This document shows, one piece after another, positions 1-64,000 of a stretch of DNA of 64,000 bases. This DNA comes from Pseudolabrys taiwanensis (lineage in GTDB: Bacteria > Pseudomonadota > Alphaproteobacteria > Rhizobiales > Xanthobacteraceae), in NCBI RefSeq assembly GCF_003367395.1, contig NZ_CP031417.1:4278001-4342000 (forward strand), in the 5' to 3' direction. The translations under genes were made by a program, and so were the position numbers. Position 1 is the stretch's first letter. Every line of letters begins with the position of its first letter. The notes under the pieces are model-generated. The model worked only from the letters and a program-made list of their open reading frames with translations. It had not been told where the DNA came from and ran no database searches.

Positions 1-2
1 CC

Positions 3-839
3 GGCGGTGCCACGAAGAAGCCTCCTTTATTCCTGGTCCACGGCGGCGCGCATACCGGCCAATGCTACTTGATGACGGCGGACGGGCGTCCTGGATGGGC
101 GCACGTGTTCGCTCAAGCCGGTCATCGCGTGATGATTGTCGATTGGCCGGGGAGTGGCCGCAGCGGCTACGTCCCGAGCGACAAGCTCACCGGTGAAACG
201 ATCGTCGATGGGCTGGGTAAGGCGCTCCAAACGCTCGGCGAGCCGGCGATTGTGATGACGCATTCGATGTCCGGCCCCTATGGCTGGAAGTTGCTTGAAC
301 GTTACGGCGATCATATCGCCAAACTGGTCGCGGTCGCGCCCGGTCCGCCGGGCAATATCCAACCGGCTGCGTCAATCGTGAACGAGACGCCAGACACGGT
401 GGAGGTGCGCGGCACGACGAACTACACGCTCGACCGCAAGGCGCCGTTCGTCGCTTCGTCGAATTTCACGCTGTCTAAGCTTGTCGGCAAGAGCACGCAG
501 TTCCCACGCGAATATGTCGCCCGCTATGCGGCGTCGCTGCAGCCGATCGCGCCGCGGCTGCTCTACCAGCGGCTCAACATCGGCGGCGCACAGATGAAAG
601 TCGTCGACTTTTCGAAGTATGCCGGCAAGCGTGTCTTGATCGTGATCGGTACCGACGACGTCGATCATCCCCGAGAACTCGACGAACCGATCGCGGCATG
701 GCTGAACCAGAATGGCGCCAAAGCCGATTTCTGGATGCTCGCCGACCACGGGATCAGCGGCAATGGCCACATGATGATGCTTGAGAAGAACAGCGATGCG
801 ATCGCAAAAGCGATCCTGACCTGGATCGAAGCGGCGTAG
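3..839 (+). CDS. Alpha/beta hydrolase, 5'-truncated by the window edge
   Basis: The reading frame is open from the first bases, so the start lies outside the window. The visible N-terminal part reads LFLVHGGAHTG, the oxyanion-hole strand and HG motif of the alpha/beta hydrolase fold, upstream of the first in-frame ATG at 69, so that ATG is not the real start. The nucleophile elbow is THSMSG (Ser at about codon 66 counted from the ATG at 69), a variant of GxSxG with the first Gly replaced. The acid is probably in GTDDVDHP and the catalytic His in the GNGHMMM stretch near the C-terminus. It resembles esterases and lactonases of the EstC/AB_hydrolase_1 kind; the substrate cannot be told. It ends convergently against the secretion adaptor gene. 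Confidence 0.85.
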   Translation, partial: GGATKKPPLFLVHGGAHTGQCYLMTADGRPGWAHVFAQAGHRVMIVDWPGSGRSGYVPSDKLTGETIVDGLGKALQTLGEPAIVMTHSMSGPYGWKLLERYGDHIAKLVAVAPGPPGNIQPAASIVNETPDTVEVRGTTNYTLDRKAPFVASSNFTLSKLVGKSTQFPREYVARYAASLQPIAPRLLYQRLNIGGAQMKVVDFSKYAGKRVLIVIGTDDVDHPRELDEPIAAWLNQNGAKADFWMLADHGISGNGHMMMLEKNSDAIAKAILTWIEAA

Positions 840-850
840 CAAGTTGGTCT

Positions 851-873
851 CGCGCGGCCGCGCGGCCGCGCGG
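851..873. repeat. GC-only palindromic spacer between convergent genes
   Basis: The 46-bp gap between two convergent genes contains CGCGCGGCCGCGCG (851-864, self-complementary), overlapping a direct repeat of CCGCGCGG (858-873). It could fold on either strand, but there is no T-run on either side, so it is not a classical terminator. Confidence 0.4.
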
Positions 874-885
874 CAAAGCGACTTT

Positions 886-2199
886 CTACTTTTCGCGAAA
901 GGCCCTGGTGAGCCGGTCGGTCAGCGGCTTGCTGAGATAAGACAGCGGTGTGCGGGCATCCGTCTCGATGAAGGCTTCGGCGGGCATGCCTGGCACAAGT
1001 TTCCTGCCGCCGAGTCGCGCGATCTCTTGGGCCGGCAAACGGATGCGCACTTTGTAGTAGCTCGCATGCGTGTTCTCGTCCTGGCTTGTGTCCGCCGACA
1101 CGGTGGCGACGGCGCCGTCCACCTCCGGCGTCGTGCGCACATCGAAGGTGGGAAAGCGAAGCCTGGCGATTTGGCCGACATAAAGCTGGTCGATGTCGCG
1201 CGGTTCGATCTTCGCTTCCACCGTCAAGGCGTCGTGATCCGGGACGATCAGCATGATCTGCTCGCCGGCCGAGATGACGCCGCCGATCGTATGCACCGAA
1301 AGCTCGTGCACATAGCCTTCCTGCGGCGCGACGATATCGATCCGCTTGAGCTGATCTTCCGCCGCAATCTTGCGTTCGCCGAGTTCGGCCATCTTGCCCT
1401 GGATCTCTCGTAATTCCTTGGCGACGTCGCTGCGCAGATCCTGATCGATCTGGATGATCTTCAGCCGCGTCTCCGAGATTCGGCCTCTGGCTTCCGCGAT
1501 CGATGCCACGAGTTGGTTGCCTTCGCCTTCGAGCCGCGCCGCGTCGCGTTCGAGCGCGGTGATGCGGGAAATCGGCACCAGATTCTTGTGCCAAAGCTCG
1601 CGCACGCTGTCGCGCTCGCGATAGACGAGCTCGATCTCGCGCCTCTTCGACTCGGCCTGGCCGGTCAGGCCCTGGATTTGCTCGTTGAGCTGGTCGATCT
1701 GCTCCTTGAGCTGATCTTTCTGTCCCTGCCGCGCGCTCTTGCGCAGCGCGAACAGCCGCAGTTCGCCGGTCATCAGCCGTGCGATCTCGGCGTCTTGCGC
1801 GCGGTCGATCAAAGCGGAAGGAAAGACCGGCGCCGTGGCGCCGTCGCGCTCGGCTTCGAGTCGCGCCTCGCGGGCCATCAACTCATCGAGGCTTTTGACG
1901 ACAATCGCGAGGTTGGCGCGCGTGACGGTCTCGTCGAGCCGCGCCACCACTTGGCCGGCCTTCACGGCGTCGCCGTCGCGCACGAACAGTCCGCCAACGA
2001 CGCCGCCGGTCGGATGCTGAACCTTCTTGACCTCCGTATCGACCGAGACGACACCGGACGCGATCACGGCGCCGGCGATCTGTGTTGTCGCGGCCCAGCC
2101 GCCGAAGCCGCCGACCAGCAAAACCAGAGCGAGCACACCGGCGAGGGCGTGACGATAGGCCGAACGCATGGCGTCGCGCGGTTTGCGAGCGTCGTTCAT
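886..2199 (-). CDS. HlyD-family periplasmic adaptor (membrane fusion protein) of a type I secretion system
   Basis: A 437-residue protein with one N-terminal membrane segment (about residues 16-36, LAGVLALVLLVGGFGG), a lipoyl-like half-motif (QHPTGGVVGGLFVRDGDAV), a long Glu/Arg/Gln-rich coiled-coil hairpin (about 110-290), the second lipoyl half (DIVAPQEGYV) and a C-terminal beta-barrel. This is the PrsE/PrtE/HlyD architecture that bridges the inner-membrane ABC exporter to a TolC-like outer-membrane channel. Its start overlaps the end of the permease gene by 4 bp, so the two are translationally coupled. No TolC homologue is in the window. The likely cargo is the divergent RTX glycoside hydrolase at 4263. 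Confidence 0.93.
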   Translation of the reverse strand: MNDARKPRDAMRSAYRHALAGVLALVLLVGGFGGWAATTQIAGAVIASGVVSVDTEVKKVQHPTGGVVGGLFVRDGDAVKAGQVVARLDETVTRANLAIVVKSLDELMAREARLEAERDGATAPVFPSALIDRAQDAEIARLMTGELRLFALRKSARQGQKDQLKEQIDQLNEQIQGLTGQAESKRREIELVYRERDSVRELWHKNLVPISRITALERDAARLEGEGNQLVASIAEARGRISETRLKIIQIDQDLRSDVAKELREIQGKMAELGERKIAAEDQLKRIDIVAPQEGYVHELSVHTIGGVISAGEQIMLIVPDHDALTVEAKIEPRDIDQLYVGQIARLRFPTFDVRTTPEVDGAVATVSADTSQDENTHASYYKVRIRLPAQEIARLGGRKLVPGMPAEAFIETDARTPLSYLSKPLTDRLTRAFREK

Positions 2200-3962
2200 G
2201 GCGTTGCCAACCGTGGTTCGGACGCGGCATTGATGCGGCTGCCGGCGGCTGGCCGCAGAACTTGGCGCAACACATCATCGCGCTCGCCGAAGGCGTGGAT
2301 CTCACCCTTCGCCATCGCCGCCACACGATCGACGGCCATGAGCGCGGAGGGCCGATGCGCGATCACCACCACGACGCCGCCGCGCGTCCTAATGCCGGCG
2401 ATCGCAGCGGTCAGCGCCCGTTCGCCGTCGGCATCGAGATTCGAATTCGGTTCGTCGAGCACGACCAGGAACGGGTCGCGGTAGAGCGCCCGCGCGAGCG
2501 CGATGCGTTGGCGTTGTCCGGCGGACAAGGCCTGGCCCGCTTCGCCGATGCGCGTTTCGTAACCATGCGGCAGCGCCAGAACCATCTCGTGGACACCGGC
2601 GGCGCGCGCGGCCGCGATCACTGCCGCCGCGTCGGAATTCTGTTCGAAGCGGGCGATGTTATCGCCGACCGTGCCATCGAGCAGTTCCACGTCCTGCGGC
2701 AGATAGCCGATGTGACGGCCGCGCGCTTCCGCCGGCCACTGTTCCAGCGCCGCGCCATCGAGGCGCACCTTGCCTGCGACTGTCGGCCAGGCGCCGACCA
2801 GTGCGCGGGCGAGGGACGATTTGCCGGAAGCGCTCGGTCCGATCACGCCGAGGGCTTGCCCGGCCTTGAGCGTGAAGCGCACGCCTTGAACGACATTGGT
2901 CGCGCGTCCGGGCGGGCGCACGCTGATAAGCTCGACATCGAGCGTTCGCGTCGGCGCTGGCAGCGCCAGCGGGACAGCACCCGCATCCAGCTTTGACAAT
3001 AGTTCCGACAGCCGTCGTCCGCTTTGGCGCGCCGCCACGAACGATTTCCAATGGGCGATAACGAGTTCGACCGGCGCCAGAGCGCGCGATGTCAGGATCG
3101 AGCTCGCGATGATCACGCCAGCCGTCGCTTCCTGGCGGATCACCAGCAGCGCGCCGACCGCGAGCACGGCGGATTGCAGCAGCATTCGCAGTACGCGCGA
3201 GAAGGCGCCCAGCGTGACCGCGATGTCGGAACCGCAACGATGGCCGTGCATATAGCGCTGATTGGCGGCCTGCCACTGCGCGCCAACCGGGTTCACCATG
3301 CCCATGACGGTGAGCGCCTCGGCATTACGCCGGCTTGCTTGCGCCAGCATCAGCCGCGCGGCGGCGTCGGCGGTGATGGTCCTTGTCGCGCGGCGAACCA
3401 GAAGCTCGGTCAGCAGCGCGGTGGCGATAAGAATAAGTGCGCCGGCAGTGGCGGTGACGCCGATCCACCAATGGAACGCGAAACACAAGAGCAGATAGAA
3501 CGGCATCCACGGCAGATCGAGTATAGCCGACGGGCCGGCGCTCGACAGGAACGAGCGGATTTGATCGAGATCGCGTAGGGGCTGGAGCCCATCCGCGCCG
3601 ACCTTTGCGTGCAACGGCGCCTGAACCACGGCGCGGAACGCGTCGCCGCTCATCTCCTCGTCGAGCGCATGACCGATGCGGACCAGCATGCGCGCGCGAA
3701 TCATGTCGAGAAGACCGAGCGCCGCGTAGAGCAGAACGACGACGGCGAAGAGGGTGACGAGAGTCGGGACGCTGTGACTCGGCAGGACCCGGTCGTAGAC
3801 CTGCAACATGAAGAGCGAGCCGGTGAGCATCAGCACATTGATTGCCGCGCTGAAGATACCGACGGCGACAAAGGCGCCACGGCATTCCTTCAGGCGCTCG
3901 GCGATGCGTGTGTTCCGGCGTGTCGGCGCGCCCACGCCGACGGTTCTTTCATGCATTCCCAT
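2196..3962 (-). CDS. Type I secretion permease/ATPase (PrtD/PrsD family)
   Basis: A 588-residue half-transporter with a membrane domain at about residues 30-310 (hydrophobic stretches near 31-55, 66-86, 150-190 and 262-292) and a nucleotide-binding domain at about 340-565. The Walker A motif is GPSASGKS with Lys381, the ABC signature is LSAGQRQR, Walker B is FLVVLDEPNSNLD and the switch His is in VIAHRP. There is no N-terminal C39 peptidase domain, which fits export of RTX proteins with an uncleaved C-terminal signal rather than bacteriocins. It is the first gene of the two-gene minus-strand operon and is divergent from the RTX gene. Start codons at 3962 (MGMHERT) or 3956 are both possible. 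Confidence 0.95.
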   Translation of the reverse strand: MGMHERTVGVGAPTRRNTRIAERLKECRGAFVAVGIFSAAINVLMLTGSLFMLQVYDRVLPSHSVPTLVTLFAVVVLLYAALGLLDMIRARMLVRIGHALDEEMSGDAFRAVVQAPLHAKVGADGLQPLRDLDQIRSFLSSAGPSAILDLPWMPFYLLLCFAFHWWIGVTATAGALILIATALLTELLVRRATRTITADAAARLMLAQASRRNAEALTVMGMVNPVGAQWQAANQRYMHGHRCGSDIAVTLGAFSRVLRMLLQSAVLAVGALLVIRQEATAGVIIASSILTSRALAPVELVIAHWKSFVAARQSGRRLSELLSKLDAGAVPLALPAPTRTLDVELISVRPPGRATNVVQGVRFTLKAGQALGVIGPSASGKSSLARALVGAWPTVAGKVRLDGAALEQWPAEARGRHIGYLPQDVELLDGTVGDNIARFEQNSDAAAVIAAARAAGVHEMVLALPHGYETRIGEAGQALSAGQRQRIALARALYRDPFLVVLDEPNSNLDADGERALTAAIAGIRTRGGVVVVIAHRPSALMAVDRVAAMAKGEIHAFGERDDVLRQVLRPAAGSRINAASEPRLATP

Positions 3963-4262
3963 CCGTCACGGTCCACTCGCTGCAATGATCGGTCATCTCC
4001 TCGATCGCGACAATGTCTGCGCTTTGACAGGTATGCGACAGTGCGCGATCGCTAAAAATCGAATGAGTTGGAACGTCGAGCCGGCAGCCTCGCGCGATCG
4101 TATTCTCGTTGAGCGTCGGCTGTGAATGGGTCAAATGTTTGCACTCGCGCGGACGAAGACGCCGAAGCTTTGTCGAGGCGATAACAGTCCGATTGCGGAA
4201 CGGTTCAATCGGCAACGAGTTGGCCGAATGTTGATGTCCGCGGCAAATACGGAGTGCGCGCC
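3963..4262. promoter_or_regulatory. Divergent intergenic region between secretion operon and RTX gene
   Basis: This 300-bp spacer must hold promoters for both directions. I see a TTGACA at 4024-4029 on the plus strand without a convincing -10 at the usual distance, and a GGAG at 4251-4254 that serves the ATG at 4263. I find no clear operator or small gene. Confidence 0.4.
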
Positions 4263-6503
4263 ATGGCCGGCGTTTTCGATGTTCAAGGTTTCGGATTTCT
4301 CTCGAACTATAATGGTCAGTTCTTGAGCAGCGCGGCGCAGTCGGCGATGGGGGAGATCGCGAGCACTCATTCGAATTCGATCGAATTGGCGCCGCGTCTG
4401 TTTACCCAGTCGCGAAGCTCGAATGACGTCGTCGCCGATCCGGCCAAGACCGAGACGGTCGACAACGTCGCGGCCGCGATCGCCAATGCGCACGCGCTCG
4501 GGCTTTCGGTGATGGTCAAACCGATGCTGTCGAGCCTCGACGGCGCCGGGCCCGGACAGCTCACGCCGACCGATCCGGATGCCTTCTTTGCCTCGTATAC
4601 GCAGCAGATCGTGGCATATGCCCGCGTTGCCGAGCAGGCCGGCGCGGAATCGTTCTCCATCGGCAACGAGATGAGCGGCTTCACCGGCGCGCAGTACCAC
4701 GACGAATGGACCAGTCTCATCGACCAGGTGCGCGCGGTCTATCACGGCGAGATCACCTATTCCGCGGCGACCGACGAGGCGCACAATGTCAGCTTCTGGG
4801 ATCAGGTCGATGTCATCGGCATCAACGCTTATCCGCCGCTGACGTCGGAACTGGATCCGTCCGTCTCTGAAATGATGGCGGCGTGGAACAATATGCCGAA
4901 GGACAATTACTGGGCGGCGGCGATGGATTACCAATCGCCGGTCGACTTTTTTCACTCGCTGGCGACTCAGTACGACAAGCAGGTGCTTTTCACCGAGGTC
5001 GGCTATCGCAGCCTGGACGGCACCAATATCAGCCCTGGTGGCTGGCGCGGCGATGGCGCGACCGACGTGCAAGAGCAGGCCGATGCGTTCAACGCGCTGT
5101 TCCAGGTGATGAGTTCGCACGGCGGCAGCTGGTTCAAGGGCATGGAGATTTGGAACTGGGACGCCGACAACCTGTACTCGCCGACCGGCTACTCGCCGAT
5201 GGGCAAGCCGGCCGAGCAGCTCATTGCCGACTGGTTCGGCGGCCACGAACAGCCGCCCGCGATCCACGACGACGGCTCGCCGGTGGCCGATCTGATCGAC
5301 GTCGGCGGTGGCAATGACGTGCTGAGTGGCGGGCTCGGCGATGACGTGATCCGCGGCGGCGCGGGGGATGACACGATCGTCGGCGGCCCGGACAAGATCG
5401 CGCCGCTGACCGAGACGGTCGTAACGATCAAGGGCTACGGCTCGGTCGTGGATGGCGTCGGTGCGCAGATGCAATTGCGGGTCAACGGCCAGCAGATCGG
5501 CGACACGGTGGAGTTCCACAACGCTGCCGATCCGTCCGACTATCAGAGCTACACGTTCAGCTTCCACAATTCGGGCCCGATCGACAGCCTGGATGTCGGC
5601 TTTGTCAACGACATCGCCACCGCGGACGGCGACCGGAACCTGTATATCAAGGGCATCACGGTGAACGGGCATGAGCTGACCGTCGCCGATGCCACCAATC
5701 CGTCGTCGCCGGGCACCTGGAACCTCTACGGCAACCGGGCGATCCATTACGACATGGCCGGCCACCAGGACCTGTTCTACGGGGCGGCGACCGACAACGA
5801 CACGCTGGACGGCGGTCCCGGCAATGATTCGATCTCGGGTGGCGCCGGGGACGATTTCATCAATGGCGGTCCCGGCAACGATACGCTCGTCGGCGGCGCC
5901 GGCGGCGGCGTGATCAACGGCGGCGACGGCAACGACATCATCAAGACGGGCACCGGCGACACCGGCACGACGCTGAACGGCGATGCCGGCCGCGACCAGC
6001 TTTATGGCAGCGGCGCTGTCAACGTCATCAACGGCGGCGACGGCACCGACTATCTGTCGAGCGGCGGCGGCGCGGATATCATGCACGGCGGCGCCGGCGA
6101 CGACAGCCTGAAGGGCGGCACTGCGTCCGCGCAGCTATTCGGTGACGACGGCAACGACACCCTGCAAGGCGGGACCGGCAATGAGTTCCTCTATGGCGGC
6201 AGCGGCAACGACAAGCTGATGGGCAACGGCGGTAACGATCTTCTCTCCGGCGGGACCGGTAACGACACTTTCGTGTTCTCGCCGAATTTCGGCAAGGACG
6301 TCATCACCGATTTTCAGAACACCGGCGATACGCACGATACCATTCAGTTCGACCACACCTTGTTCGCCGACTTCGGTGCCGTGCAGGCGCACGCAGCGCA
6401 GGAGGGAACGAGCGTGGTCATAACGCTCGACGCCGACAACTCCGTCGAACTGCAAAACACGACAGTGCAGAACCTGACAGCCGACGATTTCAGGTTCGTC
6501 TAG
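4263..6503 (+). CDS. Secreted RTX glycoside hydrolase (GH113-like TIM barrel, carbohydrate-binding module, RTX repeats)
   Basis: A 746-residue protein. Residues 1-330 look like a clan-A TIM-barrel glycanase, closest in feel to GH113 mannanases: SIGNEM supplies the acid/base Glu136 and [10 protein letters not shown] the nucleophile Glu245. A first RTX block (344-375, GGxGxDxxx) is followed by a beta-sandwich module at about 383-490 resembling CBM60-type xylan-binding domains, then a long RTX block (about 510-690), and a C-terminal tail ending ADDFRFV typical of type I secretion signals. There is no Sec signal peptide. ATG 4263 is preferred over GTG 4254 because GGAG sits 8 nt upstream of it. 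The divergent adaptor and permease genes are the probable exporter. Likely role: cutting a mannan- or xylan-like plant or self-made polysaccharide. The exact substrate is inferred. Confidence 0.85.
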
Positions 6504-6509
6504 CGCGAG

Positions 6510-7478
6510 CTATTCGATCTTCATGCCCGCTTTGGTGATCACGTCGCGCCACATCGCCGATTCGGCGATGATACGTCGCTGAAGCTCGGCTGAGCCGTCG
6601 GCGGCGACTTCGACGCCAAGCTCGCGCAGGCGATCGCGTGTGTCGGGCGCCATGAGAACGGCGATTGCGGCGCGTTCGATCTCTGCGCGTAAAGGCTCGG
6701 GCGTCACCTTCGGCGCAAGCAGTGCAAACCACGCGCTGGTGTCGAAGCCGGGTAATCCGGATTCGGCGATTGTCGGCGTATCAGGCAGCTGCGGGGCGCG
6801 CTGTGCTGTAGTGACCGCGAGTGCGCGGAGCTTTCCCGCGCGGATGAGCGGAAGCACGGACGGCAGATTGTCGAACATCATATTAACTTGGCCCGCGAGC
6901 AGATCCTGCACGGCGGGCGCGCTGCCTTTGTACGGCACGTGGAGCAGATCAATCCCCGCGCGCTGCTTGAACAGTTCGCCCGTGACCTGGCCGTTCGAAC
7001 CGCTTCCCTGCGAGGCATAAGTCAGCATGCCGGGCTTGGCCTTTGCCAGCGCGATAAGCGACGGCACGTTGTTGGCCTGAAGCGAGGGTGTGACGACCAG
7101 CACATTGGCGACGAGACCGGTGCGTGTGATCGGCGCGAGGTCACGCGCTACGTCGTAACTTAACTTAGGATAGAAGATCGGGTTAAGCGTCAGCGCGCTC
7201 GAGGCCACGGCAAGCAGCGTGTGGCCGTCGGGGGCGGCGCTTGTGACGGTGTTGACGCCGACGCCGCCGTTGGCGCCGGGCTTGTTCTCGACGATGACGG
7301 GCTTGCCCCAGCGCTCCTGGAGCTTCTGCGCCATCAGGCGCGCGATGATGTCGCTGGTGCCGCCGGCCTGGTAGGGCGAGACGATGGTGACCGTCCGGCT
7401 GGGGAAGGTCTGGGCGCCGGCCGCCGCCGTGCCGGCGACGAACAGGACGAGCGCCGCCCACATATGACGTATGCGCAC
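6510..7478 (-). CDS. Bug-family (tripartite tricarboxylate transporter) solute-binding protein
   Basis: A periplasmic binding protein of about 322 residues with a signal peptide (VRIRHMWAALVLFVAGTAAAGA) and Bug hallmarks: FPSRTVTIVSPYQAGGTSD, ENKPGANGGVG, the HVPYKGSAPA ligand loop and PQLPDTPTIAESG. I chose the GTG at 7478 because GGGAG lies 8 nt upstream; an ATG at 7496 is an alternative. Genes for the TctA/TctB membrane partners are absent from the window, so it is an orphan binding protein, as is common in this family. Bug proteins bind organic acids such as carboxylates and aromatic acids. It ends 6 bp from the convergent RTX gene and lies downstream of the NMT1-type binding protein on the same strand. 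Confidence 0.9.
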   Translation of the reverse strand: MRIRHMWAALVLFVAGTAAAGAQTFPSRTVTIVSPYQAGGTSDIIARLMAQKLQERWGKPVIVENKPGANGGVGVNTVTSAAPDGHTLLAVASSALTLNPIFYPKLSYDVARDLAPITRTGLVANVLVVTPSLQANNVPSLIALAKAKPGMLTYASQGSGSNGQVTGELFKQRAGIDLLHVPYKGSAPAVQDLLAGQVNMMFDNLPSVLPLIRAGKLRALAVTTAQRAPQLPDTPTIAESGLPGFDTSAWFALLAPKVTPEPLRAEIERAAIAVLMAPDTRDRLRELGVEVAADGSAELQRRIIAESAMWRDVITKAGMKIE

Positions 7479-7555
7479 CGCTTTCACTCCCAACATCTTG
7501 CCAATGGAAAGCTCCCACGCCGCTACCGCGGCGCGGGAGGTGGGTACATTCTTAC

Positions 7556-8563
7556 TTATTGCGGCAGGATCGGCTTTTCCGGCAGGAAGCCCGGCCGGTA
7601 GATCTGCTCGGCGGTCAGCTTCTCGCCCGGGATGTCGACATTGTTGTTCATGAAGTCGACGGTCTTCTTCATCTTGTCGAGCGACACGATGCCGAAGCCG
7701 TTCTTCTCGACCTCCGGCGTGATCGCGATGCGCTTGAGGATCTCGACCTCCTCCGCGATGATGTCCGGATTGAGCGCCTTCACGTACTGGATCTGGATCT
7801 GCGCCGCTTCCTTGGGATGGGCGAGCGCGTACTGCCAGCCCTTGAGCGCCGCGCGCACGAACTTCTTCACCACGTCGGGATTCTTGGTCAGATACTCTTC
7901 GGTGGTGCCGATCGAGTTGGAATAGATGTCGAGTCCGAAGTCGCTGAGCAGCAGGCATTTCGGCTTGGCGTCGGTCACCGCGCGGCGGATCGACGGCTCG
8001 CTCATGATGAACTGATCGATCGAGGGCACCTTGCGCGCCGCGAGCATCGGGACGCGCGCCGCGCCGTCGATGTTAATGACCTTGAGCGTCTTGCTGTCGA
8101 CGCCGTTCATTTCCATGAAGGCCTGGACGATGCGCGGCAGGAACGACGAGGTGCTCGAGCCGAACTCGAGATTGGCGAGTTGCTTCGGCTCGGTGATGTT
8201 GGCGCCCGGATCGAGCGTGAACACGCAGTAAGGCGCCTTCTGGTAGTTCACCGCGACGATCTTGATGGCGCCGCCGGCGGAGCCGGAGGCGACCAAGCTC
8301 GGTACGTCGATGAAGCCGATGTCGGCGATGCCGGAAACGACGGAGCGGATCGCGTCCGCCGTGCCCTTGGACGGCAGAATGGTGACGTTGAGGCCTTCTT
8401 CCTTGAAGTAGCCCTTGCCGAGCGCGACGTACCACGGCGCGTGACGGCCGAGACTGATGAAGTCGAGAATGAATTTGACGTCCCGTTCCTGCGCCCTGAC
8501 CGGCGCTCCGAGCATCGTGACCGCCGTCAGCGCGAGCGCCGCCAGCACCTTGAATTTCGACAT
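7556..8563 (-). CDS. ABC transporter substrate-binding protein, NMT1/SsuA-like
   Basis: A 335-residue periplasmic protein with a signal peptide (MSKFKVLAALALTAVTMLGAPVRA), then the SsuA/THI5-like pattern: FISLGRHAPWYVALGKGYFKEEGL, a Ser/Thr-rich ligand loop (LEFGSSTSSFLPRI) and a C-terminal region ending FLPEKPILPQ. Start ATG 8563 is preceded by GGGGAGAG. Members deliver sulfonates, nitrate, pyrimidine precursors or aromatic acids. Its ATPase and permease are divergent at 8845 and 9633, so the importer is split across a shared promoter region. Substrate unknown; the neighbouring catabolic genes suggest an aromatic or heterocyclic acid. Confidence 0.9.
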   Translation of the reverse strand: MSKFKVLAALALTAVTMLGAPVRAQERDVKFILDFISLGRHAPWYVALGKGYFKEEGLNVTILPSKGTADAIRSVVSGIADIGFIDVPSLVASGSAGGAIKIVAVNYQKAPYCVFTLDPGANITEPKQLANLEFGSSTSSFLPRIVQAFMEMNGVDSKTLKVINIDGAARVPMLAARKVPSIDQFIMSEPSIRRAVTDAKPKCLLLSDFGLDIYSNSIGTTEEYLTKNPDVVKKFVRAALKGWQYALAHPKEAAQIQIQYVKALNPDIIAEEVEILKRIAITPEVEKNGFGIVSLDKMKKTVDFMNNNVDIPGEKLTAEQIYRPGFLPEKPILPQ

Positions 8564-8638
8564 GACCGCTCTCCCCTTGCACGTCATCGTCACGCAAAAC
8601 ATGCGATGAAATCGGACTAAATCGACGCTCTCGCTCGA

Positions 8639-8668
8639 TTGACAGGTGAGATACTATGAGATATTTCA
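8639..8668 (+). promoter_or_regulatory. Candidate sigma70 promoter with imperfect inverted repeat
   Basis: TTGACA at 8639-8644 is followed after 16 bp by ATATTT at 8661-8666. An imperfect inverted repeat TGAGATA (8647-8653) / TATTTCA (8662-8668) overlaps it and could be an operator, for example for the GntR regulator encoded at 10417. The 281-bp divergent region (8564-8844) also has to hold the promoter of the binding-protein gene. Confidence 0.4.
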
Positions 8669-8844
8669 GATGACATGCAAGCTTGATGGGTGGGCATCGG
8701 CGCCTCCGGAGTGCTGCTTTCGGCGGCAACTTCGAGCGCCCGGCCTGTCCCGCAGGACTTCGCGAGCGGAAACATCTGAAGCAAGCAAGGCTTGTGCCCG
8801 GGCCGGCGGGTGAACGAGTCCTCGATGGAATTGAACGGGGCCCG

Positions 8845-9636
8845 ATGGCGTTCGGTACGATCAAAAACGTGCGCAAGGTTTTTCCGGTTCGCCCTGGCTC
8901 CGGCGGCAAGGAGCCGGTCGTCGCCCTCGACGACGCGAGCTTCACGTTCGAGAAAGGCGAGCTCGTTGCGCTGCTGGGGCCTTCCGGCTGCGGTAAGACG
9001 ACCTTGCTGCGCATCGTCGCCGGCCTGATCTCCAAAACGTCGGGTTCGGTCATGATCGGCGGCCGCGAGATCAACGAGCCGCTCGGCGATTACGGCTTCG
9101 TCTTTCAGGCGCCGAGCCTGATGCCGTGGCGCTCGGTGATCGACAACGTTCTGTTCCCGATGGAAATTCTCAAGCGCAGCGACAAGGCGGCGCGGGTGCG
9201 GGCCGGGGAGTTGTTGGAGCTCGTCGGACTGTCGGCCTTCCACCAGGCGCGGCCGCACCAGTTGTCGGGCGGCATGCAGCAGCGTGTCGCGCTTTGCCGC
9301 GCGCTCATTCATCAGCCGAATCTCTTGCTGATGGACGAGCCTTTCGGCGCGCTGGACGAGCTGACCCGGTTGGAAATGAACGACCTGTTGCTGCGCATCC
9401 GTAAGGAGACCGGCGCGTCAGTGCTGTTCGTGACGCATTCGATTGCCGAGGCGGTTTATCTCGCCGACAAGGTTATCGTGTTCAGCCGCCGGCCGGCGCG
9501 GGTATCGACGGAGATTTCCGTTTCGCTGCCCTATCCACGCAGCCAGGCGACACGCTTCACCCCCGCCTTCACGCAGGCGGAGCGAACCGCCAGCGAAGCC
9601 CTCGGCATCGTCCCGCATGTGGAAGGGGCGGCGTGA
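8845..9636 (+). CDS. ABC transporter ATP-binding protein (SsuB/TauB-like)
   Basis: A 263-residue ATPase starting MAFGTIKNV; the frame is open further upstream (to 8683) but that extension has no family resemblance. Walker A is GPSGCGKTT, signature LSGGMQQR, Walker B LLLMDEPFGALDE, and the D-loop/His switch are VTHSIAEAVYLAD. The PFGALDELTR and AVYLAD signatures place it with nitrate/sulfonate/taurine-type importers. It pairs with the permease at 9633, whose start overlaps the end of this gene, and with the divergent binding protein at 7556-8563. Confidence 0.93.
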   Translation: MAFGTIKNVRKVFPVRPGSGGKEPVVALDDASFTFEKGELVALLGPSGCGKTTLLRIVAGLISKTSGSVMIGGREINEPLGDYGFVFQAPSLMPWRSVIDNVLFPMEILKRSDKAARVRAGELLELVGLSAFHQARPHQLSGGMQQRVALCRALIHQPNLLLMDEPFGALDELTRLEMNDLLLRIRKETGASVLFVTHSIAEAVYLADKVIVFSRRPARVSTEISVSLPYPRSQATRFTPAFTQAERTASEALGIVPHVEGAA

Positions 9637-10406
9637 TGAGTATGAATGTGGTGACGCGGATCTTCTATCCGCTTTCCGGCCTCGTCGTCGTCGTCGCGGC
9701 CTGGGCGCTCGCGTGCTGGCTCGGGCGGTTGCCGACCGTGGTCTTGCCGACCCCGGACAAGGTCGTCGTTTCGTTCGTCGCCAATTTTCCGCTGCTGCTG
9801 AGCGAAAGCTGGGTGACCCTCAAGGAGACGCTATACGGCTTCGGTCTGGCACTGCTGCTCGGGCTGCCGATGGCTGTTGCGGTCGCCAATTCGCGCACGC
9901 TGAACCTGATGTTCTATCCCCTGCTGGTCGCCCTTCAGTCCGTGCCGAAGGTGGCGCTGGCGCCAATCGTGCTGGTCTGGCTCGGTCCCGACCTGGAGTC
10001 GAAACTGGCCATCGCCTGGCTCGTCGCCTTCTTCCCGATCATCGTCGATACGGCGGCCGGTCTGCGGGCGACGCCCAAGGAGTTGATCGAGCTTGCGCAC
10101 AGCCTCAAGGCCTCGCGCATGCAGATCCTGTTCAAAGTGCAATTTCCGGCGGCCCTGCCGTTCGTCCTCACCGGCGCGAAGGTCGCCATCACGCTCGCCG
10201 TCATCGGTGCCGTGATCGGCGAGTTCGTCGGCTCGAGCGAGGGCCTTGGCTTTCTGCTGCTGACGGCGACCTCGCAGCTCGATACCCCGCTCGCCTTCGC
10301 CGCGCTCTTTGCTCTCTCTATTCTCGGGCTTCTGGTTTATCTCCTGGTCGAGGGCGCTGAATGGCTGATCGCGCCCTGGCTGCCGCCGGCGGCCGAACGA
10401 CATTAG
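9633..10406 (+). CDS. ABC transporter permease (SsuC/TauC-like)
   Basis: A 257-residue inner-membrane protein with about six membrane segments and the EAA-type coupling loop around ELAHSLKASRMQILFKVQFPAALP. The start is GTG at 9633 (GTGA overlap with the ATPase stop) or ATG at 9636; both give coupled translation. Together with 8845 and 7556 it completes one NMT1/SsuA-type importer. Confidence 0.93.
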   Translation: MMSMNVVTRIFYPLSGLVVVVAAWALACWLGRLPTVVLPTPDKVVVSFVANFPLLLSESWVTLKETLYGFGLALLLGLPMAVAVANSRTLNLMFYPLLVALQSVPKVALAPIVLVWLGPDLESKLAIAWLVAFFPIIVDTAAGLRATPKELIELAHSLKASRMQILFKVQFPAALPFVLTGAKVAITLAVIGAVIGEFVGSSEGLGFLLLTATSQLDTPLAFAALFALSILGLLVYLLVEGAEWLIAPWLPPAAERH

Positions 10407-10416
10407 GGAGCAGTTG

Positions 10417-11196
10417 GTGAGCAAGAAGGTCACCAAGAAGAAAAAAGTTGGACGGCCGAAATCCGCGGGCCGGCCGGCGACGAAGAAGAAGTCTGTTCGC
10501 AGCGAGAAGCCCAAGGGCGAACGCGGCGGCTCGCTGGTGGCGCGCGCCTATGAGGAACTCAAGGAACGCATTATCACGGTGTATTTCCTGCCCGGGCAAT
10601 ATCTGAACGAGGGCGCGATTTGCGCGCTGCTCGGCCTCGGCCGCACCCCGGTGCACCAGGCGCTGCAGCGGCTGGAGATCGACGGCCTGGTCGAGATCAT
10701 GCCGCGCAAGGGCGTCATCGTGCTGCCCGACAGCATCGGCGAGATCATCAAGATTCTCGATTCGCGCATGGCGGTGGAGCCGGAGCTGGCGCGTCATGCC
10801 GCCGAGCGGGCCACGGCCGAGACCGCGGCGGAGCTGAAGGCGCTTGCCAGCGTGCAGAAGTCCGATCCGGACATCTCCGACATCGACGCTTTCACTACCA
10901 GCGATCGTGCCTTCCACCGCAAGATCTCTGACATGTCGGGCAACCAGGTGCTCAGCGACTTTGCGCGCAATCTGCACGAACGGTCCTGGCGCTACTGGTA
11001 TCTGCATCTATGGCAGACGCTGGATATCCAGGGCAGCAACCGTCAACACACCGCCATCGCGGAAGCGATCGCCAAGCGCAACGGCGACGCGGCCGCTGAC
11101 GCCATGCGCGAGCACATTTCGAGCCTGAAACAACGTCTGTCGCAAATCCAAAATGCGCGTGGCGGCGCCCGCGCCGATCGCCATCGTTCCGATTGA
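10417..11196 (+). CDS. GntR-family (FCD-type) transcriptional regulator with Lys-rich, AT-hook-like N-terminus
   Basis: A regulator of about 259 residues. Residues 1-35 are a Lys/Arg-rich tail with two GRP cores (VGRPKSAGRPATKKK), resembling an AT-hook; then a winged helix (LVARAYEELKERI, ICALLGLGRTPVHQALQRLE, GLVEIMPRKGVIV) and an all-helical FCD ligand-binding domain with metal-binding-type His residues (DRAFHRKI, RQHTAIAEAI, MREHISSL). GTG 10417 is chosen because AGGGAG (10405-10410) is 6 nt upstream; TTG 10414 is the alternative. It follows the importer genes and precedes the enzyme genes, so it probably controls this cluster in response to the substrate or an intermediate. Confidence 0.88.
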   Translation: MSKKVTKKKKVGRPKSAGRPATKKKSVRSEKPKGERGGSLVARAYEELKERIITVYFLPGQYLNEGAICALLGLGRTPVHQALQRLEIDGLVEIMPRKGVIVLPDSIGEIIKILDSRMAVEPELARHAAERATAETAAELKALASVQKSDPDISDIDAFTTSDRAFHRKISDMSGNQVLSDFARNLHERSWRYWYLHLWQTLDIQGSNRQHTAIAEAIAKRNGDAAADAMREHISSLKQRLSQIQNARGGARADRHRSD

Positions 11197-11209
11197 GGAG
11201 GAAAACACC

Positions 11210-11620
11210 GTGAGCACCCAGCCGCAGATGCCCGCCGGCATGCCTAGTCTCCAAGAGGTTCTGATCAAGAGCGACGAGCTGACCTGGCGTCCCAAGTCGC
11301 TGAAAGGCGTTTACGAGAAGGTGCTCTGGCGCGACGACGCGACCGGCGCCTCCATCTGCCTCATCAAGTTCGACAAAGGCACGAGCATTCCCGAGCCGCA
11401 TATGCACGCCTCGAACCAGTTCATGTTCGTGCTGAAGGGGCACTACGAGTACAAGCACAACGGTCTCGTGCTGCGCGACGGCTCGTTCTACTGGAACCCG
11501 AAGGGCAATGTGCATGGCCCGACGATCGCGCACGAAGAGACCATTGTCGTTGAGATCTATGACGGCCCGCATTATCCGATGCGGCCGAGCTGGTACGACA
11601 ACGACGAGGACGCGCGCTGA
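11210..11620 (+). CDS. Cupin-domain protein (small, possible ring-cleavage dioxygenase or isomerase)
   Basis: A 136-residue single-domain cupin. Metal ligands are likely in PEPHMHASNQFMFVLKG (HxH plus a distal residue) and GNVHGPT in the second motif. It starts at GTG 11210 behind GAGGAGG. Its stop overlaps the next start (TGATG at 11618-11622). Single-domain cupins of this size include dioxygenases such as 2,4'-dihydroxyacetophenone dioxygenase and simple binding proteins, so the reaction is not known; the operon suggests a catabolic step. Confidence 0.8.
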   Translation: MSTQPQMPAGMPSLQEVLIKSDELTWRPKSLKGVYEKVLWRDDATGASICLIKFDKGTSIPEPHMHASNQFMFVLKGHYEYKHNGLVLRDGSFYWNPKGNVHGPTIAHEETIVVEIYDGPHYPMRPSWYDNDEDAR

Positions 11621-12696
11621 TGGCCGAGGCCCGGGCTGACGCGCCGGTCGCCATCGACGCGGCGGAGCTCACAAAAGGCGTTGCCCGGATCCTGGCCGCG
11701 GCGGGCGTCGCGCTGGGCGATGCGGCTCTGGTCGCGGAGGACATCGTCGCCGCCGATCTTGAAGGCGTCGCCTCGCATGGCGTGATGCTGATCCCGATGT
11801 ATCTCGACCGTTTGCTCAAGGGGTCGATTTCCACGGCGTCCGCCGGAGAGGTGGTGTGGAATAAAGACGGTGCCATTGTCATCGATGCCGGCAATACGTT
11901 GGGTCAGCTCACCGCGCATCAAGCCGTCGATCTTGCGGTTACGCGCGCGCGTGACATCGGCCTCGCCGCAGTCGCCGTGCGAAATGCCTTTCACTTCGGC
12001 ACGGCCGGTCGCTACGCGCGGCTGATCGCGGATCAAGGCTGCATCGGCATGGTGATGTCCAACACGCGGCCGCTGATGCCGGCGCCGGGCGGCGCGGAAG
12101 CTCTGGTCGGCAACAATCCGCTGGCGATCGCGCTGCCGACCAAAGGGCCATTTCATGCCGAGACCGACTTTGCGTTGAGCGCAACGGCGATGGGCAAGAT
12201 CCGCCTCGCTGCCGCGGCCGGCAAATCAATTCCGGAGGGATGGGCGGCGGACAACGAAGGTCGTGCGACGACCGATCCCAATGCGGCGATCAAGGGCATG
12301 CTGCTGCCGGCGGCTGGGCCGAAAGGCTTCGGTCTTGCCTTCATGATCGACATGCTGTGTGGCGGTCTATCCGACGGTGCCATCGGCCCGGAAGTGCGTC
12401 CGCTCTACGGCGATCCGGCGCAGCCTTACCGCTGCAGCCATTTGTTTCTCGCCATCGATGTCGGCCACTTTCCGGCGGGCGCCTTTGCCGACCGGACTGC
12501 CGGACAGATCGCGCGCGTCTCCGCCTCCAAACGCGCGCCTGGCGTCGACCAAGTTTATGCCCCGGGCGAGCTCGCATATCACGCGCGCGAAAAGAGCGCC
12601 GGCAGGTGCCAGCTCGGCCCCGAGACCGTCCGCAGCTTGATCGACGCGGGCGCCAAGGTCGGCGTCGACCTCAACGCAATGTTCACGGCCAGTTAA
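11620..12696 (+). CDS. Malate/L-lactate/ureidoglycolate dehydrogenase family (Ldh_2) NAD(P)-dependent oxidoreductase
   Basis: A 358-residue enzyme of the Ldh_2 family, which has its own non-Rossmann NAD-binding fold. Diagnostic stretches are DLEGVASHGVMLIPMYLDRL (catalytic His), AVRNAFHFGTAGRYA, GMVMSNTRPLMPAPGG, VGNNPLAIALP and GPKGFGLAFMIDMLCGGLS. Members interconvert 2-hydroxy and 2-oxo acids, including ureidoglycolate to oxalurate and 2,3-diketogulonate reduction. In this operon it could oxidise or reduce a ring-fission hydroxyacid. The start overlaps the preceding cupin stop by 1 bp. Confidence 0.9.
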   Translation: MAEARADAPVAIDAAELTKGVARILAAAGVALGDAALVAEDIVAADLEGVASHGVMLIPMYLDRLLKGSISTASAGEVVWNKDGAIVIDAGNTLGQLTAHQAVDLAVTRARDIGLAAVAVRNAFHFGTAGRYARLIADQGCIGMVMSNTRPLMPAPGGAEALVGNNPLAIALPTKGPFHAETDFALSATAMGKIRLAAAAGKSIPEGWAADNEGRATTDPNAAIKGMLLPAAGPKGFGLAFMIDMLCGGLSDGAIGPEVRPLYGDPAQPYRCSHLFLAIDVGHFPAGAFADRTAGQIARVSASKRAPGVDQVYAPGELAYHAREKSAGRCQLGPETVRSLIDAGAKVGVDLNAMFTAS

Positions 12697-12706
12697 GGAG
12701 AGAACC

Positions 12707-13105
12707 ATGAAGCAACAAATCACAAGCGACAAGCTCCGCCAGCCGAACGGCCACTTCTCGCAGGCGACCGTCATCGAGGCGCGGGGCAAGCTCGTGTTCA
12801 TCTCCGGCATGACGGCGCGCAAGCCCGACGGCACCATCGCGGGCATCGGCGACATCACCGAGCAGACGCGCCAGGTGTGCGAAAACGTCAAGGCGGCGGT
12901 GGAAGCGGCAGGCGGCACGCTGGACGATATCGTCCGCGTCGACGTCTATGTACGCAACATGGAGCACTTCGAGAAGATCCACGCTGTGCGTCGCGAATAC
13001 TTCAAGCCGCCGCTGCCGGCCTCGACCATGGTCGAGATCACGAAGATGACGTCGCCGGACTATCTCATCGAGATCAACGCTATCGCCGTGCTGCCCAACG
13101 CCTGA
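12707..13105 (+). CDS. Rid-family (YjgF/YER057c/UK114) protein lacking the canonical Arg105 and Glu120
   Basis: A 132-residue Rid protein with the normal core (VFISGMTARKPDG, QTRQVCENVKAAVEAAGGTLDDIVRVDVYV). At the place of the RidA catalytic Arg105 (PARSxVEV in RidA) it reads PASTMVEI, and where RidA has EIEAIA it reads EINAIA. Loss of that Arg marks the specialised Rid4-7-type groups rather than the general imine deaminase. Related proteins in aromatic operons act, for example, as 2-aminomuconate deaminase. AAGGAGAG precedes the start. It shares an operon with an ACMSD-like amidohydrolase, which fits an amino-muconate-type route, but this is inference. Confidence 0.9.
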   Translation: MKQQITSDKLRQPNGHFSQATVIEARGKLVFISGMTARKPDGTIAGIGDITEQTRQVCENVKAAVEAAGGTLDDIVRVDVYVRNMEHFEKIHAVRREYFKPPLPASTMVEITKMTSPDYLIEINAIAVLPNA

Positions 13106-13121
13106 CACGCGGACTGCGACG

Positions 13122-13862
13122 ATGAAGGCGCATTTCGACGCAAAAGATGATGTGATCGTCGTCACCGGCGGGGCGAACGGCATCGGCCGCGCCTTGGCGA
13201 AGGCCGTTGCCGCGGCCGGCGCGCGCGTTGTCGTATTCGATCGCGACCGGGCGGCAATGGACTCGCTGGCGCGCGAGGCGCCGTCGGTTTCCGCGCGCGA
13301 CCTCGACGTCAGCGACCGCGCGGCCGTAATGGACGCCTTCGCGGCGATCGAGAAGGAGTACGGCGGCATCGACGGTCTCGTCTGCGCCGCCGCGATCCAG
13401 CCGCGCACGCGGGTCGATGCGATGGACCCGGCCGAGTGGCAGCGCGTGCTGAACATCAACCTCAACGGCGTCGTCTGGTGTTATCAGGCGGTGATCGGCG
13501 GCATGATCAAGCGCCGTCGTGGCAGCATCGTCGCCTTCTCTTCGGGGCTCGCCCATCAGGGTTGGCCGGAAGCGTCGGCCTATGCCGCGACAAAGGGGGC
13601 GATGATCGCCTTCGCCAAGAGCGCGGCGAAGGAAGTGGCGACGCATCGGGTGCGCTTCAATCTTATCGCGCCGGGCGTCATCGATACGCCGCAGTACCGC
13701 GCCGCCAATGCGGGTCCGGACGACGCGAGTTGGCGCAATTCGATCGGCGTCGGCGCGCCGGAGGATGTCGTCGGCCCGCTGATGTTCCTGCTGTCGGATG
13801 CGGCGACAATGACGGCGTCGCTCGTCAGTCGCGACTTCGCTTATCCGGCGCGTGAGGATTGA
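13122..13862 (+). CDS. Short-chain dehydrogenase/reductase (SDR)
   Basis: A 246-residue classical SDR. The cofactor motif is TGGANGIGRA (TGxxxGxG), an acidic residue closes the second strand (VVVFDRDR), which suggests NAD(H) preference, and the active site is Ser in FSSGLAHQG with YAATK (Tyr-x3-Lys). The usual NAG/NNAG region reads CAAAIQP, a departure from consensus. It lies between the Rid protein and the flavin monooxygenase in the same operon and probably oxidises a diol or alcohol intermediate. Confidence 0.9.
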   Translation: MKAHFDAKDDVIVVTGGANGIGRALAKAVAAAGARVVVFDRDRAAMDSLAREAPSVSARDLDVSDRAAVMDAFAAIEKEYGGIDGLVCAAAIQPRTRVDAMDPAEWQRVLNINLNGVVWCYQAVIGGMIKRRRGSIVAFSSGLAHQGWPEASAYAATKGAMIAFAKSAAKEVATHRVRFNLIAPGVIDTPQYRAANAGPDDASWRNSIGVGAPEDVVGPLMFLLSDAATMTASLVSRDFAYPARED

Positions 13863-13875
13863 AGAGGGCCGTGGC

Positions 13876-15426
13876 ATGAAGCCGATCATTGTCGTCGGTG
13901 CGGGTCCGGTCGGTCTGACCACGGCGCTGGGGCTCGATTTCTACGGCCTGCCGTTCCGGCTTTTCGAAGAAGACGAGACGCTGTCGCTCGACACCAAGGC
14001 GGGCACGATCCTGACGCGGACGCTCGAAGCCTTCCGCCGTTACGGCGTGGCGGACGACGTGCTCGCCAAGGCGTTGCGCGTCGACGAGATCGGCGGTCTC
14101 GATCGCGCGACCAATACGCCGACCTCGTCGGTGCGCACCGAGGTGCTGGTCGACGACACGCGCTATCCCTTCGTCATCAACCTGCCGCAGCATCATCTCG
14201 AGCCGGTGCTGCGCGAGCGCCTCGAGGCGCGGCGCCCGGGGGCGTTGCATCTCAAGCACCGGCTGACGTCGTTTCGCCAGACGGCCGATGGCGTCATCGC
14301 GACGTTCGACACGCCCGAGGGGCCGCGCGAGGTCGAAGGCTCCTACCTGCTGGCCTGCGACGGCGGGCGCAGCACGGTGCGCACGCAGCTCGACATTCCG
14401 GTCGAGGGCGTGTCGCACGACGTGCGCTACATGCTGGTCGATCTCAAGGTCGATCTCGATATCGCCAATCCGCGGGATTATCCCTATCTCGCTTACTTCT
14501 CCGATCCGCAGGAGTGGATGATCCTGGTGCGCCAGCCGCATTGCTGGCGCTTCCTGTTTCCGCTGCCGCCGGACGCGGAGCCGCCGACCAACGATGCCTT
14601 CGGTGAGAAAGTACGCCGCTTCATCGGCGACGTCGACAAGCTCGAGGTCATCAACACCGTCGTCTACCGCGTGCATCATCGCATCGCCGCCGAGTGGCGG
14701 CGCGACCGCGTGTTCCTGATGGGCGACGCCGCGCATCTCATCACGCCGATGTGGGCGCTCGGGCTCAATACCGGCATCCTCGACGCGATCAGTCTGCCGT
14801 GGCGGCTCGCCTGGGTGGCGCGCGGCTGGGCAACGGACGCGCTGCTCGACGGTTATGCGCGCGAGCAGCGGCCGCTGGCCGTCAACGGTTCGGGCGAGAT
14901 GGCCGAGCAGGCGCGCAAATACATGAGCGGCGAGGGCGACGTGTCGGCCGTCATGTCGGGCAGCGACTGGGGGCTTGCGGCGACGCGCACCTTGCTCGGC
15001 GTCCGCCTCGGCGTCGACGACAGCGCGCAGTGGTCGATGGTGAAGATGGGCAAGGAGCCGCTTCAGGTCGGCGACCGCATGCCGGACGTCGACCTGCACG
15101 GCCCGGACGGCAGACCGCACCGGCTGCACGATCTCGTCGACGACAATTTCCTCGCGCTCTACTTCACCGACGCGCGGCGGCAGCCGGCCGTGCCGAAGGC
15201 ATCGCTGCCGGGCCTCAAACACTACATCGTATCGCGTTGGGACGCGCCGCTCGACTCCGGCCTGCGCGACCGCGCGCTGCTCGACGTCGGTGGGCGGCTG
15301 TTCAAGCGCATCGGCTGCCCGCCCGACACCTTGGTGCTGGTGCGGCCGGACGATCACATCGCCGCGATGATGCCGATCAAGCAGGGCCTCGCCGAGGATC
15401 TCTACCGGCGCATCGTCGGACAATAG
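13876..15426 (+). CDS. Class A FAD-dependent monooxygenase (phenol hydroxylase / MhpA-type)
   Basis: A 516-residue flavoprotein hydroxylase: GxGxxG at VGAGPVGLTTALGLDFYG, the DG motif at LLACDGGRSTVRTQL, the GD motif at VFLMGDAAHLITPMWALGLNTG, and a C-terminal thioredoxin-like dimerisation domain (about 390-510, DGRPHRLHDLVDDNF). ATG 13876 has GAGGG 7 nt upstream, so the longer frame from 13852 is rejected. Family members hydroxylate phenols, hydroxyphenylpropionates or hydroxypyridines with NAD(P)H and oxygen. It is probably the ring-activating enzyme of this operon. Confidence 0.92.
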   Translation: MKPIIVVGAGPVGLTTALGLDFYGLPFRLFEEDETLSLDTKAGTILTRTLEAFRRYGVADDVLAKALRVDEIGGLDRATNTPTSSVRTEVLVDDTRYPFVINLPQHHLEPVLRERLEARRPGALHLKHRLTSFRQTADGVIATFDTPEGPREVEGSYLLACDGGRSTVRTQLDIPVEGVSHDVRYMLVDLKVDLDIANPRDYPYLAYFSDPQEWMILVRQPHCWRFLFPLPPDAEPPTNDAFGEKVRRFIGDVDKLEVINTVVYRVHHRIAAEWRRDRVFLMGDAAHLITPMWALGLNTGILDAISLPWRLAWVARGWATDALLDGYAREQRPLAVNGSGEMAEQARKYMSGEGDVSAVMSGSDWGLAATRTLLGVRLGVDDSAQWSMVKMGKEPLQVGDRMPDVDLHGPDGRPHRLHDLVDDNFLALYFTDARRQPAVPKASLPGLKHYIVSRWDAPLDSGLRDRALLDVGGRLFKRIGCPPDTLVLVRPDDHIAAMMPIKQGLAEDLYRRIVGQ

Positions 15427-15436
15427 GAAGAGCGCC

Positions 15437-16390
15437 GTGCAGCCGATCAAGCTCGACATTCACACGCATCTGGTGCCGGTCGACGCGGCGGCGCTCGCCG
15501 GCATCGACGGCGTATCCTGGGATGCGGCCGCCGGCGCGATGACGGTCGACGGCCACACGCTCGGCATGAAGCCGCTCTATGCGCCGGACAAACTGATCGC
15601 CTGGCTCGACGCGAATGCCATCGGCGCCGCATGGATTTCGGCGCCGCCACCGCTTTATCGCCAGCACCTGTCCGAAAGCGCCGCCGCCGCGTGGTGCGAC
15701 TATGTCAATCGCGGTCTCGCCGATATCGCGCAGCGCCACGCGAACCGCCTGACGGCCCTGCCGCATCTGCCGATCGAACATCCGGCGCTCGCCGCCGACA
15801 TCGCGGCCCGGGCCATCGCCGCGGGTCGTCACCGCTTCAGCGCGCCATCCGGCGGACCGGGCCGCATGCTTTCGGACGCCGCCTATACGCCATTGTGGCA
15901 GGCACTCGATAAGGCAAACGCCTTCGTTCTCTTCCATCCGGGCGAGAACGACGATGCGCGGCTGACGCCGTTCTATCTCACCAACCTGCTCGGCAATCCG
16001 TACGAGACGACCGTCGCCATCGCCCACATCGTGTTCGGCGGCATCGCCGAGCGATATCCCAACATCAAGTTCTGCTTCGCCCACGGCGGCGGTGCAGCGG
16101 CGATGCTCGCCGGACGTTTCGAACGGGCGTTTCATACGGATCGCCCCGGCGTCGATAAGTCGCTGGAGCCGCCGCGCGTGGCCCTGCAGCGCCTGTGGGT
16201 CGATTGCATTACCCACGAACGTGGCGCTTTGCACCTGGCGGCAAGCATCTTCGGCAAGAAGCACGTCGTGTTCGGCTCCGATTGGCCGTTCCCGATGGGC
16301 GTCATTGAACCACAGGCGCAGCTTGCCTGGCTCGAAGGCGACGAACGCAAGCGCGTCGTCGAGGACAATCTGACGGCGCTGAGCGCCTGA
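15437..16390 (+). CDS. Amidohydrolase_2 family metal-dependent hydrolase/decarboxylase (ACMSD-like)
   Basis: A 317-residue TIM-barrel enzyme. The metal ligands are visible as LDIHTHLVP (HxH), VLFHPGEND (His), FCFAHGGGAAAML (His) and VVFGSDWPFPMG (Asp). This order is that of the ACMSD/gamma-resorcylate decarboxylase/o-pyrocatechuate decarboxylase subfamily, which carries out non-oxidative decarboxylations or hydrolyses of ring-fission products. Start GTG 15437 follows AGGAAG. With the monooxygenase, Rid protein and cupins it suggests degradation of an aromatic or heteroaromatic carboxylate. Confidence 0.88.
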   Translation: MQPIKLDIHTHLVPVDAAALAGIDGVSWDAAAGAMTVDGHTLGMKPLYAPDKLIAWLDANAIGAAWISAPPPLYRQHLSESAAAAWCDYVNRGLADIAQRHANRLTALPHLPIEHPALAADIAARAIAAGRHRFSAPSGGPGRMLSDAAYTPLWQALDKANAFVLFHPGENDDARLTPFYLTNLLGNPYETTVAIAHIVFGGIAERYPNIKFCFAHGGGAAAMLAGRFERAFHTDRPGVDKSLEPPRVALQRLWVDCITHERGALHLAASIFGKKHVVFGSDWPFPMGVIEPQAQLAWLEGDERKRVVEDNLTALSA

Positions 16391-16411
16391 AACAACCTGC
16401 GGAGTTGAGGT

Positions 16412-16750
16412 ATGGCTGACGACACCTTCGATCCTTCGGCTCCGCTCGGGCCGATCGGCGACGAAATCATCTTCGAAAACGAGTATGTGCGCGTCTGGGG
16501 CCTCAATCTCGACCCAGGCGATCGCCAGCCTTGGCATCGCCATGACCTGCCTTACATCGTGATCCCGCTGACGGACGGCGACAACGAGATGCATTTTTCC
16601 GATGGTCGCCGCAAGCCGACGCAGGAAAAGCCGGGCATGGCGCTGTGGCGCGAACCGGGCATTCCACACGAGCTGATCAACCGCAGCGGGTGGACATATC
16701 GGAATATCCTGGTCGAGGTGAAAGTGCCGTTCGCCAAGGCGGCGCCATAG
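16412..16750 (+). CDS. Second small cupin protein
   Basis: A 112-residue single-domain cupin with PWHRHDLPYIVIPLTDGDNEM (HxH) and a second motif around GIPHELINRSG. It is unlike the first cupin (11210) in sequence. Last structural gene of the putative operon before the LysR gene. Function unknown; candidates are a dioxygenase, a tautomerase-like isomerase or a binding protein. Confidence 0.8.
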   Translation: MADDTFDPSAPLGPIGDEIIFENEYVRVWGLNLDPGDRQPWHRHDLPYIVIPLTDGDNEMHFSDGRRKPTQEKPGMALWREPGIPHELINRSGWTYRNILVEVKVPFAKAAP

Positions 16751-16774
16751 CGCCGGCGCGAACATTCTCATAAG

Positions 16775-16808
16775 CTGATCCCTTGCGCGTCCGCCGTCGG
16801 GGGATCAG
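16775..16808 (+). promoter_or_regulatory. Inverted repeat CTGATCCC/GGGATCAG before the LysR start
   Basis: Perfect 8-bp arms at 16775-16782 and 16801-16808 flank 18 bp and end 3 bp before the TTG start at 16812. It may be an autoregulatory operator or an RNA hairpin that covers the weak ribosome binding site. Confidence 0.35.
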
Positions 16809-16811
16809 GGC

Positions 16812-17723
16812 TTGGAATTCCGGCAAATCCGTTATGCCTTGGCCGTCGCCAAGTTGCGCAGCTTCACCAAGGCGGCCGAACGCCTGAACATCTCGCAGTC
16901 GGCCGTCAGTGAGCAGGTGAAGCTGCTCGAGGAGGAGGCCGGCTTTCCGCTGTTCAAGCGCGGGCCGCGCGGCATCGACGTCACCGAGCGCGGCCGCACG
17001 TTCCTCTACGAAGCGGAACGTATCGCTAGCGATCTCCTGAGCCTGAGCGACACCGCGCGGCGCCTGCGCGGCGCGCTGCTCGACACCTTCACCATTGGCA
17101 TGGGCTCCGGCACGGCGCAGATCTTCATGCCGCGCCTCTTCAATAATCTCGAAGAGACGATGCCAGGCGCTCGGCTCGAGATCGTCACCGCGCCGACGAA
17201 AAGCATCTTCAACGAACTGCATGAGGAGCGGATCGACGCCGGCATCGCCATCGAATCCGAACCGGATCGTGTGCCTGCCGGCCTCGTTTTCGACCGGCTG
17301 ACCGAAGTCGAGATGGCGCTGATCGTGCATCCGAAGCATGCGCTCGCGCGCTCGCGCCAGCCGATCGATATCGGCGGCCTGGTGGCCGAGCCGATCATCA
17401 TGAACGAGCTTTCGGTCGGCTACGGTCAGGTCGTGCTGTCGCTGTTCACCGATCTCGGCATTCGTCCGAACATCCTCGCCATTGTCGACAACATCGACAC
17501 GATGAAGGCCATCGTGCAGTCCGGCAAAGGCATTGCCATCGTGCCGCGGGCCTGCGCGGCGAACGAAGCGGCGCTCGGCGTGCTGAAGGTGATGTCGATC
17601 ACACCGGCGCGCAGCGTTGCGCTGTCGTTGTTCCGAAGGCGGCAGCCGCTTTCGCGCCGCAAGGAAGGCTATCTGAACGCCTTGCGTGACGCGCTCAAGG
17701 ACGAGCCGTCGAAGGCGAAGTAG
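16812..17723 (+). CDS. LysR-family transcriptional regulator
   Basis: A 303-residue LTTR beginning with TTG (reads MEFRQIRYALAVAK). The winged helix is at residues 1-60 (RSFTKAAERLNISQSAVSEQVKLLEEEAGFPLFKRGPRG), followed by the linker helix and a periplasmic-binding-like effector domain (about 90-290). The start site has only a weak GGGGATCAGGG upstream and a TTG codon, which suggests low expression. It lies between the monooxygenase cluster and the hydantoinase operon and is the natural candidate to bind the T-N11-A palindrome at 17860-17880. Confidence 0.92.
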   Translation: MEFRQIRYALAVAKLRSFTKAAERLNISQSAVSEQVKLLEEEAGFPLFKRGPRGIDVTERGRTFLYEAERIASDLLSLSDTARRLRGALLDTFTIGMGSGTAQIFMPRLFNNLEETMPGARLEIVTAPTKSIFNELHEERIDAGIAIESEPDRVPAGLVFDRLTEVEMALIVHPKHALARSRQPIDIGGLVAEPIIMNELSVGYGQVVLSLFTDLGIRPNILAIVDNIDTMKAIVQSGKGIAIVPRACAANEAALGVLKVMSITPARSVALSLFRRRQPLSRRKEGYLNALRDALKDEPSKAK

Positions 17724-17859
17724 CTTAGTCCGCTCATTCCCGCGTACCGCGAATCCGCGCGAGCTTGAGCGTCAGCGTATTCGGCGCTGGGTCTCCGCTT
17801 CCGCGGGAGGAGGGGCCGGTTCTGTCTAAACGGAATACGTTCTGACGGGGCGGCCGGCC

Positions 17860-17880
17860 GCTATCGGAAAATCCGATAGC
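17860..17880 (+). promoter_or_regulatory. Palindromic LysR-type binding site (T-N11-A)
   Basis: A perfect inverted repeat, GCTATCGGA / TCCGATAGC around AAA. Its core fits the LTTR box T-N11-A. The centre (17870) is 65 bp before the A of the hyuA-like ATG at 17935. LTTR recognition sites are classically centred near -65, so if transcription begins at the ATG the geometry is exact. Confidence 0.6.
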
Positions 17881-17922
17881 CATATCGTCATTCAGTCTTG
17901 GACTTGTCGCGCAGCGGCTGTC

Positions 17923-17935
17923 GATAATTTCGGCA
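17923..17935 (+). promoter_or_regulatory. Candidate -10 element for a leaderless hydantoinase mRNA
   Basis: GATAAT at 17923-17928 ends 6 bp before the ATG at 17935, so transcription would start at or next to the start codon. No Shine-Dalgarno sequence is visible in the preceding 20 bp. A weak TTGGAC lies at 17898-17903; poor -35 elements are usual at LysR-activated promoters. Confidence 0.4.
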
Positions 17936-20046
17936 TGACCGCAAACAAGGCACGTTTTCGCATCGGCATCGATACCGGGGGCACGTTCACCGATATCGTT
18001 TCTGTCGATTCCGATACCGGCGCAATGCGCGTTACCAAGGTGTCCTCGACACCGGCCAACCCGGCTGTCGGTCTCGTGCGCGGCGTCAATGCCATTCTCG
18101 ATGCGGTGAGTGCCGGCCCCGGTGACGTGCTCGGTCTCGCGCACGGGACGACGGTTGCCACCAACGCGCTGCTTCAGGGCGATATCCGTTCGCTTGGTCT
18201 CATCGTGACGCAGGGCTTCAGGCACATCCTGGAGATCGCGCGGCAATCGGTGCCGGAAGGCTACGGCAACTCATATTTCTGGGTGAAACCCGAGCGTCTG
18301 GTGCCGCTGCAATTCGTGCGCGAAGTCGGCGGCCGTCTAACCTTCAAGGGTGAGGAGTTGCGCCCGCTGGATGAGGACAGCGTGCGCGCCGCGGCGCGTT
18401 TCTTCAAGCGCCAGCGCGTCGAAGCCATCGGCATCTGCCTCATGCATTCCTATGCCAACGACGGGCACGAGCGGCGTGTGGCCGAGATCGTCGCCGAGGA
18501 ATATCCGGAAGCGACGTTGTCGCTCTCCTGCGCGGTGCTGCCGGAGTATCGCGAGTACGAGCGCGCGGTGACGACCTTGGTGGACGCGTTCGTAAAGCCT
18601 TATCTCGACCGTTATCTCAAGCGCGTGCACGACGAGCTTGGGTCCTTGCGCGACAAACCGTTCCTGGTGATGCAATCCTCAGGCGGCGTTGCCAGCGCCG
18701 ACCAGATCCTGCGCAAGCCGATCACGACAGCCTTGTCCGGTCCCGCCGCCGGTGCGCTCGGCTCGGCGGTGATCGCGGAGGTTGCCGGCTTTCCCGATCT
18801 CGTGACGCTCGACGCCGGCGGCACATCGACCGACTTCTGTTTGATCGAAAAGGCCAAACCGCATCTCACCAATGGCGGTTCGGTCGGCCCTTTCCCCGTG
18901 CGCATTCCGATGATCGACATTGCGACCATCGGCATCGGCGGCGGCTCCATTGCCTGGATTTCGCGTGAGGGTCATCTCAAGGTCGGCCCGCGCAGCGCTG
19001 GGGCCGTGCCTGGGCCGATGTGCTATCCGAACGGCGGCGACGAGCCCACGATCACCGACGCCAATCTCGTGCTCGGCCGCATTCCGCCGGCGTTGATCGG
19101 CGGCGGCATTGCGCTGAACATCGAGCGTTCGCGCGCCGGCATTGCCGCGCTGGCCAAACGCCTGCCCGGCAATATGACGCCGGAGGCGCTGGCGCACGGC
19201 ATTATCGAGATCGCCAACTGGGCGCAGGCCAATGCCATTCGACAGATGACAGTCCAGCGCGGCATCGATCCGCGCGGCTTCGCGCTGCTGTCGTTCGGCG
19301 GGGCGGGGCCCGCGCAATCGCCGGCGGTGATGGACCTGCTCGGCATGAAGGCCTGCATCGTGCCGCCGAACCCGGGCAATCTCTCCGCCTTCGGTCTGCT
19401 CGCGGTGGATTGGCGCACCGATCAGATCGTCACCAAGGTGATGCACGAGGATAGCGTCGACCTCGCCGCGATCGCCGCGCATTATGCCGCGCTCGAGCGC
19501 GAAGCGACCGAGACCTTGAAACGCGACGGCATCGATCCTTCGCGTATCCGTCTCGCGCGCGAAGCCGATGTCCGCTACGCCGGCCAGTCGATGGAAGTGC
19601 GCGTGCCGGCGCCCGGCGGCGCCGTCGATGCGGCGTTCCTGGCCCAACTGATCGAGGCTTTCAACGCCGCGCATCTGCGCACGTTCGGTTACAATTATGC
19701 CGGCAAGCAGAAGATCGAATTGGTGAACTTCTGCGTTTCGGGGTTCGGCGTCATCGAGCGGCCGAGTATGCCGAAGCTGTCTCTCGCCACCGCGAAAGCG
19801 GCGCCGAAGGGGACGCGCCCCGTCTATTTTCTCGACCATTACGCCGACACGCCGATCTACGATCGCGCCACGCTGGCCGCGGGCTTCCGCCTGCAAGGCC
19901 CTGCGGTGGTGGAAGAGTTCGGGTCGACGACCGTAGTGTTCCCCGATCAGACGCTGGAGGTCGACCCACACGGCATTCTGATCGTGCGTGCGGCTTCTGT
20001 TCCCTCCCCCTTTGTGGGGCAGGGGAGTGGAGACGCTCTGCCATGA
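17935..20046 (+). CDS. hyuA: Hydantoinase/oxoprolinase family protein, subunit A (HyuA-like)
   Basis: A 703-residue ATPase-fold subunit: RIGIDTGGTFTDIVSVD at the N-terminus is the phosphate loop of the actin/hsp70-like hydantoinase fold, followed by LAHGTTVATNALL, TLDAGGTSTDFCLI, GIGGGSIAW and LLSFGGAGPAQS. The family performs ATP-driven opening of five-membered cyclic amides (5-oxoproline, N-methylhydantoin) or, in the acetone carboxylase branch, ATP-dependent carboxylation. The ATG of subunit B overlaps its stop (ATGA). The last dozen or so residues are read through a repeat-like sequence (20002-20028). No ribosome binding site is visible upstream. Confidence 0.93.
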   Translation: MTANKARFRIGIDTGGTFTDIVSVDSDTGAMRVTKVSSTPANPAVGLVRGVNAILDAVSAGPGDVLGLAHGTTVATNALLQGDIRSLGLIVTQGFRHILEIARQSVPEGYGNSYFWVKPERLVPLQFVREVGGRLTFKGEELRPLDEDSVRAAARFFKRQRVEAIGICLMHSYANDGHERRVAEIVAEEYPEATLSLSCAVLPEYREYERAVTTLVDAFVKPYLDRYLKRVHDELGSLRDKPFLVMQSSGGVASADQILRKPITTALSGPAAGALGSAVIAEVAGFPDLVTLDAGGTSTDFCLIEKAKPHLTNGGSVGPFPVRIPMIDIATIGIGGGSIAWISREGHLKVGPRSAGAVPGPMCYPNGGDEPTITDANLVLGRIPPALIGGGIALNIERSRAGIAALAKRLPGNMTPEALAHGIIEIANWAQANAIRQMTVQRGIDPRGFALLSFGGAGPAQSPAVMDLLGMKACIVPPNPGNLSAFGLLAVDWRTDQIVTKVMHEDSVDLAAIAAHYAALEREATETLKRDGIDPSRIRLAREADVRYAGQSMEVRVPAPGGAVDAAFLAQLIEAFNAAHLRTFGYNYAGKQKIELVNFCVSGFGVIERPSMPKLSLATAKAAPKGTRPVYFLDHYADTPIYDRATLAAGFRLQGPAVVEEFGSTTVVFPDQTLEVDPHGILIVRAASVPSPFVGQGSGDALP
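20002..20028 (+). repeat. C/G-rich hairpin-like repeat inside the 3' end of the hyuA-like gene
   Basis: The run CCCTCCCCC-TTTG-TGGGGCAGGGGAG can fold on itself and resembles the dispersed CCTCCCC/GGGGAGG elements of Bradyrhizobium-type genomes. Here it lies in frame and encodes the Pro/Gly/Ser-rich tail of HyuA. Confidence 0.4.
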
Positions 20047-21953
20047 ACATCCGCGCCGCCGCCTCTCCCGCCGATGTGAAGCCCTGGCCGACAGCGCCAA
20101 AGGGCACCAAGGTCGCGGTCGATCCGATCGTCCTCCAGATCGTCGAAGGCACGCTCAATTCGATCGAAGCCGAGATCGAATTCGCGATCGAGCGCACGGC
20201 GCGCTCGCCGATGATCCGCGAAGCGCACGATTACCGCGTCGGCCTGTTCGACAAATACTGCCGCAAGCTCACCGGCCGTTCCTACTCGGCAATGCCGAAT
20301 GCGGTGGTGCGAGACTTCGCGCCGCACACGATGAAGCCCGGCGACGTGTTCCTGATGAACGACACGTATCTGACGGAAGGCTCGATCGGCCATCTGCCCG
20401 ATCTGTGCTCGACCGTGCCGGTGTTCCACGACGGTGAAGTCGTCGCTTATATCCAGGCCTTCGGTCATCACGACGATGTCGGCGGCCGCGTGCCGGGCTC
20501 GATGCCGGGCACGGCCGTCACCGTGTTCGAGGAAGGTCTCGCCATTCCGCCGGTGAAGCTCTACAGCGAAGGCGTGTGCAACGAGGGTGTGATGACCATC
20601 CTCAAGCGCAACACGCGCGTGCCGGAGATGCTCGCCGCCGATATCGACAGCGAGGTGCAGGCCTGCCTGATGGGCGCGCGCCGCATGGCCTCGCTGTTCG
20701 AGCGCTTCGGCCGGGCGCAGGTCGAAGCGTGTTTCCAGGCGATCCTCGACAAGTGCCGCGACATCTATCGCAACGAGCTGCTGCCCAAAATCGCCGACGG
20801 CGAATATGTCTGGGAAGACTACGTCGAGCACGACGGCGTCACCGATCCCAAGCTGCACAAGCTCTCCTTGAAGATGATCAAGAAGGGCGGGCGCATCACG
20901 CTCGACTTCAACGGCACCGATCCGCAATCGTCGGGGCCGATCAACTGGCCGGCCGATTACGCCGACGGCGCCTTCCTGATCAAATGGATCGCGCCGATCC
21001 TGCGCAACCTCGCCGAGACGCCCGAGCGCGCCGCCGAGTTGCACGTCAACGAAGGCGTCTGCGAGATCTTCGACGTTATCTTCCCGCCGAAAGGCACGTT
21101 GATCACGCCGGAATGGCCGGCGGCGACCAATGCGCGCTCCTTTGTGCTGTTGCGTTGCATTGGTCTGCTCGCCGGCGTGGTGGCGCAGGCGGTCGACGGC
21201 CGCATGCCGGCCGATCAAGAGACGATCCGCTACACCGGCTTCTTCGGCAAGGACCAGAACGGCAAGCAGTTCCTGTCGCGCGAGGTGCTCGGCGGCGGCT
21301 CGGGCGGGCGCTATTACGCCGACGGCAACGATGCCATCCATATCGTGCCGGACTCGCGCAACCAGCCGGCCGAGTTCACTGAAACGCGTTTCCCGTTGCT
21401 GGTGGAGAAGCTGGCCTTGCGCACCGATTCCGGCGGCGCGGGCTTCCGCCGCGGCGGTCTCGGCTACGAGAAGCATTACCGCGCGCTGGTCGATTGCCGC
21501 ACCATCGTCACGGCCGATCGCGTCCGTCTCGGCTGCTACGGCCTCAATGGCGGCAAGGCGGGACAGCCCTTCTGCGTCACCGTCGATCTTGAAGGCGCGC
21601 CGCGCGATCTCGGCGGCCTGGTCGACGGCGAACCGGTCGTGGCCGGTCAGGTCGTGCGTGTCGTCACGACCGGCGGCGGCGGCTGGGGCGACGCGCTCGA
21701 GCGCGAGCCGGACCTCGTGGCGAAGGATGCGACCGAAGGTCGTATCTCGCTTGCGAGCGCGCGCGACGATTATGGCGTCATTCTTGCTCCTCGACCGGGC
21801 GATGACGAGGATGGCTACACGATCGATGCCGCGGCGACGCTCAAACAGCGTGCGGAACTGCTGGCGAAGCGGACTGCGCCTCTGCCGATGATCGATCGCG
21901 GTGAAGGTTTCGAGAAGATGCTGCGCGGCGAATGCCCGCCGCGCATGAAATAG
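20043..21953 (+). CDS. hyuB: Hydantoinase/oxoprolinase family protein, subunit B (HyuB-like)
   Basis: A 636-residue partner subunit: [30 protein letters not shown], then [35 protein letters not shown] and the C-terminal HyuB blocks [18 protein letters not shown] and [14 protein letters not shown]. The [10 protein letters not shown] run supplies metal-binding-type His/Asp residues. HyuA and HyuB form the heteromeric ATP-dependent amidohydrolase; gene order and the 4-bp ATGA overlap support a complex with a 1:1 supply. The downstream ring-opening amidohydrolase suggests cyclic ureides or imides as substrates. Confidence 0.93.
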
Positions 21954-21973
21954 CGTCAAGGAAAGCAGAAGCG

Positions 21974-23068
21974 ATGGCGATTGAAGTTGCGAAAGTCGAA
22001 TTGAAGACCGTTCAGGACGCGAGCGGCGTCGAAGAGTGCATCAAGGCCGGGCGTTTTGCCGCGGACGACGTCATCGCCGTCATCGGCAAGACCGAGGGCA
22101 ACGGCGGCGTCAACGACTTCACGCGCATTCTGGCCGATCAGGCCTTCCGCAAGGTGCTGTTGAAGCACGGCAGCCGTGGTGAAGCGAAAATCGCCGAGAT
22201 CCCGATGGTGTGGTCGGGCGGCTGCGACGGTGTCATCACGCCGCATGCCACGGTTTTCGCGCGCAACGACAAGACCGGGCCTGCCTCGAAAGCGCGTCTT
22301 GCCATCGGCACCGCCATGAGTGCTGAATTGCTGCCGGAAGACATCGGTCGCATCGCCATGGTCGAGAAGGTCGCCGAGGGCGTGAAGGCGGCGATGAAGG
22401 ATGCCGGCATCGACGATCCGAAGGATGTGCACTACGTGCAGACCAAGACGCCGCTCCTGACCATCGACGCGGTGCTCGACGCCGCCAAGCGCGGCAAGGA
22501 CGTCGCCTGCGAGGTGCACGAGTCGATGGGCGTGTCGAACGGCACGACGGCGCTCGGCATCGCGGTGGCGCTCGGCGAGATCAAGATGCCCAAGGCGGAA
22601 GAGATTTGCCGCAACCTCGATCTCTATTCCTCGGTGGCGTCCTGCTCCTCGGGCGTCGAACTCACCCAGGCGCAGATCGTGCTGCTGGGGAACAAGGCGG
22701 GGGCGGGCGGCCGCTACCGGATCGGGCATTCGATCATGAAGGACGCCCTCGACATCGACGGCATCTACGAATCCATCCGCAACGCCGGCCTCGAGCTGCC
22801 GCAGCGTCCGCGTGCCTCCGATCTCGGCGGCAAGCTGGTCAACTGCTTCATGAAGTGCGAGGCTGATCGCACCGGCAAGCTGCACGGGCGGCGGCAGATC
22901 ATGCTCGACGACTCCGATGTGCCCTGGCACCGCCATATCAAGGCGGCCGTCGGTGGCGTCGCCGCCACCGCCATCGGCGATCCGGCCGTCTTCGTCTCTG
23001 TCGACGCCATGCATCAGGGGCCGCAGGGCGGTGGCCCGGTGATCGCCATCATCGACGCCGGGGAGTGA
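21974..23068 (+). CDS. Ring-opening amidohydrolase, barbiturase / cyanuric acid hydrolase family
   Basis: A 364-residue member of the small AtzD/TrzD/barbiturase family, which has three similar domains each giving a Ser-Lys pair. Visible repeats of the motif: [13 protein letters not shown] with [20 protein letters not shown] with [25 protein letters not shown] with [16 protein letters not shown]. The enzymes open barbiturate to ureidomalonate or cyanurate to carboxybiuret. I choose ATG 21974, with AAGGAAAG 8-9 nt upstream. Because barbiturate is the product of oxidative uracil breakdown and this locus has molybdenum hydroxylases and an amidase, barbiturase is my preferred reading; cyanuric acid hydrolase or another cyclic imide hydrolase remains possible. 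Confidence 0.88.
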
Positions 23069-23181
23069 CCGTAACGGGCCCGCGGCACGAGCTTTGCTTG
23101 CAAACGAACGAACGCCGGCGGGTCGCCGGTTCCGTGGGTGATATGCTGGAAAAGTCCAGTCAACCGGGGGAGTTACGTGAG

Positions 23182-24177
23182 ATGACCAAGTTCGGACGCA
23201 GCCGACGGCAGGTGCTCGTCGCGGGTCTCGTCGCCGCCACGCTCAGCGGCCTGTCGGTCGCGGCGCAAGCCGAAGCCGACAAGGTGAAGGTCGGCGTCTT
23301 CCCGATCAGTTCGTCGCTGCCGTATTTTGTGGCCATCGAGAAGGGCTACTTCAAGGAGCTCAATATCGAGCCCGAGACCATCAGGCTGATGGGCGGTCCG
23401 CCGAACGTGGCCGGCCTGATGACCAACCAGATCGAGGTTTCGGCGGTTCTGGTCACCCTCGAAGGCCTCAACGCCGACGTCAAAAAGCCCGGCGTGGCGA
23501 TGTACGTCGCCATGCACAGCCAGACGTCGGTGTACAAGATGGAGCAGTTCGTGGTGCGCACGGGCCTTGCCGACAAGGTGAAGTCGCTCAAGGACTTCAA
23601 GGGCCTCAAACTGATGACGGCGCCGGGCCCGGCCAACCTCAACACCGCCAAGGGCATTCTCGCCAAGAACGGCCTCAAAGAAGGCGAATACTCCATCGAT
23701 CAGCTCGACATGGGCCAGCATGTGAACGCCATGAAGGCAGGCACCTTCGACGGCGGTTACACGCTAGAGCCGAGCGCCACGATGATGGAGAAGATGGGCA
23801 TCGCCAAGACCGTCGAGGCGGGGGTGATCTCCAAATACGTTCTCGGCGATGAGAAGGCCGATGCCTTCGCCGCCGGTTGCGCGTTCTCCTCGGACTTCAT
23901 CGCGAAGCGTCCCGATGTCGCCAAGCGCTTCGCGCAGGGCTGGGCGAAAGCGGTCGACTACATCAAGAAGAACCCGGACGACGCCCGCAAATACCTCGCC
24001 AAGAACACCATGACGCCGGACGACTTGGTCGATAGCGTGCCGATGCTGGGCTACGAGATGGTCGGGAACTTCACGCCCGCGCAACTCGGCTACCTGCAGA
24101 AGTTCGCGGATTTCGGCACGCAAATCGGCGTTGTGCCGGAGAAAGTCGACGTCAAGAAGTTCCTGAAGGCCTATTGA
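23182..24177 (+). CDS. ABC transporter substrate-binding protein, NMT1/THI5-like
   Basis: A 331-residue binding protein with an N-terminal twin-Arg-like signal (GRSRRQVLVAGLVAATLSG, cleavage after AAQA). The mature part has FPISSSLPYFVAIEKGYFKELNIEP, a Gly-rich loop (MGGPPNVAGLMTNQIEVSAV) and GTFDGGYTLEP. THI5/NMT1-like proteins bind pyrimidine precursors, riboflavin-like molecules or sulfonates; the pyrimidine-type ligand would fit the barbiturase next door. ATG 23182 has GGGGGAG upstream; the frame from 23065 is open but unlikely. Confidence 0.9.
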   Translation: MTKFGRSRRQVLVAGLVAATLSGLSVAAQAEADKVKVGVFPISSSLPYFVAIEKGYFKELNIEPETIRLMGGPPNVAGLMTNQIEVSAVLVTLEGLNADVKKPGVAMYVAMHSQTSVYKMEQFVVRTGLADKVKSLKDFKGLKLMTAPGPANLNTAKGILAKNGLKEGEYSIDQLDMGQHVNAMKAGTFDGGYTLEPSATMMEKMGIAKTVEAGVISKYVLGDEKADAFAAGCAFSSDFIAKRPDVAKRFAQGWAKAVDYIKKNPDDARKYLAKNTMTPDDLVDSVPMLGYEMVGNFTPAQLGYLQKFADFGTQIGVVPEKVDVKKFLKAY

Positions 24178-24197
24178 TCGATGCGGCCGCTATCCTC

Positions 24198-24276
24198 GTC
24201 CCCGCGAAAGCGGGGACCTGGTGGCCTAGGGCACGGGCATCTCAATGCCGCGCTGGATTCCCGCTTTCGCGGGAAT
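24198..24276. repeat. Pair of dispersed REP-like hairpins
   Basis: Two hairpins in the gap between binding protein and ATPase: GTCCCCGC-GAAA-GCGGGGAC (24198-24217) and ATTCCCGC-TTTC-GCGGGAAT (24257-24276). The second recurs nearly identically at 49711-49730. They could attenuate transcription so that the binding protein is made in excess over the ATPase and permease. Confidence 0.7.
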
Positions 24277-24319
24277 GAGCCGAGATTGGGTCAACTGCAC
24301 TAAAGGAGTGGCAGCTACG

Positions 24320-25150
24320 ATGACAGTGGCGCAGGCGACTCTCTCGTCTCAATTCGAGGCCTTGCCGCAATCGGCCACTGCGTCGGCGGTTGTCCGACCG
24401 CACGTCACTATCCGCGGCCTCAGCAAGAAGTTCGGCAACACCGTCATTTACGACAACTTCGATCTCGATCTGCCGCGCGGCAAGCTCATTTCGGTGTTCG
24501 GGCCGAACGGTTGCGGCAAGAGTACGCTCATCAACATGATTGCGGGCCTCATCCCGGTCGACGCAGGGCAAATCCTGTTCGACGGCATGCTGCTCGACGA
24601 GATCAAGTTCGGCTACGTGTTTCAAAACTATCGCGAAGCGTTGTTCCCGTGGATGCGGGCCTTCGACAATATCGCCTATCCGCTGAAGATGATGAAGGTG
24701 TCGAAGCGGGAGCGTCAGGAGCGGGTCGAGAGGCTGGTCGCCCATCTTGGCATCAAGCTCGACCTGAATCTCTACCCCTACCAGATGTCCGGCGGGCAGC
24801 AGCAGCTCGTATCGATCATGCGGGCGCTGGTTGTCGACCCGGAGATTCTCTTTCTCGACGAGCCGTTTTCCGCGCTCGACTACGAGATGACCCTGTTCAT
24901 GCGCGAGCAGTTGCAGAAGCTGTTCATGGAAAGCGGCACGACCATGGTGCTCGTTTCGCACGACCTGGAAGAGGCGGTCTACCTGGCCGATCGTGTTCTG
25001 CTGCTGTCGCGGCATCCGGCGCGGGTCGCGGACTTCACCGTAGTCGATTGCGCCCGCCCGCGCGACGACGCCACTCTGTCGGATCCGGAGTTTGTGCGCC
25101 TCAAGGCGCATTGCCTGGAGATTTTCCAACGCGAGGTGCGGCGGTCATGA
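24320..25150 (+). CDS. ABC transporter ATP-binding protein (SsuB/ThiZ-like)
   Basis: A 276-residue ATPase: Walker A FGPNGCGKST, Q-loop YVFQNYREALFPWM, signature MSGGQQQL, Walker B LFLDEPFSALDYEM, switch SHDLEEAVYLAD. ATG 24320 is preceded by AAGGAG (24303-24308). It ends in a 4-bp ATGA overlap with the permease gene. Part of the importer formed with 23182 and 25147. Confidence 0.93.
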   Translation: MTVAQATLSSQFEALPQSATASAVVRPHVTIRGLSKKFGNTVIYDNFDLDLPRGKLISVFGPNGCGKSTLINMIAGLIPVDAGQILFDGMLLDEIKFGYVFQNYREALFPWMRAFDNIAYPLKMMKVSKRERQERVERLVAHLGIKLDLNLYPYQMSGGQQQLVSIMRALVVDPEILFLDEPFSALDYEMTLFMREQLQKLFMESGTTMVLVSHDLEEAVYLADRVLLLSRHPARVADFTVVDCARPRDDATLSDPEFVRLKAHCLEIFQREVRRS

Positions 25151-25905
25151 CGCGCCTTCTCGATCCCTTCTTGCCCATCGTCGGCGTTGTCGGCCTGCTC
25201 ATCATCTGGGCCGTCGCTGTGTACGGTGGCTTCGTCGATCCGGTGCTGCTGCCGCCGCCCAAGGACGCCTTCATCGCCCTGTGGAAGGGCATGAACGGGG
25301 GTGTTCTGTGGGTCGATTTCGTACGCACCGTCGAGCGCACCGTCTGGTCCACGCTGATCGCGGCCGTCATCGCGATCCCGCTCGGTATCGTGCTCGGATC
25401 GAGCGAGCGCCTTTACCGTTCGCTCGAGTTCGTCATCGATTTCTTCCGCTCGACACCGGCGTCGGCGATGTTCCCGCTCTTCCTGGTGCTGTTCGGCGTC
25501 GGCGACAAGACCAAGATTTCGGTCGCGGCCTTCGGCGCGGCGCTGGTCATCCTCTTCAACGTCGCCTATGGCGTGATGAACGCGCGCAAGACGCGGCTGC
25601 TTGCGGCGAAAGTGATGGGCGCCTCACGCCTGCGCGTGCTGTTCGACGTCATGTTGCTTGAGTCCCTGCCGCAGACGTTCGTCGGCCTGCGCAACGGCGT
25701 ATCGCTCGCGCTAGTCATCATCGTCGTCGCCGAGATGTTCATCGGCTCGCAGGACGGGCTCGGCCACAGCGTGTTCGAAGCGCAGCAGCTCTTCGAAATG
25801 CCGCGCATGTATGCGGCCATTTTTGCCGCCGGCGCGCTGGGCTATGGACTCAATCTGCTGTTTCTGCTGATAGAGCGGCGATTTGTGCACTGGTCCGGGA
25901 AATAG
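25147..25905 (+). CDS. ABC transporter permease (SsuC/ThiX-like)
   Basis: A 252-residue membrane protein with about six helices, beginning MTRLLDPFLPIVGVVGLLII and containing the coupling-helix region around AAKVMGASRLRVLFDVMLLESLPQ. The ATG overlaps the ATPase stop. The longer frame upstream of 25147 is the shadow of the ATPase gene. Completes the second NMT1-type importer. Confidence 0.93.
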   Translation: MTRLLDPFLPIVGVVGLLIIWAVAVYGGFVDPVLLPPPKDAFIALWKGMNGGVLWVDFVRTVERTVWSTLIAAVIAIPLGIVLGSSERLYRSLEFVIDFFRSTPASAMFPLFLVLFGVGDKTKISVAAFGAALVILFNVAYGVMNARKTRLLAAKVMGASRLRVLFDVMLLESLPQTFVGLRNGVSLALVIIVVAEMFIGSQDGLGHSVFEAQQLFEMPRMYAAIFAAGALGYGLNLLFLLIERRFVHWSGK

Positions 25906-25914
25906 CGAAATCCA

Positions 25915-27324
25915 ATGGCTAACGAGAGTCTGACGCGGAAAACCGCAGGCGAGCTGGTTGCGCTCGTCAAATCGCGCGAGATCACCCCCGTCGAGATTCT
26001 CGACGCGCATCTCGCGGTCATCGCGCGGATCAATCCGAAGCTCAATGCCATCGTCACGTTGGCGGCCGAGCCGGCGCGTGAGGCGGCGCTGAAAGCGGGC
26101 GACGCCATTATCCGCGGCGAGGAGACCGGGCCGTTGCACGGCCTGCCGGTCGGCATCAAGGACGTGACGCCCACCGCCGGCATCCGCACGACCTACGGCT
26201 CGCCGCTCTATAAAGAGCATGTGCCGGCCGAGGACGCCGAAGCGGTGCGGCGATTGAAGGCCGCGGGCGCGATCGTGCTCGCCAAGACCAACACGCCGGA
26301 ATTCGCCGCCGGCGCCAACACGGTCAATCCCGTGTTCGGCGCGACGCGCAATCCTTGGAATCCGGAGTTGAGTCCGGCCGGTTCGTCGGGCGGCTCAGCG
26401 GTGGCGGTGGCGACCGGCATGCTGCCGATCGCGCAAGGCACCGATTTCGGCTGCTCGATCCGTATGCCGGCGGCCTTCTGCGGCATCGTCGGCATTCGCC
26501 CGACGCCCGGCCTGACGCCCAATTATCCGATGCCGCTTGCCTGGGATCCGGGCCAGGTGCACGGGCCTCTCACGCGCACAGCGGAGGACGCCGCGCGCGT
26601 GCTGGACGCGCTGGTCGGCTTCAGTCGCATCTCGCCGATCTCGGTGGCGCCGCCGTGGAAAAGTGCGCTGGCGGAAGTGGTGGCGAGTCAGGACGCGCGC
26701 GGCCTGCGCATCGCTTATGTGTCTGATCTTGCCGGCATCGGCGTCGACAACGAGATCGACGCGATCTGCCGTAAGACGGCAATGTCGCTGAAGGACGCCG
26801 GCGCCAGCGTCGAGGAGATCGGCTTCGACATCTCCGAAGGCCGCGAGCCTTATCAGGCGTGGCGCGGATTGTGGATGGTCGGCCAGCAATATGCCAACCT
26901 CGATCATCTCGAGGAGTTCGGGCCGAACCTCCAAGGCAACGTGAAGGCCGGTTTGAAGGTGACGCCGCTTGATTTCGCCAAGGCGGAACAAGCGCGGGCC
27001 AGGCTGTTCTTGCGCTTCCGCGATTTCTTCGACCGCTTCGATCTGTTGCTGACACCGGCCTCGCCGGTGAAGCAATATCCCGTGACGCAGAACTTTCCGA
27101 CCGAAATCAATGGCAAGAAGCTCGCCAATTATACCGATTGGATTGCCGGCTCGTTCCTGATCACGCTGATGAGCCTGCCTGCCGGCAGTGTGCCCGCCGG
27201 CAAGACGAGCGAAGGCTTGCCGGTCGGCTTGCAGGTTGTCGGCGCCCGCTTCGAGGAGCCGCGTATTTTGTCAATCGCCAAGCTGATCCAGGCGATGCAT
27301 CCTGTTGGTTTGCCGCCCGTCTGA
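25915..27324 (+). CDS. Amidase-signature (AS) family amidase
   Basis: A 469-residue amidase. The Ser-cisSer-Lys triad is visible: Lys82 in GLPVGIKD, Ser157 in PAGSSGGSAVA and nucleophile Ser181 in GTDFGCSIRMPA; the spacing (75 and 24 residues) equals that of FAAH. Uncommonly, the residue just before the nucleophile is Cys180 instead of Gly (consensus GGSIR). It starts 9 bp after the permease, so it is probably co-transcribed with the importer. Ureidomalonase of the oxidative pyrimidine route is an amidase-type enzyme, so this could act after the ring-opening amidohydrolase. Other amide substrates are equally possible from sequence alone. Confidence 0.92.
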   Translation: MANESLTRKTAGELVALVKSREITPVEILDAHLAVIARINPKLNAIVTLAAEPAREAALKAGDAIIRGEETGPLHGLPVGIKDVTPTAGIRTTYGSPLYKEHVPAEDAEAVRRLKAAGAIVLAKTNTPEFAAGANTVNPVFGATRNPWNPELSPAGSSGGSAVAVATGMLPIAQGTDFGCSIRMPAAFCGIVGIRPTPGLTPNYPMPLAWDPGQVHGPLTRTAEDAARVLDALVGFSRISPISVAPPWKSALAEVVASQDARGLRIAYVSDLAGIGVDNEIDAICRKTAMSLKDAGASVEEIGFDISEGREPYQAWRGLWMVGQQYANLDHLEEFGPNLQGNVKAGLKVTPLDFAKAEQARARLFLRFRDFFDRFDLLLTPASPVKQYPVTQNFPTEINGKKLANYTDWIAGSFLITLMSLPAGSVPAGKTSEGLPVGLQVVGARFEEPRILSIAKLIQAMHPVGLPPV

Positions 27325-27384
27325 ACATATCGGCAAAGCCGATGGAGACTTCCCGCGCGCCGAAGGCTCGTCTGCTCCGAAATT

Positions 27385-27461
27385 GGTCAGCGCTGACCGA
27401 CATTGAGGCTTTGGCTTCGGCAGGTCTGGCGTCATCCTGAGATGACGCGGGTTGACCTGCC
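27385..27461 (+). promoter_or_regulatory. Palindrome and nested hairpin before the 2OG oxygenase gene
   Basis: The 149-bp gap holds a perfect palindrome GGTCAGC/GCTGACC (27385-27398) and, 20 bp later, a two-stage hairpin: outer arms GGCAGGTC (27419-27426) and GACCTGCC (27454-27461) around inner arms CGTCATC (27430-27436) and GATGACG (27441-27447) with a CTGA loop. The outer arm abuts the GGAG ribosome binding site (27462-27465) for the start at 27474. Confidence 0.5.
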
Positions 27462-27473
27462 GGAGCAACGCCG

Positions 27474-28454
27474 ATGACCAGTGCCCTCGAAGCCGCACGC
27501 GTTTCCGTCGCCACGCTGCCGATCATCGATATATCGGGACTGAGTAGCGCGAACATCGCCGATCGCAAAGCGGTCGGCGCCGCCTTGCGCGCAGCGTGTC
27601 TCGATAAGGGTTTCTTCTACATCAAGAACCACGGGGTATCGGAAGATCTGATCTCCGATGTCTTCAGCGAAGCGGCTGCTTTCTTCGCGTTACCGTCCGA
27701 GCAGAAGGACGAGGTCAACAAAGCGAAATCGCCGTGCAATCGCGGTTACGAAACGCTCCAGGGGCAGACGTTGGAGGCCGGCGCGCCGCCCGATCTGAAA
27801 GAGGGCTATTACGTCGGGCCCGATCATGGGCCCGACGATCCGCGCGTGCTTGCCGGCATGTTCAATCACGGCGCCAATCAATGGCCGCCGCAGCGGCCGA
27901 ACTTCAAGCCGGTGATGCAGGCCTATCTCAACGAGATGATGGTGCTGTCCGCCCGCATGATGGAAGGCATCGCGCTGTCGCTCGATCTGCCGGAGAACTA
28001 TTTCGACGGTTACAACCGCGACCCGATGGCCACCGTGCGGCTGCTGCATTATCCGCCGCAGCCCGCGCAGGCGCGGCCGAACCAGAAAGGCGCTGGCGCG
28101 CATACCGATTTCGGCGGACTGACGTTGCTGCGGCAGGACGATGTCGGCGGTCTGCAGGTGTGGGATCAGACGTCCGACGGCTGGATCCATGCCGTTCCCG
28201 TGCCGGGAACCTATGTCGTCAATCTCGGCGACATGATCGCGCGCTGGACCAACGATCGTTATCGCTCGACCGTGCATCGCGTCGTGAACATGTCGGGCCG
28301 CGAGCGCTACTCGGTGCCGTTCTTCTATACCGGCAACTATGCGCATACGGTCGAATGCATTCCGACCTGTCTGTCGCCGGGCGAGGCGCCGAAGTATCCG
28401 CCGATCACGGTCGAGGCGCATATGCGCGAGATGTACAAGCGAACCTACAAGTAG
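27474..28454 (+). CDS. 2-oxoglutarate/Fe(II)-dependent oxygenase, isopenicillin-N-synthase-like
   Basis: A 326-residue enzyme with an N-terminal DIOX_N domain (about 15-125) and a C-terminal 2OG-FeII domain (about 185-285). The iron triad is His210, Asp212 (AHTDFGGLTLL) and His268 (STVHRV); Arg278 and Ser280 (RERYS) give the RxS 2-oxoglutarate clamp. The family includes thymine-7-hydroxylase, ethylene-forming and plant-type oxidases. In this context a base- or ring-methyl hydroxylase is conceivable, but nothing in the sequence proves it. It starts 150 bp after the amidase behind its own regulatory region and is followed closely by an esterase-like gene. Confidence 0.92.
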   Translation: MTSALEAARVSVATLPIIDISGLSSANIADRKAVGAALRAACLDKGFFYIKNHGVSEDLISDVFSEAAAFFALPSEQKDEVNKAKSPCNRGYETLQGQTLEAGAPPDLKEGYYVGPDHGPDDPRVLAGMFNHGANQWPPQRPNFKPVMQAYLNEMMVLSARMMEGIALSLDLPENYFDGYNRDPMATVRLLHYPPQPAQARPNQKGAGAHTDFGGLTLLRQDDVGGLQVWDQTSDGWIHAVPVPGTYVVNLGDMIARWTNDRYRSTVHRVVNMSGRERYSVPFFYTGNYAHTVECIPTCLSPGEAPKYPPITVEAHMREMYKRTYK

Positions 28455-28460
28455 GCCGCC

Positions 28461-29216
28461 GTGGCGCAACGTTACACCTTCATTCTGGTGCATGGCGCCT
28501 GGCAAGGCGCCTGGGCGTGGGACACCATCGTGCCGCGCTTGAAGGCGGCGGGGCATGACGCCATCGCGGTCGATCTGCCCGGTAACGGCTTCGACGATAC
28601 GCCGCCGCAGGAGGTGTCGGTCGCGCGCTATGCCGATCATGTAGCGAAAATCATCGACGGCACAGAGGGGCCGATCGTTCTCGTCGGCCACAGCATGGGC
28701 GGCGTGACCGCCTCGCAGACGTCCGAGCTGCGGCCGGAGCGCGTTGCGCTCGCCATCTATCTCTGCGCCTTCATGCTGCCGAACGACATGTCGGTGCTGG
28801 AGTTCTACGCGCTGCATCTCGAGCCCTGGATGAAGGGCGCGCACAAGCGCGTCACGCACGATGCGGAGGGATTGCGTTCGATGATCGATCCGGTGTCGGC
28901 CGTCGACGTGTTCTACCAGCTCGCCGACCGCACAGTGGCCGAAGCCGCCGCCAAGCGGCTGACGCCGCAGCCGGAGGCCGGCCGCGGCTCCAAGCTCAGC
29001 CTGACGCCGGAACGCTATGGCAGCATTCCGCGTGTCTACATCGAGGCGCTGCAGGATCGCAGCGTGCATCTACCGCTGCAGCGCAAGATGCAGGAGATCA
29101 CAGGCTGCAATGCCGTCTATGCGCTCGACAGCGATCACGCGCCGCAGCTTTCGATGCCGGATCTTCTCGCCGAGACGTTTCTCGACGTGACGCGGACGCA
29201 TGCGAGGCCGCTGTGA
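28461..29216 (+). CDS. Alpha/beta hydrolase (methylesterase/EstC-like)
   Basis: A 251-residue hydrolase starting at GTG (MAQRYTFILVHGAWQGAWAWD): HGAWQG oxyanion region, GHSMGGVTAS nucleophile elbow, and a C-terminal LDSDHAPQLS with the catalytic His. The whole resembles plant methylesterases/hydroxynitrile lyases and bacterial EstC. It sits 6 bp after the oxygenase and overlaps the next gene by 4 bp, so it belongs to the oxygenase and molybdenum hydroxylase operon; it may cleave an ester or amide substrate before oxidation. Confidence 0.88.
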   Translation: MAQRYTFILVHGAWQGAWAWDTIVPRLKAAGHDAIAVDLPGNGFDDTPPQEVSVARYADHVAKIIDGTEGPIVLVGHSMGGVTASQTSELRPERVALAIYLCAFMLPNDMSVLEFYALHLEPWMKGAHKRVTHDAEGLRSMIDPVSAVDVFYQLADRTVAEAAAKRLTPQPEAGRGSKLSLTPERYGSIPRVYIEALQDRSVHLPLQRKMQEITGCNAVYALDSDHAPQLSMPDLLAETFLDVTRTHARPL

Positions 29217-30091
29217 AACCGCCGCTGTTCGACTACAAGGCGCCGACCACCATTGCGGAAGCGGTGGCGATGCTTGCCGCCGATCCGGATGCCGCGGTGC
29301 TGGCCGGCGGTCAGAGTCTGCTGCCGGCGATGAACTTTCGCGTCGCCAATCCGTCGGCGCTGGTCGATATCCAGCACGTCCAAGGTCTCAATGGCATCTC
29401 GATCGACAAAGGCGAGATCGTCGTCAAGGCGATGGTGCGCCATCGCGAGCTGGAGCTCGATGTCGCGGTGCAGCGCGCCAATCCGCTCATCGCCGAGACG
29501 CTGCAACACGTGGCGCATGTGCCGATCCGCAACCGCGGTACCGTCGTCGGCAGTCTGTGCCATGCCGATCCTTCGGGGGAAATGCCGCTGCTGTTCGTGC
29601 TGCTCGGCGGTACGCTGGCTGCGTGCGGCCCAGCGGGCACGCGAACCATCGCCGCGGAGGACTTCTTCACGGCCTTCCTGACGACGGCGCGGATGCACGA
29701 CGAGATTATCACCGAGGCGCGTCTGCCGGTGCTGCCGGAGGGCGCCGGCTGGGCCTTCGACGAAGTGACACGCCGGCACGGCGATTACGCGCTGGTCGGT
29801 GTCGGTTGCGTGCTAGCGCTGGCGGCGAACGGCACGGTCGAGACCATCCGGCTCGCCGCTTGCGGCATCGCCGACAAACCGGTGCGGCTGAAGGCGTCGG
29901 AAGCGGCTTTGCTGGACACACGTTTGGCGTCAGCCGATCTCGACAAGGCGGTGGCAGCTTCCGCATCGGCCGTCACCACGCCCGACGATATGAACACGTC
30001 GGCCGCGTTCCGCCGCCGCGCGCTCGGCGCGCTCATCCGCCGTCTGGTGGCGAAGGCCGCGGCACGGGCCAAACCCAAGGAGCAGCCGTGA
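29213..30091 (+). CDS. Molybdenum hydroxylase FAD-binding subunit (xanthine dehydrogenase family M subunit), first set
   Basis: A 292-residue CoxM/XdhB-type subunit: FAD-binding AGGQSLLPAMNFR, then NRGTVVGSLCHADPSGEMP in the second FAD loop, and the CO_deh_flav_C domain from about residue 180. It starts with GTG in a GTGA overlap with the esterase-like gene. With 30091 and 30627 it forms the complete three-subunit hydroxylase (order M-S-L, as in coxMSL). Confidence 0.93.
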   Translation: MKPPLFDYKAPTTIAEAVAMLAADPDAAVLAGGQSLLPAMNFRVANPSALVDIQHVQGLNGISIDKGEIVVKAMVRHRELELDVAVQRANPLIAETLQHVAHVPIRNRGTVVGSLCHADPSGEMPLLFVLLGGTLAACGPAGTRTIAAEDFFTAFLTTARMHDEIITEARLPVLPEGAGWAFDEVTRRHGDYALVGVGCVLALAANGTVETIRLAACGIADKPVRLKASEAALLDTRLASADLDKAVAASASAVTTPDDMNTSAAFRRRALGALIRRLVAKAAARAKPKEQP

Positions 30092-30621
30092 TGCGCGGCA
30101 AGATCAAGCCGGCGCTGCCGGAGCGGTCCGAAGATCCGCGCGTCACGGTCTCACTGACGGTCAATGGCGAGCCGGTCACCCGCACCGTCAGCGTGCGCAT
30201 GCTGCTCAGCGATTTCCTGCGCCATGAGCTTGGCCTTACCGGCACGCATGTCGGCTGCGAGCACGGCGTCTGCGGCTGCTGCACCGTGCACATCGACGGC
30301 AAGGCGGCGCGCTCGTGCCTGACCTTGGCGGTGCAGGCGAACGGCAGCGAGGTGCGCACCATCGAGTCCGTCGCCGCCGGCGACGGCGCTTTGCATCCGG
30401 TGCAGCAGGCGTTCAAGGAGTGCCACGCGCTGCAATGCGGCTATTGCACGCCGGGCATGGTGATGAACGTGCTCAGCCGCTTCGAGGAGCCGGGCGCGCT
30501 CGATCTCTCGGATGACGGCATCCGCGACATGCTGTCGGGCAATCTGTGCCGCTGCACCGGCTACAGCAACATCGTCACGGCGGTGCGCCGCGCGGCCGAA
30601 CTGCTGGGGCGGACGGAGTAG
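30091..30621 (+). CDS. Molybdenum hydroxylase [2Fe-2S] subunit, first set
   Basis: A 176-residue small subunit. The plant-type cluster ligands are in CEHGVCGCCTVHIDGKAARSC and the second cluster in QCGYCTPG and NLCRCTGYSN. It has an N-terminal extension (MRGKIKPALPERSEDPR) compared with the second set at 39735. The start overlaps the preceding stop (GTGATG). Electrons pass from the molybdenum centre through these clusters to FAD. Confidence 0.95.
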   Translation: MRGKIKPALPERSEDPRVTVSLTVNGEPVTRTVSVRMLLSDFLRHELGLTGTHVGCEHGVCGCCTVHIDGKAARSCLTLAVQANGSEVRTIESVAAGDGALHPVQQAFKECHALQCGYCTPGMVMNVLSRFEEPGALDLSDDGIRDMLSGNLCRCTGYSNIVTAVRRAAELLGRTE

Positions 30622-30626
30622 GTCCC

Positions 30627-33020
30627 ATGTCCACGCGCTATTTCGGGCAACGCGTCGAGCGCAACATCGATCCGAAGCTGCTGCGCGGCGAAGGCGCCTA
30701 TGTCGACGACATCCCGCTGACCAATGCGCTGCACGCGGCCTTCCTGCGCAGCCCGGTGGCGCGCGGCAAGATCAAGCGCATCGACGTGAGTGCCGCGCGG
30801 GCTTACCCGGGTGTCGCGGCGGTCTATACCTATGCCGACATCGGTCCGCTGGACCGGCCGATGCCGCTGCTCATTCCCCATCCGTCGATGAAGAGCCCGA
30901 AGACGCAGCGCCCGCTGGCGCGCGGCGAGGTGTTCTATGTCGGGCAGACCATCGCCATGGTGGTGGCGGTCGACCGCTACGTCGCCGAGGATGCCGCGGC
31001 GCTGATCGAACTCGAGATCGAGCCCTTCGCCGTCGAGATGGATATGGCGAAGGCGATCGCCGACGGCGCGCCTTTGGTGCACGCCGATGTGGCGAACAAC
31101 ATCGCCGCCGAATTCGTGCAGACCTCCGGCGATCCGGACGGCGCTTTCGCCCGCGCGGAGCACGTCACGCGCATCACCGTGCAGGTGGATCGCTCGACCG
31201 CGGCGCCGATGGAATGCCGCGCGGTGGCGGCGCGCTGGGACGAGATTTCCGGCGAATTGACCGTCTGGGACGGCACGCAGGCGCCGATCTCGGTGCGCGG
31301 CGGCCTTGCCTCGATCTTCGCGCTCGACGAGGACAAGGTGCGCGTGATCGCGCCGGACGTCGGCGGCGGCTTCGGTCAGAAGGTGCTGCTGTTCTATCCG
31401 GATGAACTCTTGGTGCCGATGGCGGCGATGCAGCTTGGCCGGCCGGTCAAATACATCGAAGACCGGCGCGAGAACTTCCTCGGCTCCTCGCAGGAGCGCA
31501 CGCAGATCCACACAATCGAACTCGCGGCGATGAAGACCGGGGAAGTGATCGGCCTGCGCGATAGCTTCCTGCACGACACCGGCGCCTTCATTCCTTACGG
31601 CATCGCCGTGGCGCAGGTGGCGTCGACCTCGATCGCCGGGCCTTATCGCATCCCTAACATCTGGGTGGAGTTCAAGGCGGTCTATACGCCGACGGTGCAG
31701 GTGACGCCCTATCGGGGCTGCGGAAGGCCGCAAGCCTGCTTCGCGCTCGAACGGGCGATGGACCAATTGGCGGAAGACCTCGGCATCGATCGGTTCGAAA
31801 TCCGCCGCCGCAATTTCATCGGCGAGAAGGAATTTCCTTACGAGCGCGCCGGCCTGCTGTTTGCGGACGGCCTGAAGGTGACGCTCGATAGCGGTCAGTA
31901 TGCGAAGGCCTTGTCGCTCGCGGCGGCGCAACTCGATATGGCGGATTTCGCAGGCGAGCAGGAAAAGCTGCGCGCTGACGGCAAATACCTCGGGCTCGGT
32001 CTTGCCTGCTATGTCGAAGGCACCGGCCTTGGACCCTACGAAGGCGGACACATCCGCGTTCATCCGATCACCGGCAAGGTCTACGTCAATACGGGTCTGT
32101 CGACGCAGGGTCAGGGCCACGACACCGTGTTCGCGCAGATCGTCGCCGATCAACTCGGTGTGTCACCGCAAGATGTGATCGTGGTCGAAGGCGACACCAA
32201 GGCCTTCGACTGGGGCGTGGCGACCTTCGCCAGCCGTGCCGCGGTGGTGAGCGGCAATGCCATCCACAAGACGGCTATCACCGTGCGCGGCAAGATCCTG
32301 CAGGCGGCGGCCAACATGCTCGAAGCCGATATCGACGATATCGAGCTGCGCGATTCCGCCGCCTGGGTGAAGAATTCGAATCGGCATGTGTCGCTCGCGG
32401 CCATCGCCACCGCCAGCAACCCGTTGCGCTACGCTTTCAACGAAGCCGCGCAGGCGGCGACGCAATTCGCGCCGGCCAGCAAACACGATGGTCCGCCTTT
32501 GGCCGAGGGCCAGGCGCCGGGGATTGAAGCGACCGACTATTACAGTCCATCGCAATCGACCTGGGCCTATGGCGTGCATGCGGCGATCGTCGAGGTCGAT
32601 CCGGCCTTGTGCACGGTCAAGATCCGGAAATACGTCTGCATCCATGACTGCGGCAACATGATCAACCCGACCATTGTCGAGGGCCAGGTGATGGGCGGCA
32701 TCGCGCAAGGCATCGGCGGCGCCCTCTACGAGCGGCTCGATTATATGCCCGACGGCACCTTGTCGAACGCGAGCCTGATGGATTTCCTCGTGCCTTACGC
32801 CACGGAAATCCCGCCTGTCTCCGTGTTGCATCTGGAGACGCCGTCGCCGCTGAATCCGTTGGGCGTGAAGGGCGTCGGCGAGGCCGGCTGCATCGCGGTC
32901 GGCGCCGTGGTGGCTTCTGGTGTCGAAGATGCGCTCAAGTCGCTCGGCGACATCAAGTTGCGGCATGTCCCGCTCACGCCGCGCATGCTCAGCGACGCGT
33001 TGGAGAGCGTGGGGTATTAG
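30627..33020 (+). CDS. Molybdenum hydroxylase molybdopterin-binding large subunit, first set
   Basis: A 797-residue CoxL/XdhA-type catalytic subunit: RVERNIDPKLLRGEGAYVDD, the GGGFGQK molybdopterin loop, active-site loop VTPYRGCGRPQACF, TQGQGHDT, and the base Glu in GVKGVGEAGC. It lacks the AYxCSFR loop of true form I CO dehydrogenase, so it is a hydroxylase of an N-heterocycle or aldehyde rather than CODH. It is the last gene of the oxygenase operon; a long inverted repeat follows its stop. Confidence 0.93.
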   Translation: MSTRYFGQRVERNIDPKLLRGEGAYVDDIPLTNALHAAFLRSPVARGKIKRIDVSAARAYPGVAAVYTYADIGPLDRPMPLLIPHPSMKSPKTQRPLARGEVFYVGQTIAMVVAVDRYVAEDAAALIELEIEPFAVEMDMAKAIADGAPLVHADVANNIAAEFVQTSGDPDGAFARAEHVTRITVQVDRSTAAPMECRAVAARWDEISGELTVWDGTQAPISVRGGLASIFALDEDKVRVIAPDVGGGFGQKVLLFYPDELLVPMAAMQLGRPVKYIEDRRENFLGSSQERTQIHTIELAAMKTGEVIGLRDSFLHDTGAFIPYGIAVAQVASTSIAGPYRIPNIWVEFKAVYTPTVQVTPYRGCGRPQACFALERAMDQLAEDLGIDRFEIRRRNFIGEKEFPYERAGLLFADGLKVTLDSGQYAKALSLAAAQLDMADFAGEQEKLRADGKYLGLGLACYVEGTGLGPYEGGHIRVHPITGKVYVNTGLSTQGQGHDTVFAQIVADQLGVSPQDVIVVEGDTKAFDWGVATFASRAAVVSGNAIHKTAITVRGKILQAAANMLEADIDDIELRDSAAWVKNSNRHVSLAAIATASNPLRYAFNEAAQAATQFAPASKHDGPPLAEGQAPGIEATDYYSPSQSTWAYGVHAAIVEVDPALCTVKIRKYVCIHDCGNMINPTIVEGQVMGGIAQGIGGALYERLDYMPDGTLSNASLMDFLVPYATEIPPVSVLHLETPSPLNPLGVKGVGEAGCIAVGAVVASGVEDALKSLGDIKLRHVPLTPRMLSDALESVGY

Positions 33021-33045
33021 TAAGTTGGCGGTACGGCCTATCCGT

Positions 33046-33136
33046 CGTCATGCCCGGCCTTGTGCCGGGCATCCACGTCTTGCCGGTTCAACTAAAAGGA
33101 AAAACGTGGATGGCCGGGACAAGCCCGGCCATGACG
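33046..33136. repeat. Long imperfect inverted repeat (GTCATGCCCGG family)
   Basis: Arms of about 33 bp (33046-33078 and 33104-33136), each itself hairpin-forming (GCCCGGccttgtGCCGGGC type), lie between two convergent genes. The element is of the dispersed kind common in Bradyrhizobium and Rhodopseudomonas and may work as a two-way terminator or mRNA stabiliser. Confidence 0.75.
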
Positions 33137-33143
33137 CAAGTTG

Positions 33144-33839
33144 CTAAGCCGCGTCTCGCTTCGCCTTGCGCGTCTTCCACTCCGACAGGATGTCGGCCGA
33201 ATCCGCCACCAAGCCGAGGTGCAGTGACACCATGGCGAGCGCCGCCTGTTCAAGATTGTCGTCGGTGCCGCGCACCAGATCGCGTGCCACCAGCACCCGG
33301 TAATTGTGGTTGTTGGCGTCGAACGCACTGTTGAGAACGCAGCAGTCGGTGAAGCCGCCATCGAACACGACAGTTTCAACGCGCATGTTGCGCAGCAGGA
33401 AATCGAGATCGGTCGGATAGAAGGCGGAGAGCCGCCGTTTGGTCTCGACGATCAGGTCTTCCGGCAGCACTTTGGTGACGAACTCCGTCCACGCCGAGCC
33501 CTCGATGGCGTGGCGGTCGCTGCCTGGGATCGGTCCGACGTGCAGCGGGAAAGTGCGGCGCCACGCGGCGGGAATGCCCTTGAGATCGTCGACGCCGCTT
33601 TGGCGCAGCACCGAGCGCACATGGATGATGGGCACGCCGAGCGCCCGCGCCGCGTCGTGGAACGCGTCGATAGGCTTGACGATCTCGCGCGCACGGGGCG
33701 CCGGGCAGGGACAGTCGGGCGACTCGTCGAGATGCCCGCGGTGCATGTCGATCGAGACGATCGCGGTCTTTCCCGGGTCGAGATAGTCCTCGAAGGCGTC
33801 GCCGGTGTCCTGCGGTTTGCCGTAGACGTGGATGCGCAT
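33144..33839 (-). CDS. Isochorismatase-like cysteine hydrolase
   Basis: A 231-residue cysteine hydrolase. The catalytic triad is readable as Asp31 (VSIDMHRG), Lys134 (VETKRRLSAFY) and Cys167 (GGFTDCCVLNSAFDA). Family members include N-carbamoylsarcosine amidase, ureidoacrylate amidohydrolase (RutB), biuret hydrolase and maleamate amidase. The setting, next to a nucleoside-type importer and near a barbiturase, favours an ureido or carbamoyl substrate. Separated from the importer permease by a 104-bp repeat but on the same strand. Confidence 0.9.
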   Translation of the reverse strand: MRIHVYGKPQDTGDAFEDYLDPGKTAIVSIDMHRGHLDESPDCPCPAPRAREIVKPIDAFHDAARALGVPIIHVRSVLRQSGVDDLKGIPAAWRRTFPLHVGPIPGSDRHAIEGSAWTEFVTKVLPEDLIVETKRRLSAFYPTDLDFLLRNMRVETVVFDGGFTDCCVLNSAFDANNHNYRVLVARDLVRGTDDNLEQAALAMVSLHLGLVADSADILSEWKTRKAKRDAA

Positions 33840-33856
33840 GGTTTTGTCCCCTCACT

Positions 33857-33960
33857 GTCATTCCTGGGCGCGATCGCAGCGAGCGAACCCGGAATCCAGC
33901 CACAAAGACTGAACGTGTTTCTGGATTCCGGGTTCGCGCTAGCGCGCGCCCCGGAATGAC
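33857..33960. repeat. Long imperfect inverted repeat (GTCATTCC...GGAATGAC)
   Basis: Roughly 42-bp arms at 33857-33899 and 33919-33960 (CCCGGAATCCAG / CTGGATTCCGGG at the inner ends) fill the gap between permease and hydrolase genes. It would form a strong hairpin in the mRNA and could lower expression of the downstream hydrolase. Confidence 0.75.
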
Positions 33961-33966
33961 GAAGTT

Positions 33967-34902
33967 CTATCGCCTCTCCTCGCGCACATGCGGCTGGCCG
34001 AGCGAGCCGGGCTCGGCCGTGGCCACCCGCTGGCGGGCGCCGACCCAGATCATGACCGCGATTGTGGCGAGATAGGGCGTCATCAGCATCAGATACTGCG
34101 GCACGCGGATGCCGGCGGCGGCGATGTGCGGAATCACCGCCTCGATGCAGCCGAACAGCAGGGCGCCGGCGAAGGCCGGCCAGGGCGCCCAGCGTGCGAA
34201 CACAACGAGCGCGACGGCGATCCAGCCGCGCCCGCCGGTCATGCCCGTCACCCACAGCTTGACGTTGACGACAGAGATGTATGCGCCGGCGAGGCCGATC
34301 AGCGACGAGCCGATGACGATGGCGAGGATGCGGTTGAGGCTCACGCTGATGCCGGCCGCGTCCGCCGCGGCGGGGTTCTCGCCGACGGATCGGATGCGCA
34401 GACCCATCATCGTCGAGAACAGCCAGTAATTGACGGCGAAGAAGATGAGCACCGTCAGATAGACGACGGCGTCCTGCATGAACAGGATGCGGCCGATGAC
34501 GGGGATCTCGGAGAGGGGCCAGATCACCAGCCGGCCGAGCCCGGGCAGTTGCTTGTTCTGCCAGTTGGCGAGCGTGCCGATGAGGCCGGTGAGGCCCTGG
34601 CAGAAGAACACGATCGACAGTCCGGCGATCACCTGGTTGATGCGCAGGACGACCGCGAGGCCCGCGAACAGCAGAGACACGACGCTCGCGGCCAGCATGG
34701 CGCCGATCAGCGCCACGGCCGGATAGCCGCCGAGCGTCAGGCAAATGCCGGCGCCGGTGAGCGCGCCGACCAGCATCAGGCCCTCGGCGGTCAAGTTGAG
34801 CACGCCCGACCGCTCGGAAATGATGAGCCCGAGCGCGGCGAGCGCATACGGCACCGCGGTCTGCGGGGTGTTGGCGAGCCAATTGACGATGAAATCGAGC
34901 AC
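33967..34902 (-). CDS. ABC transporter permease, BMP/nucleoside type (YufQ/NupQ-like)
   Basis: A 311-residue membrane protein of the BPD_transp_2 (RbsC/YufQ) kind with about 8-9 hydrophobic helices, e.g. ALAALGLIISERSGVLNLTAEG and the conserved GENPAAADAAGISV loop. Last gene of the four-gene importer (BMP protein, double ATPase, two permeases). Known members import purine nucleosides, deoxyribose nucleosides or guanosine. Confidence 0.92.
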   Translation of the reverse strand: MLDFIVNWLANTPQTAVPYALAALGLIISERSGVLNLTAEGLMLVGALTGAGICLTLGGYPAVALIGAMLAASVVSLLFAGLAVVLRINQVIAGLSIVFFCQGLTGLIGTLANWQNKQLPGLGRLVIWPLSEIPVIGRILFMQDAVVYLTVLIFFAVNYWLFSTMMGLRIRSVGENPAAADAAGISVSLNRILAIVIGSSLIGLAGAYISVVNVKLWVTGMTGGRGWIAVALVVFARWAPWPAFAGALLFGCIEAVIPHIAAAGIRVPQYLMLMTPYLATIAVMIWVGARQRVATAEPGSLGQPHVREERR

Positions 34903-34911
34903 GGCGCGCCT

Positions 34912-36009
34912 CTACCGGATCCAGCGAATGCGATGGCGGATCAGGAATTCCGACGACGCCACCGCCATGACGATGATGGCTTCGATCAACTGCACCATCG
35001 TGAACGGGATTTGATAGAAGATCTGCAACGACTGGCCGACGATGAACAGCACGGCGATGAGAAAGCTGACGACGGCAACGACGATCGGATCGTTGCGCGA
35101 CAGGAAGGCAATGAGTACGCCGGAGAACACGTAACCGTCGGCGAAGGATTGCGTCAGACGGCCTTCCTGGCTCGCCACATTGACGAAACCGGCGAGGCCG
35201 GCGCAGGCGCCGGAGAGGCCGACGATCCAGATGGTGATCGATTTGATCGGGATGCCGACGACCTTGGCCATGCTCGGATTGGCGCTGATGAAACGCATGT
35301 AGAAGCCGACGCGGCTGAAATGGATCAGCCAGCCGGCCGCGACCACCACGGCGAGCGCGATGAGAAGGCCGCTGTTGATGCCGATGCCGATCTCGGTCAA
35401 CCGCTCGAACGGCTTGTAGGGTGTCGATTGCGGGAAGGCCGAGCGCGCATCCTGCCAGGCGCCGTAGAGCAGATGGAACAGGAAGTACATCGCCACGTAG
35501 TTCAGCAGCAGCGTGGCGATGATCTCGTTGACACGGAAGCGCATCTTCAGGAAGGCCGCGAGCAGACACCACAGCGCGCCGCCGATGGCCGCGGCGACAA
35601 GCATGATGCCGAGACGGATCGGGGCCGGGCCGACCTCATACATCGACACCGCCGTGGCGAAGATGCCGCCGAACAGCATCTGGCCTTCGAGGCCGAGATT
35701 CCAGAAGCCCATGCGGAAGGCGAGGCTGGCGGCAAGGCCGACCAGGATCAACGGTGCGGTCTGGATGAGGATATTGCGCAGGCTCTCGGCGTTGAACGCG
35801 CCGGCAAGTTCGCCCGCGAGCTGCAGCGGCGAGATGCCGGCCGCCGCGAGGATGGCGACGGAGATGGCGAGGCCGACGAACAGCGAACCGCCGAGGAACA
35901 GGCCCTGCTTCCACGCCGGCAGGCTCTGCCGCATGTCGAGGACGATGCGTGAACGGGCGGCGTGAGCCGGTTCCGGCGCGGCGGCCTTCATGGCGGATAC
36001 ATCATGCAT
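34912..36009 (-). CDS. ABC transporter permease, BMP/nucleoside type (YufP/NupP-like)
   Basis: A membrane protein of about 365 residues of the same family, with a longer N-terminal cytoplasmic region (to about residue 55 from the chosen start), then helices (LFLGGSLFVGLAISVAILAAAG) and the domain markers TAPLILVGLAASLAFRMGFWNLG and RFRVNEIIATLLLNYVA. Start ATG 36009 overlaps the ATPase end by 8 bp; ATG 35991 is equally possible, and neither has a strong ribosome binding site. Confidence 0.9.
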   Translation of the reverse strand: MHDVSAMKAAAPEPAHAARSRIVLDMRQSLPAWKQGLFLGGSLFVGLAISVAILAAAGISPLQLAGELAGAFNAESLRNILIQTAPLILVGLAASLAFRMGFWNLGLEGQMLFGGIFATAVSMYEVGPAPIRLGIMLVAAAIGGALWCLLAAFLKMRFRVNEIIATLLLNYVAMYFLFHLLYGAWQDARSAFPQSTPYKPFERLTEIGIGINSGLLIALAVVVAAGWLIHFSRVGFYMRFISANPSMAKVVGIPIKSITIWIVGLSGACAGLAGFVNVASQEGRLTQSFADGYVFSGVLIAFLSRNDPIVVAVVSFLIAVLFIVGQSLQIFYQIPFTMVQLIEAIIVMAVASSEFLIRHRIRWIR

Positions 36010-37507
36010 GGTCCACCATGGCGCGGCCAATGGCTTGTCTGTCGGCGGGACGATCGAACTCGGCGACAATACGGCCGCGCGTCATCACGCCGATGCGGTC
36101 GGACAGGTTCATGACTTCGTCGAGGTCCTCGCTGATGAGCACGACGGCGGCGCCGCGATCGCGCGCGGCCAGCAGCCGCTGATGCACGGCGTTGCAGGCA
36201 CGCGCGTCGAGGCCGCGGCTTGGGCTATGGGCGACGACAACGGCTGGCTCGCGGCTGAACTCGCGCGCGATCACCAGCTTCTGCGCGTTGCCGCCGGACA
36301 GAAGCGCCGCGCGCTGATCGATGCTGCGCACGCCTTGAACGTCGTAGTCGGCGACGGCCTGCGTGGCATCGCGCCGAATCGCGCCGCGATCCACCATGGC
36401 GAGCGAGCCGTAGCGGCCCGAGCCGATGTTGGCGACGGCGAAGTTGTCGGCGATCGACAAGGTGCCGGCGAGCGCGAAGGAATATCGATCGGCTGGAATG
36501 GCCGCGACGGCGGCCATGCGCGCGCCCGACATCGGCGCCTGCGCGACGTTGCCGAGCCCGTCGATGAAAAGCTCGCCTTCGGCCGGCTGGCGCGCGCCAA
36601 TCAAGGCCTCGGCCAGTTCCGCCTGGCCGTTGCCGCTGACGCCGGCGATGCCGTAGATCTCACCGGCGCGCACGAAGAAGGTCGCATCCTCGAGCGCCGT
36701 GCGTCCGTCCGCGCGCAGGCATCGGAGCCGGCCGACATTGAGCCGCGTTGGGGCGCCGTCGGCCTTGCGCACATGCGGCGAAAAAGGCTGTGTGTCGCCG
36801 ACCGTGAGCTGGGTCAGTTCCGCCGCCGTCGTCTGTGACGGGTCGAGCGTCGCGACGGCTTTGCCGCGCCGCATGATGGTGACCTTGTCGGCATAACGCT
36901 TCACCTCGTGCAGCTTGTGCGTCACGAGCACCACGGCGGCGCCGGCACGCGCCAGCGTTTGCACGGTCTTGAGCAGTTGATCGGCCTCGGCGTCGGTGAG
37001 GACGGCCGTCGGCTCGTCGAGCACTAGAATGCGCGCGCCGCCGACCAGCACCTTGACGATCTCGACCTGCTGCTGTTCGGCGACGGTGAGCGTACTGACG
37101 CGCCGGTCGGGGTCGATGGCGAAGCCGAGCGCGCGCGATTGCTCTTCGATCGCCGCGCGAATGTCCTTGATGCCGGCGCGGTAGCGCGGCCGCTGATTGG
37201 CGAGGAGGATGTTCTCGGCCACGGTGAACGGCATCACCAGCTTGAAATGCTGGTGCACCATGCCGATGCCGCGGGCGCGCGCATCGGCCGGGCCGTTGAG
37301 CGAAACGGCAGCGCCGTCGATGAGAATGCGGCCGCCCTCCGGCGCATAAAGACCGGCGGCGACATTCATGAGCGAGGATTTGCCGGCGCCGTTTTCGCCG
37401 AGGAGGGCGTGAACCTCCCCGGCTTTGGCACCGAACGTGGCTTCGTCGAGGACCACCACCCCGTCAAAGGACTTGCGGATTCCCTCTAGGGCCAGCGCCT
37501 CGGTCAT
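36002..37507 (-). CDS. ABC transporter ATP-binding protein with two ATPase domains (YufO/NupO, sugar/nucleoside type)
   Basis: A 501-residue tandem ATPase. The first domain has Walker A GENGAGKSS, signature LTVAEQQQVEIVKV and Walker B ILVLDEPTAVLTD. The second has GVSGNGQAEL in place of a normal Walker A (no GKS/T), signature LLSGGNAQKLVIARE and VVVAHSPSRGLDA. Such asymmetry is normal in the RbsA/YufO family. Lies 18 bp after the BMP gene. Confidence 0.93.
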   Translation of the reverse strand: MTEALALEGIRKSFDGVVVLDEATFGAKAGEVHALLGENGAGKSSLMNVAAGLYAPEGGRILIDGAAVSLNGPADARARGIGMVHQHFKLVMPFTVAENILLANQRPRYRAGIKDIRAAIEEQSRALGFAIDPDRRVSTLTVAEQQQVEIVKVLVGGARILVLDEPTAVLTDAEADQLLKTVQTLARAGAAVVLVTHKLHEVKRYADKVTIMRRGKAVATLDPSQTTAAELTQLTVGDTQPFSPHVRKADGAPTRLNVGRLRCLRADGRTALEDATFFVRAGEIYGIAGVSGNGQAELAEALIGARQPAEGELFIDGLGNVAQAPMSGARMAAVAAIPADRYSFALAGTLSIADNFAVANIGSGRYGSLAMVDRGAIRRDATQAVADYDVQGVRSIDQRAALLSGGNAQKLVIAREFSREPAVVVAHSPSRGLDARACNAVHQRLLAARDRGAAVVLISEDLDEVMNLSDRIGVMTRGRIVAEFDRPADRQAIGRAMVDHA

Positions 37508-37525
37508 GCGGAACGGTCGCTCGCG

Positions 37526-38605
37526 TTACTTCTGCGTGATGACACCAGGAATGTACCAGTCCATCTTCCAGAGGCCGGCGTCGTCGATCGGCTTGCCGGC
37601 GGCGAGCCGCTCCTTGCCGGTCGTGTCGGACATCGGCCCGGTGAAGATCTGCTTGCCGGCGATGATAGCGTCGCGCTCTTTCATCACCTTGTCGACGACT
37701 TCCTTCGGCACGGCCGGACCGCAGCAAGCAATATCGGTGCCGCCGTCCTTGATGCCGGGGAAGGCGCCGAAGGGCTGCGCCTGCCAGTTCCCGGCCATCA
37801 CCTTCTTCAGTTCAGGCGCCAGGAACTTGTCCCAGGTCCAGGCCGACGAGCAGAGCGTCGCCTTGGGGGCGAACTCACGCAGGTCGCGGTGGTGGCCGGT
37901 GCCGTAGATGCCGCGCTCCTGCGCGACGATCTGCGGTGTCGGCGTGTCGACATGTTGGCCGATGACATCGATGCCTTGATCGGCCAGGGCCGAGGCGGCC
38001 GCGCGTTCCTTCACCGGGTCGTTCCACGCGCCGGTGAAGATGACGGTCACCGTCGCTTTCGGGTTCATCGCCTTGGCGCCGAGCTCATAGGCGTTGATGG
38101 TCCAGTTCACCGGGCCGATCGGATGCGCGGCGACGAAGCCGAGCTTGCCCGTCTTCGACACGCCGCCTGCGATCATGCCGCACAGATACTGGCTTTCGTA
38201 GGTGCGGCCGTAGAAAGATTCGAGGTTGGTGCCGTTGGTCGTGCCCGAGGCGTTGAGGAAGGCGACCTTCGGATATTTCTCCGACAGCTCCTTGAAGGTA
38301 TCGGAATAACCGAAGGCGGTGCCGATGATCACGTTGTAGCCGCGGGCGATAAAGCCTTCCGCGGCCGGTTTAATCTTGCCCGCGACCTCCGGCACATTCT
38401 CGACGAACGGGATTTTCATGCCGACGGCGGCCTCGATCTTCGGTCGCGCCTCGTCGAAGGCTTGCGTCCAGCCGCCGTCGTTCCTTTCGGCAAAATACAG
38501 GAAGGCGATCTTGGGCGGCGCCGACAAAGTGAAGCCGGCGGCGTGCGCCGCCGTCATGCCGGCGAGTACCGCAAACCCCAACAACGACGCTATTTTTAGA
38601 CGCAT
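37526..38605 (-). CDS. BMP-family ABC transporter substrate-binding protein (nucleoside-like)
   Basis: A 359-residue basic membrane protein (PnrA/Med family) with signal peptide MRLKIASLLGFAVLAGMTAAHA. Core motifs: KIAFLYFAERNDGGWTQAFDEA, VENVPEVAGKIKPAAEGFIARGYNVIIG, GKLGFVAAHPIGPVNW and DVIGQHVDTPTPQIVAQERG. The Trp in DGGWTQ and the Asp/His positions resemble base-stacking residues of PnrA-type proteins. ATG 38605 has AGAAGGA upstream; ATG 38626 is the alternative. First gene of the importer operon, divergent from the second molybdenum hydroxylase. Confidence 0.92.
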   Translation of the reverse strand: MRLKIASLLGFAVLAGMTAAHAAGFTLSAPPKIAFLYFAERNDGGWTQAFDEARPKIEAAVGMKIPFVENVPEVAGKIKPAAEGFIARGYNVIIGTAFGYSDTFKELSEKYPKVAFLNASGTTNGTNLESFYGRTYESQYLCGMIAGGVSKTGKLGFVAAHPIGPVNWTINAYELGAKAMNPKATVTVIFTGAWNDPVKERAAASALADQGIDVIGQHVDTPTPQIVAQERGIYGTGHHRDLREFAPKATLCSSAWTWDKFLAPELKKVMAGNWQAQPFGAFPGIKDGGTDIACCGPAVPKEVVDKVMKERDAIIAGKQIFTGPMSDTTGKERLAAGKPIDDAGLWKMDWYIPGVITQK

Positions 38606-38689
38606 GACGCTGATCCTTCTGTTCATGATCCGGCGAATTCATACGAGGGGCAATCGTTGCAAAGCGGCGATGAGTTTGCGCGCACATAG

Positions 38690-38732
38690 TTTAGCCGTCC
38701 ACGCCCAATATTTACTCAGAACACCGGCTAAA
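38690..38732. promoter_or_regulatory. Spaced inverted repeat TTTAGCCG/CGGCTAAA in divergent promoter region
   Basis: Perfect 8-bp arms at 38690-38697 and 38725-38732 are about 35 bp apart centre to centre, in the 261-bp region between the importer and the second hydroxylase operon. This could be a shared operator pair; no regulator gene is adjacent. Confidence 0.35.
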
Positions 38733-38794
38733 AAGGCATCGGACGGCGACATGTTCTCATCGCTTTTGCCGATGACGCGTTCGGCGCTTCGTTT

Positions 38795-38824
38795 TTGACT
38801 TTCGTCCGCGATGCTTCGCATAGT
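38795..38824 (+). promoter_or_regulatory. Candidate promoter for the second molybdenum hydroxylase operon
   Basis: TTGACT (38795-38800), 18 bp, CATAGT (38819-38824), about 43 bp before the start at 38867. Confidence 0.4.
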
Positions 38825-38866
38825 GACGGCCCGACGTGTTTGTATCGGGTATCGCTCAAACGCTTC

Positions 38867-39742
38867 ATGAAGCCAGCACCCTTCAAATACATTGCCGCTG
38901 AATCGCTAGAGCACGCCTTGGCCGTGAAGGCGGAGTATGGCGACGAGGCGCGTTTCCTGGCCGGTGGGCAAAGCCTGGTGCCGGCCATGAACTTTCGTCT
39001 CGCGCAGCCGGCGGTGCTGATCGACGTCAACCCAATCGAGGCCCTCTCGAGCATCGGTCGCGTCAACGGTCATGCACTACGCATCGGCGCGTTGACGCGC
39101 TACCGCATGCTCGAGCGCGATGCTGCGATCGCCGGGGAGATTCCGCTGATCGCCGAGGCTTTGCCGCATATCGCGCATCCGCAGGTCCGCAATCGCGGCA
39201 CCATCGGCGGCAATCTTTCGCACGCCGATCCGGCGTCCGAACTGCCCGCGATCGTTGTCGCACTGGAAGGACGATTGCGTGCGCAATCGGCGCGCGGTGA
39301 GCGCTGGATCGTGGCGTCCGATTTTTTCTTGGGGCCGCTGACGACCGCCTTGGCCGACGACGAGATGCTGACCGAGGTCGAGTTGCCGTTGCAGCCGGCG
39401 CGCAGCGGTTCCTGTTTCATGGAAGTCGCCCGCCGCAAGGGCGACTTCGCGTTGCTCGGCATCGCCGTTGTCGTCGCCGTCGACGAGGCGGGTGTTTGCA
39501 GGCGCGTCCGCGCCGCCTTGTGCGGCGGCGGTGAGACGCCGGTCGATGTCAGCGCAGCGGCGGCCGTGCTGATCGGCCGTCAGGATAGGGAAGCGGCCGT
39601 CACAGACGCCGCCGCGGCCGTCCGGCAAGCCGTCGATCCGCCCGGCAACATGCACGCCGATCCCGGCTACCAACGTCATCTTGCCGGCGTGCTCGCCAAG
39701 CGCGCTCTGGCCGCGGCTTTGGAGCGCGCGTGTCATGGATGA
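38867..39742 (+). CDS. Molybdenum hydroxylase FAD-binding subunit, second set
   Basis: A 291-residue CoxM-type subunit: MKPAPFKYIAAESLEHALAV, FAD loop AGGQSLVPAMNFR, second loop NRGTIGGNLSHADPASELPA (the consensus GGNLSHADP, better kept than in the first set), CO_deh_flav_C from about residue 180. Its end overlaps the [2Fe-2S] subunit gene by 8 bp. Paralogue of 29213. Confidence 0.93.
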   Translation: MKPAPFKYIAAESLEHALAVKAEYGDEARFLAGGQSLVPAMNFRLAQPAVLIDVNPIEALSSIGRVNGHALRIGALTRYRMLERDAAIAGEIPLIAEALPHIAHPQVRNRGTIGGNLSHADPASELPAIVVALEGRLRAQSARGERWIVASDFFLGPLTTALADDEMLTEVELPLQPARSGSCFMEVARRKGDFALLGIAVVVAVDEAGVCRRVRAALCGGGETPVDVSAAAAVLIGRQDREAAVTDAAAAVRQAVDPPGNMHADPGYQRHLAGVLAKRALAAALERACHG

Positions 39743-40226
39743 GGATTTGCACGATATCGCCGTGACCGTGAACGGCACGGCCTATAAACGCCGCGTCGAA
39801 TCGCGGCAGCTGCTGAGCGATTTCCTGCGCCACGAATTGCGCCTCGCCGGGACCCATGTCGGTTGCGAGCACGGCGTCTGCGGCGCCTGCACCGTGCAGA
39901 TCGACGGCGTGCCGATGCGCTCGTGTCTCGTCTTTGCGGTGCAGATGAACGGCAAGTCGCTCACGACGGTCGAGGGACTCGCGCCCTCGGCCGACCGGCT
40001 GCATGTGCTGCAGGAGGCGATGCATGCGCATCACGGTTTGCAATGCGGCTATTGCACACCGGGCATCCTGATGACCATGAGCGCGTTTCTGGAGGACTGT
40101 CCCGAGCCTAACGAGGAACAGGTGCGCGAGGCGCTGTCGGGCAATCTTTGCCGCTGCACCGGCTATCAACACATCGTCGATGCGGTGCTCGCGGCGGCAG
40201 CGCGCCTCAAGGAGGCGCGGCCGTGA
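39735..40226 (+). CDS. Molybdenum hydroxylase [2Fe-2S] subunit, second set
   Basis: A 163-residue subunit with CEHGVCGACTVQIDG (plant-type cluster) and QCGYCTPG / NLCRCTGYQH (second cluster). ATG 39735 lies within the end of the FAD subunit gene. Very similar in its core to the first-set subunit at 30091. Confidence 0.95.
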   Translation: MDEDLHDIAVTVNGTAYKRRVESRQLLSDFLRHELRLAGTHVGCEHGVCGACTVQIDGVPMRSCLVFAVQMNGKSLTTVEGLAPSADRLHVLQEAMHAHHGLQCGYCTPGILMTMSAFLEDCPEPNEEQVREALSGNLCRCTGYQHIVDAVLAAAARLKEARP

Positions 40227-42568
40227 CGACACGCTATTTCGGCGAGCCGATCCCGCGCAATGAAGACCGGCGGCTGCTGACCGGCCAGGCTCTGTTCGTC
40301 GACGACGTCGAGTTGCCGGGTTTGCTGCACGCGGCGCTGCTGCGCAGCCAGGTCGCCCATGCCCGCATCAAGTCGATCGACGTCAGCGCGGCGCTCGCGC
40401 GCAAGGGCGTCGTTGCGGTCTACACGGCCGAGGACCTTGGCGCCTATTGGCAGCCGGGGCCTTTGCTGGTGCCGCCGCCACCGATCGCCGGCATTGTCTT
40501 CAACCAGCGCATGCAGGTGCCGCTGGCCAAGGATAAGGTGCGGCATGTCGGCGAGCCGATCGCGATCGTGGTGGCCGAGAGCCGCTATATCGCCGAGGAC
40601 GCGCTCGCCGATATCGATGTCCAACTGGAGACGCTGCCGCCGGTGGTCGATCTGGAGCGCGCGCTCGAAAAGGATGGCTCTCTCGTCCACGAGGATGTCC
40701 GCTCCAACGTGTCCGCGCACGTGCGGCAATGCAAGGGCGATTACGCCAAAGCGGCGGCGAAGGCGGACCACATCATCCGCCGCCGGTTTCATTACGATCA
40801 CGGCATGTCGTCGCCGATGGAGACGCGCGGTGTCGTCGCGCAATGGGACGCGCGCGCCAGTCAACTCACCATCTGGGACACGACGCAGGCCCCGGTCTTT
40901 GTCCGCAACGGCCTCGCCGCGATGCTGGGCCTTGGCGAGCGGCAAGTGCGGGTCATCGCTCCTTTCGTCGGCGGCGGCTTCGGCCCGAAGATCATGATCT
41001 TCTATCCGGAAGAAGTGCTGCTGCCGTGGATTGCGATCAAATTGAACCGGCCGGTGAAGTGGATCGAGGACCGGCTCGAGCACTTTGTCGCCACGACGCA
41101 TGAGCGGGGGCAGATCCACGACGCCGAGATCGCGCTGAGCCGCGACGGCAAGATTCTCGGCATCAAGGACGTGTTCTTGCACGATGCCGGCGCTTACGAT
41201 CCTTACGGACTGACGGTGCCGATCAACAGCCAGTGCACTCTGCTCGGTCCTTATGTCGTGCCCAACTATGACAGCACCTTCACCGCGGTCTTTACCAACA
41301 AGCCGATCGTGACGCCCTACCGTGGCGCAGGGCGTCAGCACGGGGTTTTTGTGATCGAGCGGCTGCTCGATTTCGCCGCGCGCGAGCTGGGCATCGACCG
41401 CGCGGAAATCCGGCGCCGCAATCTCATTCCGGCGGATGCCTTTCCGTACAACAACGAGATCATCTATCAAGACTTCGCGCCGCTCGAATACGACAGCGGC
41501 AATTACGAACCTGTGCTCGACAAGGCGCTGGCTGCGATCGACTACGCCCGCTTCGTGACGGAAGAGCAGAAGAAGCTGCGCGCACAAGGCCGACACGTCG
41601 GCGTCGCGGTGGCCTGCTATGTCGAGGGCACCGGCATCGGCCCATACGAGGGCGCGCGCGTCCAGGTGCAAGCCAATGGCAAGGTCAGTCTTGCCACCGG
41701 TATCGGCACGCAAGGCCAGGGCCACTTCACCAGTTTCGCGCAGATCGTCGCCGACCAGCTCGGTGTCGACGTGCGCGACGTCGATGTGGTGACGGGCGAC
41801 ACCGACCAGTTCTATTGGGGCGCCGGCACCTTTGCGAGCCGCGGCGCGGTCGTGGCCGGCAATGCCGTCAACGAAGCCTCGAAAGTCGTACGTGAGAAAA
41901 TTCTGAAGCAAGCCTCCGAACATTTTGAATGCGCTGTCGAGGATCTCGAGCTCGGCAGCGGGCAGGTGTCGATCGTCGGCGTGCCCGGCAAGTCGGTCCG
42001 CCTCGGCGAGCTCGCGATGCGTGCCAACCCGATGCGCGGCGCGGTCAAGCCCGGAACGGAGCCGGGGCTGGAGTCGACGCAGTATTTTGGGCCGCCGAAG
42101 GGCGCCACGGCCAACGGCGTGCACGCAATGCTGCTCGAGATCGACCCCGACACATTGATGGTGCAGATTCTGAAGTACGTCGTCGTGCACGACTGCGGCA
42201 CGGTCATCAATCCGCTGATCCTTGCAGGTCAGATTCACGGTGGCGTCGCGCAGGGTATCGGCAATGCCTATTATGAAGAGCTGATGTTCAATGAGGAAGG
42301 TCAGCTCATGAACGCGTCGCTCGCGGACTATCTGCTGCCGACTTCGCTCGAGGTGCCGCGCATGGAGCTTGGGCACACCGTGACGCCCTCGCCGCTCAAT
42401 CCGATGGGCGTCAAAGGCGCGGGCGAGGCCGGCGCCATTCCGGTCGGGCCGCTATTCGCGCAGGCGATCGAAGATGCGCTGGGTCTTGGCGAGAGGAAGA
42501 TTGAGCTTTGCGAAATTCCCCTCAGTCCGAACAGGCTCTGGCGGGTGTTGAGCCGAGCCGACGGTTGA
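40223..42568 (+). CDS. Molybdenum hydroxylase molybdopterin-binding large subunit, second set
   Basis: A 781-residue catalytic subunit: TTRYFGEPIPRNEDRRLLTG, GGGFGPKIMIFYPEE, active-site loop VTPYRGAGRQHGVF, TQGQGHFTSF and MGVKGAGEAGA with the base Glu. The loop resembles the AYRGAGR motif of form II CODH-like hydroxylases, in contrast to PYRGCGRPQ in the first set, so the two enzymes probably have different substrates. Starts at GTG 40223 (GTGA overlap) behind AAGGAGG. Confidence 0.93.
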   Translation: MTTRYFGEPIPRNEDRRLLTGQALFVDDVELPGLLHAALLRSQVAHARIKSIDVSAALARKGVVAVYTAEDLGAYWQPGPLLVPPPPIAGIVFNQRMQVPLAKDKVRHVGEPIAIVVAESRYIAEDALADIDVQLETLPPVVDLERALEKDGSLVHEDVRSNVSAHVRQCKGDYAKAAAKADHIIRRRFHYDHGMSSPMETRGVVAQWDARASQLTIWDTTQAPVFVRNGLAAMLGLGERQVRVIAPFVGGGFGPKIMIFYPEEVLLPWIAIKLNRPVKWIEDRLEHFVATTHERGQIHDAEIALSRDGKILGIKDVFLHDAGAYDPYGLTVPINSQCTLLGPYVVPNYDSTFTAVFTNKPIVTPYRGAGRQHGVFVIERLLDFAARELGIDRAEIRRRNLIPADAFPYNNEIIYQDFAPLEYDSGNYEPVLDKALAAIDYARFVTEEQKKLRAQGRHVGVAVACYVEGTGIGPYEGARVQVQANGKVSLATGIGTQGQGHFTSFAQIVADQLGVDVRDVDVVTGDTDQFYWGAGTFASRGAVVAGNAVNEASKVVREKILKQASEHFECAVEDLELGSGQVSIVGVPGKSVRLGELAMRANPMRGAVKPGTEPGLESTQYFGPPKGATANGVHAMLLEIDPDTLMVQILKYVVVHDCGTVINPLILAGQIHGGVAQGIGNAYYEELMFNEEGQLMNASLADYLLPTSLEVPRMELGHTVTPSPLNPMGVKGAGEAGAIPVGPLFAQAIEDALGLGERKIELCEIPLSPNRLWRVLSRADG

Positions 42569-42841
42569 CGGGGCATCTCGGTGATTGATTCGGCACGGCC
42601 GCGGTGTGTTCAAGCGCCACGGTTGAGACGCTGCCGCGAAGAAGTCCCCGCATATAAAAATCGCGTAACCAACGACGCGTAACGACAATGTCGCTTGTTA
42701 ATGTAGTTTGTGTCCGGTGTCGGCGACGCCGCTCTTCTAGCTTTAGATAAAACAAATTGAGGGTGCTAACCCCTGTGCCAGAACCTGATCATTAAACATT
42801 TCGCTTAATTATGCGCGAGCCACAACAACGAGTGCTCGAGC
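42569..42841. other. AT-richer 273-bp intergenic region before cheW
   Basis: The last 200 bp are clearly lower in GC than the surroundings (for example TTGTTAATG, TAGATAAAACAAATTG, CATTAAACATTTCGC). It must contain the promoter of the chemotaxis pair. I see no convincing -35/-10 pair, operator or small gene. Confidence 0.4.
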
Positions 42842-43351
42842 ATGCATCATGGAAATTCTCCGACTGCAGATGCCGTCGCCCGCGACGGATCGCATGCCGG
42901 TCAGTTGATCAGTTTCGCCATCGGTGACGACCAGTACGGCGTCGACATCATGGCTGTGCGTGAAATCCGCGGCTGGGTCGACATTACTCCCCTGCCGGAG
43001 CAGCCGGATTACATCCGCGGCGTGCTCGACCTGCGCGGTACGGTCGTTTCGATCATGGATCTTCGTCGCCGCTTCAATCAGGGGCTCACCCAGGCGACGC
43101 CGATGCACATCGTCATCGTGGTCCAGATCGGCGAAAAGCCGATCGGCCTCTTGGCCGACCGTGTGCTCGACATCGTCTCGGTCGATCCGGAGCAGCTTCG
43201 GCCGGTCCCCGCCGTTGCCCAATCCGCGCGCGTCAGTTTCCTCTCGGGCCTGATCAGCGCCGATGACGGAATGATCGCGATCATCGATCTGAACAATCTT
43301 CTCATTGAAGACGCGGATGCCGGCGCACCGGCCGTTCCCGCCGCCGCCTAA
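42842..43351 (+). CDS. cheW: Chemotaxis coupling protein CheW
   Basis: A 169-residue Che[53 protein letters not shown] and [23 protein letters not shown] are the family's two SH3-like halves. It couples receptors to the CheA kinase. No cheA, cheY, cheB or cheR is in the window, so this and the following receptor form an outlying pair that must plug into a chemosensory system encoded elsewhere. It has a short extra N-terminal tail ([18 protein letters not shown]) and an Ala/Pro-rich C-terminus. Confidence 0.94.
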
Positions 43352-43403
43352 TCCGCACGCCGAAACCCGCCAAGAACATTTTTCAGGAATCCAGGTAACT
43401 CCA

Positions 43404-45173
43404 ATGATCCGCTTGTCTATCCGGTCGATTCTCCTCGGCCTGTTCGGCCTCATGGCCGTGATTATCGCCGGCCAGGGCCTCCTGTCCGTGGCCAAAATCT
43501 CGCAAGTGAACGAGGCCGCCGTCGACATCCAAACCAACTGGCTGCCATCCGTAAGGTCGCTCGGGCAACTCGGCTATACGATGTCGGCCTATCGCAACGG
43601 TCTCGCGCGCCAAGTTCTGTCCACCGACCCGGCCGAAATGGCGCGGATCGAGAAGTCGCTGCAGGATCGTGAGGGGCAGCTGCGTGAATTGCAGACTCAA
43701 TACGAGAAGCTGATCACCTCTCCGGAAGAGCGCGCGGGATACGAAAACTTCAAGCAGCTGTGGGCCAAGCATCAGTCGGTCACGCCTGAAATCTTCAGGC
43801 TGTCGCGCGCCAACAAGAATGCGGAGGCGACCGCGCTCTTCTCGGGCGAACAGCTTCAGTCGTTCGTTCAAGCCGGCGAAGCCATCGAGAAGCTGGTGAG
43901 GCTGAACACGGCCGGCGCGGCGGAGGCGGCGAAGGCCGCGGACGAGAACTTCCAGAGCGCGCGCAGCATGGAGATCGCCATTATCGCTATGTCGATCCTG
44001 ATCGCGATCGGCGCCGGCGTCCTCGTCATGCTGCATATCAGCCGCCCTCTGAGCGCGCTCGTTACGCCGCTCGAGGAGATCAAGGGCGGCAACTTCGCCG
44101 TCGCGGTTCCCGGCGCGCACCGGCACGACGAAATCGGCGCGATCGCCAAGGCGGTCGACGGCATGGCCGCGCAGGTCCGGCAGACCATCTCCGAGATCAA
44201 ACAGGCGGCCACCGAGGTCAACAACGCGTCTGGCGAAATCTCCACCAGCACGACCGACCTGTCGCAGCGAACGGAAGAGCAGGCCGCTTCGTTGGAAGAG
44301 ACCACCGCGGCGATGGAGGAAATCTCCGCCGCGGTGAAGAAGAGCGCCGAGAATGCTGACCAGGCGAACCGCTCGGCGGCGCAGGCGCGTGACGTTGCCG
44401 ATCAGGGCGGCGACGTTGTCGCCAAGGCGGTCAGCGCCATGGCGAAGATCGAGGACTCCTCGCGCAAGATCTCCGACATCATCGGCGTCATCGACGAGAT
44501 CGCCCGTCAGACCAACCTGCTCGCGCTGAACGCAGCCGTCGAAGCCGCCCGTGCCGGTGAAGCCGGTCGTGGCTTCGCCGTCGTCGCGTCGGAGGTGCGC
44601 AGCCTCGCGCAACGGTCGTCGCAGGCCGCCAAGGACATCAAGGAGCTCATCACCAACTCGAACGGTCAGGTGCAGGAAGGCGTCGAACTCGTCAATCACG
44701 CGGGCGAAGCGCTCGATAAGATCGTCGAATCGGTGAAGGAGGTGGCGGCGCTGGTCTCCGACATCGCTACCGCATCGACCGAGCAGGCGACGGGTCTCGA
44801 GCAGATCAACAAAGCCCTGATGCAGATGGACGAGGTCACGCAGCAAAACGCGGCGCTCGTCGAAGAGAACGCCGCGACCGCCAAAGCGCTCGAGACGCAG
44901 GCGCAGTCGATGGACGAGCAGGTGGCCTTCTTCAAGCTCGACGAAGCCGCGGCCGCTCAGGTGGCGAAGGTGGCTGCCGGTGGCAGCCGCGCCGCCGCGA
45001 TCGCCGCGCCCATCACGACGTCCGCCCCGGCGAGGCCAGTGCCTGTGGCTGCAAAGAAGCCCAAGGCGGCGAGCTTCTCGTCGCCGTCGCGCGCGAGCCG
45101 CAACCCGGTGGGCAACATGCGCACCGCGTTGGCGACCGCGCTCGACGCCGAGCAGGAGTGGAAGGACTTCTAA
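43404..45173 (+). CDS. Methyl-accepting chemotaxis protein with 4-helix-bundle sensor and CheR-tether-like tail
   Basis: A 589-residue receptor: first membrane helix about 8-30 ([18 protein letters not shown]), a helical periplasmic sensor (4HB_MCP-like, about 31-190), second helix about 192-214 ([20 protein letters not shown]), HAMP (about 215-270), and a methylation/signalling domain with the conserved hairpin tip [23 protein letters not shown]. The C-terminus ends EWKDF after an Ala/Pro/Ser/Lys linker, matching the xWxxF pentapeptide to which CheR/CheB bind in Tar-type receptors. Starts 52 bp after cheW and ends before a strong terminator. Confidence 0.95.
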
Positions 45174-45217
45174 GCAAAGCGGATCAGCGAGCCGATCAGG
45201 TTCAACGTGATGCGTCG

Positions 45218-45247
45218 ACGGCGCGCCTTCATGGGCGCGCCGTTTTT
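45218..45247 (+). terminator. Rho-independent terminator after the chemoreceptor gene
   Basis: Perfect 10-bp stem ACGGCGCGCC (45218-45227) / GGCGCGCCGT (45234-45243) with a TTCATG loop and a T-run (45243-45247), 44 bp after the receptor stop. Confidence 0.88.
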
Positions 45248-45320
45248 GCATGGTGAAACGGAGATCTGCGTGCGTGCTTCGGGTCTTGATGGCACTATGC
45301 GGCCATTCAGGGAGACACCG

Positions 45321-46016
45321 ATGGCCGACATAAAAGTAATCACAACGGTTGCGATGCAGGGCGTGATCGAAAAGCTCGCGCCGGCATTCGCGCAAAAAAC
45401 CGGACAGGGCATCGCCATGGCGTTCGGCCCGCCGTCCGCCGCGGTCGACATGGTGCGTGCCGGCGACAACGCCGATGTCGTCATCTCGACGCCGGACGGC
45501 ATCGCGGAGCTGGCGCGTGAAGGGAAAGTTGACGGTGCGTCGAGCAAGGTCGTGGCGCGCATGATCATGGGCCTGGCCGTGGGCTTGAACGAACCGAAAC
45601 CCGCGATCGATACATCCGCCGCGTTTAAGCGGGCGCTTCTCGATGCCAGGTCGATCATCCATGCCGATCCGAGCACCGGCAGTCCGAGCGCCGCGCATTT
45701 TCTCAAAGTGACAAAGCAGCTCGGCATCGCCGACGAGATCAAACGTAAAACCACTTTGCGGGCGGGCGTCGTCGCCCATGCCGTCGCGAGCGGCGAATGC
45801 GCCATGGCCGTGCAGCAACTGGCCGAGTTGATGCTGGTCGACGGCGTGCACGTGCTCGGACCGTTTCCGGCGGAACTGCAGAACGTGGTGCCCTTGGCGG
45901 CGGCGGTGCACACGGGCGCGGCCGCGCCGGAGGCCGCTAAGGCCTTGATCGATCTGATGGCCGCGCCACAGACGAAAGCCATCGTCGAGGCGGCGGGGCT
46001 TCTGGCAGCGCCGTGA
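45321..46016 (+). CDS. ModA-like substrate-binding domain protein without signal peptide
   Basis: A 231-residue type II periplasmic-binding fold: MADIKVITTVAMQGVIEKLAPAFAQ, GPPSAAVDMVRAGDNADVVIST, HADPSGTGSP-like loop (HADPSTGSPSAAHF) and the hinge near GECAMAVQQLAEL. The pattern is of molybdate/extracellular solute-binding ModA proteins. CAGGGAG 7 nt upstream supports ATG 45321. From that start there is no signal peptide, and the longer open frame upstream crosses the terminator, so it is not translated. It may therefore act in the cytoplasm. No permease is adjacent. Confidence 0.82.
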   Translation: MADIKVITTVAMQGVIEKLAPAFAQKTGQGIAMAFGPPSAAVDMVRAGDNADVVISTPDGIAELAREGKVDGASSKVVARMIMGLAVGLNEPKPAIDTSAAFKRALLDARSIIHADPSTGSPSAAHFLKVTKQLGIADEIKRKTTLRAGVVAHAVASGECAMAVQQLAELMLVDGVHVLGPFPAELQNVVPLAAAVHTGAAAPEAAKALIDLMAAPQTKAIVEAAGLLAAP

Positions 46017-46082
46017 GGCGCCGCCCGGGTTGCGGTCCCTCCGGCCTAGGTTATGGTCGGGGCGGGCCAGCCGGAGCCGCCG

Positions 46083-46748
46083 ATGAACGCGCCGCAAGTG
46101 ATCACGTTTCAACACCACCTCCTGCACGAGCAGGTGGCGGCGAAGCTGCGCGACATGATCATCTCCGGCGAGTTGAAGGCCGATACGGCGATCGACGAGC
46201 CGGCCTTGTGCGCCGAATTCAAGATTTCGCGCACGCCGTTACGCGAAGCCCTCAAGGTGCTGGCCGCGGAAGATCTCGTGGTGTTGCAGCCGCGGCGCGG
46301 GGCGGTCGTATCCAAGCTGACGACCGCGTCGGTGATGCAGAAGTTCGAGGTCGTGGCCCTGATCGAAGGCCATGCCGCGCGGCTGTTCTGCGAGCGGCGC
46401 CTTCCGGCCGCCTTGGCGGACCTTACGGCTATTCATGCGCGGCTCGCGACCGCCTTCCGTACGCGCAACCGCAAGCAATATTCGGAAACCAACCAGGGTT
46501 TCCATCGCCGGCTCGTGGAACTGACGGGCAACGAGGAACTGATCCGTATTCACGCGCAACTGCTCGGTCATCTGCAGCGCGCGCGTTATTTCACCGGGCG
46601 GCAAATGAACTGGCGGCATGACTTCATGGCCGAGCACGACGGGATCATGGCGGCGCTGACGAGCGACACGCCCGCCGCGGCCGAGACTCTCGTTCGCGAT
46701 CACCTCGCGCACGTCGCGCGCACCGTGATGGAAGTGGTCGGCGCCTGA
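46083..46748 (+). CDS. GntR-family (FCD-type) transcriptional regulator
   Basis: A 221-residue regulator: winged helix at 10-75 (LLHEQVAAKLRDMIISGELKAD, CAEFKISRTPLREALKVLAAEDLV) and a helical FCD domain (85-215). ATG 46083 has GGAG 6 nt upstream. It precedes the fumarylacetoacetase/aldolase cluster, and an inverted repeat over the promoter of that cluster (46804-46818) is its likely operator. Confidence 0.92.
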   Translation: MNAPQVITFQHHLLHEQVAAKLRDMIISGELKADTAIDEPALCAEFKISRTPLREALKVLAAEDLVVLQPRRGAVVSKLTTASVMQKFEVVALIEGHAARLFCERRLPAALADLTAIHARLATAFRTRNRKQYSETNQGFHRRLVELTGNEELIRIHAQLLGHLQRARYFTGRQMNWRHDFMAEHDGIMAALTSDTPAAAETLVRDHLAHVARTVMEVVGA

Positions 46749-46785
46749 GTATTGCAGCGCAGAATCGATTGCCGATGCGGTTTGC

Positions 46786-46818
46786 TTGACCGACGCGCCG
46801 TTCGTAATTCATAATTAC
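46786..46818 (+). promoter_or_regulatory. Promoter with inverted repeat over the -10 region
   Basis: TTGACC (46786-46791), 18 bp, CATAAT (46810-46815). A perfect inverted repeat GTAATT-CAT-AATTAC (46804-46818) covers the -10 element, about 70 bp before the start at 46889. A repressor bound here would block RNA polymerase. Confidence 0.6.
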
Positions 46819-46888
46819 AGCTAGGTACGAAGTCATATCACAAGGCGGGACATAGAATTTCCGCCGGCGATCGCAGGGAAGGGCGCGG

Positions 46889-47671
46889 ATGCGGTGGTGC
46901 CGGTTCAAAGCCGATAACGGCGTCTCATTTGGCATCATCGAAGGCGATACGGTGATCGCCGTCGACGGCTCCCCTTTTGGCGATTACACCAAGACGACGC
47001 GCTCCTATCCGCTCTCATCGGTGAAGCTCGACATCCCGACGGTGCCCTCGAACTTCTTCTGCGTCGGCGTCAATTATGCCGATCACGTGCGCCGCATGGC
47101 TGCCAAGCGCGGCAAGGAGCCGGAATTCCCCAAGCAGCCGGACATCGGCTATCGCTCCAACAATGCGCTCATTGCGCACGATGAAAACATCATCAAGCCG
47201 CGCGATGCCGGGCCGCAGTTCCAGTACGAGGGCGAACTGGTCGCCGTCTTCGGCAAGACGGCGCGCAACGTCTCCAAGGAGGAGGCGCTCGATTACGTGC
47301 TCGGTTGGACCATCGGCAACGACGTGTCGGAACGCGGCTGGCAGGCCAGCGACCGCACGCTATGGCGCGCGAAGAATTCCGACACTTTCAAGCCGATGGG
47401 GCCGTGGATCGAGACCGACGTCGATCTTGACGCGATGCAAACCGCGATCCGGGTCAACGGCGCGGTGACGGAGAGCTTCAAGACCAATAACATGATCTTC
47501 GACGCGCCCACCTACATCAGCTTGGTGTCGAAGTATTGCACCATTCACCCCGGCGACGTGATGTGGATGGGGACGGACGGCGTGCCGGCCAATATCGATG
47601 TCGGGGACGTCGTGGAGATCGAGATCAGCGGCATCGGCACGCTGAGAAACAAAGTCGTCGCAGAAACATAA
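46889..47671 (+). CDS. Fumarylacetoacetate hydrolase family protein
   Basis: A 260-residue FAH-fold enzyme: VGVNYADHVRRM, metal-binding FQYEGELVAVFGK (ExE), GWTIGNDVSERGWQ (Asp) and the C-terminal GDVVEIEISGIGTLRN. Members cleave or decarboxylate 2,4-diketo acids and hydrate 2-oxo-dienoates, or are 2-keto-3-deoxy-fuconate-type dehydratases. GGAAGG precedes the start. With the class II aldolase and Bug protein it forms a small carboxylate breakdown operon. Confidence 0.92.
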   Translation: MRWCRFKADNGVSFGIIEGDTVIAVDGSPFGDYTKTTRSYPLSSVKLDIPTVPSNFFCVGVNYADHVRRMAAKRGKEPEFPKQPDIGYRSNNALIAHDENIIKPRDAGPQFQYEGELVAVFGKTARNVSKEEALDYVLGWTIGNDVSERGWQASDRTLWRAKNSDTFKPMGPWIETDVDLDAMQTAIRVNGAVTESFKTNNMIFDAPTYISLVSKYCTIHPGDVMWMGTDGVPANIDVGDVVEIEISGIGTLRNKVVAET

Positions 47672-47686
47672 CACGAGGGAACGGCC

Positions 47687-48466
47687 ATGAACCTGCACGA
47701 ACCGAACATCAAGCCGCAGCATACGAGCAGCCCGCCGGCGGGAATGTCCGCCGAGGAGTGGCAGGCGCGCGTCGACCTCGCCGCGGTCTACCGGCTCTGC
47801 CATCACTGGGGCTGGGGCGATCTCATCTATAACCACTGTTCGATGCGCGTGCCGGGCGAGCCGACCATGCTGCTGATGAAGCAGCACGAACTGATGTGGG
47901 AGGAGGTCACCGCTTCCAACCTGCGCAAGGTCGACATGACCGCCGATCTCGACGAGCGCGCCGGCGTCAACCGCCCCGGCTTCACGCTGCACGGCGGCAT
48001 TCTGCAAGGCCGTCCCGACGTGAATTGCGTGGTGCACGTGCACACCGATCGCGGCATGGCGCTTGCCGGCCTCAAGCGCGGCCTGCGCATGATCTCGCAG
48101 CAGGCGCTGCGGTTCTACAACCGTGTCGGCTACCATCCGTACGAGGGCATCACCGAGGACTTCGGCGAACGCGAGCGCATCCTCAAGCATCTCGGCAAGA
48201 ACCGCGCGCTGATCATGCACAACCACGGTTTCACCACCGTGGGTAAGAACGGACGCGAAGCCTTCGTGCTGATGAAGTACCTGATGAGCGCTGCCGAGAT
48301 CCAGCTCCGCATCGAGGCGACGGGCGGCGAGGCGATCGAGATCCCGCCCGAGATCTGCGAGAAAGCGGCCGCGCAGTTCGAAACGCATGATGCCGGCCGG
48401 GGCTCGGCGGATTGGCCGGCTTATCTGCGGCTGATGGATCGCGTCGATCCGAGCTTCCGCGACTGA
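47687..48466 (+). CDS. Class II aldolase/adducin family protein
   Basis: A 259-residue protein: RVDLAAVYRLCHHWGWGDLIYNHCSMRVPG, metal-binding VVHVHTDRGMA (HxH) and LIMHNHGFTTVG (third His). This is the fuculose-1-phosphate aldolase fold; many alphaproteobacterial members of this length are of unproven activity (aldolase, decarboxylase or epimerase). Co-directional and 15 bp after the FAH gene. Confidence 0.9.
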   Translation: MNLHEPNIKPQHTSSPPAGMSAEEWQARVDLAAVYRLCHHWGWGDLIYNHCSMRVPGEPTMLLMKQHELMWEEVTASNLRKVDMTADLDERAGVNRPGFTLHGGILQGRPDVNCVVHVHTDRGMALAGLKRGLRMISQQALRFYNRVGYHPYEGITEDFGERERILKHLGKNRALIMHNHGFTTVGKNGREAFVLMKYLMSAAEIQLRIEATGGEAIEIPPEICEKAAAQFETHDAGRGSADWPAYLRLMDRVDPSFRD

Positions 48467-48489
48467 CCGCGCCGGCACGCGACCGAGAA

Positions 48490-48588
48490 GCGAAGGCGCC
48501 TCGATGCGCCTTCGCGCCAAGTCTGCAAGCGTCAAGTCTGCAAGCGCCAAATCTGCAAGATCCAAGACTGCAAGCGACAAGACAAAAC
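48490..48588 (+). repeat. Hairpin plus five 15-bp tandem repeats
   Basis: A perfect hairpin GCGAAGGCGC-CTCGAT-GCGCCTTCGC (48490-48515) runs into five units of 15 bp, consensus GCGCCAAGTCTGCAA: 48514-48528, 48529-48543, 48544-48558, 48559-48573 and a decayed copy 48574-48588. A 29-codon frame from ATG 48504 to TGA 48593 reads through them as a Lys/Ser/Ala repeat (AKSASVKSASAKSARSK). I do not claim it is a gene: there is no ribosome binding site, and its start lies in the hairpin. Confidence 0.75.
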
Positions 48589-48611
48589 AATGAAAAGACA
48601 CGGGGAGAGAA

Positions 48612-49616
48612 ATGCCGAAGCACGACGAGGTGCCCAACGGGCCATGTAGTAATGCGATGACGCGGCGGCAGTTTGGCTTGGCCGCCGCGGCGGCCGGTGC
48701 CGGGTTGATGCTGCCGGCCGGATCGAAGGCGTTGGCCGACGCTTATCCGAGCCGGACGGTCATGATCGTCGCACCGGCCGCGGCCGGCGGGCCGACCGAT
48801 ACGATCGGCAGGGCGGCCGCCCAGCGGCTCACCAAAGTGTTCAATCAGAACTTCATCGTCGAGAACAAGCCGGGTGCTTCCGGCAACGTCGCGGCGCAGG
48901 CGGTCGCGCGGGCGGAAGCAGACGGCTACACGCTCATCGTGTTGCTGGCGCCGCTGGCGCAGAACACGGCCATCTACCGCAATCCGGGTTTCCACCTGCA
49001 GCAGGATTTCAAGCCCCTGGCGCACATGGCGTCCGTGGATCTGGTCATTGCCGCACGCAAGGATCTGCCGGTCAACAACCTCGATGAATTTCTCGCCTTC
49101 CTGCAGAAGAATCCAGGAAAGCTGAGTTGCGGCAGCCAGTCGCCGCCGCAGATGAAGTATCTGATGCAGACCACCAAGGTCGAATTCACCGTGGTGCCGT
49201 ATAAAGGCTCGGCGCCGATCGCCAACGATCTGATCGCCGGGCAGATTGATGTCGGCCTCGTGCCTTATTCCGACATCGCCCAGCATGTCGACGCGGGCTC
49301 CGTGAAGGTGCTGTTCACCAACGGGCCCAGGCGGGTGCGCAAGCTGCCGAACGTGCAGGCCGTCGGCGAGAAGTTTCCGGGCTTCTATTTCTGGAGCTGG
49401 TATGGCCTGGCGGCACCGGCGCATACCCCGGAGCCGATAGTGCAACGGCTGCGCGCGGAGCTCGCGACGATCGCCAAGTCGCCGGACTTCGTCGCCTTCG
49501 TCGAGAAGCTCGGGCTTTCCCCTGTCGACGAGCCGGAGAAATTCGGCGATGTCATTGCCGGCGAAATATCGCAGTGGAAGCGTCTGGTCGACGAGCTGAA
49601 TCTCGAGCGGATGTGA
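48612..49616 (+). CDS. Bug-family solute-binding protein with Tat-like signal
   Basis: A 334-residue Bug protein starting behind GGGGAGAGA. The leader contains TRRQFGLAAAAAGAGLMLPAG, a twin-arginine type signal (S/T-R-R-x-F), with cleavage after KALA. Mature motifs: YPSRTVMIVAPAAAGGPTDT, ENKPGASGNVAA, VVPYKGSAPIANDL. The orphan binding protein lacks TctA/TctB neighbours. Probably brings the carboxylate handled by the FAH/aldolase enzymes. Confidence 0.92.
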   Translation: MPKHDEVPNGPCSNAMTRRQFGLAAAAAGAGLMLPAGSKALADAYPSRTVMIVAPAAAGGPTDTIGRAAAQRLTKVFNQNFIVENKPGASGNVAAQAVARAEADGYTLIVLLAPLAQNTAIYRNPGFHLQQDFKPLAHMASVDLVIAARKDLPVNNLDEFLAFLQKNPGKLSCGSQSPPQMKYLMQTTKVEFTVVPYKGSAPIANDLIAGQIDVGLVPYSDIAQHVDAGSVKVLFTNGPRRVRKLPNVQAVGEKFPGFYFWSWYGLAAPAHTPEPIVQRLRAELATIAKSPDFVAFVEKLGLSPVDEPEKFGDVIAGEISQWKRLVDELNLERM

Positions 49617-49710
49617 ATGCGCTAAGCACGACGAGAAGCCGCGCGCGCTCCCGCGAAGCGGGCGCCAAGCCTAAATCAGTTCGTGGTCAGGTGTGAAACA
49701 CTCTCCGTTC

Positions 49711-49730
49711 ATTCCCGCTCTCGCGGGAAT
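49711..49730. repeat. REP-like hairpin between convergent genes
   Basis: ATTCCCGC-TCTC-GCGGGAAT, nearly the same as 24257-24276, between the Bug gene and phnN, which converge here. May serve as a two-way terminator although T-runs are short. Confidence 0.65.
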
Positions 49731-49745
49731 AAACGGTGTCTGGGA

Positions 49746-50324
49746 TCATGCCCGGATGATATCGAGCAGCGCCTGTATGGCGTCTTCAGGCGGACCGGCG
49801 TTTTGGATGATGTGATCGGCCTGGAAGTTCGCGTAGACGTCGTTGCGCTTGATGCGATCCTCGAGGCGGCCGTCGCTTTCGCGGGCGCGGCCGGCGAGGC
49901 GGGCGGCGAGAATCTCCGCCGGCGCGGTGATCAGCACGGCTTCGACACGAGCATAGCGCACGCGGGCATCGGCGATGATGGCCCGCGACACATTGCAGAC
50001 CACGGTGTGGCCGGCGCGGATGCTGTCATCGGCGGCGCGCGGAATCCCGTACTTCAAGCCATGGGCCGACCACCAGAGGGCGAAGCTGCCGCTTTCAGCG
50101 GCGGCGTCGAATGCGTCGCCTGCCAATGTGTCGTGATCTTCGGTTTCCGACACGGCGCGGGTGACGACCCGGCGCGGGAAGTGGACCGTGGGATCGCCGG
50201 CGAGGCGCAGCCGCGCGCCGGTGAGCACGGTGTCTTTGCCGGCGCCGCTCGGGCCCACGACCAGCAGGAAGCGTCCCGGCCCGACGGGCGCGGCGTCCGC
50301 CGCCGATGTCGGGGCAAACGTCAT
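49746..50324 (-). CDS. phnN: Ribose 1,5-bisphosphokinase PhnN
   Basis: A 192-residue guanylate-kinase-like enzyme: P-loop VVGPSGAGKDT, then FPRRVVTRAVSETEDHDTL (substrate-binding region), WSAHGLKYGIP and VITAPAEILAARLAGR. It phosphorylates ribose 1,5-bisphosphate to PRPP, the salvage step that follows C-P bond cleavage. Its start overlaps the end of phnM by 4 bp. Last gene of the minus-strand operon. Confidence 0.94.
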   Translation of the reverse strand: MTFAPTSAADAAPVGPGRFLLVVGPSGAGKDTVLTGARLRLAGDPTVHFPRRVVTRAVSETEDHDTLAGDAFDAAAESGSFALWWSAHGLKYGIPRAADDSIRAGHTVVCNVSRAIIADARVRYARVEAVLITAPAEILAARLAGRARESDGRLEDRIKRNDVYANFQADHIIQNAGPPEDAIQALLDIIRA

Positions 50325-51480
50325 GCGACGCGGCGGCCTCCGCTCCAGACGCCGCGCACCGCCGCGGCGTTCTCCGCGCGATGCACGCGGATGATATCGG
50401 CGCGCTTGCCGGCAGCGATCTCACCGCGGTCGGTGAGGCCGACGACTTCCGCCGGCGTCTTGCTGACGGTGCGGATGGCGGCGGGCAGGTCAAAGTTCGC
50501 GGCGGCGTCGGGCAGGCGCAACGCCGCGAGCAGCAGGCTCGACGGCACATAGTCGGACGACAGGATATCGAGCAGGCCCGCCTCCGCCAACTCGGCGGTC
50601 GCGACGTTGCCCGAATGCGAGCCGCCGCGGACGAGATTGGGCGCGCCCATCAGCACCTTTACGCCGCCGTCATGCAAGGTCGCCGCCGCTTCCACCGTGG
50701 TCGGAAATTCGGCAACCGCGACACGGTCGGTGATCGACTGTTCGACATGCTCCGCCGTGGTGTCGTCGTGGCTGGCGAGCGGTGTTCCGTATTCGGCGGC
50801 AAGCTTGAGCAGCCCCTGATAATTGTCCGCCGCGTAGCGTGTATGATTCTCGAGGCGGCGGGCAAACAGAACATCGAGCTGTGCGTCGGTCATGCCGCCG
50901 CTCTTGCCGCGGTAATAGTCGCGCAGCTTCTTTTCGTCGCGGAATTGGCGCTGGCCGGGCGTATGGTCCATCAGCGACATCAGCCGCACGTCCGGCCGGC
51001 CGACCAGTTCGGCCGCGTCTTCCACGACGTTGGGCATCGGCACCTCGCAACGCAGATGGAGATAATGCTCGATGCGCAGCAGGCCGGCGGAACGGGTCTT
51101 GTCGATCGCTTCGGCCATGGCGCCAGCCATGCCGCCGGCTTCCTCGGCGCCTTCCTCGCGCCAGACGCGGAGCGAATCGAGCACCGTGGTGATGCCGCTG
51201 GTGGCGATTTGGGCGTCATAGGAGATCACCGCGGCCAGCGGGTCCCAATGCACCTTGGGCCGCGGCGTGTAATGGGCCTCAAGGTGATCGGTGTGCAATT
51301 CGACCAGACCCGGCAGCAGCAGGTCGCCGCCGATATCGAAGCCGCGCAATGGCGCCGTGCCTTCGCCGATCTCGGCAATGAGGCCGTTTTCGACCGCGAC
51401 ATAGCCGCGTTCGATCATGCGGTCGGCCAGCACGATGCGGGCGTTTTCGAGGACGTAGGAACTGGGTTCGGTCATGGCGT

Positions 51481-51484
<4 letters not shown>
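50321..51484 (-). CDS. phnM: RPnTP hydrolase PhnM (alpha-D-ribose 1-methylphosphonate 5-triphosphate diphosphatase), copy 1
   Basis: A 387-residue amidohydrolase-fold enzyme: LLPGLVELHTDHLEAHYTPRP carries the metal-binding His residues, with LASHDDTT, EFPTTVEAA and VRGGSHSGNVATAEL downstream. It removes pyrophosphate from the ribosyl-triphosphonate made by PhnGHIL. GTG 51484 gives a GTGA overlap with phnL; ATG 51475 is an alternative. A second, diverged copy is at 58030. Confidence 0.95.
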
Positions 51485-52176
<692 letters not shown>

Positions 52177-52184
52177 GTCGGACC

Positions 52185-52973
52185 TCACGCCGGCAGGATC
52201 GATGAGACGAGCAACTGGGTGTAGGGCTCATGCGGATCGTCGAGCACCTGATCGGTCAGGCCTTGCTCGATCACCGTTCCACCTTTCATCACCATGATGC
52301 GATTCGATAACAGCCGCGCGACGGCGAGGTCATGCGTCACCACGATGGCGGCGAGGCGCATCTCCGAGACGATGCGGCGCAAGAGATCGAGCAACCGCGC
52401 TTGCACCGACACGTCGAGGCCGCCGGTCGGCTCGTCCATGAAGATCAGCCGCGGCGAAGTCACGAGATTGCGCGCGATCTGCAGGCGCTGGCGCATGCCG
52501 CCCGAATAGGTGCGCGGCGTGTCGTCGATCCGCTCTTCCGGAATCTCGACGCGTCCGAGCCAGTCGGCGGCGACGTTGCGGATGTCACCGTAATTGCGCC
52601 AGCCGACCGCCATCAGCCGCTCGCCGACATTGCCGCCGGCGGAGACGCCCATGCGCAGGCCCATCTGCGGGTCCTGATGCACGAAGCCCCAATCGGTACG
52701 GTACAAGAGACGCCGCATCGGCTCGCTCAACGACCACAGATCGGCGACCGAGCCGTCGCGCATGCGGTACAGCACGCGGCCGGCGCTCGGTTCGTTTTGG
52801 CCGGACAGCAACTGTAGCAATGTCGACTTGCCGGAACCGGACTCGCCGACGACCGCCATCACCTCGCCCTCGTAGAGTTCGAAGGAGGCATCGCGGCAGC
52901 CGAGTTGCCGGCCGTAATATTTGCTCAGGCCTTCCGCGATCAGGAGAGGCTGTTCGGTTTCATCGACGGTCAT
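52185..52973 (-). CDS. phnK: C-P lyase complex ABC-type protein PhnK
   Basis: A 262-residue ATPase-like subunit: GESGSGKST, YRTDWGFVHQDPQMGLRMGVSAGGN (diagnostic PhnK region), TYSGGMRQRLQIARNL, LIFMDEPTGGLDVSVQ. Binds the PhnGHIJ core. Its ATG overlaps the GNAT stop by 4 bp. Confidence 0.95.
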   Translation of the reverse strand: MTVDETEQPLLIAEGLSKYYGRQLGCRDASFELYEGEVMAVVGESGSGKSTLLQLLSGQNEPSAGRVLYRMRDGSVADLWSLSEPMRRLLYRTDWGFVHQDPQMGLRMGVSAGGNVGERLMAVGWRNYGDIRNVAADWLGRVEIPEERIDDTPRTYSGGMRQRLQIARNLVTSPRLIFMDEPTGGLDVSVQARLLDLLRRIVSEMRLAAIVVTHDLAVARLLSNRIMVMKGGTVIEQGLTDQVLDDPHEPYTQLLVSSILPA

Positions 52974-53434
52974 GCCATGGCCTCTTCGAAGACGATGCGG
53001 AAGCTGTAGCCGTGGCGTTCGAAGCCGAGCTGCTCGTAGAACGCGTGGGCGCGTTCGCGCTTAGCGTTGGACGACAGCACCAGCTTGTAGCAGCGCTTCT
53101 CGCGCGCACGGTCGATGGCAAAGGCCATCATCTGCGCGCCGATGCCGCGGCCCTGGCATATCGGATCGACCACCACGTCCTCGATCACGGCGGACGGCGC
53201 GCCGAGATGGCCGAGATTGTCCATGATCAGCAGCGCGAAAGTGCCGACGATCCGGCCATCGCTCTCGGCGACGTACAATGTGTAATCGGGATAGCGGGCA
53301 AAGCGCGCGAAGATCGCCTCGGCGTCTTGAAGCGGCAGCACGCGGCCATCGTCCATGCCCGGCTGCGCATAGAGCGCCAGCACGCCGGGAAGGTCGGACG
53401 CGGCAGCGGGCCGAATGGCGAGGTCGTCGCTCAT
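52970..53434 (-). CDS. GNAT-family N-acetyltransferase inside the C-P lyase operon (PhnO-like)
   Basis: A 154-residue GNAT: AIRPAAASDLPGVLALYAQ, VIEDVVVDPICQGRGIGAQMM (acetyl-CoA loop Q/RxxGxG/A) and AHAFYEQLGFERHGYSF. In Escherichia coli the operon also carries a GNAT, PhnO, that acetylates aminoalkylphosphonates. Position between phnJ and phnK, with ATGA overlaps on both sides, makes a phosphonate-linked role very likely. ATG 53434 is chosen; the frame open to 53584 is the shadow of phnJ. Confidence 0.88.
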   Translation of the reverse strand: MSDDLAIRPAAASDLPGVLALYAQPGMDDGRVLPLQDAEAIFARFARYPDYTLYVAESDGRIVGTFALLIMDNLGHLGAPSAVIEDVVVDPICQGRGIGAQMMAFAIDRAREKRCYKLVLSSNAKRERAHAFYEQLGFERHGYSFRIVFEEAMA

Positions 53435-54309
53435 GGCGCCGTCTTCGCGTTGTCGCCACTGGCCGGAGTGCCGTGGCCGGCGGCGCGCCGCGTCTCGCAA
53501 TAGTCGCTGTCGGAACAGACGAACATGCGCGTGCCGTGGTCGTCGGTGATGACTTCGTCGAGATAACTGTCGCTCGCGCCGCACAATTCGCAGGACGCGT
53601 CGTGCCGGTAGGGTTCGAAGGGATGGTCTTTGAAGTCGAGCGAGACCACCTGCGTGTAAGGCGGAATGGCGTAGATGCGCTTCTCGCGGCCGGCGCCGAA
53701 GAGCTGCAAGGCGGCGCAGTCGTTCAGCTTCGGATTGTCGAACTTCGGGATCGGCGAAGGGTCCATCACGTAGCGCCCGTCCACTTTGACCGGGTAGGCA
53801 TAAGCGGTCGAGATGTGGCCGTGGCGGGCGATGTCCTCATAGAGCTTCACATGGATCAGCCCGTACTCGGACAAGGCGTGCATGCGGCGCGTCTCGGTCT
53901 CGCGCGGCTCGAGATAGCGCAGGGGTTCCGGGATCGGCACCTGATAGACCAGCACCTGATTTTCGGTGAGCGGCGTCTCCGGTACGCGATGGCGCGTCTG
54001 GATGACGGTCGCTTCCTCGGTGGCGGTGGTCGTCTCGACGCCGGCGGTCTTGACGAAGAACTTGCGGATCGAGACGGCGTTGGTGGTGTCGTCAGAACCC
54101 TGGTCTATGACCTTGAGTACGTCGTCCGGCCCGAGGATCGACGCCGTCACCTGCACGCCGCCGGTGCCCCAGCCGTAAGGCATCGGCATTTCGCGGCTGG
54201 CGAAGGGCACCTGATAGCCGGGAATGGCGATCGCTTTCAGGATCGCGCGGCGGATCATGCGCTTGGTCTGCTCGTCGAGATAAGCGAAGTTGTAGGCGGG
54301 CGCGGTCAT
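53431..54309 (-). CDS. phnJ: C-P lyase catalytic subunit PhnJ (radical SAM, alpha-D-ribose 1-methylphosphonate 5-phosphate C-P lyase)
   Basis: A 292-residue catalytic subunit. The cluster and catalytic Cys residues are kept: Cys240, Cys243 and Cys265 (CELC ... FVC) and Cys271 (DSDYC), exactly one less than Escherichia coli Cys241/244/266/272. The glycyl residue equivalent to Gly32 is Gly31 (AIPGYQVP). With S-adenosylmethionine it splits the C-P bond, releasing methane or another hydrocarbon and a ribose cyclic phosphate. 4-bp overlaps with phnI and the GNAT gene. Confidence 0.97.
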   Translation of the reverse strand: MTAPAYNFAYLDEQTKRMIRRAILKAIAIPGYQVPFASREMPMPYGWGTGGVQVTASILGPDDVLKVIDQGSDDTTNAVSIRKFFVKTAGVETTTATEEATVIQTRHRVPETPLTENQVLVYQVPIPEPLRYLEPRETETRRMHALSEYGLIHVKLYEDIARHGHISTAYAYPVKVDGRYVMDPSPIPKFDNPKLNDCAALQLFGAGREKRIYAIPPYTQVVSLDFKDHPFEPYRHDASCELCGASDSYLDEVITDDHGTRMFVCSDSDYCETRRAAGHGTPASGDNAKTAP

Positions 54310-55409
54310 TCGGCGGCGTCCTGCATCGGCGTTTCGGTATTGTCGGCGCGCGCGAAGAACTCGGCGCGCAGCTTACGGAGCAGGCCGAGCTCGGCCTGGA
54401 AGTCGACGTAGTGCGGCAGCTTCAGATGCTCGACGAAGCCGGTCGCCCGCACATTGTCGGAATGGCTCAGCACGAATTCCTCGTCCTGTGCCGGCGCGCC
54501 GACCTCTTCGCCGAGTTCGCGGGCGCGCAGCGCACGGTCGACCAGCGCCATGGCCATGGTCTTGCGCTCGCACTGGCCGAAGGCGAAGCCATAACCGCGG
54601 GTGAAGCGCGGCGCCTCGTCGCCGCAGCCGGCGAACTGGTTGACCATCTGGCACTCGGTGATGTCGATGGCGCCGAGCGGGACGGCAAAGCCCACTTCCT
54701 CGGCGAAGAACTCGACCTCGACCTCGCCGAAGCGGATCTCGCCGGCGAACGGATGGTTGCGGCCGTAGCCGCGCTGCGTCGAATAACCGAGCGCCAGCAG
54801 GAAGCCTTCGTCGCCGCGCGCCAGATTCTGCAGCCGCAAGTCGCGATCGGCCGGGAACGACAAAGGCTCGCGCGTGAGATCGCCGACCTCGCCGCTCTCG
54901 GGCTTTTCGCGTTCGATCAGGCCGTCCTCGCGCAGCAATTCGGCGACCGAACGGAACCGTGTTTCATCGGCGCGCGCCGTTGCCGCAGGCGGCACTTCGC
55001 TTTCGCCGACAAGCGTGTGATCGAGCAGGCGATGCGTGTAATCGAAGGTTGGGCCCAGCACCTGCCCGCCGGGCAAGTCCTTGAACGTCGCCGAGATGCG
55101 GCGGCGGATGTCCATCTGTCCCGTCTCGATCGGCTCGGAGGCGCCGAAGCGGGGCAAGGTGGTGCGATAAGCGCGCAGCAGGAACACCGCCTCGATAAGG
55201 TCGCCGCGCGCCTGCTTGATCGCGAGCGCCGCCAGTTCGCGGTCGTAGAGCGAGCCCTCGCACATCACGCGGTCGACGGCCAAGGTCAACTGATTATCGA
55301 TCTGCGTCAGCGTCAGCTCCGGCACATCGCGGTCGCCGCGCCTAACATCGGCGAGCAAGGTGTGGGCGTTCTCGATGGCGCGTTCGCCGCCTTTGACTGC
55401 GACATACAT
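54306..55409 (-). CDS. phnI: C-P lyase core subunit PhnI
   Basis: A 367-residue protein beginning MYVAVKGGERAIENAHTLLADVRRG, the invariant PhnI start, with RGYGFAFGQCERKTMAMALVDRAL and LSHSDNVRATGFVEHLKLPHYVDFQAEL near the end. Nucleosidase/transferase subunit that attaches the phosphonate to the C1 of ATP ribose with PhnG, PhnH and PhnL. Starts 2 bp after the phnH stop. Confidence 0.97.
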   Translation of the reverse strand: MYVAVKGGERAIENAHTLLADVRRGDRDVPELTLTQIDNQLTLAVDRVMCEGSLYDRELAALAIKQARGDLIEAVFLLRAYRTTLPRFGASEPIETGQMDIRRRISATFKDLPGGQVLGPTFDYTHRLLDHTLVGESEVPPAATARADETRFRSVAELLREDGLIEREKPESGEVGDLTREPLSFPADRDLRLQNLARGDEGFLLALGYSTQRGYGRNHPFAGEIRFGEVEVEFFAEEVGFAVPLGAIDITECQMVNQFAGCGDEAPRFTRGYGFAFGQCERKTMAMALVDRALRARELGEEVGAPAQDEEFVLSHSDNVRATGFVEHLKLPHYVDFQAELGLLRKLRAEFFARADNTETPMQDAAE

Positions 55410-55411
55410 CG

Positions 55412-55990
55412 TCAGTTCTCCTTCGCGATGCGCACCGAGCGGGGCAAGCCGATGATTTCGCCACCGGCGACGAGCATTACGTCGACGCCGCGCGGGAACA
55501 GCTCCCGGTTTGCGCTCAGGCGCGCTATGAAATCGTCGGGCAGGGGCTCGGCGGCGAACGAACGACGGTCCTTGATGCCGGGTCCGGTGATGACAATGGG
55601 CGCGCCGCGGAAGCTTTCGACCTGAACGATCACTGTCGTGGAGCGGTCGGGATATTCCTCGGTGCCGAGCGCGAACTGCGTCAAATCCGGCATACGCAGC
55701 GGTTCGGCGACGAGCGCGAAGGCGGCCGTGCTCTTGTCCTCGGTGATCGGTGCGCCGGTCTGGAAGCGGATCCAGTCTTTCACCGCCGGAATGCTCAGTT
55801 GCTCATCGAGCCAGATCGGCGTTTCGTAATCGGCGAGGTGCCGCACCAGCGCGGCGGTCGCCGGCGCCAAAGGCGCGGGTGCGGCCGGTCCGCGTAATGT
55901 TTTGATCTCGCCGGGGCGCGCCACGGCGTCCATCGCGGCGCGGAACGCGGCTTGGCTTTCGAAAGCCGGATTGGCGGTTGCCACTGTCAT
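55412..55990 (-). CDS. phnH: C-P lyase core subunit PhnH
   Basis: A 192-residue protein: FESQAAFRAAMDAVARPGEIKTL is the PhnH start motif; GTEEYPDRSTTVIVQVESF and GPGIKDRRSF follow. PhnH is a PLP-transferase-like fold without cofactor and sits in the PhnGHIJ core. ATG overlaps the phnG stop by 1 bp. Confidence 0.96.
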   Translation of the reverse strand: MTVATANPAFESQAAFRAAMDAVARPGEIKTLRGPAAPAPLAPATAALVRHLADYETPIWLDEQLSIPAVKDWIRFQTGAPITEDKSTAAFALVAEPLRMPDLTQFALGTEEYPDRSTTVIVQVESFRGAPIVITGPGIKDRRSFAAEPLPDDFIARLSANRELFPRGVDVMLVAGGEIIGLPRSVRIAKEN

Positions 55991-56454
55991 CAGTCTTCCC
56001 CGCGCACGAGAGTGAAAAAGTCGACGCGCGTTGCCGCCGTCTGCGCGCGCCGCAGCGCGCGGCGCTCGTCTTGCGCGCCACGTAACGGCGCAAGCACATG
56101 CTGCTCGATGGCCGGCCGATGTGCCGCCGACTGCCAGAGCGCATCGCAGAGCGCCGCCAGCCGCGCCTTGCGGGCGTCGCGGCCGAGCACATAGGCAAAA
56201 CCTTTTTCGCCGGAGGCGATCTGCACCGCCGCGCGCGTCACCGTCGCTTCGCCGGCGTTGAACGGCGCGCCGTCACCGCCGATGCGCCCGCGCAGCATCA
56301 CCAGGCCGGTCTCGGCCGGCCGCAGCTCGGTGAAGTCCGAAAGTCCGTCGATTCGGGCGAGGCCGCCGGCAATGTCGTCCGCCTGCGCCCCCGCCAGCAC
56401 CGCCATGACCGCGCGGCGCTCGCCGCTTTCGCCAGAAATCGGGTAGGGGGCCAT
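55990..56454 (-). CDS. phnG: C-P lyase core subunit PhnG
   Basis: A 154-residue protein with RPAETGLVMLRGRIGGDGAPFNAGEATVTRAAV and the terminal TRVDFFTLVRGED of PhnG. I take ATG 56454 (MAPYPISGESG); the frame is open to 56493 but that would place the start inside the operator. First gene of the phnGHIJ-GNAT-phnKLMN operon. Confidence 0.95.
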   Translation of the reverse strand: MAPYPISGESGERRAVMAVLAGAQADDIAGGLARIDGLSDFTELRPAETGLVMLRGRIGGDGAPFNAGEATVTRAAVQIASGEKGFAYVLGRDARKARLAALCDALWQSAAHRPAIEQHVLAPLRGAQDERRALRRAQTAATRVDFFTLVRGED

Positions 56455-56471
56455 TGCTGTCGGTCTCGCAA

Positions 56472-56495
56472 AGTTGTCTATTCGAATAGACAACT
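56472..56495. promoter_or_regulatory. Operator 1: perfect 24-bp palindrome (TTGTCTA-N6-TAGACAA)
   Basis: Arms AGTTGTCTATTC / GAATAGACAACT are perfectly complementary. It lies 18 bp before the phnG start, in the phnG-phnF divergent region. Likely bound by PhnF; position suggests repression of phnG. Confidence 0.85.
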
Positions 56496-56514
56496 CAATA
56501 AGCGACTTGCGCGA

Positions 56515-56538
56515 ACTTGTCTACTCTAATAGACAACT
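56515..56538. promoter_or_regulatory. Operator 2: TTGTCTA-N6-TAGACAA, imperfect outside the core
   Basis: The same half-sites (56517-56523 and 56530-56536) with the same 6-bp spacer; centre-to-centre distance to operator 1 is 43 bp, about four helical turns, so two dimers would sit on the same face. Probably governs both phnG and phnF. Confidence 0.85.
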
Positions 56539-56553
56539 ACTAGATCACGTCCG

Positions 56554-56571
56554 GTGACGTCCTGATGACGG
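56554..56571 (-). promoter_or_regulatory. Pho-box-like sequence upstream of phnG
   Basis: On the minus strand: CCGTCAT-CAGG-ACGTCAC, two 7-bp units 11 bp apart, 11 of 14 matches to CTGTCAT-N4-CTGTCAY, with a third decayed unit next to it. It would let PhoB activate phnG under phosphate starvation, with PhnF adding substrate control. Confidence 0.4.
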
Positions 56572-56578
56572 CGGCAAA

Positions 56579-57337
56579 ATGCTGACGAAAACCCCGCGCG
56601 GATTGAAGTCGAGCAAGCACCATCTGCTTGAGCGCGGCGTCATGCTGTGGCGCTGCATCGCCGACGATTTCGAGCAGGCGATCCTGGTCGGCAAGCACGA
56701 GAACGGCTCGAAGCTTCCGGCGGAAAGCGAGATCGCCACGCGCTATGGCGTGAACCGGCACACCGTGCGGCGCGCGATGGCTGAGCTCGCGACGCGCGGC
56801 CTGGTGCGGACCGAACGCGGCAGCGGTACGTTCGTCAAAACCGACAAGCTCAACTATCCGATCAGCCAACGCATGAAGTTCTCCGAGATCGTGGCCGCGG
56901 CCGGCCACGAGGCGGAGGGACGCCTGCAGGGCCATCGACACGAAGAGGCGAACGAGGACATCGCGCGCGATCTCGGCCTCAATGTCGGCGACGAAGTGGT
57001 GCGCCTCGAAATTCTCCGCGCGGCCGACCGGGTGCCGATCTCGGTCTCGACCACTTGGCTGCCGGCGGATCGCTACGGCGACGCCGCCAAGGTCTTTCGC
57101 CGCGTGCGTTCGATCACGCGCATGCTCGAGCATTTCGGCATCACCAGTTATCGCCGCAAGTGGACGCGCATCAGCGCCGGCTTCGCCGATGCTGTCGATG
57201 CGGGCAGGCTGCGGCTGTCGGTGCACCGGCCCGTTCTGGTCACCGAGGGGCTCAACGTGACGGAAGGTGGCGAGCCGATCATGTTGGGACGTGTGCGTTT
57301 CCCCGCCGATCGCGTCGCGCTGCTCGTGGAAAGCTAA
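56579..57337 (+). CDS. phnF: GntR/HutC-family regulator PhnF
   Basis: A 252-residue regulator: winged helix at about 20-90 (LWRCIADDFEQAILVGKHENGSKLPAESEIATRYGVNRHTVRRAMAELATRGL) and a UTRA effector domain (about 110-248, SQRMKFSEIVAAAGHEAEG to MLGRVRFPADRVALLVE). This is the typical PhnF. It is divergent from phnG across two palindromic operators that it probably binds, and heads the plus-strand phn genes. Confidence 0.95.
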   Translation: MLTKTPRGLKSSKHHLLERGVMLWRCIADDFEQAILVGKHENGSKLPAESEIATRYGVNRHTVRRAMAELATRGLVRTERGSGTFVKTDKLNYPISQRMKFSEIVAAAGHEAEGRLQGHRHEEANEDIARDLGLNVGDEVVRLEILRAADRVPISVSTTWLPADRYGDAAKVFRRVRSITRMLEHFGITSYRRKWTRISAGFADAVDAGRLRLSVHRPVLVTEGLNVTEGGEPIMLGRVRFPADRVALLVES

Positions 57338-57388
57338 TGCGATTCGCCGCTGTCACGCGGCTGTCTTGAAAAAGTTGTGTTCAAGGTC

Positions 57389-58030
57389 ATGGCCAACAAC
57401 AAGCTCTCCACGGCACCGTTCATCGATCCGACGGCTGCGGTCAAACAGTCGACGCTCGGCGCTTATACCGAGGTCGGGCCGCGCACGAAGCTGCTCGAAG
57501 TGACGCTCGGCGACTACTCTTACGTCGTCAACGACAGCGACATCGCTTACGCGACGATCGGCAAATTCACCTCGATCGCGGCGATGACGCGGATCAATCC
57601 GGGCAATCATCCGATGACGCGTGCGACGCAGTCGCACTTCACCTATCGCGCCAGCGCCTATTTCGCCGGCGAAAGCGACGAGGATGATTTCTTCGCTTGG
57701 CGGCGCGAGCATCACGTCACCATCGGTCATGACGTCTGGATCGGCCACGGCGCCATTGTGTTGGCCGGGCGGCGCATCGGCACCGGCGCGGTGATCGGCG
57801 CCGGCAGCGTGGTGACCAAAGACGTGCCGGACTATGCCATCGCCGTCGGCAATCCGGCACGCGTCATTCGTCCGCGCTTTCCCGGCGAGGTCGTCGCGGG
57901 CCTGCAAGCTTTGGCCTGGTGGAATTGGCCGCACGCGCAACTGCAGGCCGCGTTGCCGGATTTCCGCAAGCTGCCTGTCGCCGACTTCGTTGCAAAATAC
58001 GCGGCCCAATCTGTTGCCGGAGCAGCTTGA
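57389..58030 (+). CDS. Hexapeptide-repeat acetyltransferase of phosphonate operons (DapH/DapD/GlmU-related)
   Basis: A 213-residue left-handed beta-helix protein: [58 protein letters not shown], then [20 protein letters not shown] and the C-terminal [11 protein letters not shown]. It matches the chloramphenicol-acetyltransferase-like family recurrent in phn operons; the exact acyl acceptor is unknown. GTG 57377 is an alternative start. Its stop overlaps the phnM copy 2 start (TGATG). Confidence 0.88.
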
Positions 58031-59175
58031 TGCGCATTCATGGTGGACAAACGCTGGTCGACGGCAAGCTGGTCGAGGCCGACATCAGCCTCGATGAGGG
58101 CGACGGCGTCATCACCGCGGTCGGTCGTGCCGAGGGTAATGGCCGTGCATTCGACGCGCGCGGTCTGCATGTGCTGCCCGGCATCGTCGACATCCACGGC
58201 GATGCCTTCGAGCGGCAGTTGATGCCGCGGCCGGGCGTCAGCTTTCCGGTCGATGTGGCGCTGATGGAGAGCGATCGCCAGTGCGTCGCCAACGGCATCA
58301 CGACCGTGTTTCACGGTGTCACCTGTTCGTGGGAGCCGGGCCTGCGCAGCATCGATAATGCGCGCACGATCCTGGGCGCGATCGAAGATCTCGATCCCTC
58401 CTTTGGCGCCGACACGCGGTTTCACCTGCGCTACGAGACCTTCAATCTCGATGCGGAAAAGGAAGTGACTGGCTGGATCGGTGAGGGCCGCGTCGGCATG
58501 CTTGGCTTCAACGATCATTTGCCGAGCGAGACGGCGCCGCCGCGCACACGCAAAGTCGGGCAGATGGCGGAACGCGCGGGGCTGTCGCGCGAGGATTTTC
58601 TGGCGATGGTCGAGCGGCTTCGCGCCCGGGCCGACGAAGTGCCGGGTTCGATTGCACGGCTCGCCGCCGCGGCGCACGCAAACGGCGCGCCGATGCTGTC
58701 GCACGACGACATGAGCCCGGAGCAACGGCGCTGGTTCCGCGACCTCAATTGCCGGGTCGCCGAATTCCCGACCACCGTGGAAACGGCGCAGGACGCGACC
58801 GCCGCTGGCGACGATATCGTCATGGGTGCGCCGAACGTGGTGCGCGGCGGCAGCCATATCGGCTGGATCGGCGCGGCCGACATGATCGCGCGCGGTTGCT
58901 GCACCATCCTGGCCTCTGATTATTACTATCCGGCGCCGCTTCTCGCCGCCTTCCGCCTTGCGGCCGACGGCGTCGCGCCGCTGGAGCAGGCGTGGTCCTA
59001 CGTGTCGGCGCGGCCGGCCAAGGCGGCCGGTTTGACCGACCGCGGCGCCCTCGCAGCAGGTAAGCGGGCCGATGTGATCGCGGTCGATGCCAGCGATGCG
59101 CGCCGTCCGAAAGTGGTCGCCGCCATCGCCAACGGGCGCGTCGTTCATCTCGGTGAAGCCGGCCGCCTGCAGTGA
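58030..59175 (+). CDS. phnM: PhnM paralogue, copy 2 (alpha-D-ribose 1-methylphosphonate 5-triphosphate diphosphatase family)
   Basis: A 381-residue amidohydrolase-fold protein: VLPGIVDIHGDAFERQLMPRPGVSFP at the metal site, GITTVFHGVTCSWEPGLRS, MLSHDDMSPEQR, EFPTTVETA, VRGGSHIGWIGAADM. It differs from copy 1 at the key loop (DIHGDAFE instead of ELHTDHLE), so the two may prefer different ribosyl phosphonates or be partly redundant. This type usually sits next to DUF1045 genes in rhizobia, as here. Confidence 0.9.
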   Translation: MRIHGGQTLVDGKLVEADISLDEGDGVITAVGRAEGNGRAFDARGLHVLPGIVDIHGDAFERQLMPRPGVSFPVDVALMESDRQCVANGITTVFHGVTCSWEPGLRSIDNARTILGAIEDLDPSFGADTRFHLRYETFNLDAEKEVTGWIGEGRVGMLGFNDHLPSETAPPRTRKVGQMAERAGLSREDFLAMVERLRARADEVPGSIARLAAAAHANGAPMLSHDDMSPEQRRWFRDLNCRVAEFPTTVETAQDATAAGDDIVMGAPNVVRGGSHIGWIGAADMIARGCCTILASDYYYPAPLLAAFRLAADGVAPLEQAWSYVSARPAKAAGLTDRGALAAGKRADVIAVDASDARRPKVVAAIANGRVVHLGEAGRLQ

Positions 59176-59179
59176 CGCG

Positions 59180-59869
59180 ATGAGCGATCCACGCTACGCG
59201 ATCTATTTCGTTCCGGGTGCCGACACGCCGCTCTATCGTTTCGGCACATCGGTTCTCGGCTACGACTGTCGTACGGGGCAAGAGACGCCGTTCATTGACG
59301 GCGTCGACACGGCATCCTGGCCGGCCGTCGTAAAAGAGCCGAAGGTCTATGGGTTCCACGCGACGCTGAAAGCGCCGATCCGGCTGATCGAGGGCTGCAA
59401 CGAGAGTGATCTCGTGCGGGCCGTGTCCGAATTTGCCGCGCAGCGGGCGGCGGTTGCCGAGTCGCCCCTTGCGTTGCGCGCGTTGGGTTCCTTCATCGCG
59501 CTCGTGCCGGCGGGCGATGCCGACAGCATCAACGATCTCGCCGCCGACTGTGTTCGTGTCTTCGATCGCTTTCGTGCGCCGTTGACGGCCGAAGATCGCG
59601 CGCGGCGTCTGGCCTCGCCCCTGACCGCTCGGCAGATCGAGCATCTCGATCGGTGGGGCTACCCGTACGTCCTCGAAGAGTTTCGCTTCCACATGACGTT
59701 GACGGGCGCGCTTCCTCCTCCCGATCGGGAACAAGCGCTGCGATTCTTGTGCGAACGATTTGAGCAAGTGCCAAATGCGCACATGCTGCGGCTCGACCGC
59801 ATTGTCATCGCGCGGCAGGAACGGAAGTCGTCGCCGTTTCGTGTCGTGCACGAGGCGCCGCTGCGCTGA
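59180..59869 (+). CDS. DUF1045 phosphonate-operon protein, 2H-phosphoesterase-like
   Basis: A 229-residue protein beginning YAIYFVPGADTPLYRFG. It has two H-x-T motifs about 110 residues apart, GFHATLKAP and FRFHMTLTG, the signature of 2H (two-histidine) phosphoesterases, which open cyclic phosphates. The C-P lyase route makes a ribose 1,2-cyclic phosphate that PhnP opens in Escherichia coli; no PhnP metallo-beta-lactamase is in this window, so this is a good candidate to replace it. ATG 59180 follows the phnM2 stop by 4 bp. Confidence 0.88.
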   Translation: MSDPRYAIYFVPGADTPLYRFGTSVLGYDCRTGQETPFIDGVDTASWPAVVKEPKVYGFHATLKAPIRLIEGCNESDLVRAVSEFAAQRAAVAESPLALRALGSFIALVPAGDADSINDLAADCVRVFDRFRAPLTAEDRARRLASPLTARQIEHLDRWGYPYVLEEFRFHMTLTGALPPPDREQALRFLCERFEQVPNAHMLRLDRIVIARQERKSSPFRVVHEAPLR

Positions 59870-59954
59870 AGCCTCGCTTTCGTGACGTTGGTTCCTTCGA
59901 TTTGCCCGCTATTTAGGCGTCGTCGATGTGCGGAACGTCACAAATCACCGGCCA

Positions 59955-59972
59955 ATTTCATTTCTCTGTCAT
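59955..59972 (+). promoter_or_regulatory. Pho box before phnC
   Basis: ATTTCAT-TTCT-CTGTCAT: two 7-bp units with an 11-bp period, second unit perfect and first 5 of 7 to CTGTCAT, followed by a third weaker unit (TGTTGTT). Lies 44-61 bp before the phnC start. Fits PhoB activation of phnCDE when phosphate is scarce. Confidence 0.65.
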
Positions 59973-60015
59973 GTGCTGTTGTTAGCGATCGTGACAGCAG
60001 AGGGGAGAAGCCGTT

Positions 60016-60930
60016 TTGTCGTTGGAAACCGTCATCGACGCCAAGGGGATTTCCAAATCCTTCCAGCGCGGTACTGCCGTACTCGATAATGTCAGCATTT
60101 CGCTGCGCCGTGGCGAGATGGTCGCGCTGATTGGCGCTTCGGGTTCGGGCAAGTCGACGCTTATTCGTTCGCTTGCCGGGCTTATTCCGATCGATGGTAA
60201 TGCCCGTGGCAATGGCGGCAGCATTACCATGCTCGGCGAGGCCGTTCAGAAGAACGGACGTCTGAATTGCAGCCGCGCCTTGCGCGCGCGCATCGGCGTC
60301 ATCTTCCAGCAGTTCAATCTGGTGCCGCGCCTGACGCTGCTCACCAATGTCTGCTTCGGCTTGCTCGGTCAGCTGCCCGTATTGCGCGGCACGCTCGGGC
60401 AGTTCAACGACAGCGACAAACGCAAAGCCATGCAGGCGCTTGCGCGCGTCGGCATCGCCGAACACGCGCTCAAGCGCGCCACCGAGCTTTCGGGCGGCCA
60501 GCAACAGCGCGCCGCGATTGCGCGCTCGCTCGTGCAGGGTGCCGAGCTTTTGATCGCCGACGAGCCGATCGCCTCGCTCGATCCGGCCTCGTCGCGCCGG
60601 GTGATGGACCTGCTCGCCGACATGAACCGGAACGACGGCCTCACGGTGCTCGTGTCGCTTCATCAGGTCGAATATGCGATGAAATATTGTCCGCGCACGA
60701 TCGCGCTGAAGGCCGGCAAGGTCGCCTATGACGGTCCGTCGAGTGCGTTGACGCCTGCGTTCCTCAATCAGCTTTATGGCGCCGAGTCCGAGGAGCTGTT
60801 CTTGCCGTCGTTCGAAGGCCAGAGCGCGTCGTCGCACGACGCCGGTCAACATTGGTCCGATCCGCCGGCTGTCATGCCGCATGCATCGTCCGCGGCTATG
60901 ACAAGGGAAGCTGAGCGGCTGTCCGCGTAA
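60016..60930 (+). CDS. phnC: Phosphonate ABC transporter ATP-binding protein PhnC
   Basis: A 304-residue ATPase starting at TTG with a strong GGGGAGAAG 5 nt upstream. Motifs: LIGASGSGKSTLIRSLAGL, VIFQQFNLVPRLTLLTNVCFG (PhnC-specific), LSGGQQQRAAIARSLVQ, LLIADEPIASLDPASS, SLHQVEYAMKYCPRTIAL. The C-terminal 45 residues extend beyond a typical PhnC. Energises phosphonate uptake with PhnD and PhnE. Confidence 0.95.
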   Translation: MSLETVIDAKGISKSFQRGTAVLDNVSISLRRGEMVALIGASGSGKSTLIRSLAGLIPIDGNARGNGGSITMLGEAVQKNGRLNCSRALRARIGVIFQQFNLVPRLTLLTNVCFGLLGQLPVLRGTLGQFNDSDKRKAMQALARVGIAEHALKRATELSGGQQQRAAIARSLVQGAELLIADEPIASLDPASSRRVMDLLADMNRNDGLTVLVSLHQVEYAMKYCPRTIALKAGKVAYDGPSSALTPAFLNQLYGAESEELFLPSFEGQSASSHDAGQHWSDPPAVMPHASSAAMTREAERLSA

Positions 60931-60995
60931 GCGTGGGCCTTGGGCCCGGAACTGCGACTACAGAAAATTCAACGACTGCAACAGGAGAAGGCATT

Positions 60996-62111
60996 ATGCG
61001 CAAGCTTGCCCTGATCGGCGCGGCTATGGCGATGGCCGCCGGTATCGTCGCCACGACGGCGCGCGCCGAGGTCACGGAACTGAACTTCGGCGTCATCTCG
61101 ACGGAAGCGTCGGTCAACCAGAAGAAGAACTGGGAGCCCTTCCTCGAGGCCATGTCGAAGGCGATCGGCGTCAAGGTCAACGGCTTCTACGCCAGCGATT
61201 ACGCGGGCGTGATCGAGGCGCAGCGCTTCAACAAGGTGCAGATCGCCTGGTACGGCAACAAGTCGGGCATGGAAGCGGTCAACCGTTCACAGGGCGAAGT
61301 GTTCGCGCAGGTCGTCTCGCGCGACGGCAGCGAAGGCTACTACTCGCATGTCATCGTGCACGCCGACAGCCCGTACACCAAGCTCGAAGACATTTTGAAG
61401 TGCGACAAGACGCTCGACTTCGGCATCGGCGATCCGAATTCGACCTCGGGCTTCCTGGTGCCGACCTCCTACATCTTCGCCGCCAAGAACATCGATCCGA
61501 AGCAGTGCTTCAAGACGGTACGCAACGCCAGCCACCAGGCCAACGCCATGGCGGTCGCCAACAAGCAGGTCGTCGCCGCCACCAACAACAGCGAAGATCT
61601 CCAGCGCCTCGACAAGACCGCGCCGGAAGCCCGCAAGCAGATCCGCATCATCTGGACCTCGCCGATCATCCCGCTCGACCCGATCGTCTGGCGCAAGGAT
61701 CTCGACCCGGCGCTGAAGACGAAGATCTACACCTTCATCATGAGCTACGGCCGCGTCGGCACGCCGGAAGAGATCAAGGCGGCCAAGCAAGTTCTGGCCA
61801 ACCTCATCTGGTCGCCGTTCCATCCGTCGAACGACAATCAACTCCTGCCGATCCGCATCCTCGAAGCCAACAAATCGATCATGAAGATCAAGGGCGACGA
61901 CAAGCTGAGCGACGAGCAGAAGCAGGCGCAGATCGCCCCGCTGCAGGAAGAGATCAAGAAGGATCAGGATCTCACTGCCAAGGCCGAGCACGCGCCGTTC
62001 GTGGCCAAGCTCGCGGCCTTCAAGGAAGCCGACAAGGCCGGCAACCAGGACGAGCTGAAGAAGTTGATCGGCGAGTTCGCGGCCGCCGCGTCGCAGACCC
62101 CGACCAACTAA
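60996..62111 (+). CDS. phnD: Phosphonate ABC transporter substrate-binding protein PhnD
   Basis: A 371-residue periplasmic protein with signal peptide MRKLALIGAAMAMAAGIVATTARA. PhnD hallmarks: FGVISTEASVNQKKNWEPFLEAM, ASDYAGVIEAQRFNKVQIAWYG, SEGYYSHVIVHADSPY, FGIGDPNSTSGFLVPT and TSPIIPLDPIVWRKDL. A Lys/Glu-rich helical C-terminus (about 310-360) is as in Escherichia coli PhnD. ACAGGAGAAGG precedes the ATG. Confidence 0.97.
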   Translation: MRKLALIGAAMAMAAGIVATTARAEVTELNFGVISTEASVNQKKNWEPFLEAMSKAIGVKVNGFYASDYAGVIEAQRFNKVQIAWYGNKSGMEAVNRSQGEVFAQVVSRDGSEGYYSHVIVHADSPYTKLEDILKCDKTLDFGIGDPNSTSGFLVPTSYIFAAKNIDPKQCFKTVRNASHQANAMAVANKQVVAATNNSEDLQRLDKTAPEARKQIRIIWTSPIIPLDPIVWRKDLDPALKTKIYTFIMSYGRVGTPEEIKAAKQVLANLIWSPFHPSNDNQLLPIRILEANKSIMKIKGDDKLSDEQKQAQIAPLQEEIKKDQDLTAKAEHAPFVAKLAAFKEADKAGNQDELKKLIGEFAAAASQTPTN

Positions 62112-62121
62112 CTTCATCGCA

Positions 62122-62155
62122 GGGCGCCGGAGCGAAACGTTCCGGCGCCCTTATT
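62122..62155 (+). terminator. Strong hairpin between phnD and phnE (partial terminator)
   Basis: Perfect 10-bp stem GGGCGCCGGA (62122-62131) / TCCGGCGCCC (62141-62150), 9-nt loop, then TTATT. Located 11 bp after phnD. Most transcripts probably end here or are stabilised, giving more PhnD than PhnE. Confidence 0.75.
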
Positions 62156-62214
62156 GCATTTGGGCCGTTCCGGGTCCGCGCCTTCGATGCGTTCCGGAAG
62201 GACGGATAAAGAAG

Positions 62215-63039
62215 ATGACCGATATCGCCACGCCGACCGAGCGTTCTGCCACGTCGCAGACACACATCCCGCAGCAGCCGTTGTCGCGCCGGCTGCGGAC
62301 GTGGTTCGTCTGGCTCGTCGTCATCGGCCTTCTGGCGTGGAGCTGGAATCCGGCGGAGATGTTCCGCGTCACGGCACTGTTCACCGACTGGCGCAACATG
62401 GCGGAGTTCGGCAGCGCCTTTCTGCATCCGAACTTCCACGACTGGGACCACTATCTCTCCGACATGCTGGTGACGATCCAGATCGCCATCTGGGGCACCG
62501 CGCTCGCCGTCGTGTTCGGCGTTCCCTTCGCGATTCTGTGCTCGGCCAATGTGTGTCCGCCTTGGATCGTGCAGCCGGTGCGCCGCTTGATGGATGCCTG
62601 CCGCGCCATCAACGAGATCGTGTTCGCGCTGATGTTCGTCGTGGCGGTCGGCCTCGGGCCGTTCGCCGGCGTGATGGCGCTGTTCGTGCATAACCTCGGC
62701 ATCTTCGCCAAGCTGTTTTCGGAGGCGGTGGAGTCGATCGATCCGCGCCCGGTGGAAGGCATTCGCGTCACCGGCGCGGTGCGCGTGCAGGAGGTGATCT
62801 TCGGCGTCATCCCGCAGGTGCTGCCGCTGTGGAGCTCGTTCACGCTCTACCGGTTGGAGACCAATGTCCGCTCGGCCACCACGCTCGGCATCGTCGGCGC
62901 CGGCGGCATCGGCCAGACGCTCTATGAGAGCATCCGCAGCTTCCAGTATGCCGAAACGGCGGCGCAGGTGATCATCGTCGTCGTCGCCGTCATTCTCATC
63001 GACCTGGTCAGCGCCCGCATCCGCCGCGCCTTGGTTTGA
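62215..63039 (+). CDS. phnE: Phosphonate ABC transporter permease PhnE
   Basis: A 274-residue membrane protein: LRTWFVWLVVIGLLAWSWNPAEMF, FHDWDHYLSDMLVTIQIAIWGTALAVVFGVPFA, MDACRAINEIVFALMFV and EAVESIDPRPVEGIRVTGAVRVQEVIFGVIPQVLP (EAA loop) are PhnE marks. Only one permease gene is present, whereas many rhizobia have two. The stop is 0 bp from the end of the convergent metacaspase gene. Confidence 0.96.
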   Translation: MTDIATPTERSATSQTHIPQQPLSRRLRTWFVWLVVIGLLAWSWNPAEMFRVTALFTDWRNMAEFGSAFLHPNFHDWDHYLSDMLVTIQIAIWGTALAVVFGVPFAILCSANVCPPWIVQPVRRLMDACRAINEIVFALMFVVAVGLGPFAGVMALFVHNLGIFAKLFSEAVESIDPRPVEGIRVTGAVRVQEVIFGVIPQVLPLWSSFTLYRLETNVRSATTLGIVGAGGIGQTLYESIRSFQYAETAAQVIIVVVAVILIDLVSARIRRALV

Positions 63040-63921
63040 TCAGATGGTGAACGGCCGCTGATGGTCATAGGCGAGGTCGAGCTTGCCCACCTTGTAGTGG
63101 TTCGGCGACTGCGTCGGCAGCATCATGCGTTGAATCTTCAAGTGGAAGTCCTCGTAGTCGCCCTGGAACGTGCCGCTGTCCCACACCAGCAATAGCGCCG
63201 CCGTGAATGTGCTGTTGACGGCGCCGTCGAACGATACCTGATTGTCCTGGCAACCGGATATCAGGCGAATGCTGGCTCTCGCCGTTTCTCCATCTTTGCC
63301 GCCAGGGCCGACCTTCGGCATGGGATTGCCGATCTTCTCGTAGAATTCCTTGTTGAGCTGGAGGGTCCGCAACGCCACGTCCGGCGGCACGAACTTCGGG
63401 CCATACACGATCGCCTTCGCGGGCGGCGCGCCGAGTTTCGTAACGTCGCCGACGGCTGCGAGGTTCGAGGGCAGAACGGACTGATAGAACATCATCTTGG
63501 CGACCGTGCCGCTGTGGCAGGAGTCGGATAAAATCAGCACCCGCACGCCATCGGCGAGCGCGCCGTACAGGCGGTAGAGTTCGTCGTCGACGATCTGCCC
63601 ATCGTAGAGGCACCAAGTCTCGTCGAGACCATCGGCCTCGTCGCCATCGAGATCCGGCACTTGGTTGCCGTGGCCGGAATAGGTAACCAGCAGAATGTCG
63701 CCGCCCCGCAAGTCGGTCGCCGCTTTGGTCAGGAGCTCGATCATGGCGGCGCGCGTCGCCTGGTCGCTCAGCCGGAGATTCGTCTGATAGCCTGCCTTCT
63801 CGGCGATCTGCTGCATGCAGCGTGCGTCGTTCTCGCAGGCGTTCAGGCGTCCTTCCCAGCCGGCATAATGAGCCGGGTCGAGGTGATTAAGTCCGAAATG
63901 GATCGACATGCCCTTGGCCAT
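63040..63921 (-). CDS. Caspase-family protease (type I metacaspase-like, peptidase C14)
   Basis: A 293-residue p20-type protein: SIHFGLNHLDPAHYAGWEGRLNACENDA, catalytic His84 in VTYSGHGNQVPDLDGDE, the DGLDETWCLYD S1-pocket strand, and catalytic Cys135 in LSDSCHSGT. No signal peptide, membrane segment or added interaction domain is visible. Bacterial metacaspases cut after Arg/Lys and some serve in stress or phage-defence modules. ATG 63921 and ATG 63909 (MSIHFG) are both possible. The next gene upstream ends 6 bp before it and may be a partner. Confidence 0.9.
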   Translation of the reverse strand: MAKGMSIHFGLNHLDPAHYAGWEGRLNACENDARCMQQIAEKAGYQTNLRLSDQATRAAMIELLTKAATDLRGGDILLVTYSGHGNQVPDLDGDEADGLDETWCLYDGQIVDDELYRLYGALADGVRVLILSDSCHSGTVAKMMFYQSVLPSNLAAVGDVTKLGAPPAKAIVYGPKFVPPDVALRTLQLNKEFYEKIGNPMPKVGPGGKDGETARASIRLISGCQDNQVSFDGAVNSTFTAALLLVWDSGTFQGDYEDFHLKIQRMMLPTQSPNHYKVGKLDLAYDHQRPFTI

Positions 63922-63927
63922 GCGCGC

Positions 63928-64000
63928 TCACGTTTCCGTTTTTGCCTGTTCGACCAACGCTTCGAGGCGATTGCCGCGTTCAGTGATTACCCAGGGACAG
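63928..64000 (-). CDS. C-terminal end of an unidentified gene (truncated by window edge)
   Basis: On the minus strand the window edge is in an open frame that ends in PWVITERGNRLEALVEQAKTET followed by TGA at 63930-63928, only 6 bp before the metacaspase start. It is too short to name. The tight spacing implies one operon with the metacaspase. Confidence 0.45.
   Translation of the reverse strand, partial: CPWVITERGNRLEALVEQAKTET

Follow-up and report, generated by a model that had tools for sequence, protein, structure and literature searches.

A predicted gene cluster for oxidative pyrimidine breakdown around a barbiturase-type enzyme in Pseudolabrys taiwanensis

The window analyzed here is a stretch of 64,000 nt from Pseudolabrys taiwanensis (GCF_003367395.1, NZ_CP031417.1, positions 4,278,001-4,342,000), and the gene cluster occupies positions 16812-42568 of it (Table 1). 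Profile scans (Pfam and NCBIfam) recovered every gene named in the original prediction, which had covered 17935-42568. The LysR gene is part of the gene set yet lies outside that range; its ortholog adjoins HyuAB in many barbiturase loci. The five transcription units proposed earlier agree with the spacing, as judged from gaps and strand only. The [2Fe-2S] domains of Mo hydroxylase 1 were matched inside a longer open frame (29200-30621, residues 320-463). The cluster is no chance assemblage, because another genome (G009) holds orthologs of all its genes within ~27 kb on one contig (L165 and L038, with a differing block order), and the core of HyuAB, barbiturase, importer and amidase is found again in many other loci.

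Table 1. Genes of the cluster, with positions in the window and the profile matches or motifs on which each description is based.
Gene product	Position	Strand	Domains and motifs
LysR-type regulator	16812..17723	+	PF00126/PF03466
HyuA subunit (hydantoinase/oxoprolinase family)	17935..20046	+	PF01968, PF05378, PF19278
HyuB subunit	20043..21953	+	PF02538
Barbiturase-type ring-opening amidohydrolase (AtzD/barbiturase family)	21974..23068	+	PF09663, 462 bits
NMT1/THI5-type substrate-binding protein, ABC importer (start uncertain)	23065..24177	+	PF13379, PF09084
ABC ATPase of NMT1-type importer	24245..25150	+	PF00005
ABC permease of NMT1-type importer	25147..25905	+	PF00528
Amidase-signature amidase, candidate ureidomalonase	25915..27324	+	PF01425, 334 bits
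IPNS-like 2OG/Fe(II) oxygenase	27474..28454	+	PF14226, PF03171
Alpha/beta hydrolase	28461..29216	+	PF12697; GHSMG
Mo hydroxylase 1, FAD subunit	29213..30091	+	PF00941, PF03450
Mo hydroxylase 1, [2Fe-2S] subunit	30088..30621	+	PF01799, PF00111
Mo hydroxylase 1, molybdopterin subunit	30627..33020	+	PF02738, PF20256, PF01315
Isochorismatase-like cysteine hydrolase	33144..33839	-	PF00857
BMP importer permease 2	33967..34902	-	PF02653
BMP importer permease 1	34912..35991	-	PF02653
BMP importer ATPase	36002..37507	-	PF00005, two stretches
BMP (PnrA-like) substrate-binding protein	37526..38626	-	PF02608
Mo hydroxylase 2, FAD subunit (start uncertain, perhaps 38918)	38795..39742	+	PF00941, PF03450
Mo hydroxylase 2, [2Fe-2S] subunit	39735..40226	+	PF01799
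Mo hydroxylase 2, molybdopterin subunit, candidate uracil/thymine dehydrogenase	40223..42568	+	PF02738, PF20256

The original prediction left a choice between barbiturase and cyanuric acid hydrolase for the enzyme encoded at 21974. Its assignment as barbiturase-type is well supported by identity (65.3% to barbiturase 5hwe vs 40.3-45.6% to four cyanuric acid hydrolases), and barbiturate hydrolysis is its predicted activity. The closest solved structure is likewise 5hwe (497 bits), with cyanuric acid hydrolases at 316 bits or less. According to the accessible part of PMC3758960, barbiturases (Group VI) are marked by Asn195, His321, Lys325, Val345 and Ser/Ala346 (AtzD numbering). Four of these five residues (N/H/K/V) are present in the 21974 enzyme and in 84/84 orthologs (selected at >=60% identity; the alignment held unique sequences with matches spanning >300 query residues). 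Position 346 is Asp rather than Ser or Ala in the enzyme and in 82 of the 84 orthologs, all of them non-actinobacterial; both actinobacterial orthologs have Ala. To our knowledge, the Group VI members of the 2013 listing, judged by their names, are only actinobacteria. The Ser-Lys dyads and Glu230 are present in the 21974 enzyme (K40, S79, K156, S226, E230, K285 and S333). Two sequences labelled 'oth' in the alignment (L035 and L091) are nonetheless barbiturase-type by their residues. Cyanuric acid hydrolases are marked by two arginines (AtzD R194 and R324) and the motif SGGxExQGPxGGGP (PMC9118981, accessible part). When aligned with the family, the 21974 enzyme has Asn and Lys at the two arginine sites and lacks the motif. 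The phylogeny proposed earlier as a check places it with the characterized barbiturase, apart from the cyanuric acid hydrolases (support 99 in a 61-row tree, built by a quick method with SH-aLRT support only and with 28 random picks from the 82 non-actinobacterial orthologs). We rejected a reading of this enzyme as a cyanuric acid hydrolase because of its signature residues and the tree.

Gene neighborhoods point to a pyrimidine setting. Near 80 barbiturase orthologs, we found HyuAB (33), the amidase (31), cytosine deaminase (23), a Mo hydroxylase (13), malonyl-CoA decarboxylase (7), malonyl-CoA synthase (3) and an NCS2 permease (3). Apart from HyuAB, none of these was found near the 21 control loci, which represent other family branches within the window's own order; the barbiturase loci are from a wider set. 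The main comparison used the 45 of the 80 barbiturase loci that extend over at least 15 kb, against the 21 controls: amidase 23 vs 0, HyuAB 21 vs 1, cytosine deaminase 19 vs 0, Mo hydroxylase 9 vs 0, malonyl-CoA decarboxylase 4 vs 0 and malonyl-CoA synthase 3 vs 0. Because many of the loci are near-copies and the controls are from other taxa, the p-values of this comparison overstate independence; L115/L204, L069/L166, L061/G009, L113/L213 and L116/L206 are each the same contig under two names. In one locus (L119, a shorter operon of Bradyrhizobium sp. U87765), genes for an NCS2-like permease, cytosine deaminase, barbiturase, the amidase, malonyl-CoA decarboxylase and malonyl-CoA synthase stand in a row. 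The neighboring genes fit a route from cytosine via uracil, barbiturate, ureidomalonate and malonate to acetyl-CoA.

The plasmid records of Nonomuraea and Embleya were unannotated in the stretches used, and their genes were predicted in this analysis; up to 12 kb from the barbiturase, the Nonomuraea locus (L133) showed nothing related to the other genes of the window. Another locus (L070) has, in a row, the barbiturase, an amino-acid-kinase-family gene (assigned at Pfam family level) and homologs of AllH, FdrA and AllG. In two further loci (L097 and L130), FdrA/AllG transcarbamylase-type genes occupy the place of the amidase. Elsewhere in the host genome, malonyl-CoA decarboxylase is encoded, and the best matches to malonyl-CoA synthase and cytosine deaminase are at 36% and 39%. 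The Rut pathway was considered and rejected, as the host genome has no RutA above cut-off (best 148.9 vs 498.3 bits).

HyuAB had been expected to be an unusual component; it proved to be a regular partner of the barbiturase, as the counts above illustrate. Its neighbor in the window is the barbiturase and not the cysteine hydrolase, and the same holds for most HyuAB-bearing loci. The best NCBIfam match of HyuA is caprolactamase alpha (507 bits, under the cut-off of 1000), the nearest solved relative of HyuB is N-methylhydantoinase 7hk5 (222 bits), and HyuB orthologs occur in 15 of 150 relatives. The original prediction had the amidase or the cysteine hydrolase finish the ureido acid. The amidase part is supported: Lys82 and both Ser motifs of the amidase signature are seen in the sequence, the gene shares an operon with the barbiturase in many loci, and the enzyme is a likely catalyst of the ureido-acid step and thus a candidate ureidomalonase. 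One operon (L203) has HyuAB, a Mo hydroxylase and the amidase without a barbiturase.

The cysteine hydrolase part is less likely. Its gene and that of the BMP binding protein are found in 0/80 barbiturase loci (35% identity threshold; the BMP-type importer of L059 matches at 32-39% identity). A close ortholog was seen in two loci (L165 of G009, and L214), where it adjoins the BMP importer and Mo hydroxylase 1. With these partners, the cysteine hydrolase is not likely to be the ureidomalonase. Its Asp, Lys and Cys residues were recognized by eye. In the IPNS-like 2OG oxygenase, HTD was found by pattern, and the downstream His and RxS by eye. We rejected a thymine-7-hydroxylase reading of this protein, since thymine dioxygenase (151 bits) is not its nearest solved relative (9ovh, 244 bits; 6jyv, 209 bits).

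A single Mo hydroxylase group (support 99) holds both window enzymes, and 17 of its 22 rows are near a barbiturase, which supports the proposed tie between a Mo hydroxylase and the barbiturase route. The group spans Alphaproteobacteria, bins labelled Rokubacteria/Acidobacteria and the actinobacterium Embleya. After addition of nine class-sample rows, all of which fell inside the clade, support was again 99 (matches <330 query residues were omitted from the trees). Orthologs of Mo hydroxylase 2 adjoin the barbiturase in loci of relatives, and 7 of the 8 relatives bearing such an ortholog have a barbiturase. This genomic context makes Mo hydroxylase 2 a candidate for the uracil/thymine dehydrogenase. 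Among 385 genomes of the class, HyuB and the Mo hydroxylase group each occur in 9 and both in 8 (the group was searched at E <= 1e-216, set to include Mo hydroxylase 1 and to exclude the next group); clade members also turn up where the class genome gave no barbiturase match (G229, G348 and G514). Two of the 13 barbiturase loci with a flanking Mo hydroxylase (L053 and L087) have one outside the clade. In 11 relatives out of the 18 with a barbiturase, none of the six candidates scored per genome reached clade level (best identity 41-45% where shown). These relatives would need another dehydrogenase or would take up barbiturate itself.

The last observation favors an unlikely alternative, in which the importer directly takes up a ring of barbiturate type (barbiturate itself, a 5-substituted form or a related natural imide), the pathway consists of HyuAB, barbiturase and amidase, and the nearby Mo hydroxylases act on other substrates. 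The core from LysR gene to amidase often occurs without a flanking Mo hydroxylase, and the Asp that 82/82 non-actinobacterial orthologs have at the fifth specificity position also favors this view. It is at odds with the cytosine deaminase and uracil-type permease genes that adjoin the orthologs, and with the presence of a single Mo hydroxylase group near barbiturases across several phyla. We consider it quite improbable that the cluster is of hydantoin/creatinine type, with HyuAB opening an N-methylhydantoin-like ring, the cysteine hydrolase cleaving a carbamoyl amino acid and the barbiturase as a side piece. N-methylhydantoinase is the nearest solved relative of HyuB, N-carbamoylsarcosine amidohydrolase is among the weak matches of the cysteine hydrolase, and in two loci (L208 and L214) a creatininase-family gene and the BMP importer accompany Mo hydroxylase 1 and an HyuAB paralog; against this stand the preference of HyuAB for the barbiturase as neighbor and the malonyl-CoA genes in barbiturase operons.

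A third alternative, with the Mo hydroxylases lying here by chance as aerobic CO dehydrogenases or xenobiotic hydroxylases, is very unlikely. Mo hydroxylase 1 scores above the cut-off of the NCBIfam group 5 CO dehydrogenase model (1000.9 vs 950), and CoxL and quinoline 2-oxidoreductase are the nearest structures. The active-site loop of aerobic CO dehydrogenase CoxL has the motif AYxCSFR, which reads AYACSFR in structure 8uem, whereas the molybdopterin subunits have PYRGCGR with GVGEAG (Mo hydroxylase 1) and PYRGAGR with GAGEAG (Mo hydroxylase 2); matches <450 query residues were omitted from this alignment. We rejected a CO dehydrogenase reading on the basis of the loop, and the repeated linkage to HyuAB and barbiturase argues against a chance location. 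There is only a slight chance that the region is a cyanuric acid/biuret cluster with the cysteine hydrolase as biuret hydrolase. The 21974 enzyme passes the cut-off of NCBIfam NF052395 CyanAcHdlAtzD (452.6 vs 360), and biuret hydrolase is the best, though weak, match of the cysteine hydrolase (57 bits). The NF052395 model, however, takes in barbiturase-type sequences too, the 21974 enzyme being an example; the two arginines and the motif are missing, barbiturase is the nearest structure, a separate paralog in the host genome is of cyanuric-acid-hydrolase type, and the cysteine hydrolase scores far under the BiuH equivalog cut-off (66.2 vs 370 bits).

We consider it probable that 16812-42568 is a cluster for oxidative breakdown of pyrimidines (N-heterocycles). 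Barbiturase, pyrimidine setting, Mo hydroxylase link and amidase are retained from the earlier pathway interpretation, without the unusual status of HyuAB and the cysteine hydrolase step. The 25 kb is best read as two linked modules rather than as one linear pathway. In module A (16812-27324 and 38918-42568), the NMT1-type importer would take up a pyrimidine or barbiturate-like ring. Mo hydroxylase 2 may hydroxylate uracil (or thymine) at C6 to barbiturate, in the role of uracil/thymine dehydrogenase (EC 1.17.99.4). The predicted barbiturase would open the ring to ureidomalonate, and the amidase, as ureidomalonase (EC 3.5.1.95), may yield malonate and urea. Malonate would proceed via malonyl-CoA to the malonyl-CoA decarboxylase encoded elsewhere. 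HyuAB would be a regular hydrolase of the route, ATP-dependent by family, and probably a second ring opener that acts on the Mo hydroxylase product. Module B (27474-38626) comprises the BMP importer with Mo hydroxylase 1, the 2OG oxygenase, the alpha/beta hydrolase and the cysteine hydrolase; it would act on a second substrate, probably a nucleoside or N-substituted ring, and may feed the module A route. More tentatively, the Mo hydroxylase clade as a whole might represent uracil/thymine dehydrogenase, with ATP-driven HyuAB opening its product beside or instead of the barbiturase and, in some relatives, an AllFGH-type transcarbamylase and carbamate kinase replacing the last hydrolysis. If so, pyrimidine breakdown in these relatives would end in carbamoyl phosphate and ATP, and not in urea.

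The oxidative pyrimidine pathway has been termed rare (PMC3758960, accessible part). By genome, it is still rare in the class (barbiturase match in 9/385). Of 7999 proteins scored in a 90%-identity clustered database, 5159 match the 21974 enzyme at E <= 1e-140 (by estimate roughly 485 bits; the best 120 of these matches were inspected). The barbiturase-type enzyme is thus widespread among sequenced proteins. It carries the name cyanuric acid hydrolase in NCBIfam models, which also label Mo hydroxylase 1 as a CO dehydrogenase. A literature search that covered few subscription papers recognized no gene for uracil dehydrogenase or ureidomalonase, and an earlier assignment is possible. The neighborhoods yield gene candidates for both; they also suggest what HyuAB does, and a branch that might save energy.

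In Rhodococcus erythropolis JCM 3132, the oxidative pathway consists of uracil/thymine dehydrogenase, barbiturase (EC 3.5.2.1) and ureidomalonase (Soong et al. 2001, 2002, as cited in the accessible parts of PMC3758960 and PMC7662398). The window shares with it a barbiturase-type ring opener and an amidase that possibly gives malonate and urea. It differs in being proteobacterial and in the Asp at the fifth specificity position, and adds HyuAB, an NMT1-type importer and Mo hydroxylases; on the Rhodococcus side, this comparison covers the pathway enzymes. Relative to Group VI barbiturases as described in the accessible part of PMC3758960, the window enzyme agrees in identity (65% to 5hwe), catalytic Ser/Lys and N/H/K/V signature, and its clade departs at position 346 (Asp vs Ser/Ala). 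The window HyuAB has the two-subunit HyuA/HyuB domain set of N-methylhydantoinase, caprolactamase and 5-oxoprolinase; unlike these, it is under the equivalog cut-offs and is partnered with a Mo hydroxylase and a barbiturase. E. coli has the oxamic transcarbamylase AllFGH with carbamate kinase AllK (PMC11326118, accessible part). An AllFGH-type set is absent from the window itself; the one at L070 resembles the E. coli system in its kinase-family gene and its AllH, FdrA and AllG homologs, but it adjoins barbiturase and malonyl-CoA genes rather than allantoin genes, and its predicted substrate is ureidomalonate instead of oxalurate.

All genes named in the original prediction were recovered by family scans, and its division of the cluster into five transcription units agrees with the gene spacing. 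The window (G000:C1:4278001-4342000) belongs to a 5.6-Mb single-contig genome. A counterpart of the upstream operon adjoins barbiturase in one relative locus (L093, 54-82% identity) and, in part, in L102/L049. The chemotaxis protein and CheW could sense the substrate of the cluster. The PF13531 family has molybdate-binding proteins among its members.

Coordinates of the cluster and of related genes (window positions unless a genome or locus is named)
Feature	Position	Remark
Upstream operon	10417-16750	GntR, cupin, Ldh2-type dehydrogenase, RidA, SDR, FAD monooxygenase, amidohydrolase 2, cupin
LysR gene	16812-17723	part of the gene set (module A)
HyuAB	17935-21953	module A
Probable barbiturase	21974-23068	module A
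NMT1-type importer	23065-25905	module A
Amidase	25915-27324	module A; candidate ureidomalonase
Module B	27474-38626	2OG oxygenase, alpha/beta hydrolase, Mo hydroxylase 1, cysteine hydrolase, BMP importer
Mo hydroxylase 2	38795-42568	module A; candidate uracil/thymine dehydrogenase
CheW and methyl-accepting chemotaxis protein	42905-45173	immediately downstream of the cluster
Solute-binding protein, PF13531	45354-46016	near the Mo hydroxylases
Cytosine-deaminase-like gene (39%) and second 2OG oxygenase (59%)	G000:C1:4632541 and 4638870	elsewhere in the genome, ~6 kb apart
Cyanuric-acid-type paralog	G000:C1:2776700	locus L001/L051; a HyuAB pair at 31-35% identity lies no more than 8 kb away
Split amidase homolog	L094: 13848-15370	two frames; next to FdrA/AllG

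Judged from its sequence, the ring-opening enzyme is very probably a barbiturase, an assignment that is well supported. NCBIfam labels it a cyanuric acid hydrolase, at 452.6 bits against a cut-off of 360. This label was rejected: the nearest solved structure is barbiturase 5hwe (497 bits, versus 316 for the best cyanuric acid hydrolase; 65.3% identity, versus 40.3-45.6% to four cyanuric acid hydrolases), the enzyme lacks both the arginine pair and the motif by which a passage of PMC9118981 distinguishes cyanuric acid hydrolases, and the phylogeny that had been proposed as a check (61 rows, quick method) places it in a separate barbiturase group with 5hwe (support 99). The catalytic Ser/Lys residues are intact. 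A passage of PMC3758960 gives the barbiturase signature as Asn195/His321/Lys325/Val345/Ser-or-Ala346; the enzyme has Asn/His/Lys/Val/Asp, the fifth residue being neither Ser nor Ala. Among 84 orthologs selected at at least 60% identity, the first four residues are kept in all 84, and the fifth is Asp in 82 and Ala in two actinobacterial ones. A passage of PMC4051656 assigns glutamine to position 188 of the barbiturase subgroup, whereas the aligned 5hwe and the window's enzyme have Asn, the residue also given in PMC3758960.

The family has another representative in this genome, which is closest to 4nq3 and belongs to the cyanuric-acid type. Members also occur in 132 plasmid records (67 Rhizobium; the rest Citrobacter, Klebsiella, Enterobacter and more); among the matches listed, 38 of 40 are at ~46% identity, mostly named ring-opening amidohydrolase. 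Divergent members form tandem pairs (33-37% identity) in L052 (G018) and on G052:C5, and one from L052 has Lys, Asp, Arg, Ala and Asn at the five signature positions.

The core of module A likely represents a pyrimidine pathway (uracil via barbiturate and ureidomalonate to malonate). Of 116 relatives found, 80 loci with barbiturase orthologs at 75-90% identity were kept, mostly from metagenome bins of Alphaproteobacteria, plus beta- and gammaproteobacteria. The remaining bins carry labels such as Rokubacteria, Acidobacteria and Spirochaetaceae; bin labels may be wrong. Neighbours scored by tblastn (E 1e-25, identity at least 35%) were HyuAB (33 loci), binding protein (32), amidase (31), cytosine deaminase (23), Mo hydroxylase (13), malonyl-CoA decarboxylase and FdrA/AllG (7 each), and malonyl-CoA synthase and NCS2 permease (3 each). 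When 45 barbiturase loci of at least 15 kb were compared with 21 control loci that represent other branches of the family (some loci being near-copies, and the controls coming from other taxa), differences were found for amidase (23 vs 0, Fisher 1e-5), cytosine deaminase (19 vs 0, 1e-4), HyuAB (21 vs 1, 5e-4), Mo hydroxylase (9 vs 0, 0.02) and the importer binding protein (20 vs 1). FdrA/AllG (6/45), malonyl-CoA decarboxylase (4/45), malonyl-CoA synthase (3/45) and NCS2 (1/45), each against 0/21, were singly not significant. None of the seven scored pathway gene types was found in five of the 45 loci (L088, L089, L108, L118, L131), nor in L086, where HyuAB is present. The malonyl-CoA synthase of L119, the FdrA of L097 and the cytosine deaminase of Embleya pass their family cut-offs; the cytosine deaminase of L105 is slightly below (384 vs 438).

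Individual loci illustrate the variants. In L119 (Bradyrhizobium sp. U87765), an NCS2-like permease (29%), cytosine deaminase (37%), barbiturase, amidase, malonyl-CoA decarboxylase and malonyl-CoA synthase occur together, with no Mo hydroxylase within 10 kb. Three loci (L057, L076 and L115, the last on the same contig as L204) combine HyuAB, Mo hydroxylase 2, an NCS2 uracil-permease-like gene and barbiturase. The actinobacterium Embleya (L134/L175) has HyuAB, NCS1 permease, cytosine deaminase, PucR regulator, CoA-transferase, carboxyltransferase, carbamate kinase and barbiturase; its Mo hydroxylase lies ~8 kb beyond barbiturase, with unrelated genes in between.

Eight of the 150 relatives have a Mo hydroxylase 2 ortholog (at least 62% identity; next group 49%), and seven of the eight also have a barbiturase ortholog (18/150 overall; Fisher 8e-7). 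In the exception, G046, the contig begins within the ATPase gene of this cluster's importer. Among 385 genomes sampled across the class, nine have barbiturase, nine have the Mo hydroxylases (E 1e-216) and six have both (Fisher 2e-9; 5e-8 excluding the window's own genome). The barbiturase of G305 (57% identity; Asn/Thr/Lys/Val/Ala) is less sure; the seven others inspected besides the window's own have the same five residues as the latter. In a tree, both window Mo hydroxylases group with barbiturase-near ones of Embleya and of Rokubacteria/Acidobacteria bins (support 99). Of the group's 22 rows, 17 are near a barbiturase, while those of L053 and L087 are near a barbiturase yet outside the group. 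When nine class-sample rows were added, all nine fell inside it (again support 99). Three genomes with rows in the group (G229, G348, G514) have no barbiturase match; the group is therefore not restricted to barbiturase genomes. For 11 of the 18 relatives that have a barbiturase, the search gave no match at the level of this clade (six candidates scored per genome, several genomes being incomplete), which counts against a dehydrogenase function. The extension of the group to genomes without a barbiturase match slightly lowered three estimates: the chances of Mo hydroxylase 2 being the uracil/thymine dehydrogenase are now about even, the overall reading is rather probable, and a novel route, with this Mo hydroxylase clade as dehydrogenase, HyuAB as ring opener and in some relatives a transcarbamylase for the last step, is less probable than not.

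HyuAB might itself be a ring opener, a possibility slightly less probable than its opposite. Of the 150 relatives, 15 carry a HyuB ortholog. Fourteen of these belong to the 18 whose barbiturase ortholog is complete, and the remaining one, G015, contains fragments of a barbiturase (Fisher 2e-15 with G015 scored as barbiturase-negative). In the class sample, HyuB (at least 53%, leaving out a tenth match at 42%) occurs in nine genomes, eight with the Mo hydroxylase group and six with barbiturase. One operon (L203, genome G348) reads HyuA-HyuB-Mo hydroxylase 2-NCS2-amidase without barbiturase, and its amidase is 79% identical to that immediately after barbiturase in L204/L115. G348 belongs to the class sample but not to its nine barbiturase-positive genomes. 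As one example from a genome that is incomplete, the L203 operon suggests, without proving it, that HyuAB alone may be able to open the ring.

For module B, the 45 loci gave no signal against the 21 controls (2OG oxygenase 3 vs 1, BMP importer 0 vs 1, cysteine hydrolase 0 vs 0). In L208, L210 and L214, Mo hydroxylase 1 (74%) and the BMP importer occur together with a HyuAB paralog (49-54%); of these loci, only L214 showed the cysteine hydrolase, while L208 and L214 each have a CoxG-like gene and one of the creatininase family. Three relatives (G009, G025, G039) carry orthologs of the 2OG oxygenase (78-81%), and each of them also has the barbiturase and Mo hydroxylase 2. In G009, orthologs of all the cluster genes lie within ~27 kb, and those of module B, among them the alpha/beta hydrolase and the 2OG oxygenase, are next to module A.

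In the window, the amidase is the candidate for the last step. In L097, FdrA-AllG stands immediately after the permease, the amidase's place in other loci, and in L130 immediately after barbiturase; in L094, a metagenome bin, it follows the split amidase, which may reflect decay or a sequencing error. L070 reads barbiturase, an amino-acid-kinase-family gene, AllH, FdrA, AllG, malonyl-CoA decarboxylase and malonyl-CoA synthase, the last four named by similarity to genes named in other loci. Ureidomalonate is the analogue of oxalurate, the substrate of the E. coli oxamic transcarbamylase AllFGH (PMC11326118), with one more CH2; it is thus a reasonable inference that some relatives would have a carbamoyl-phosphate branch, in which the last step would be catalyzed by a variant of this transcarbamylase.
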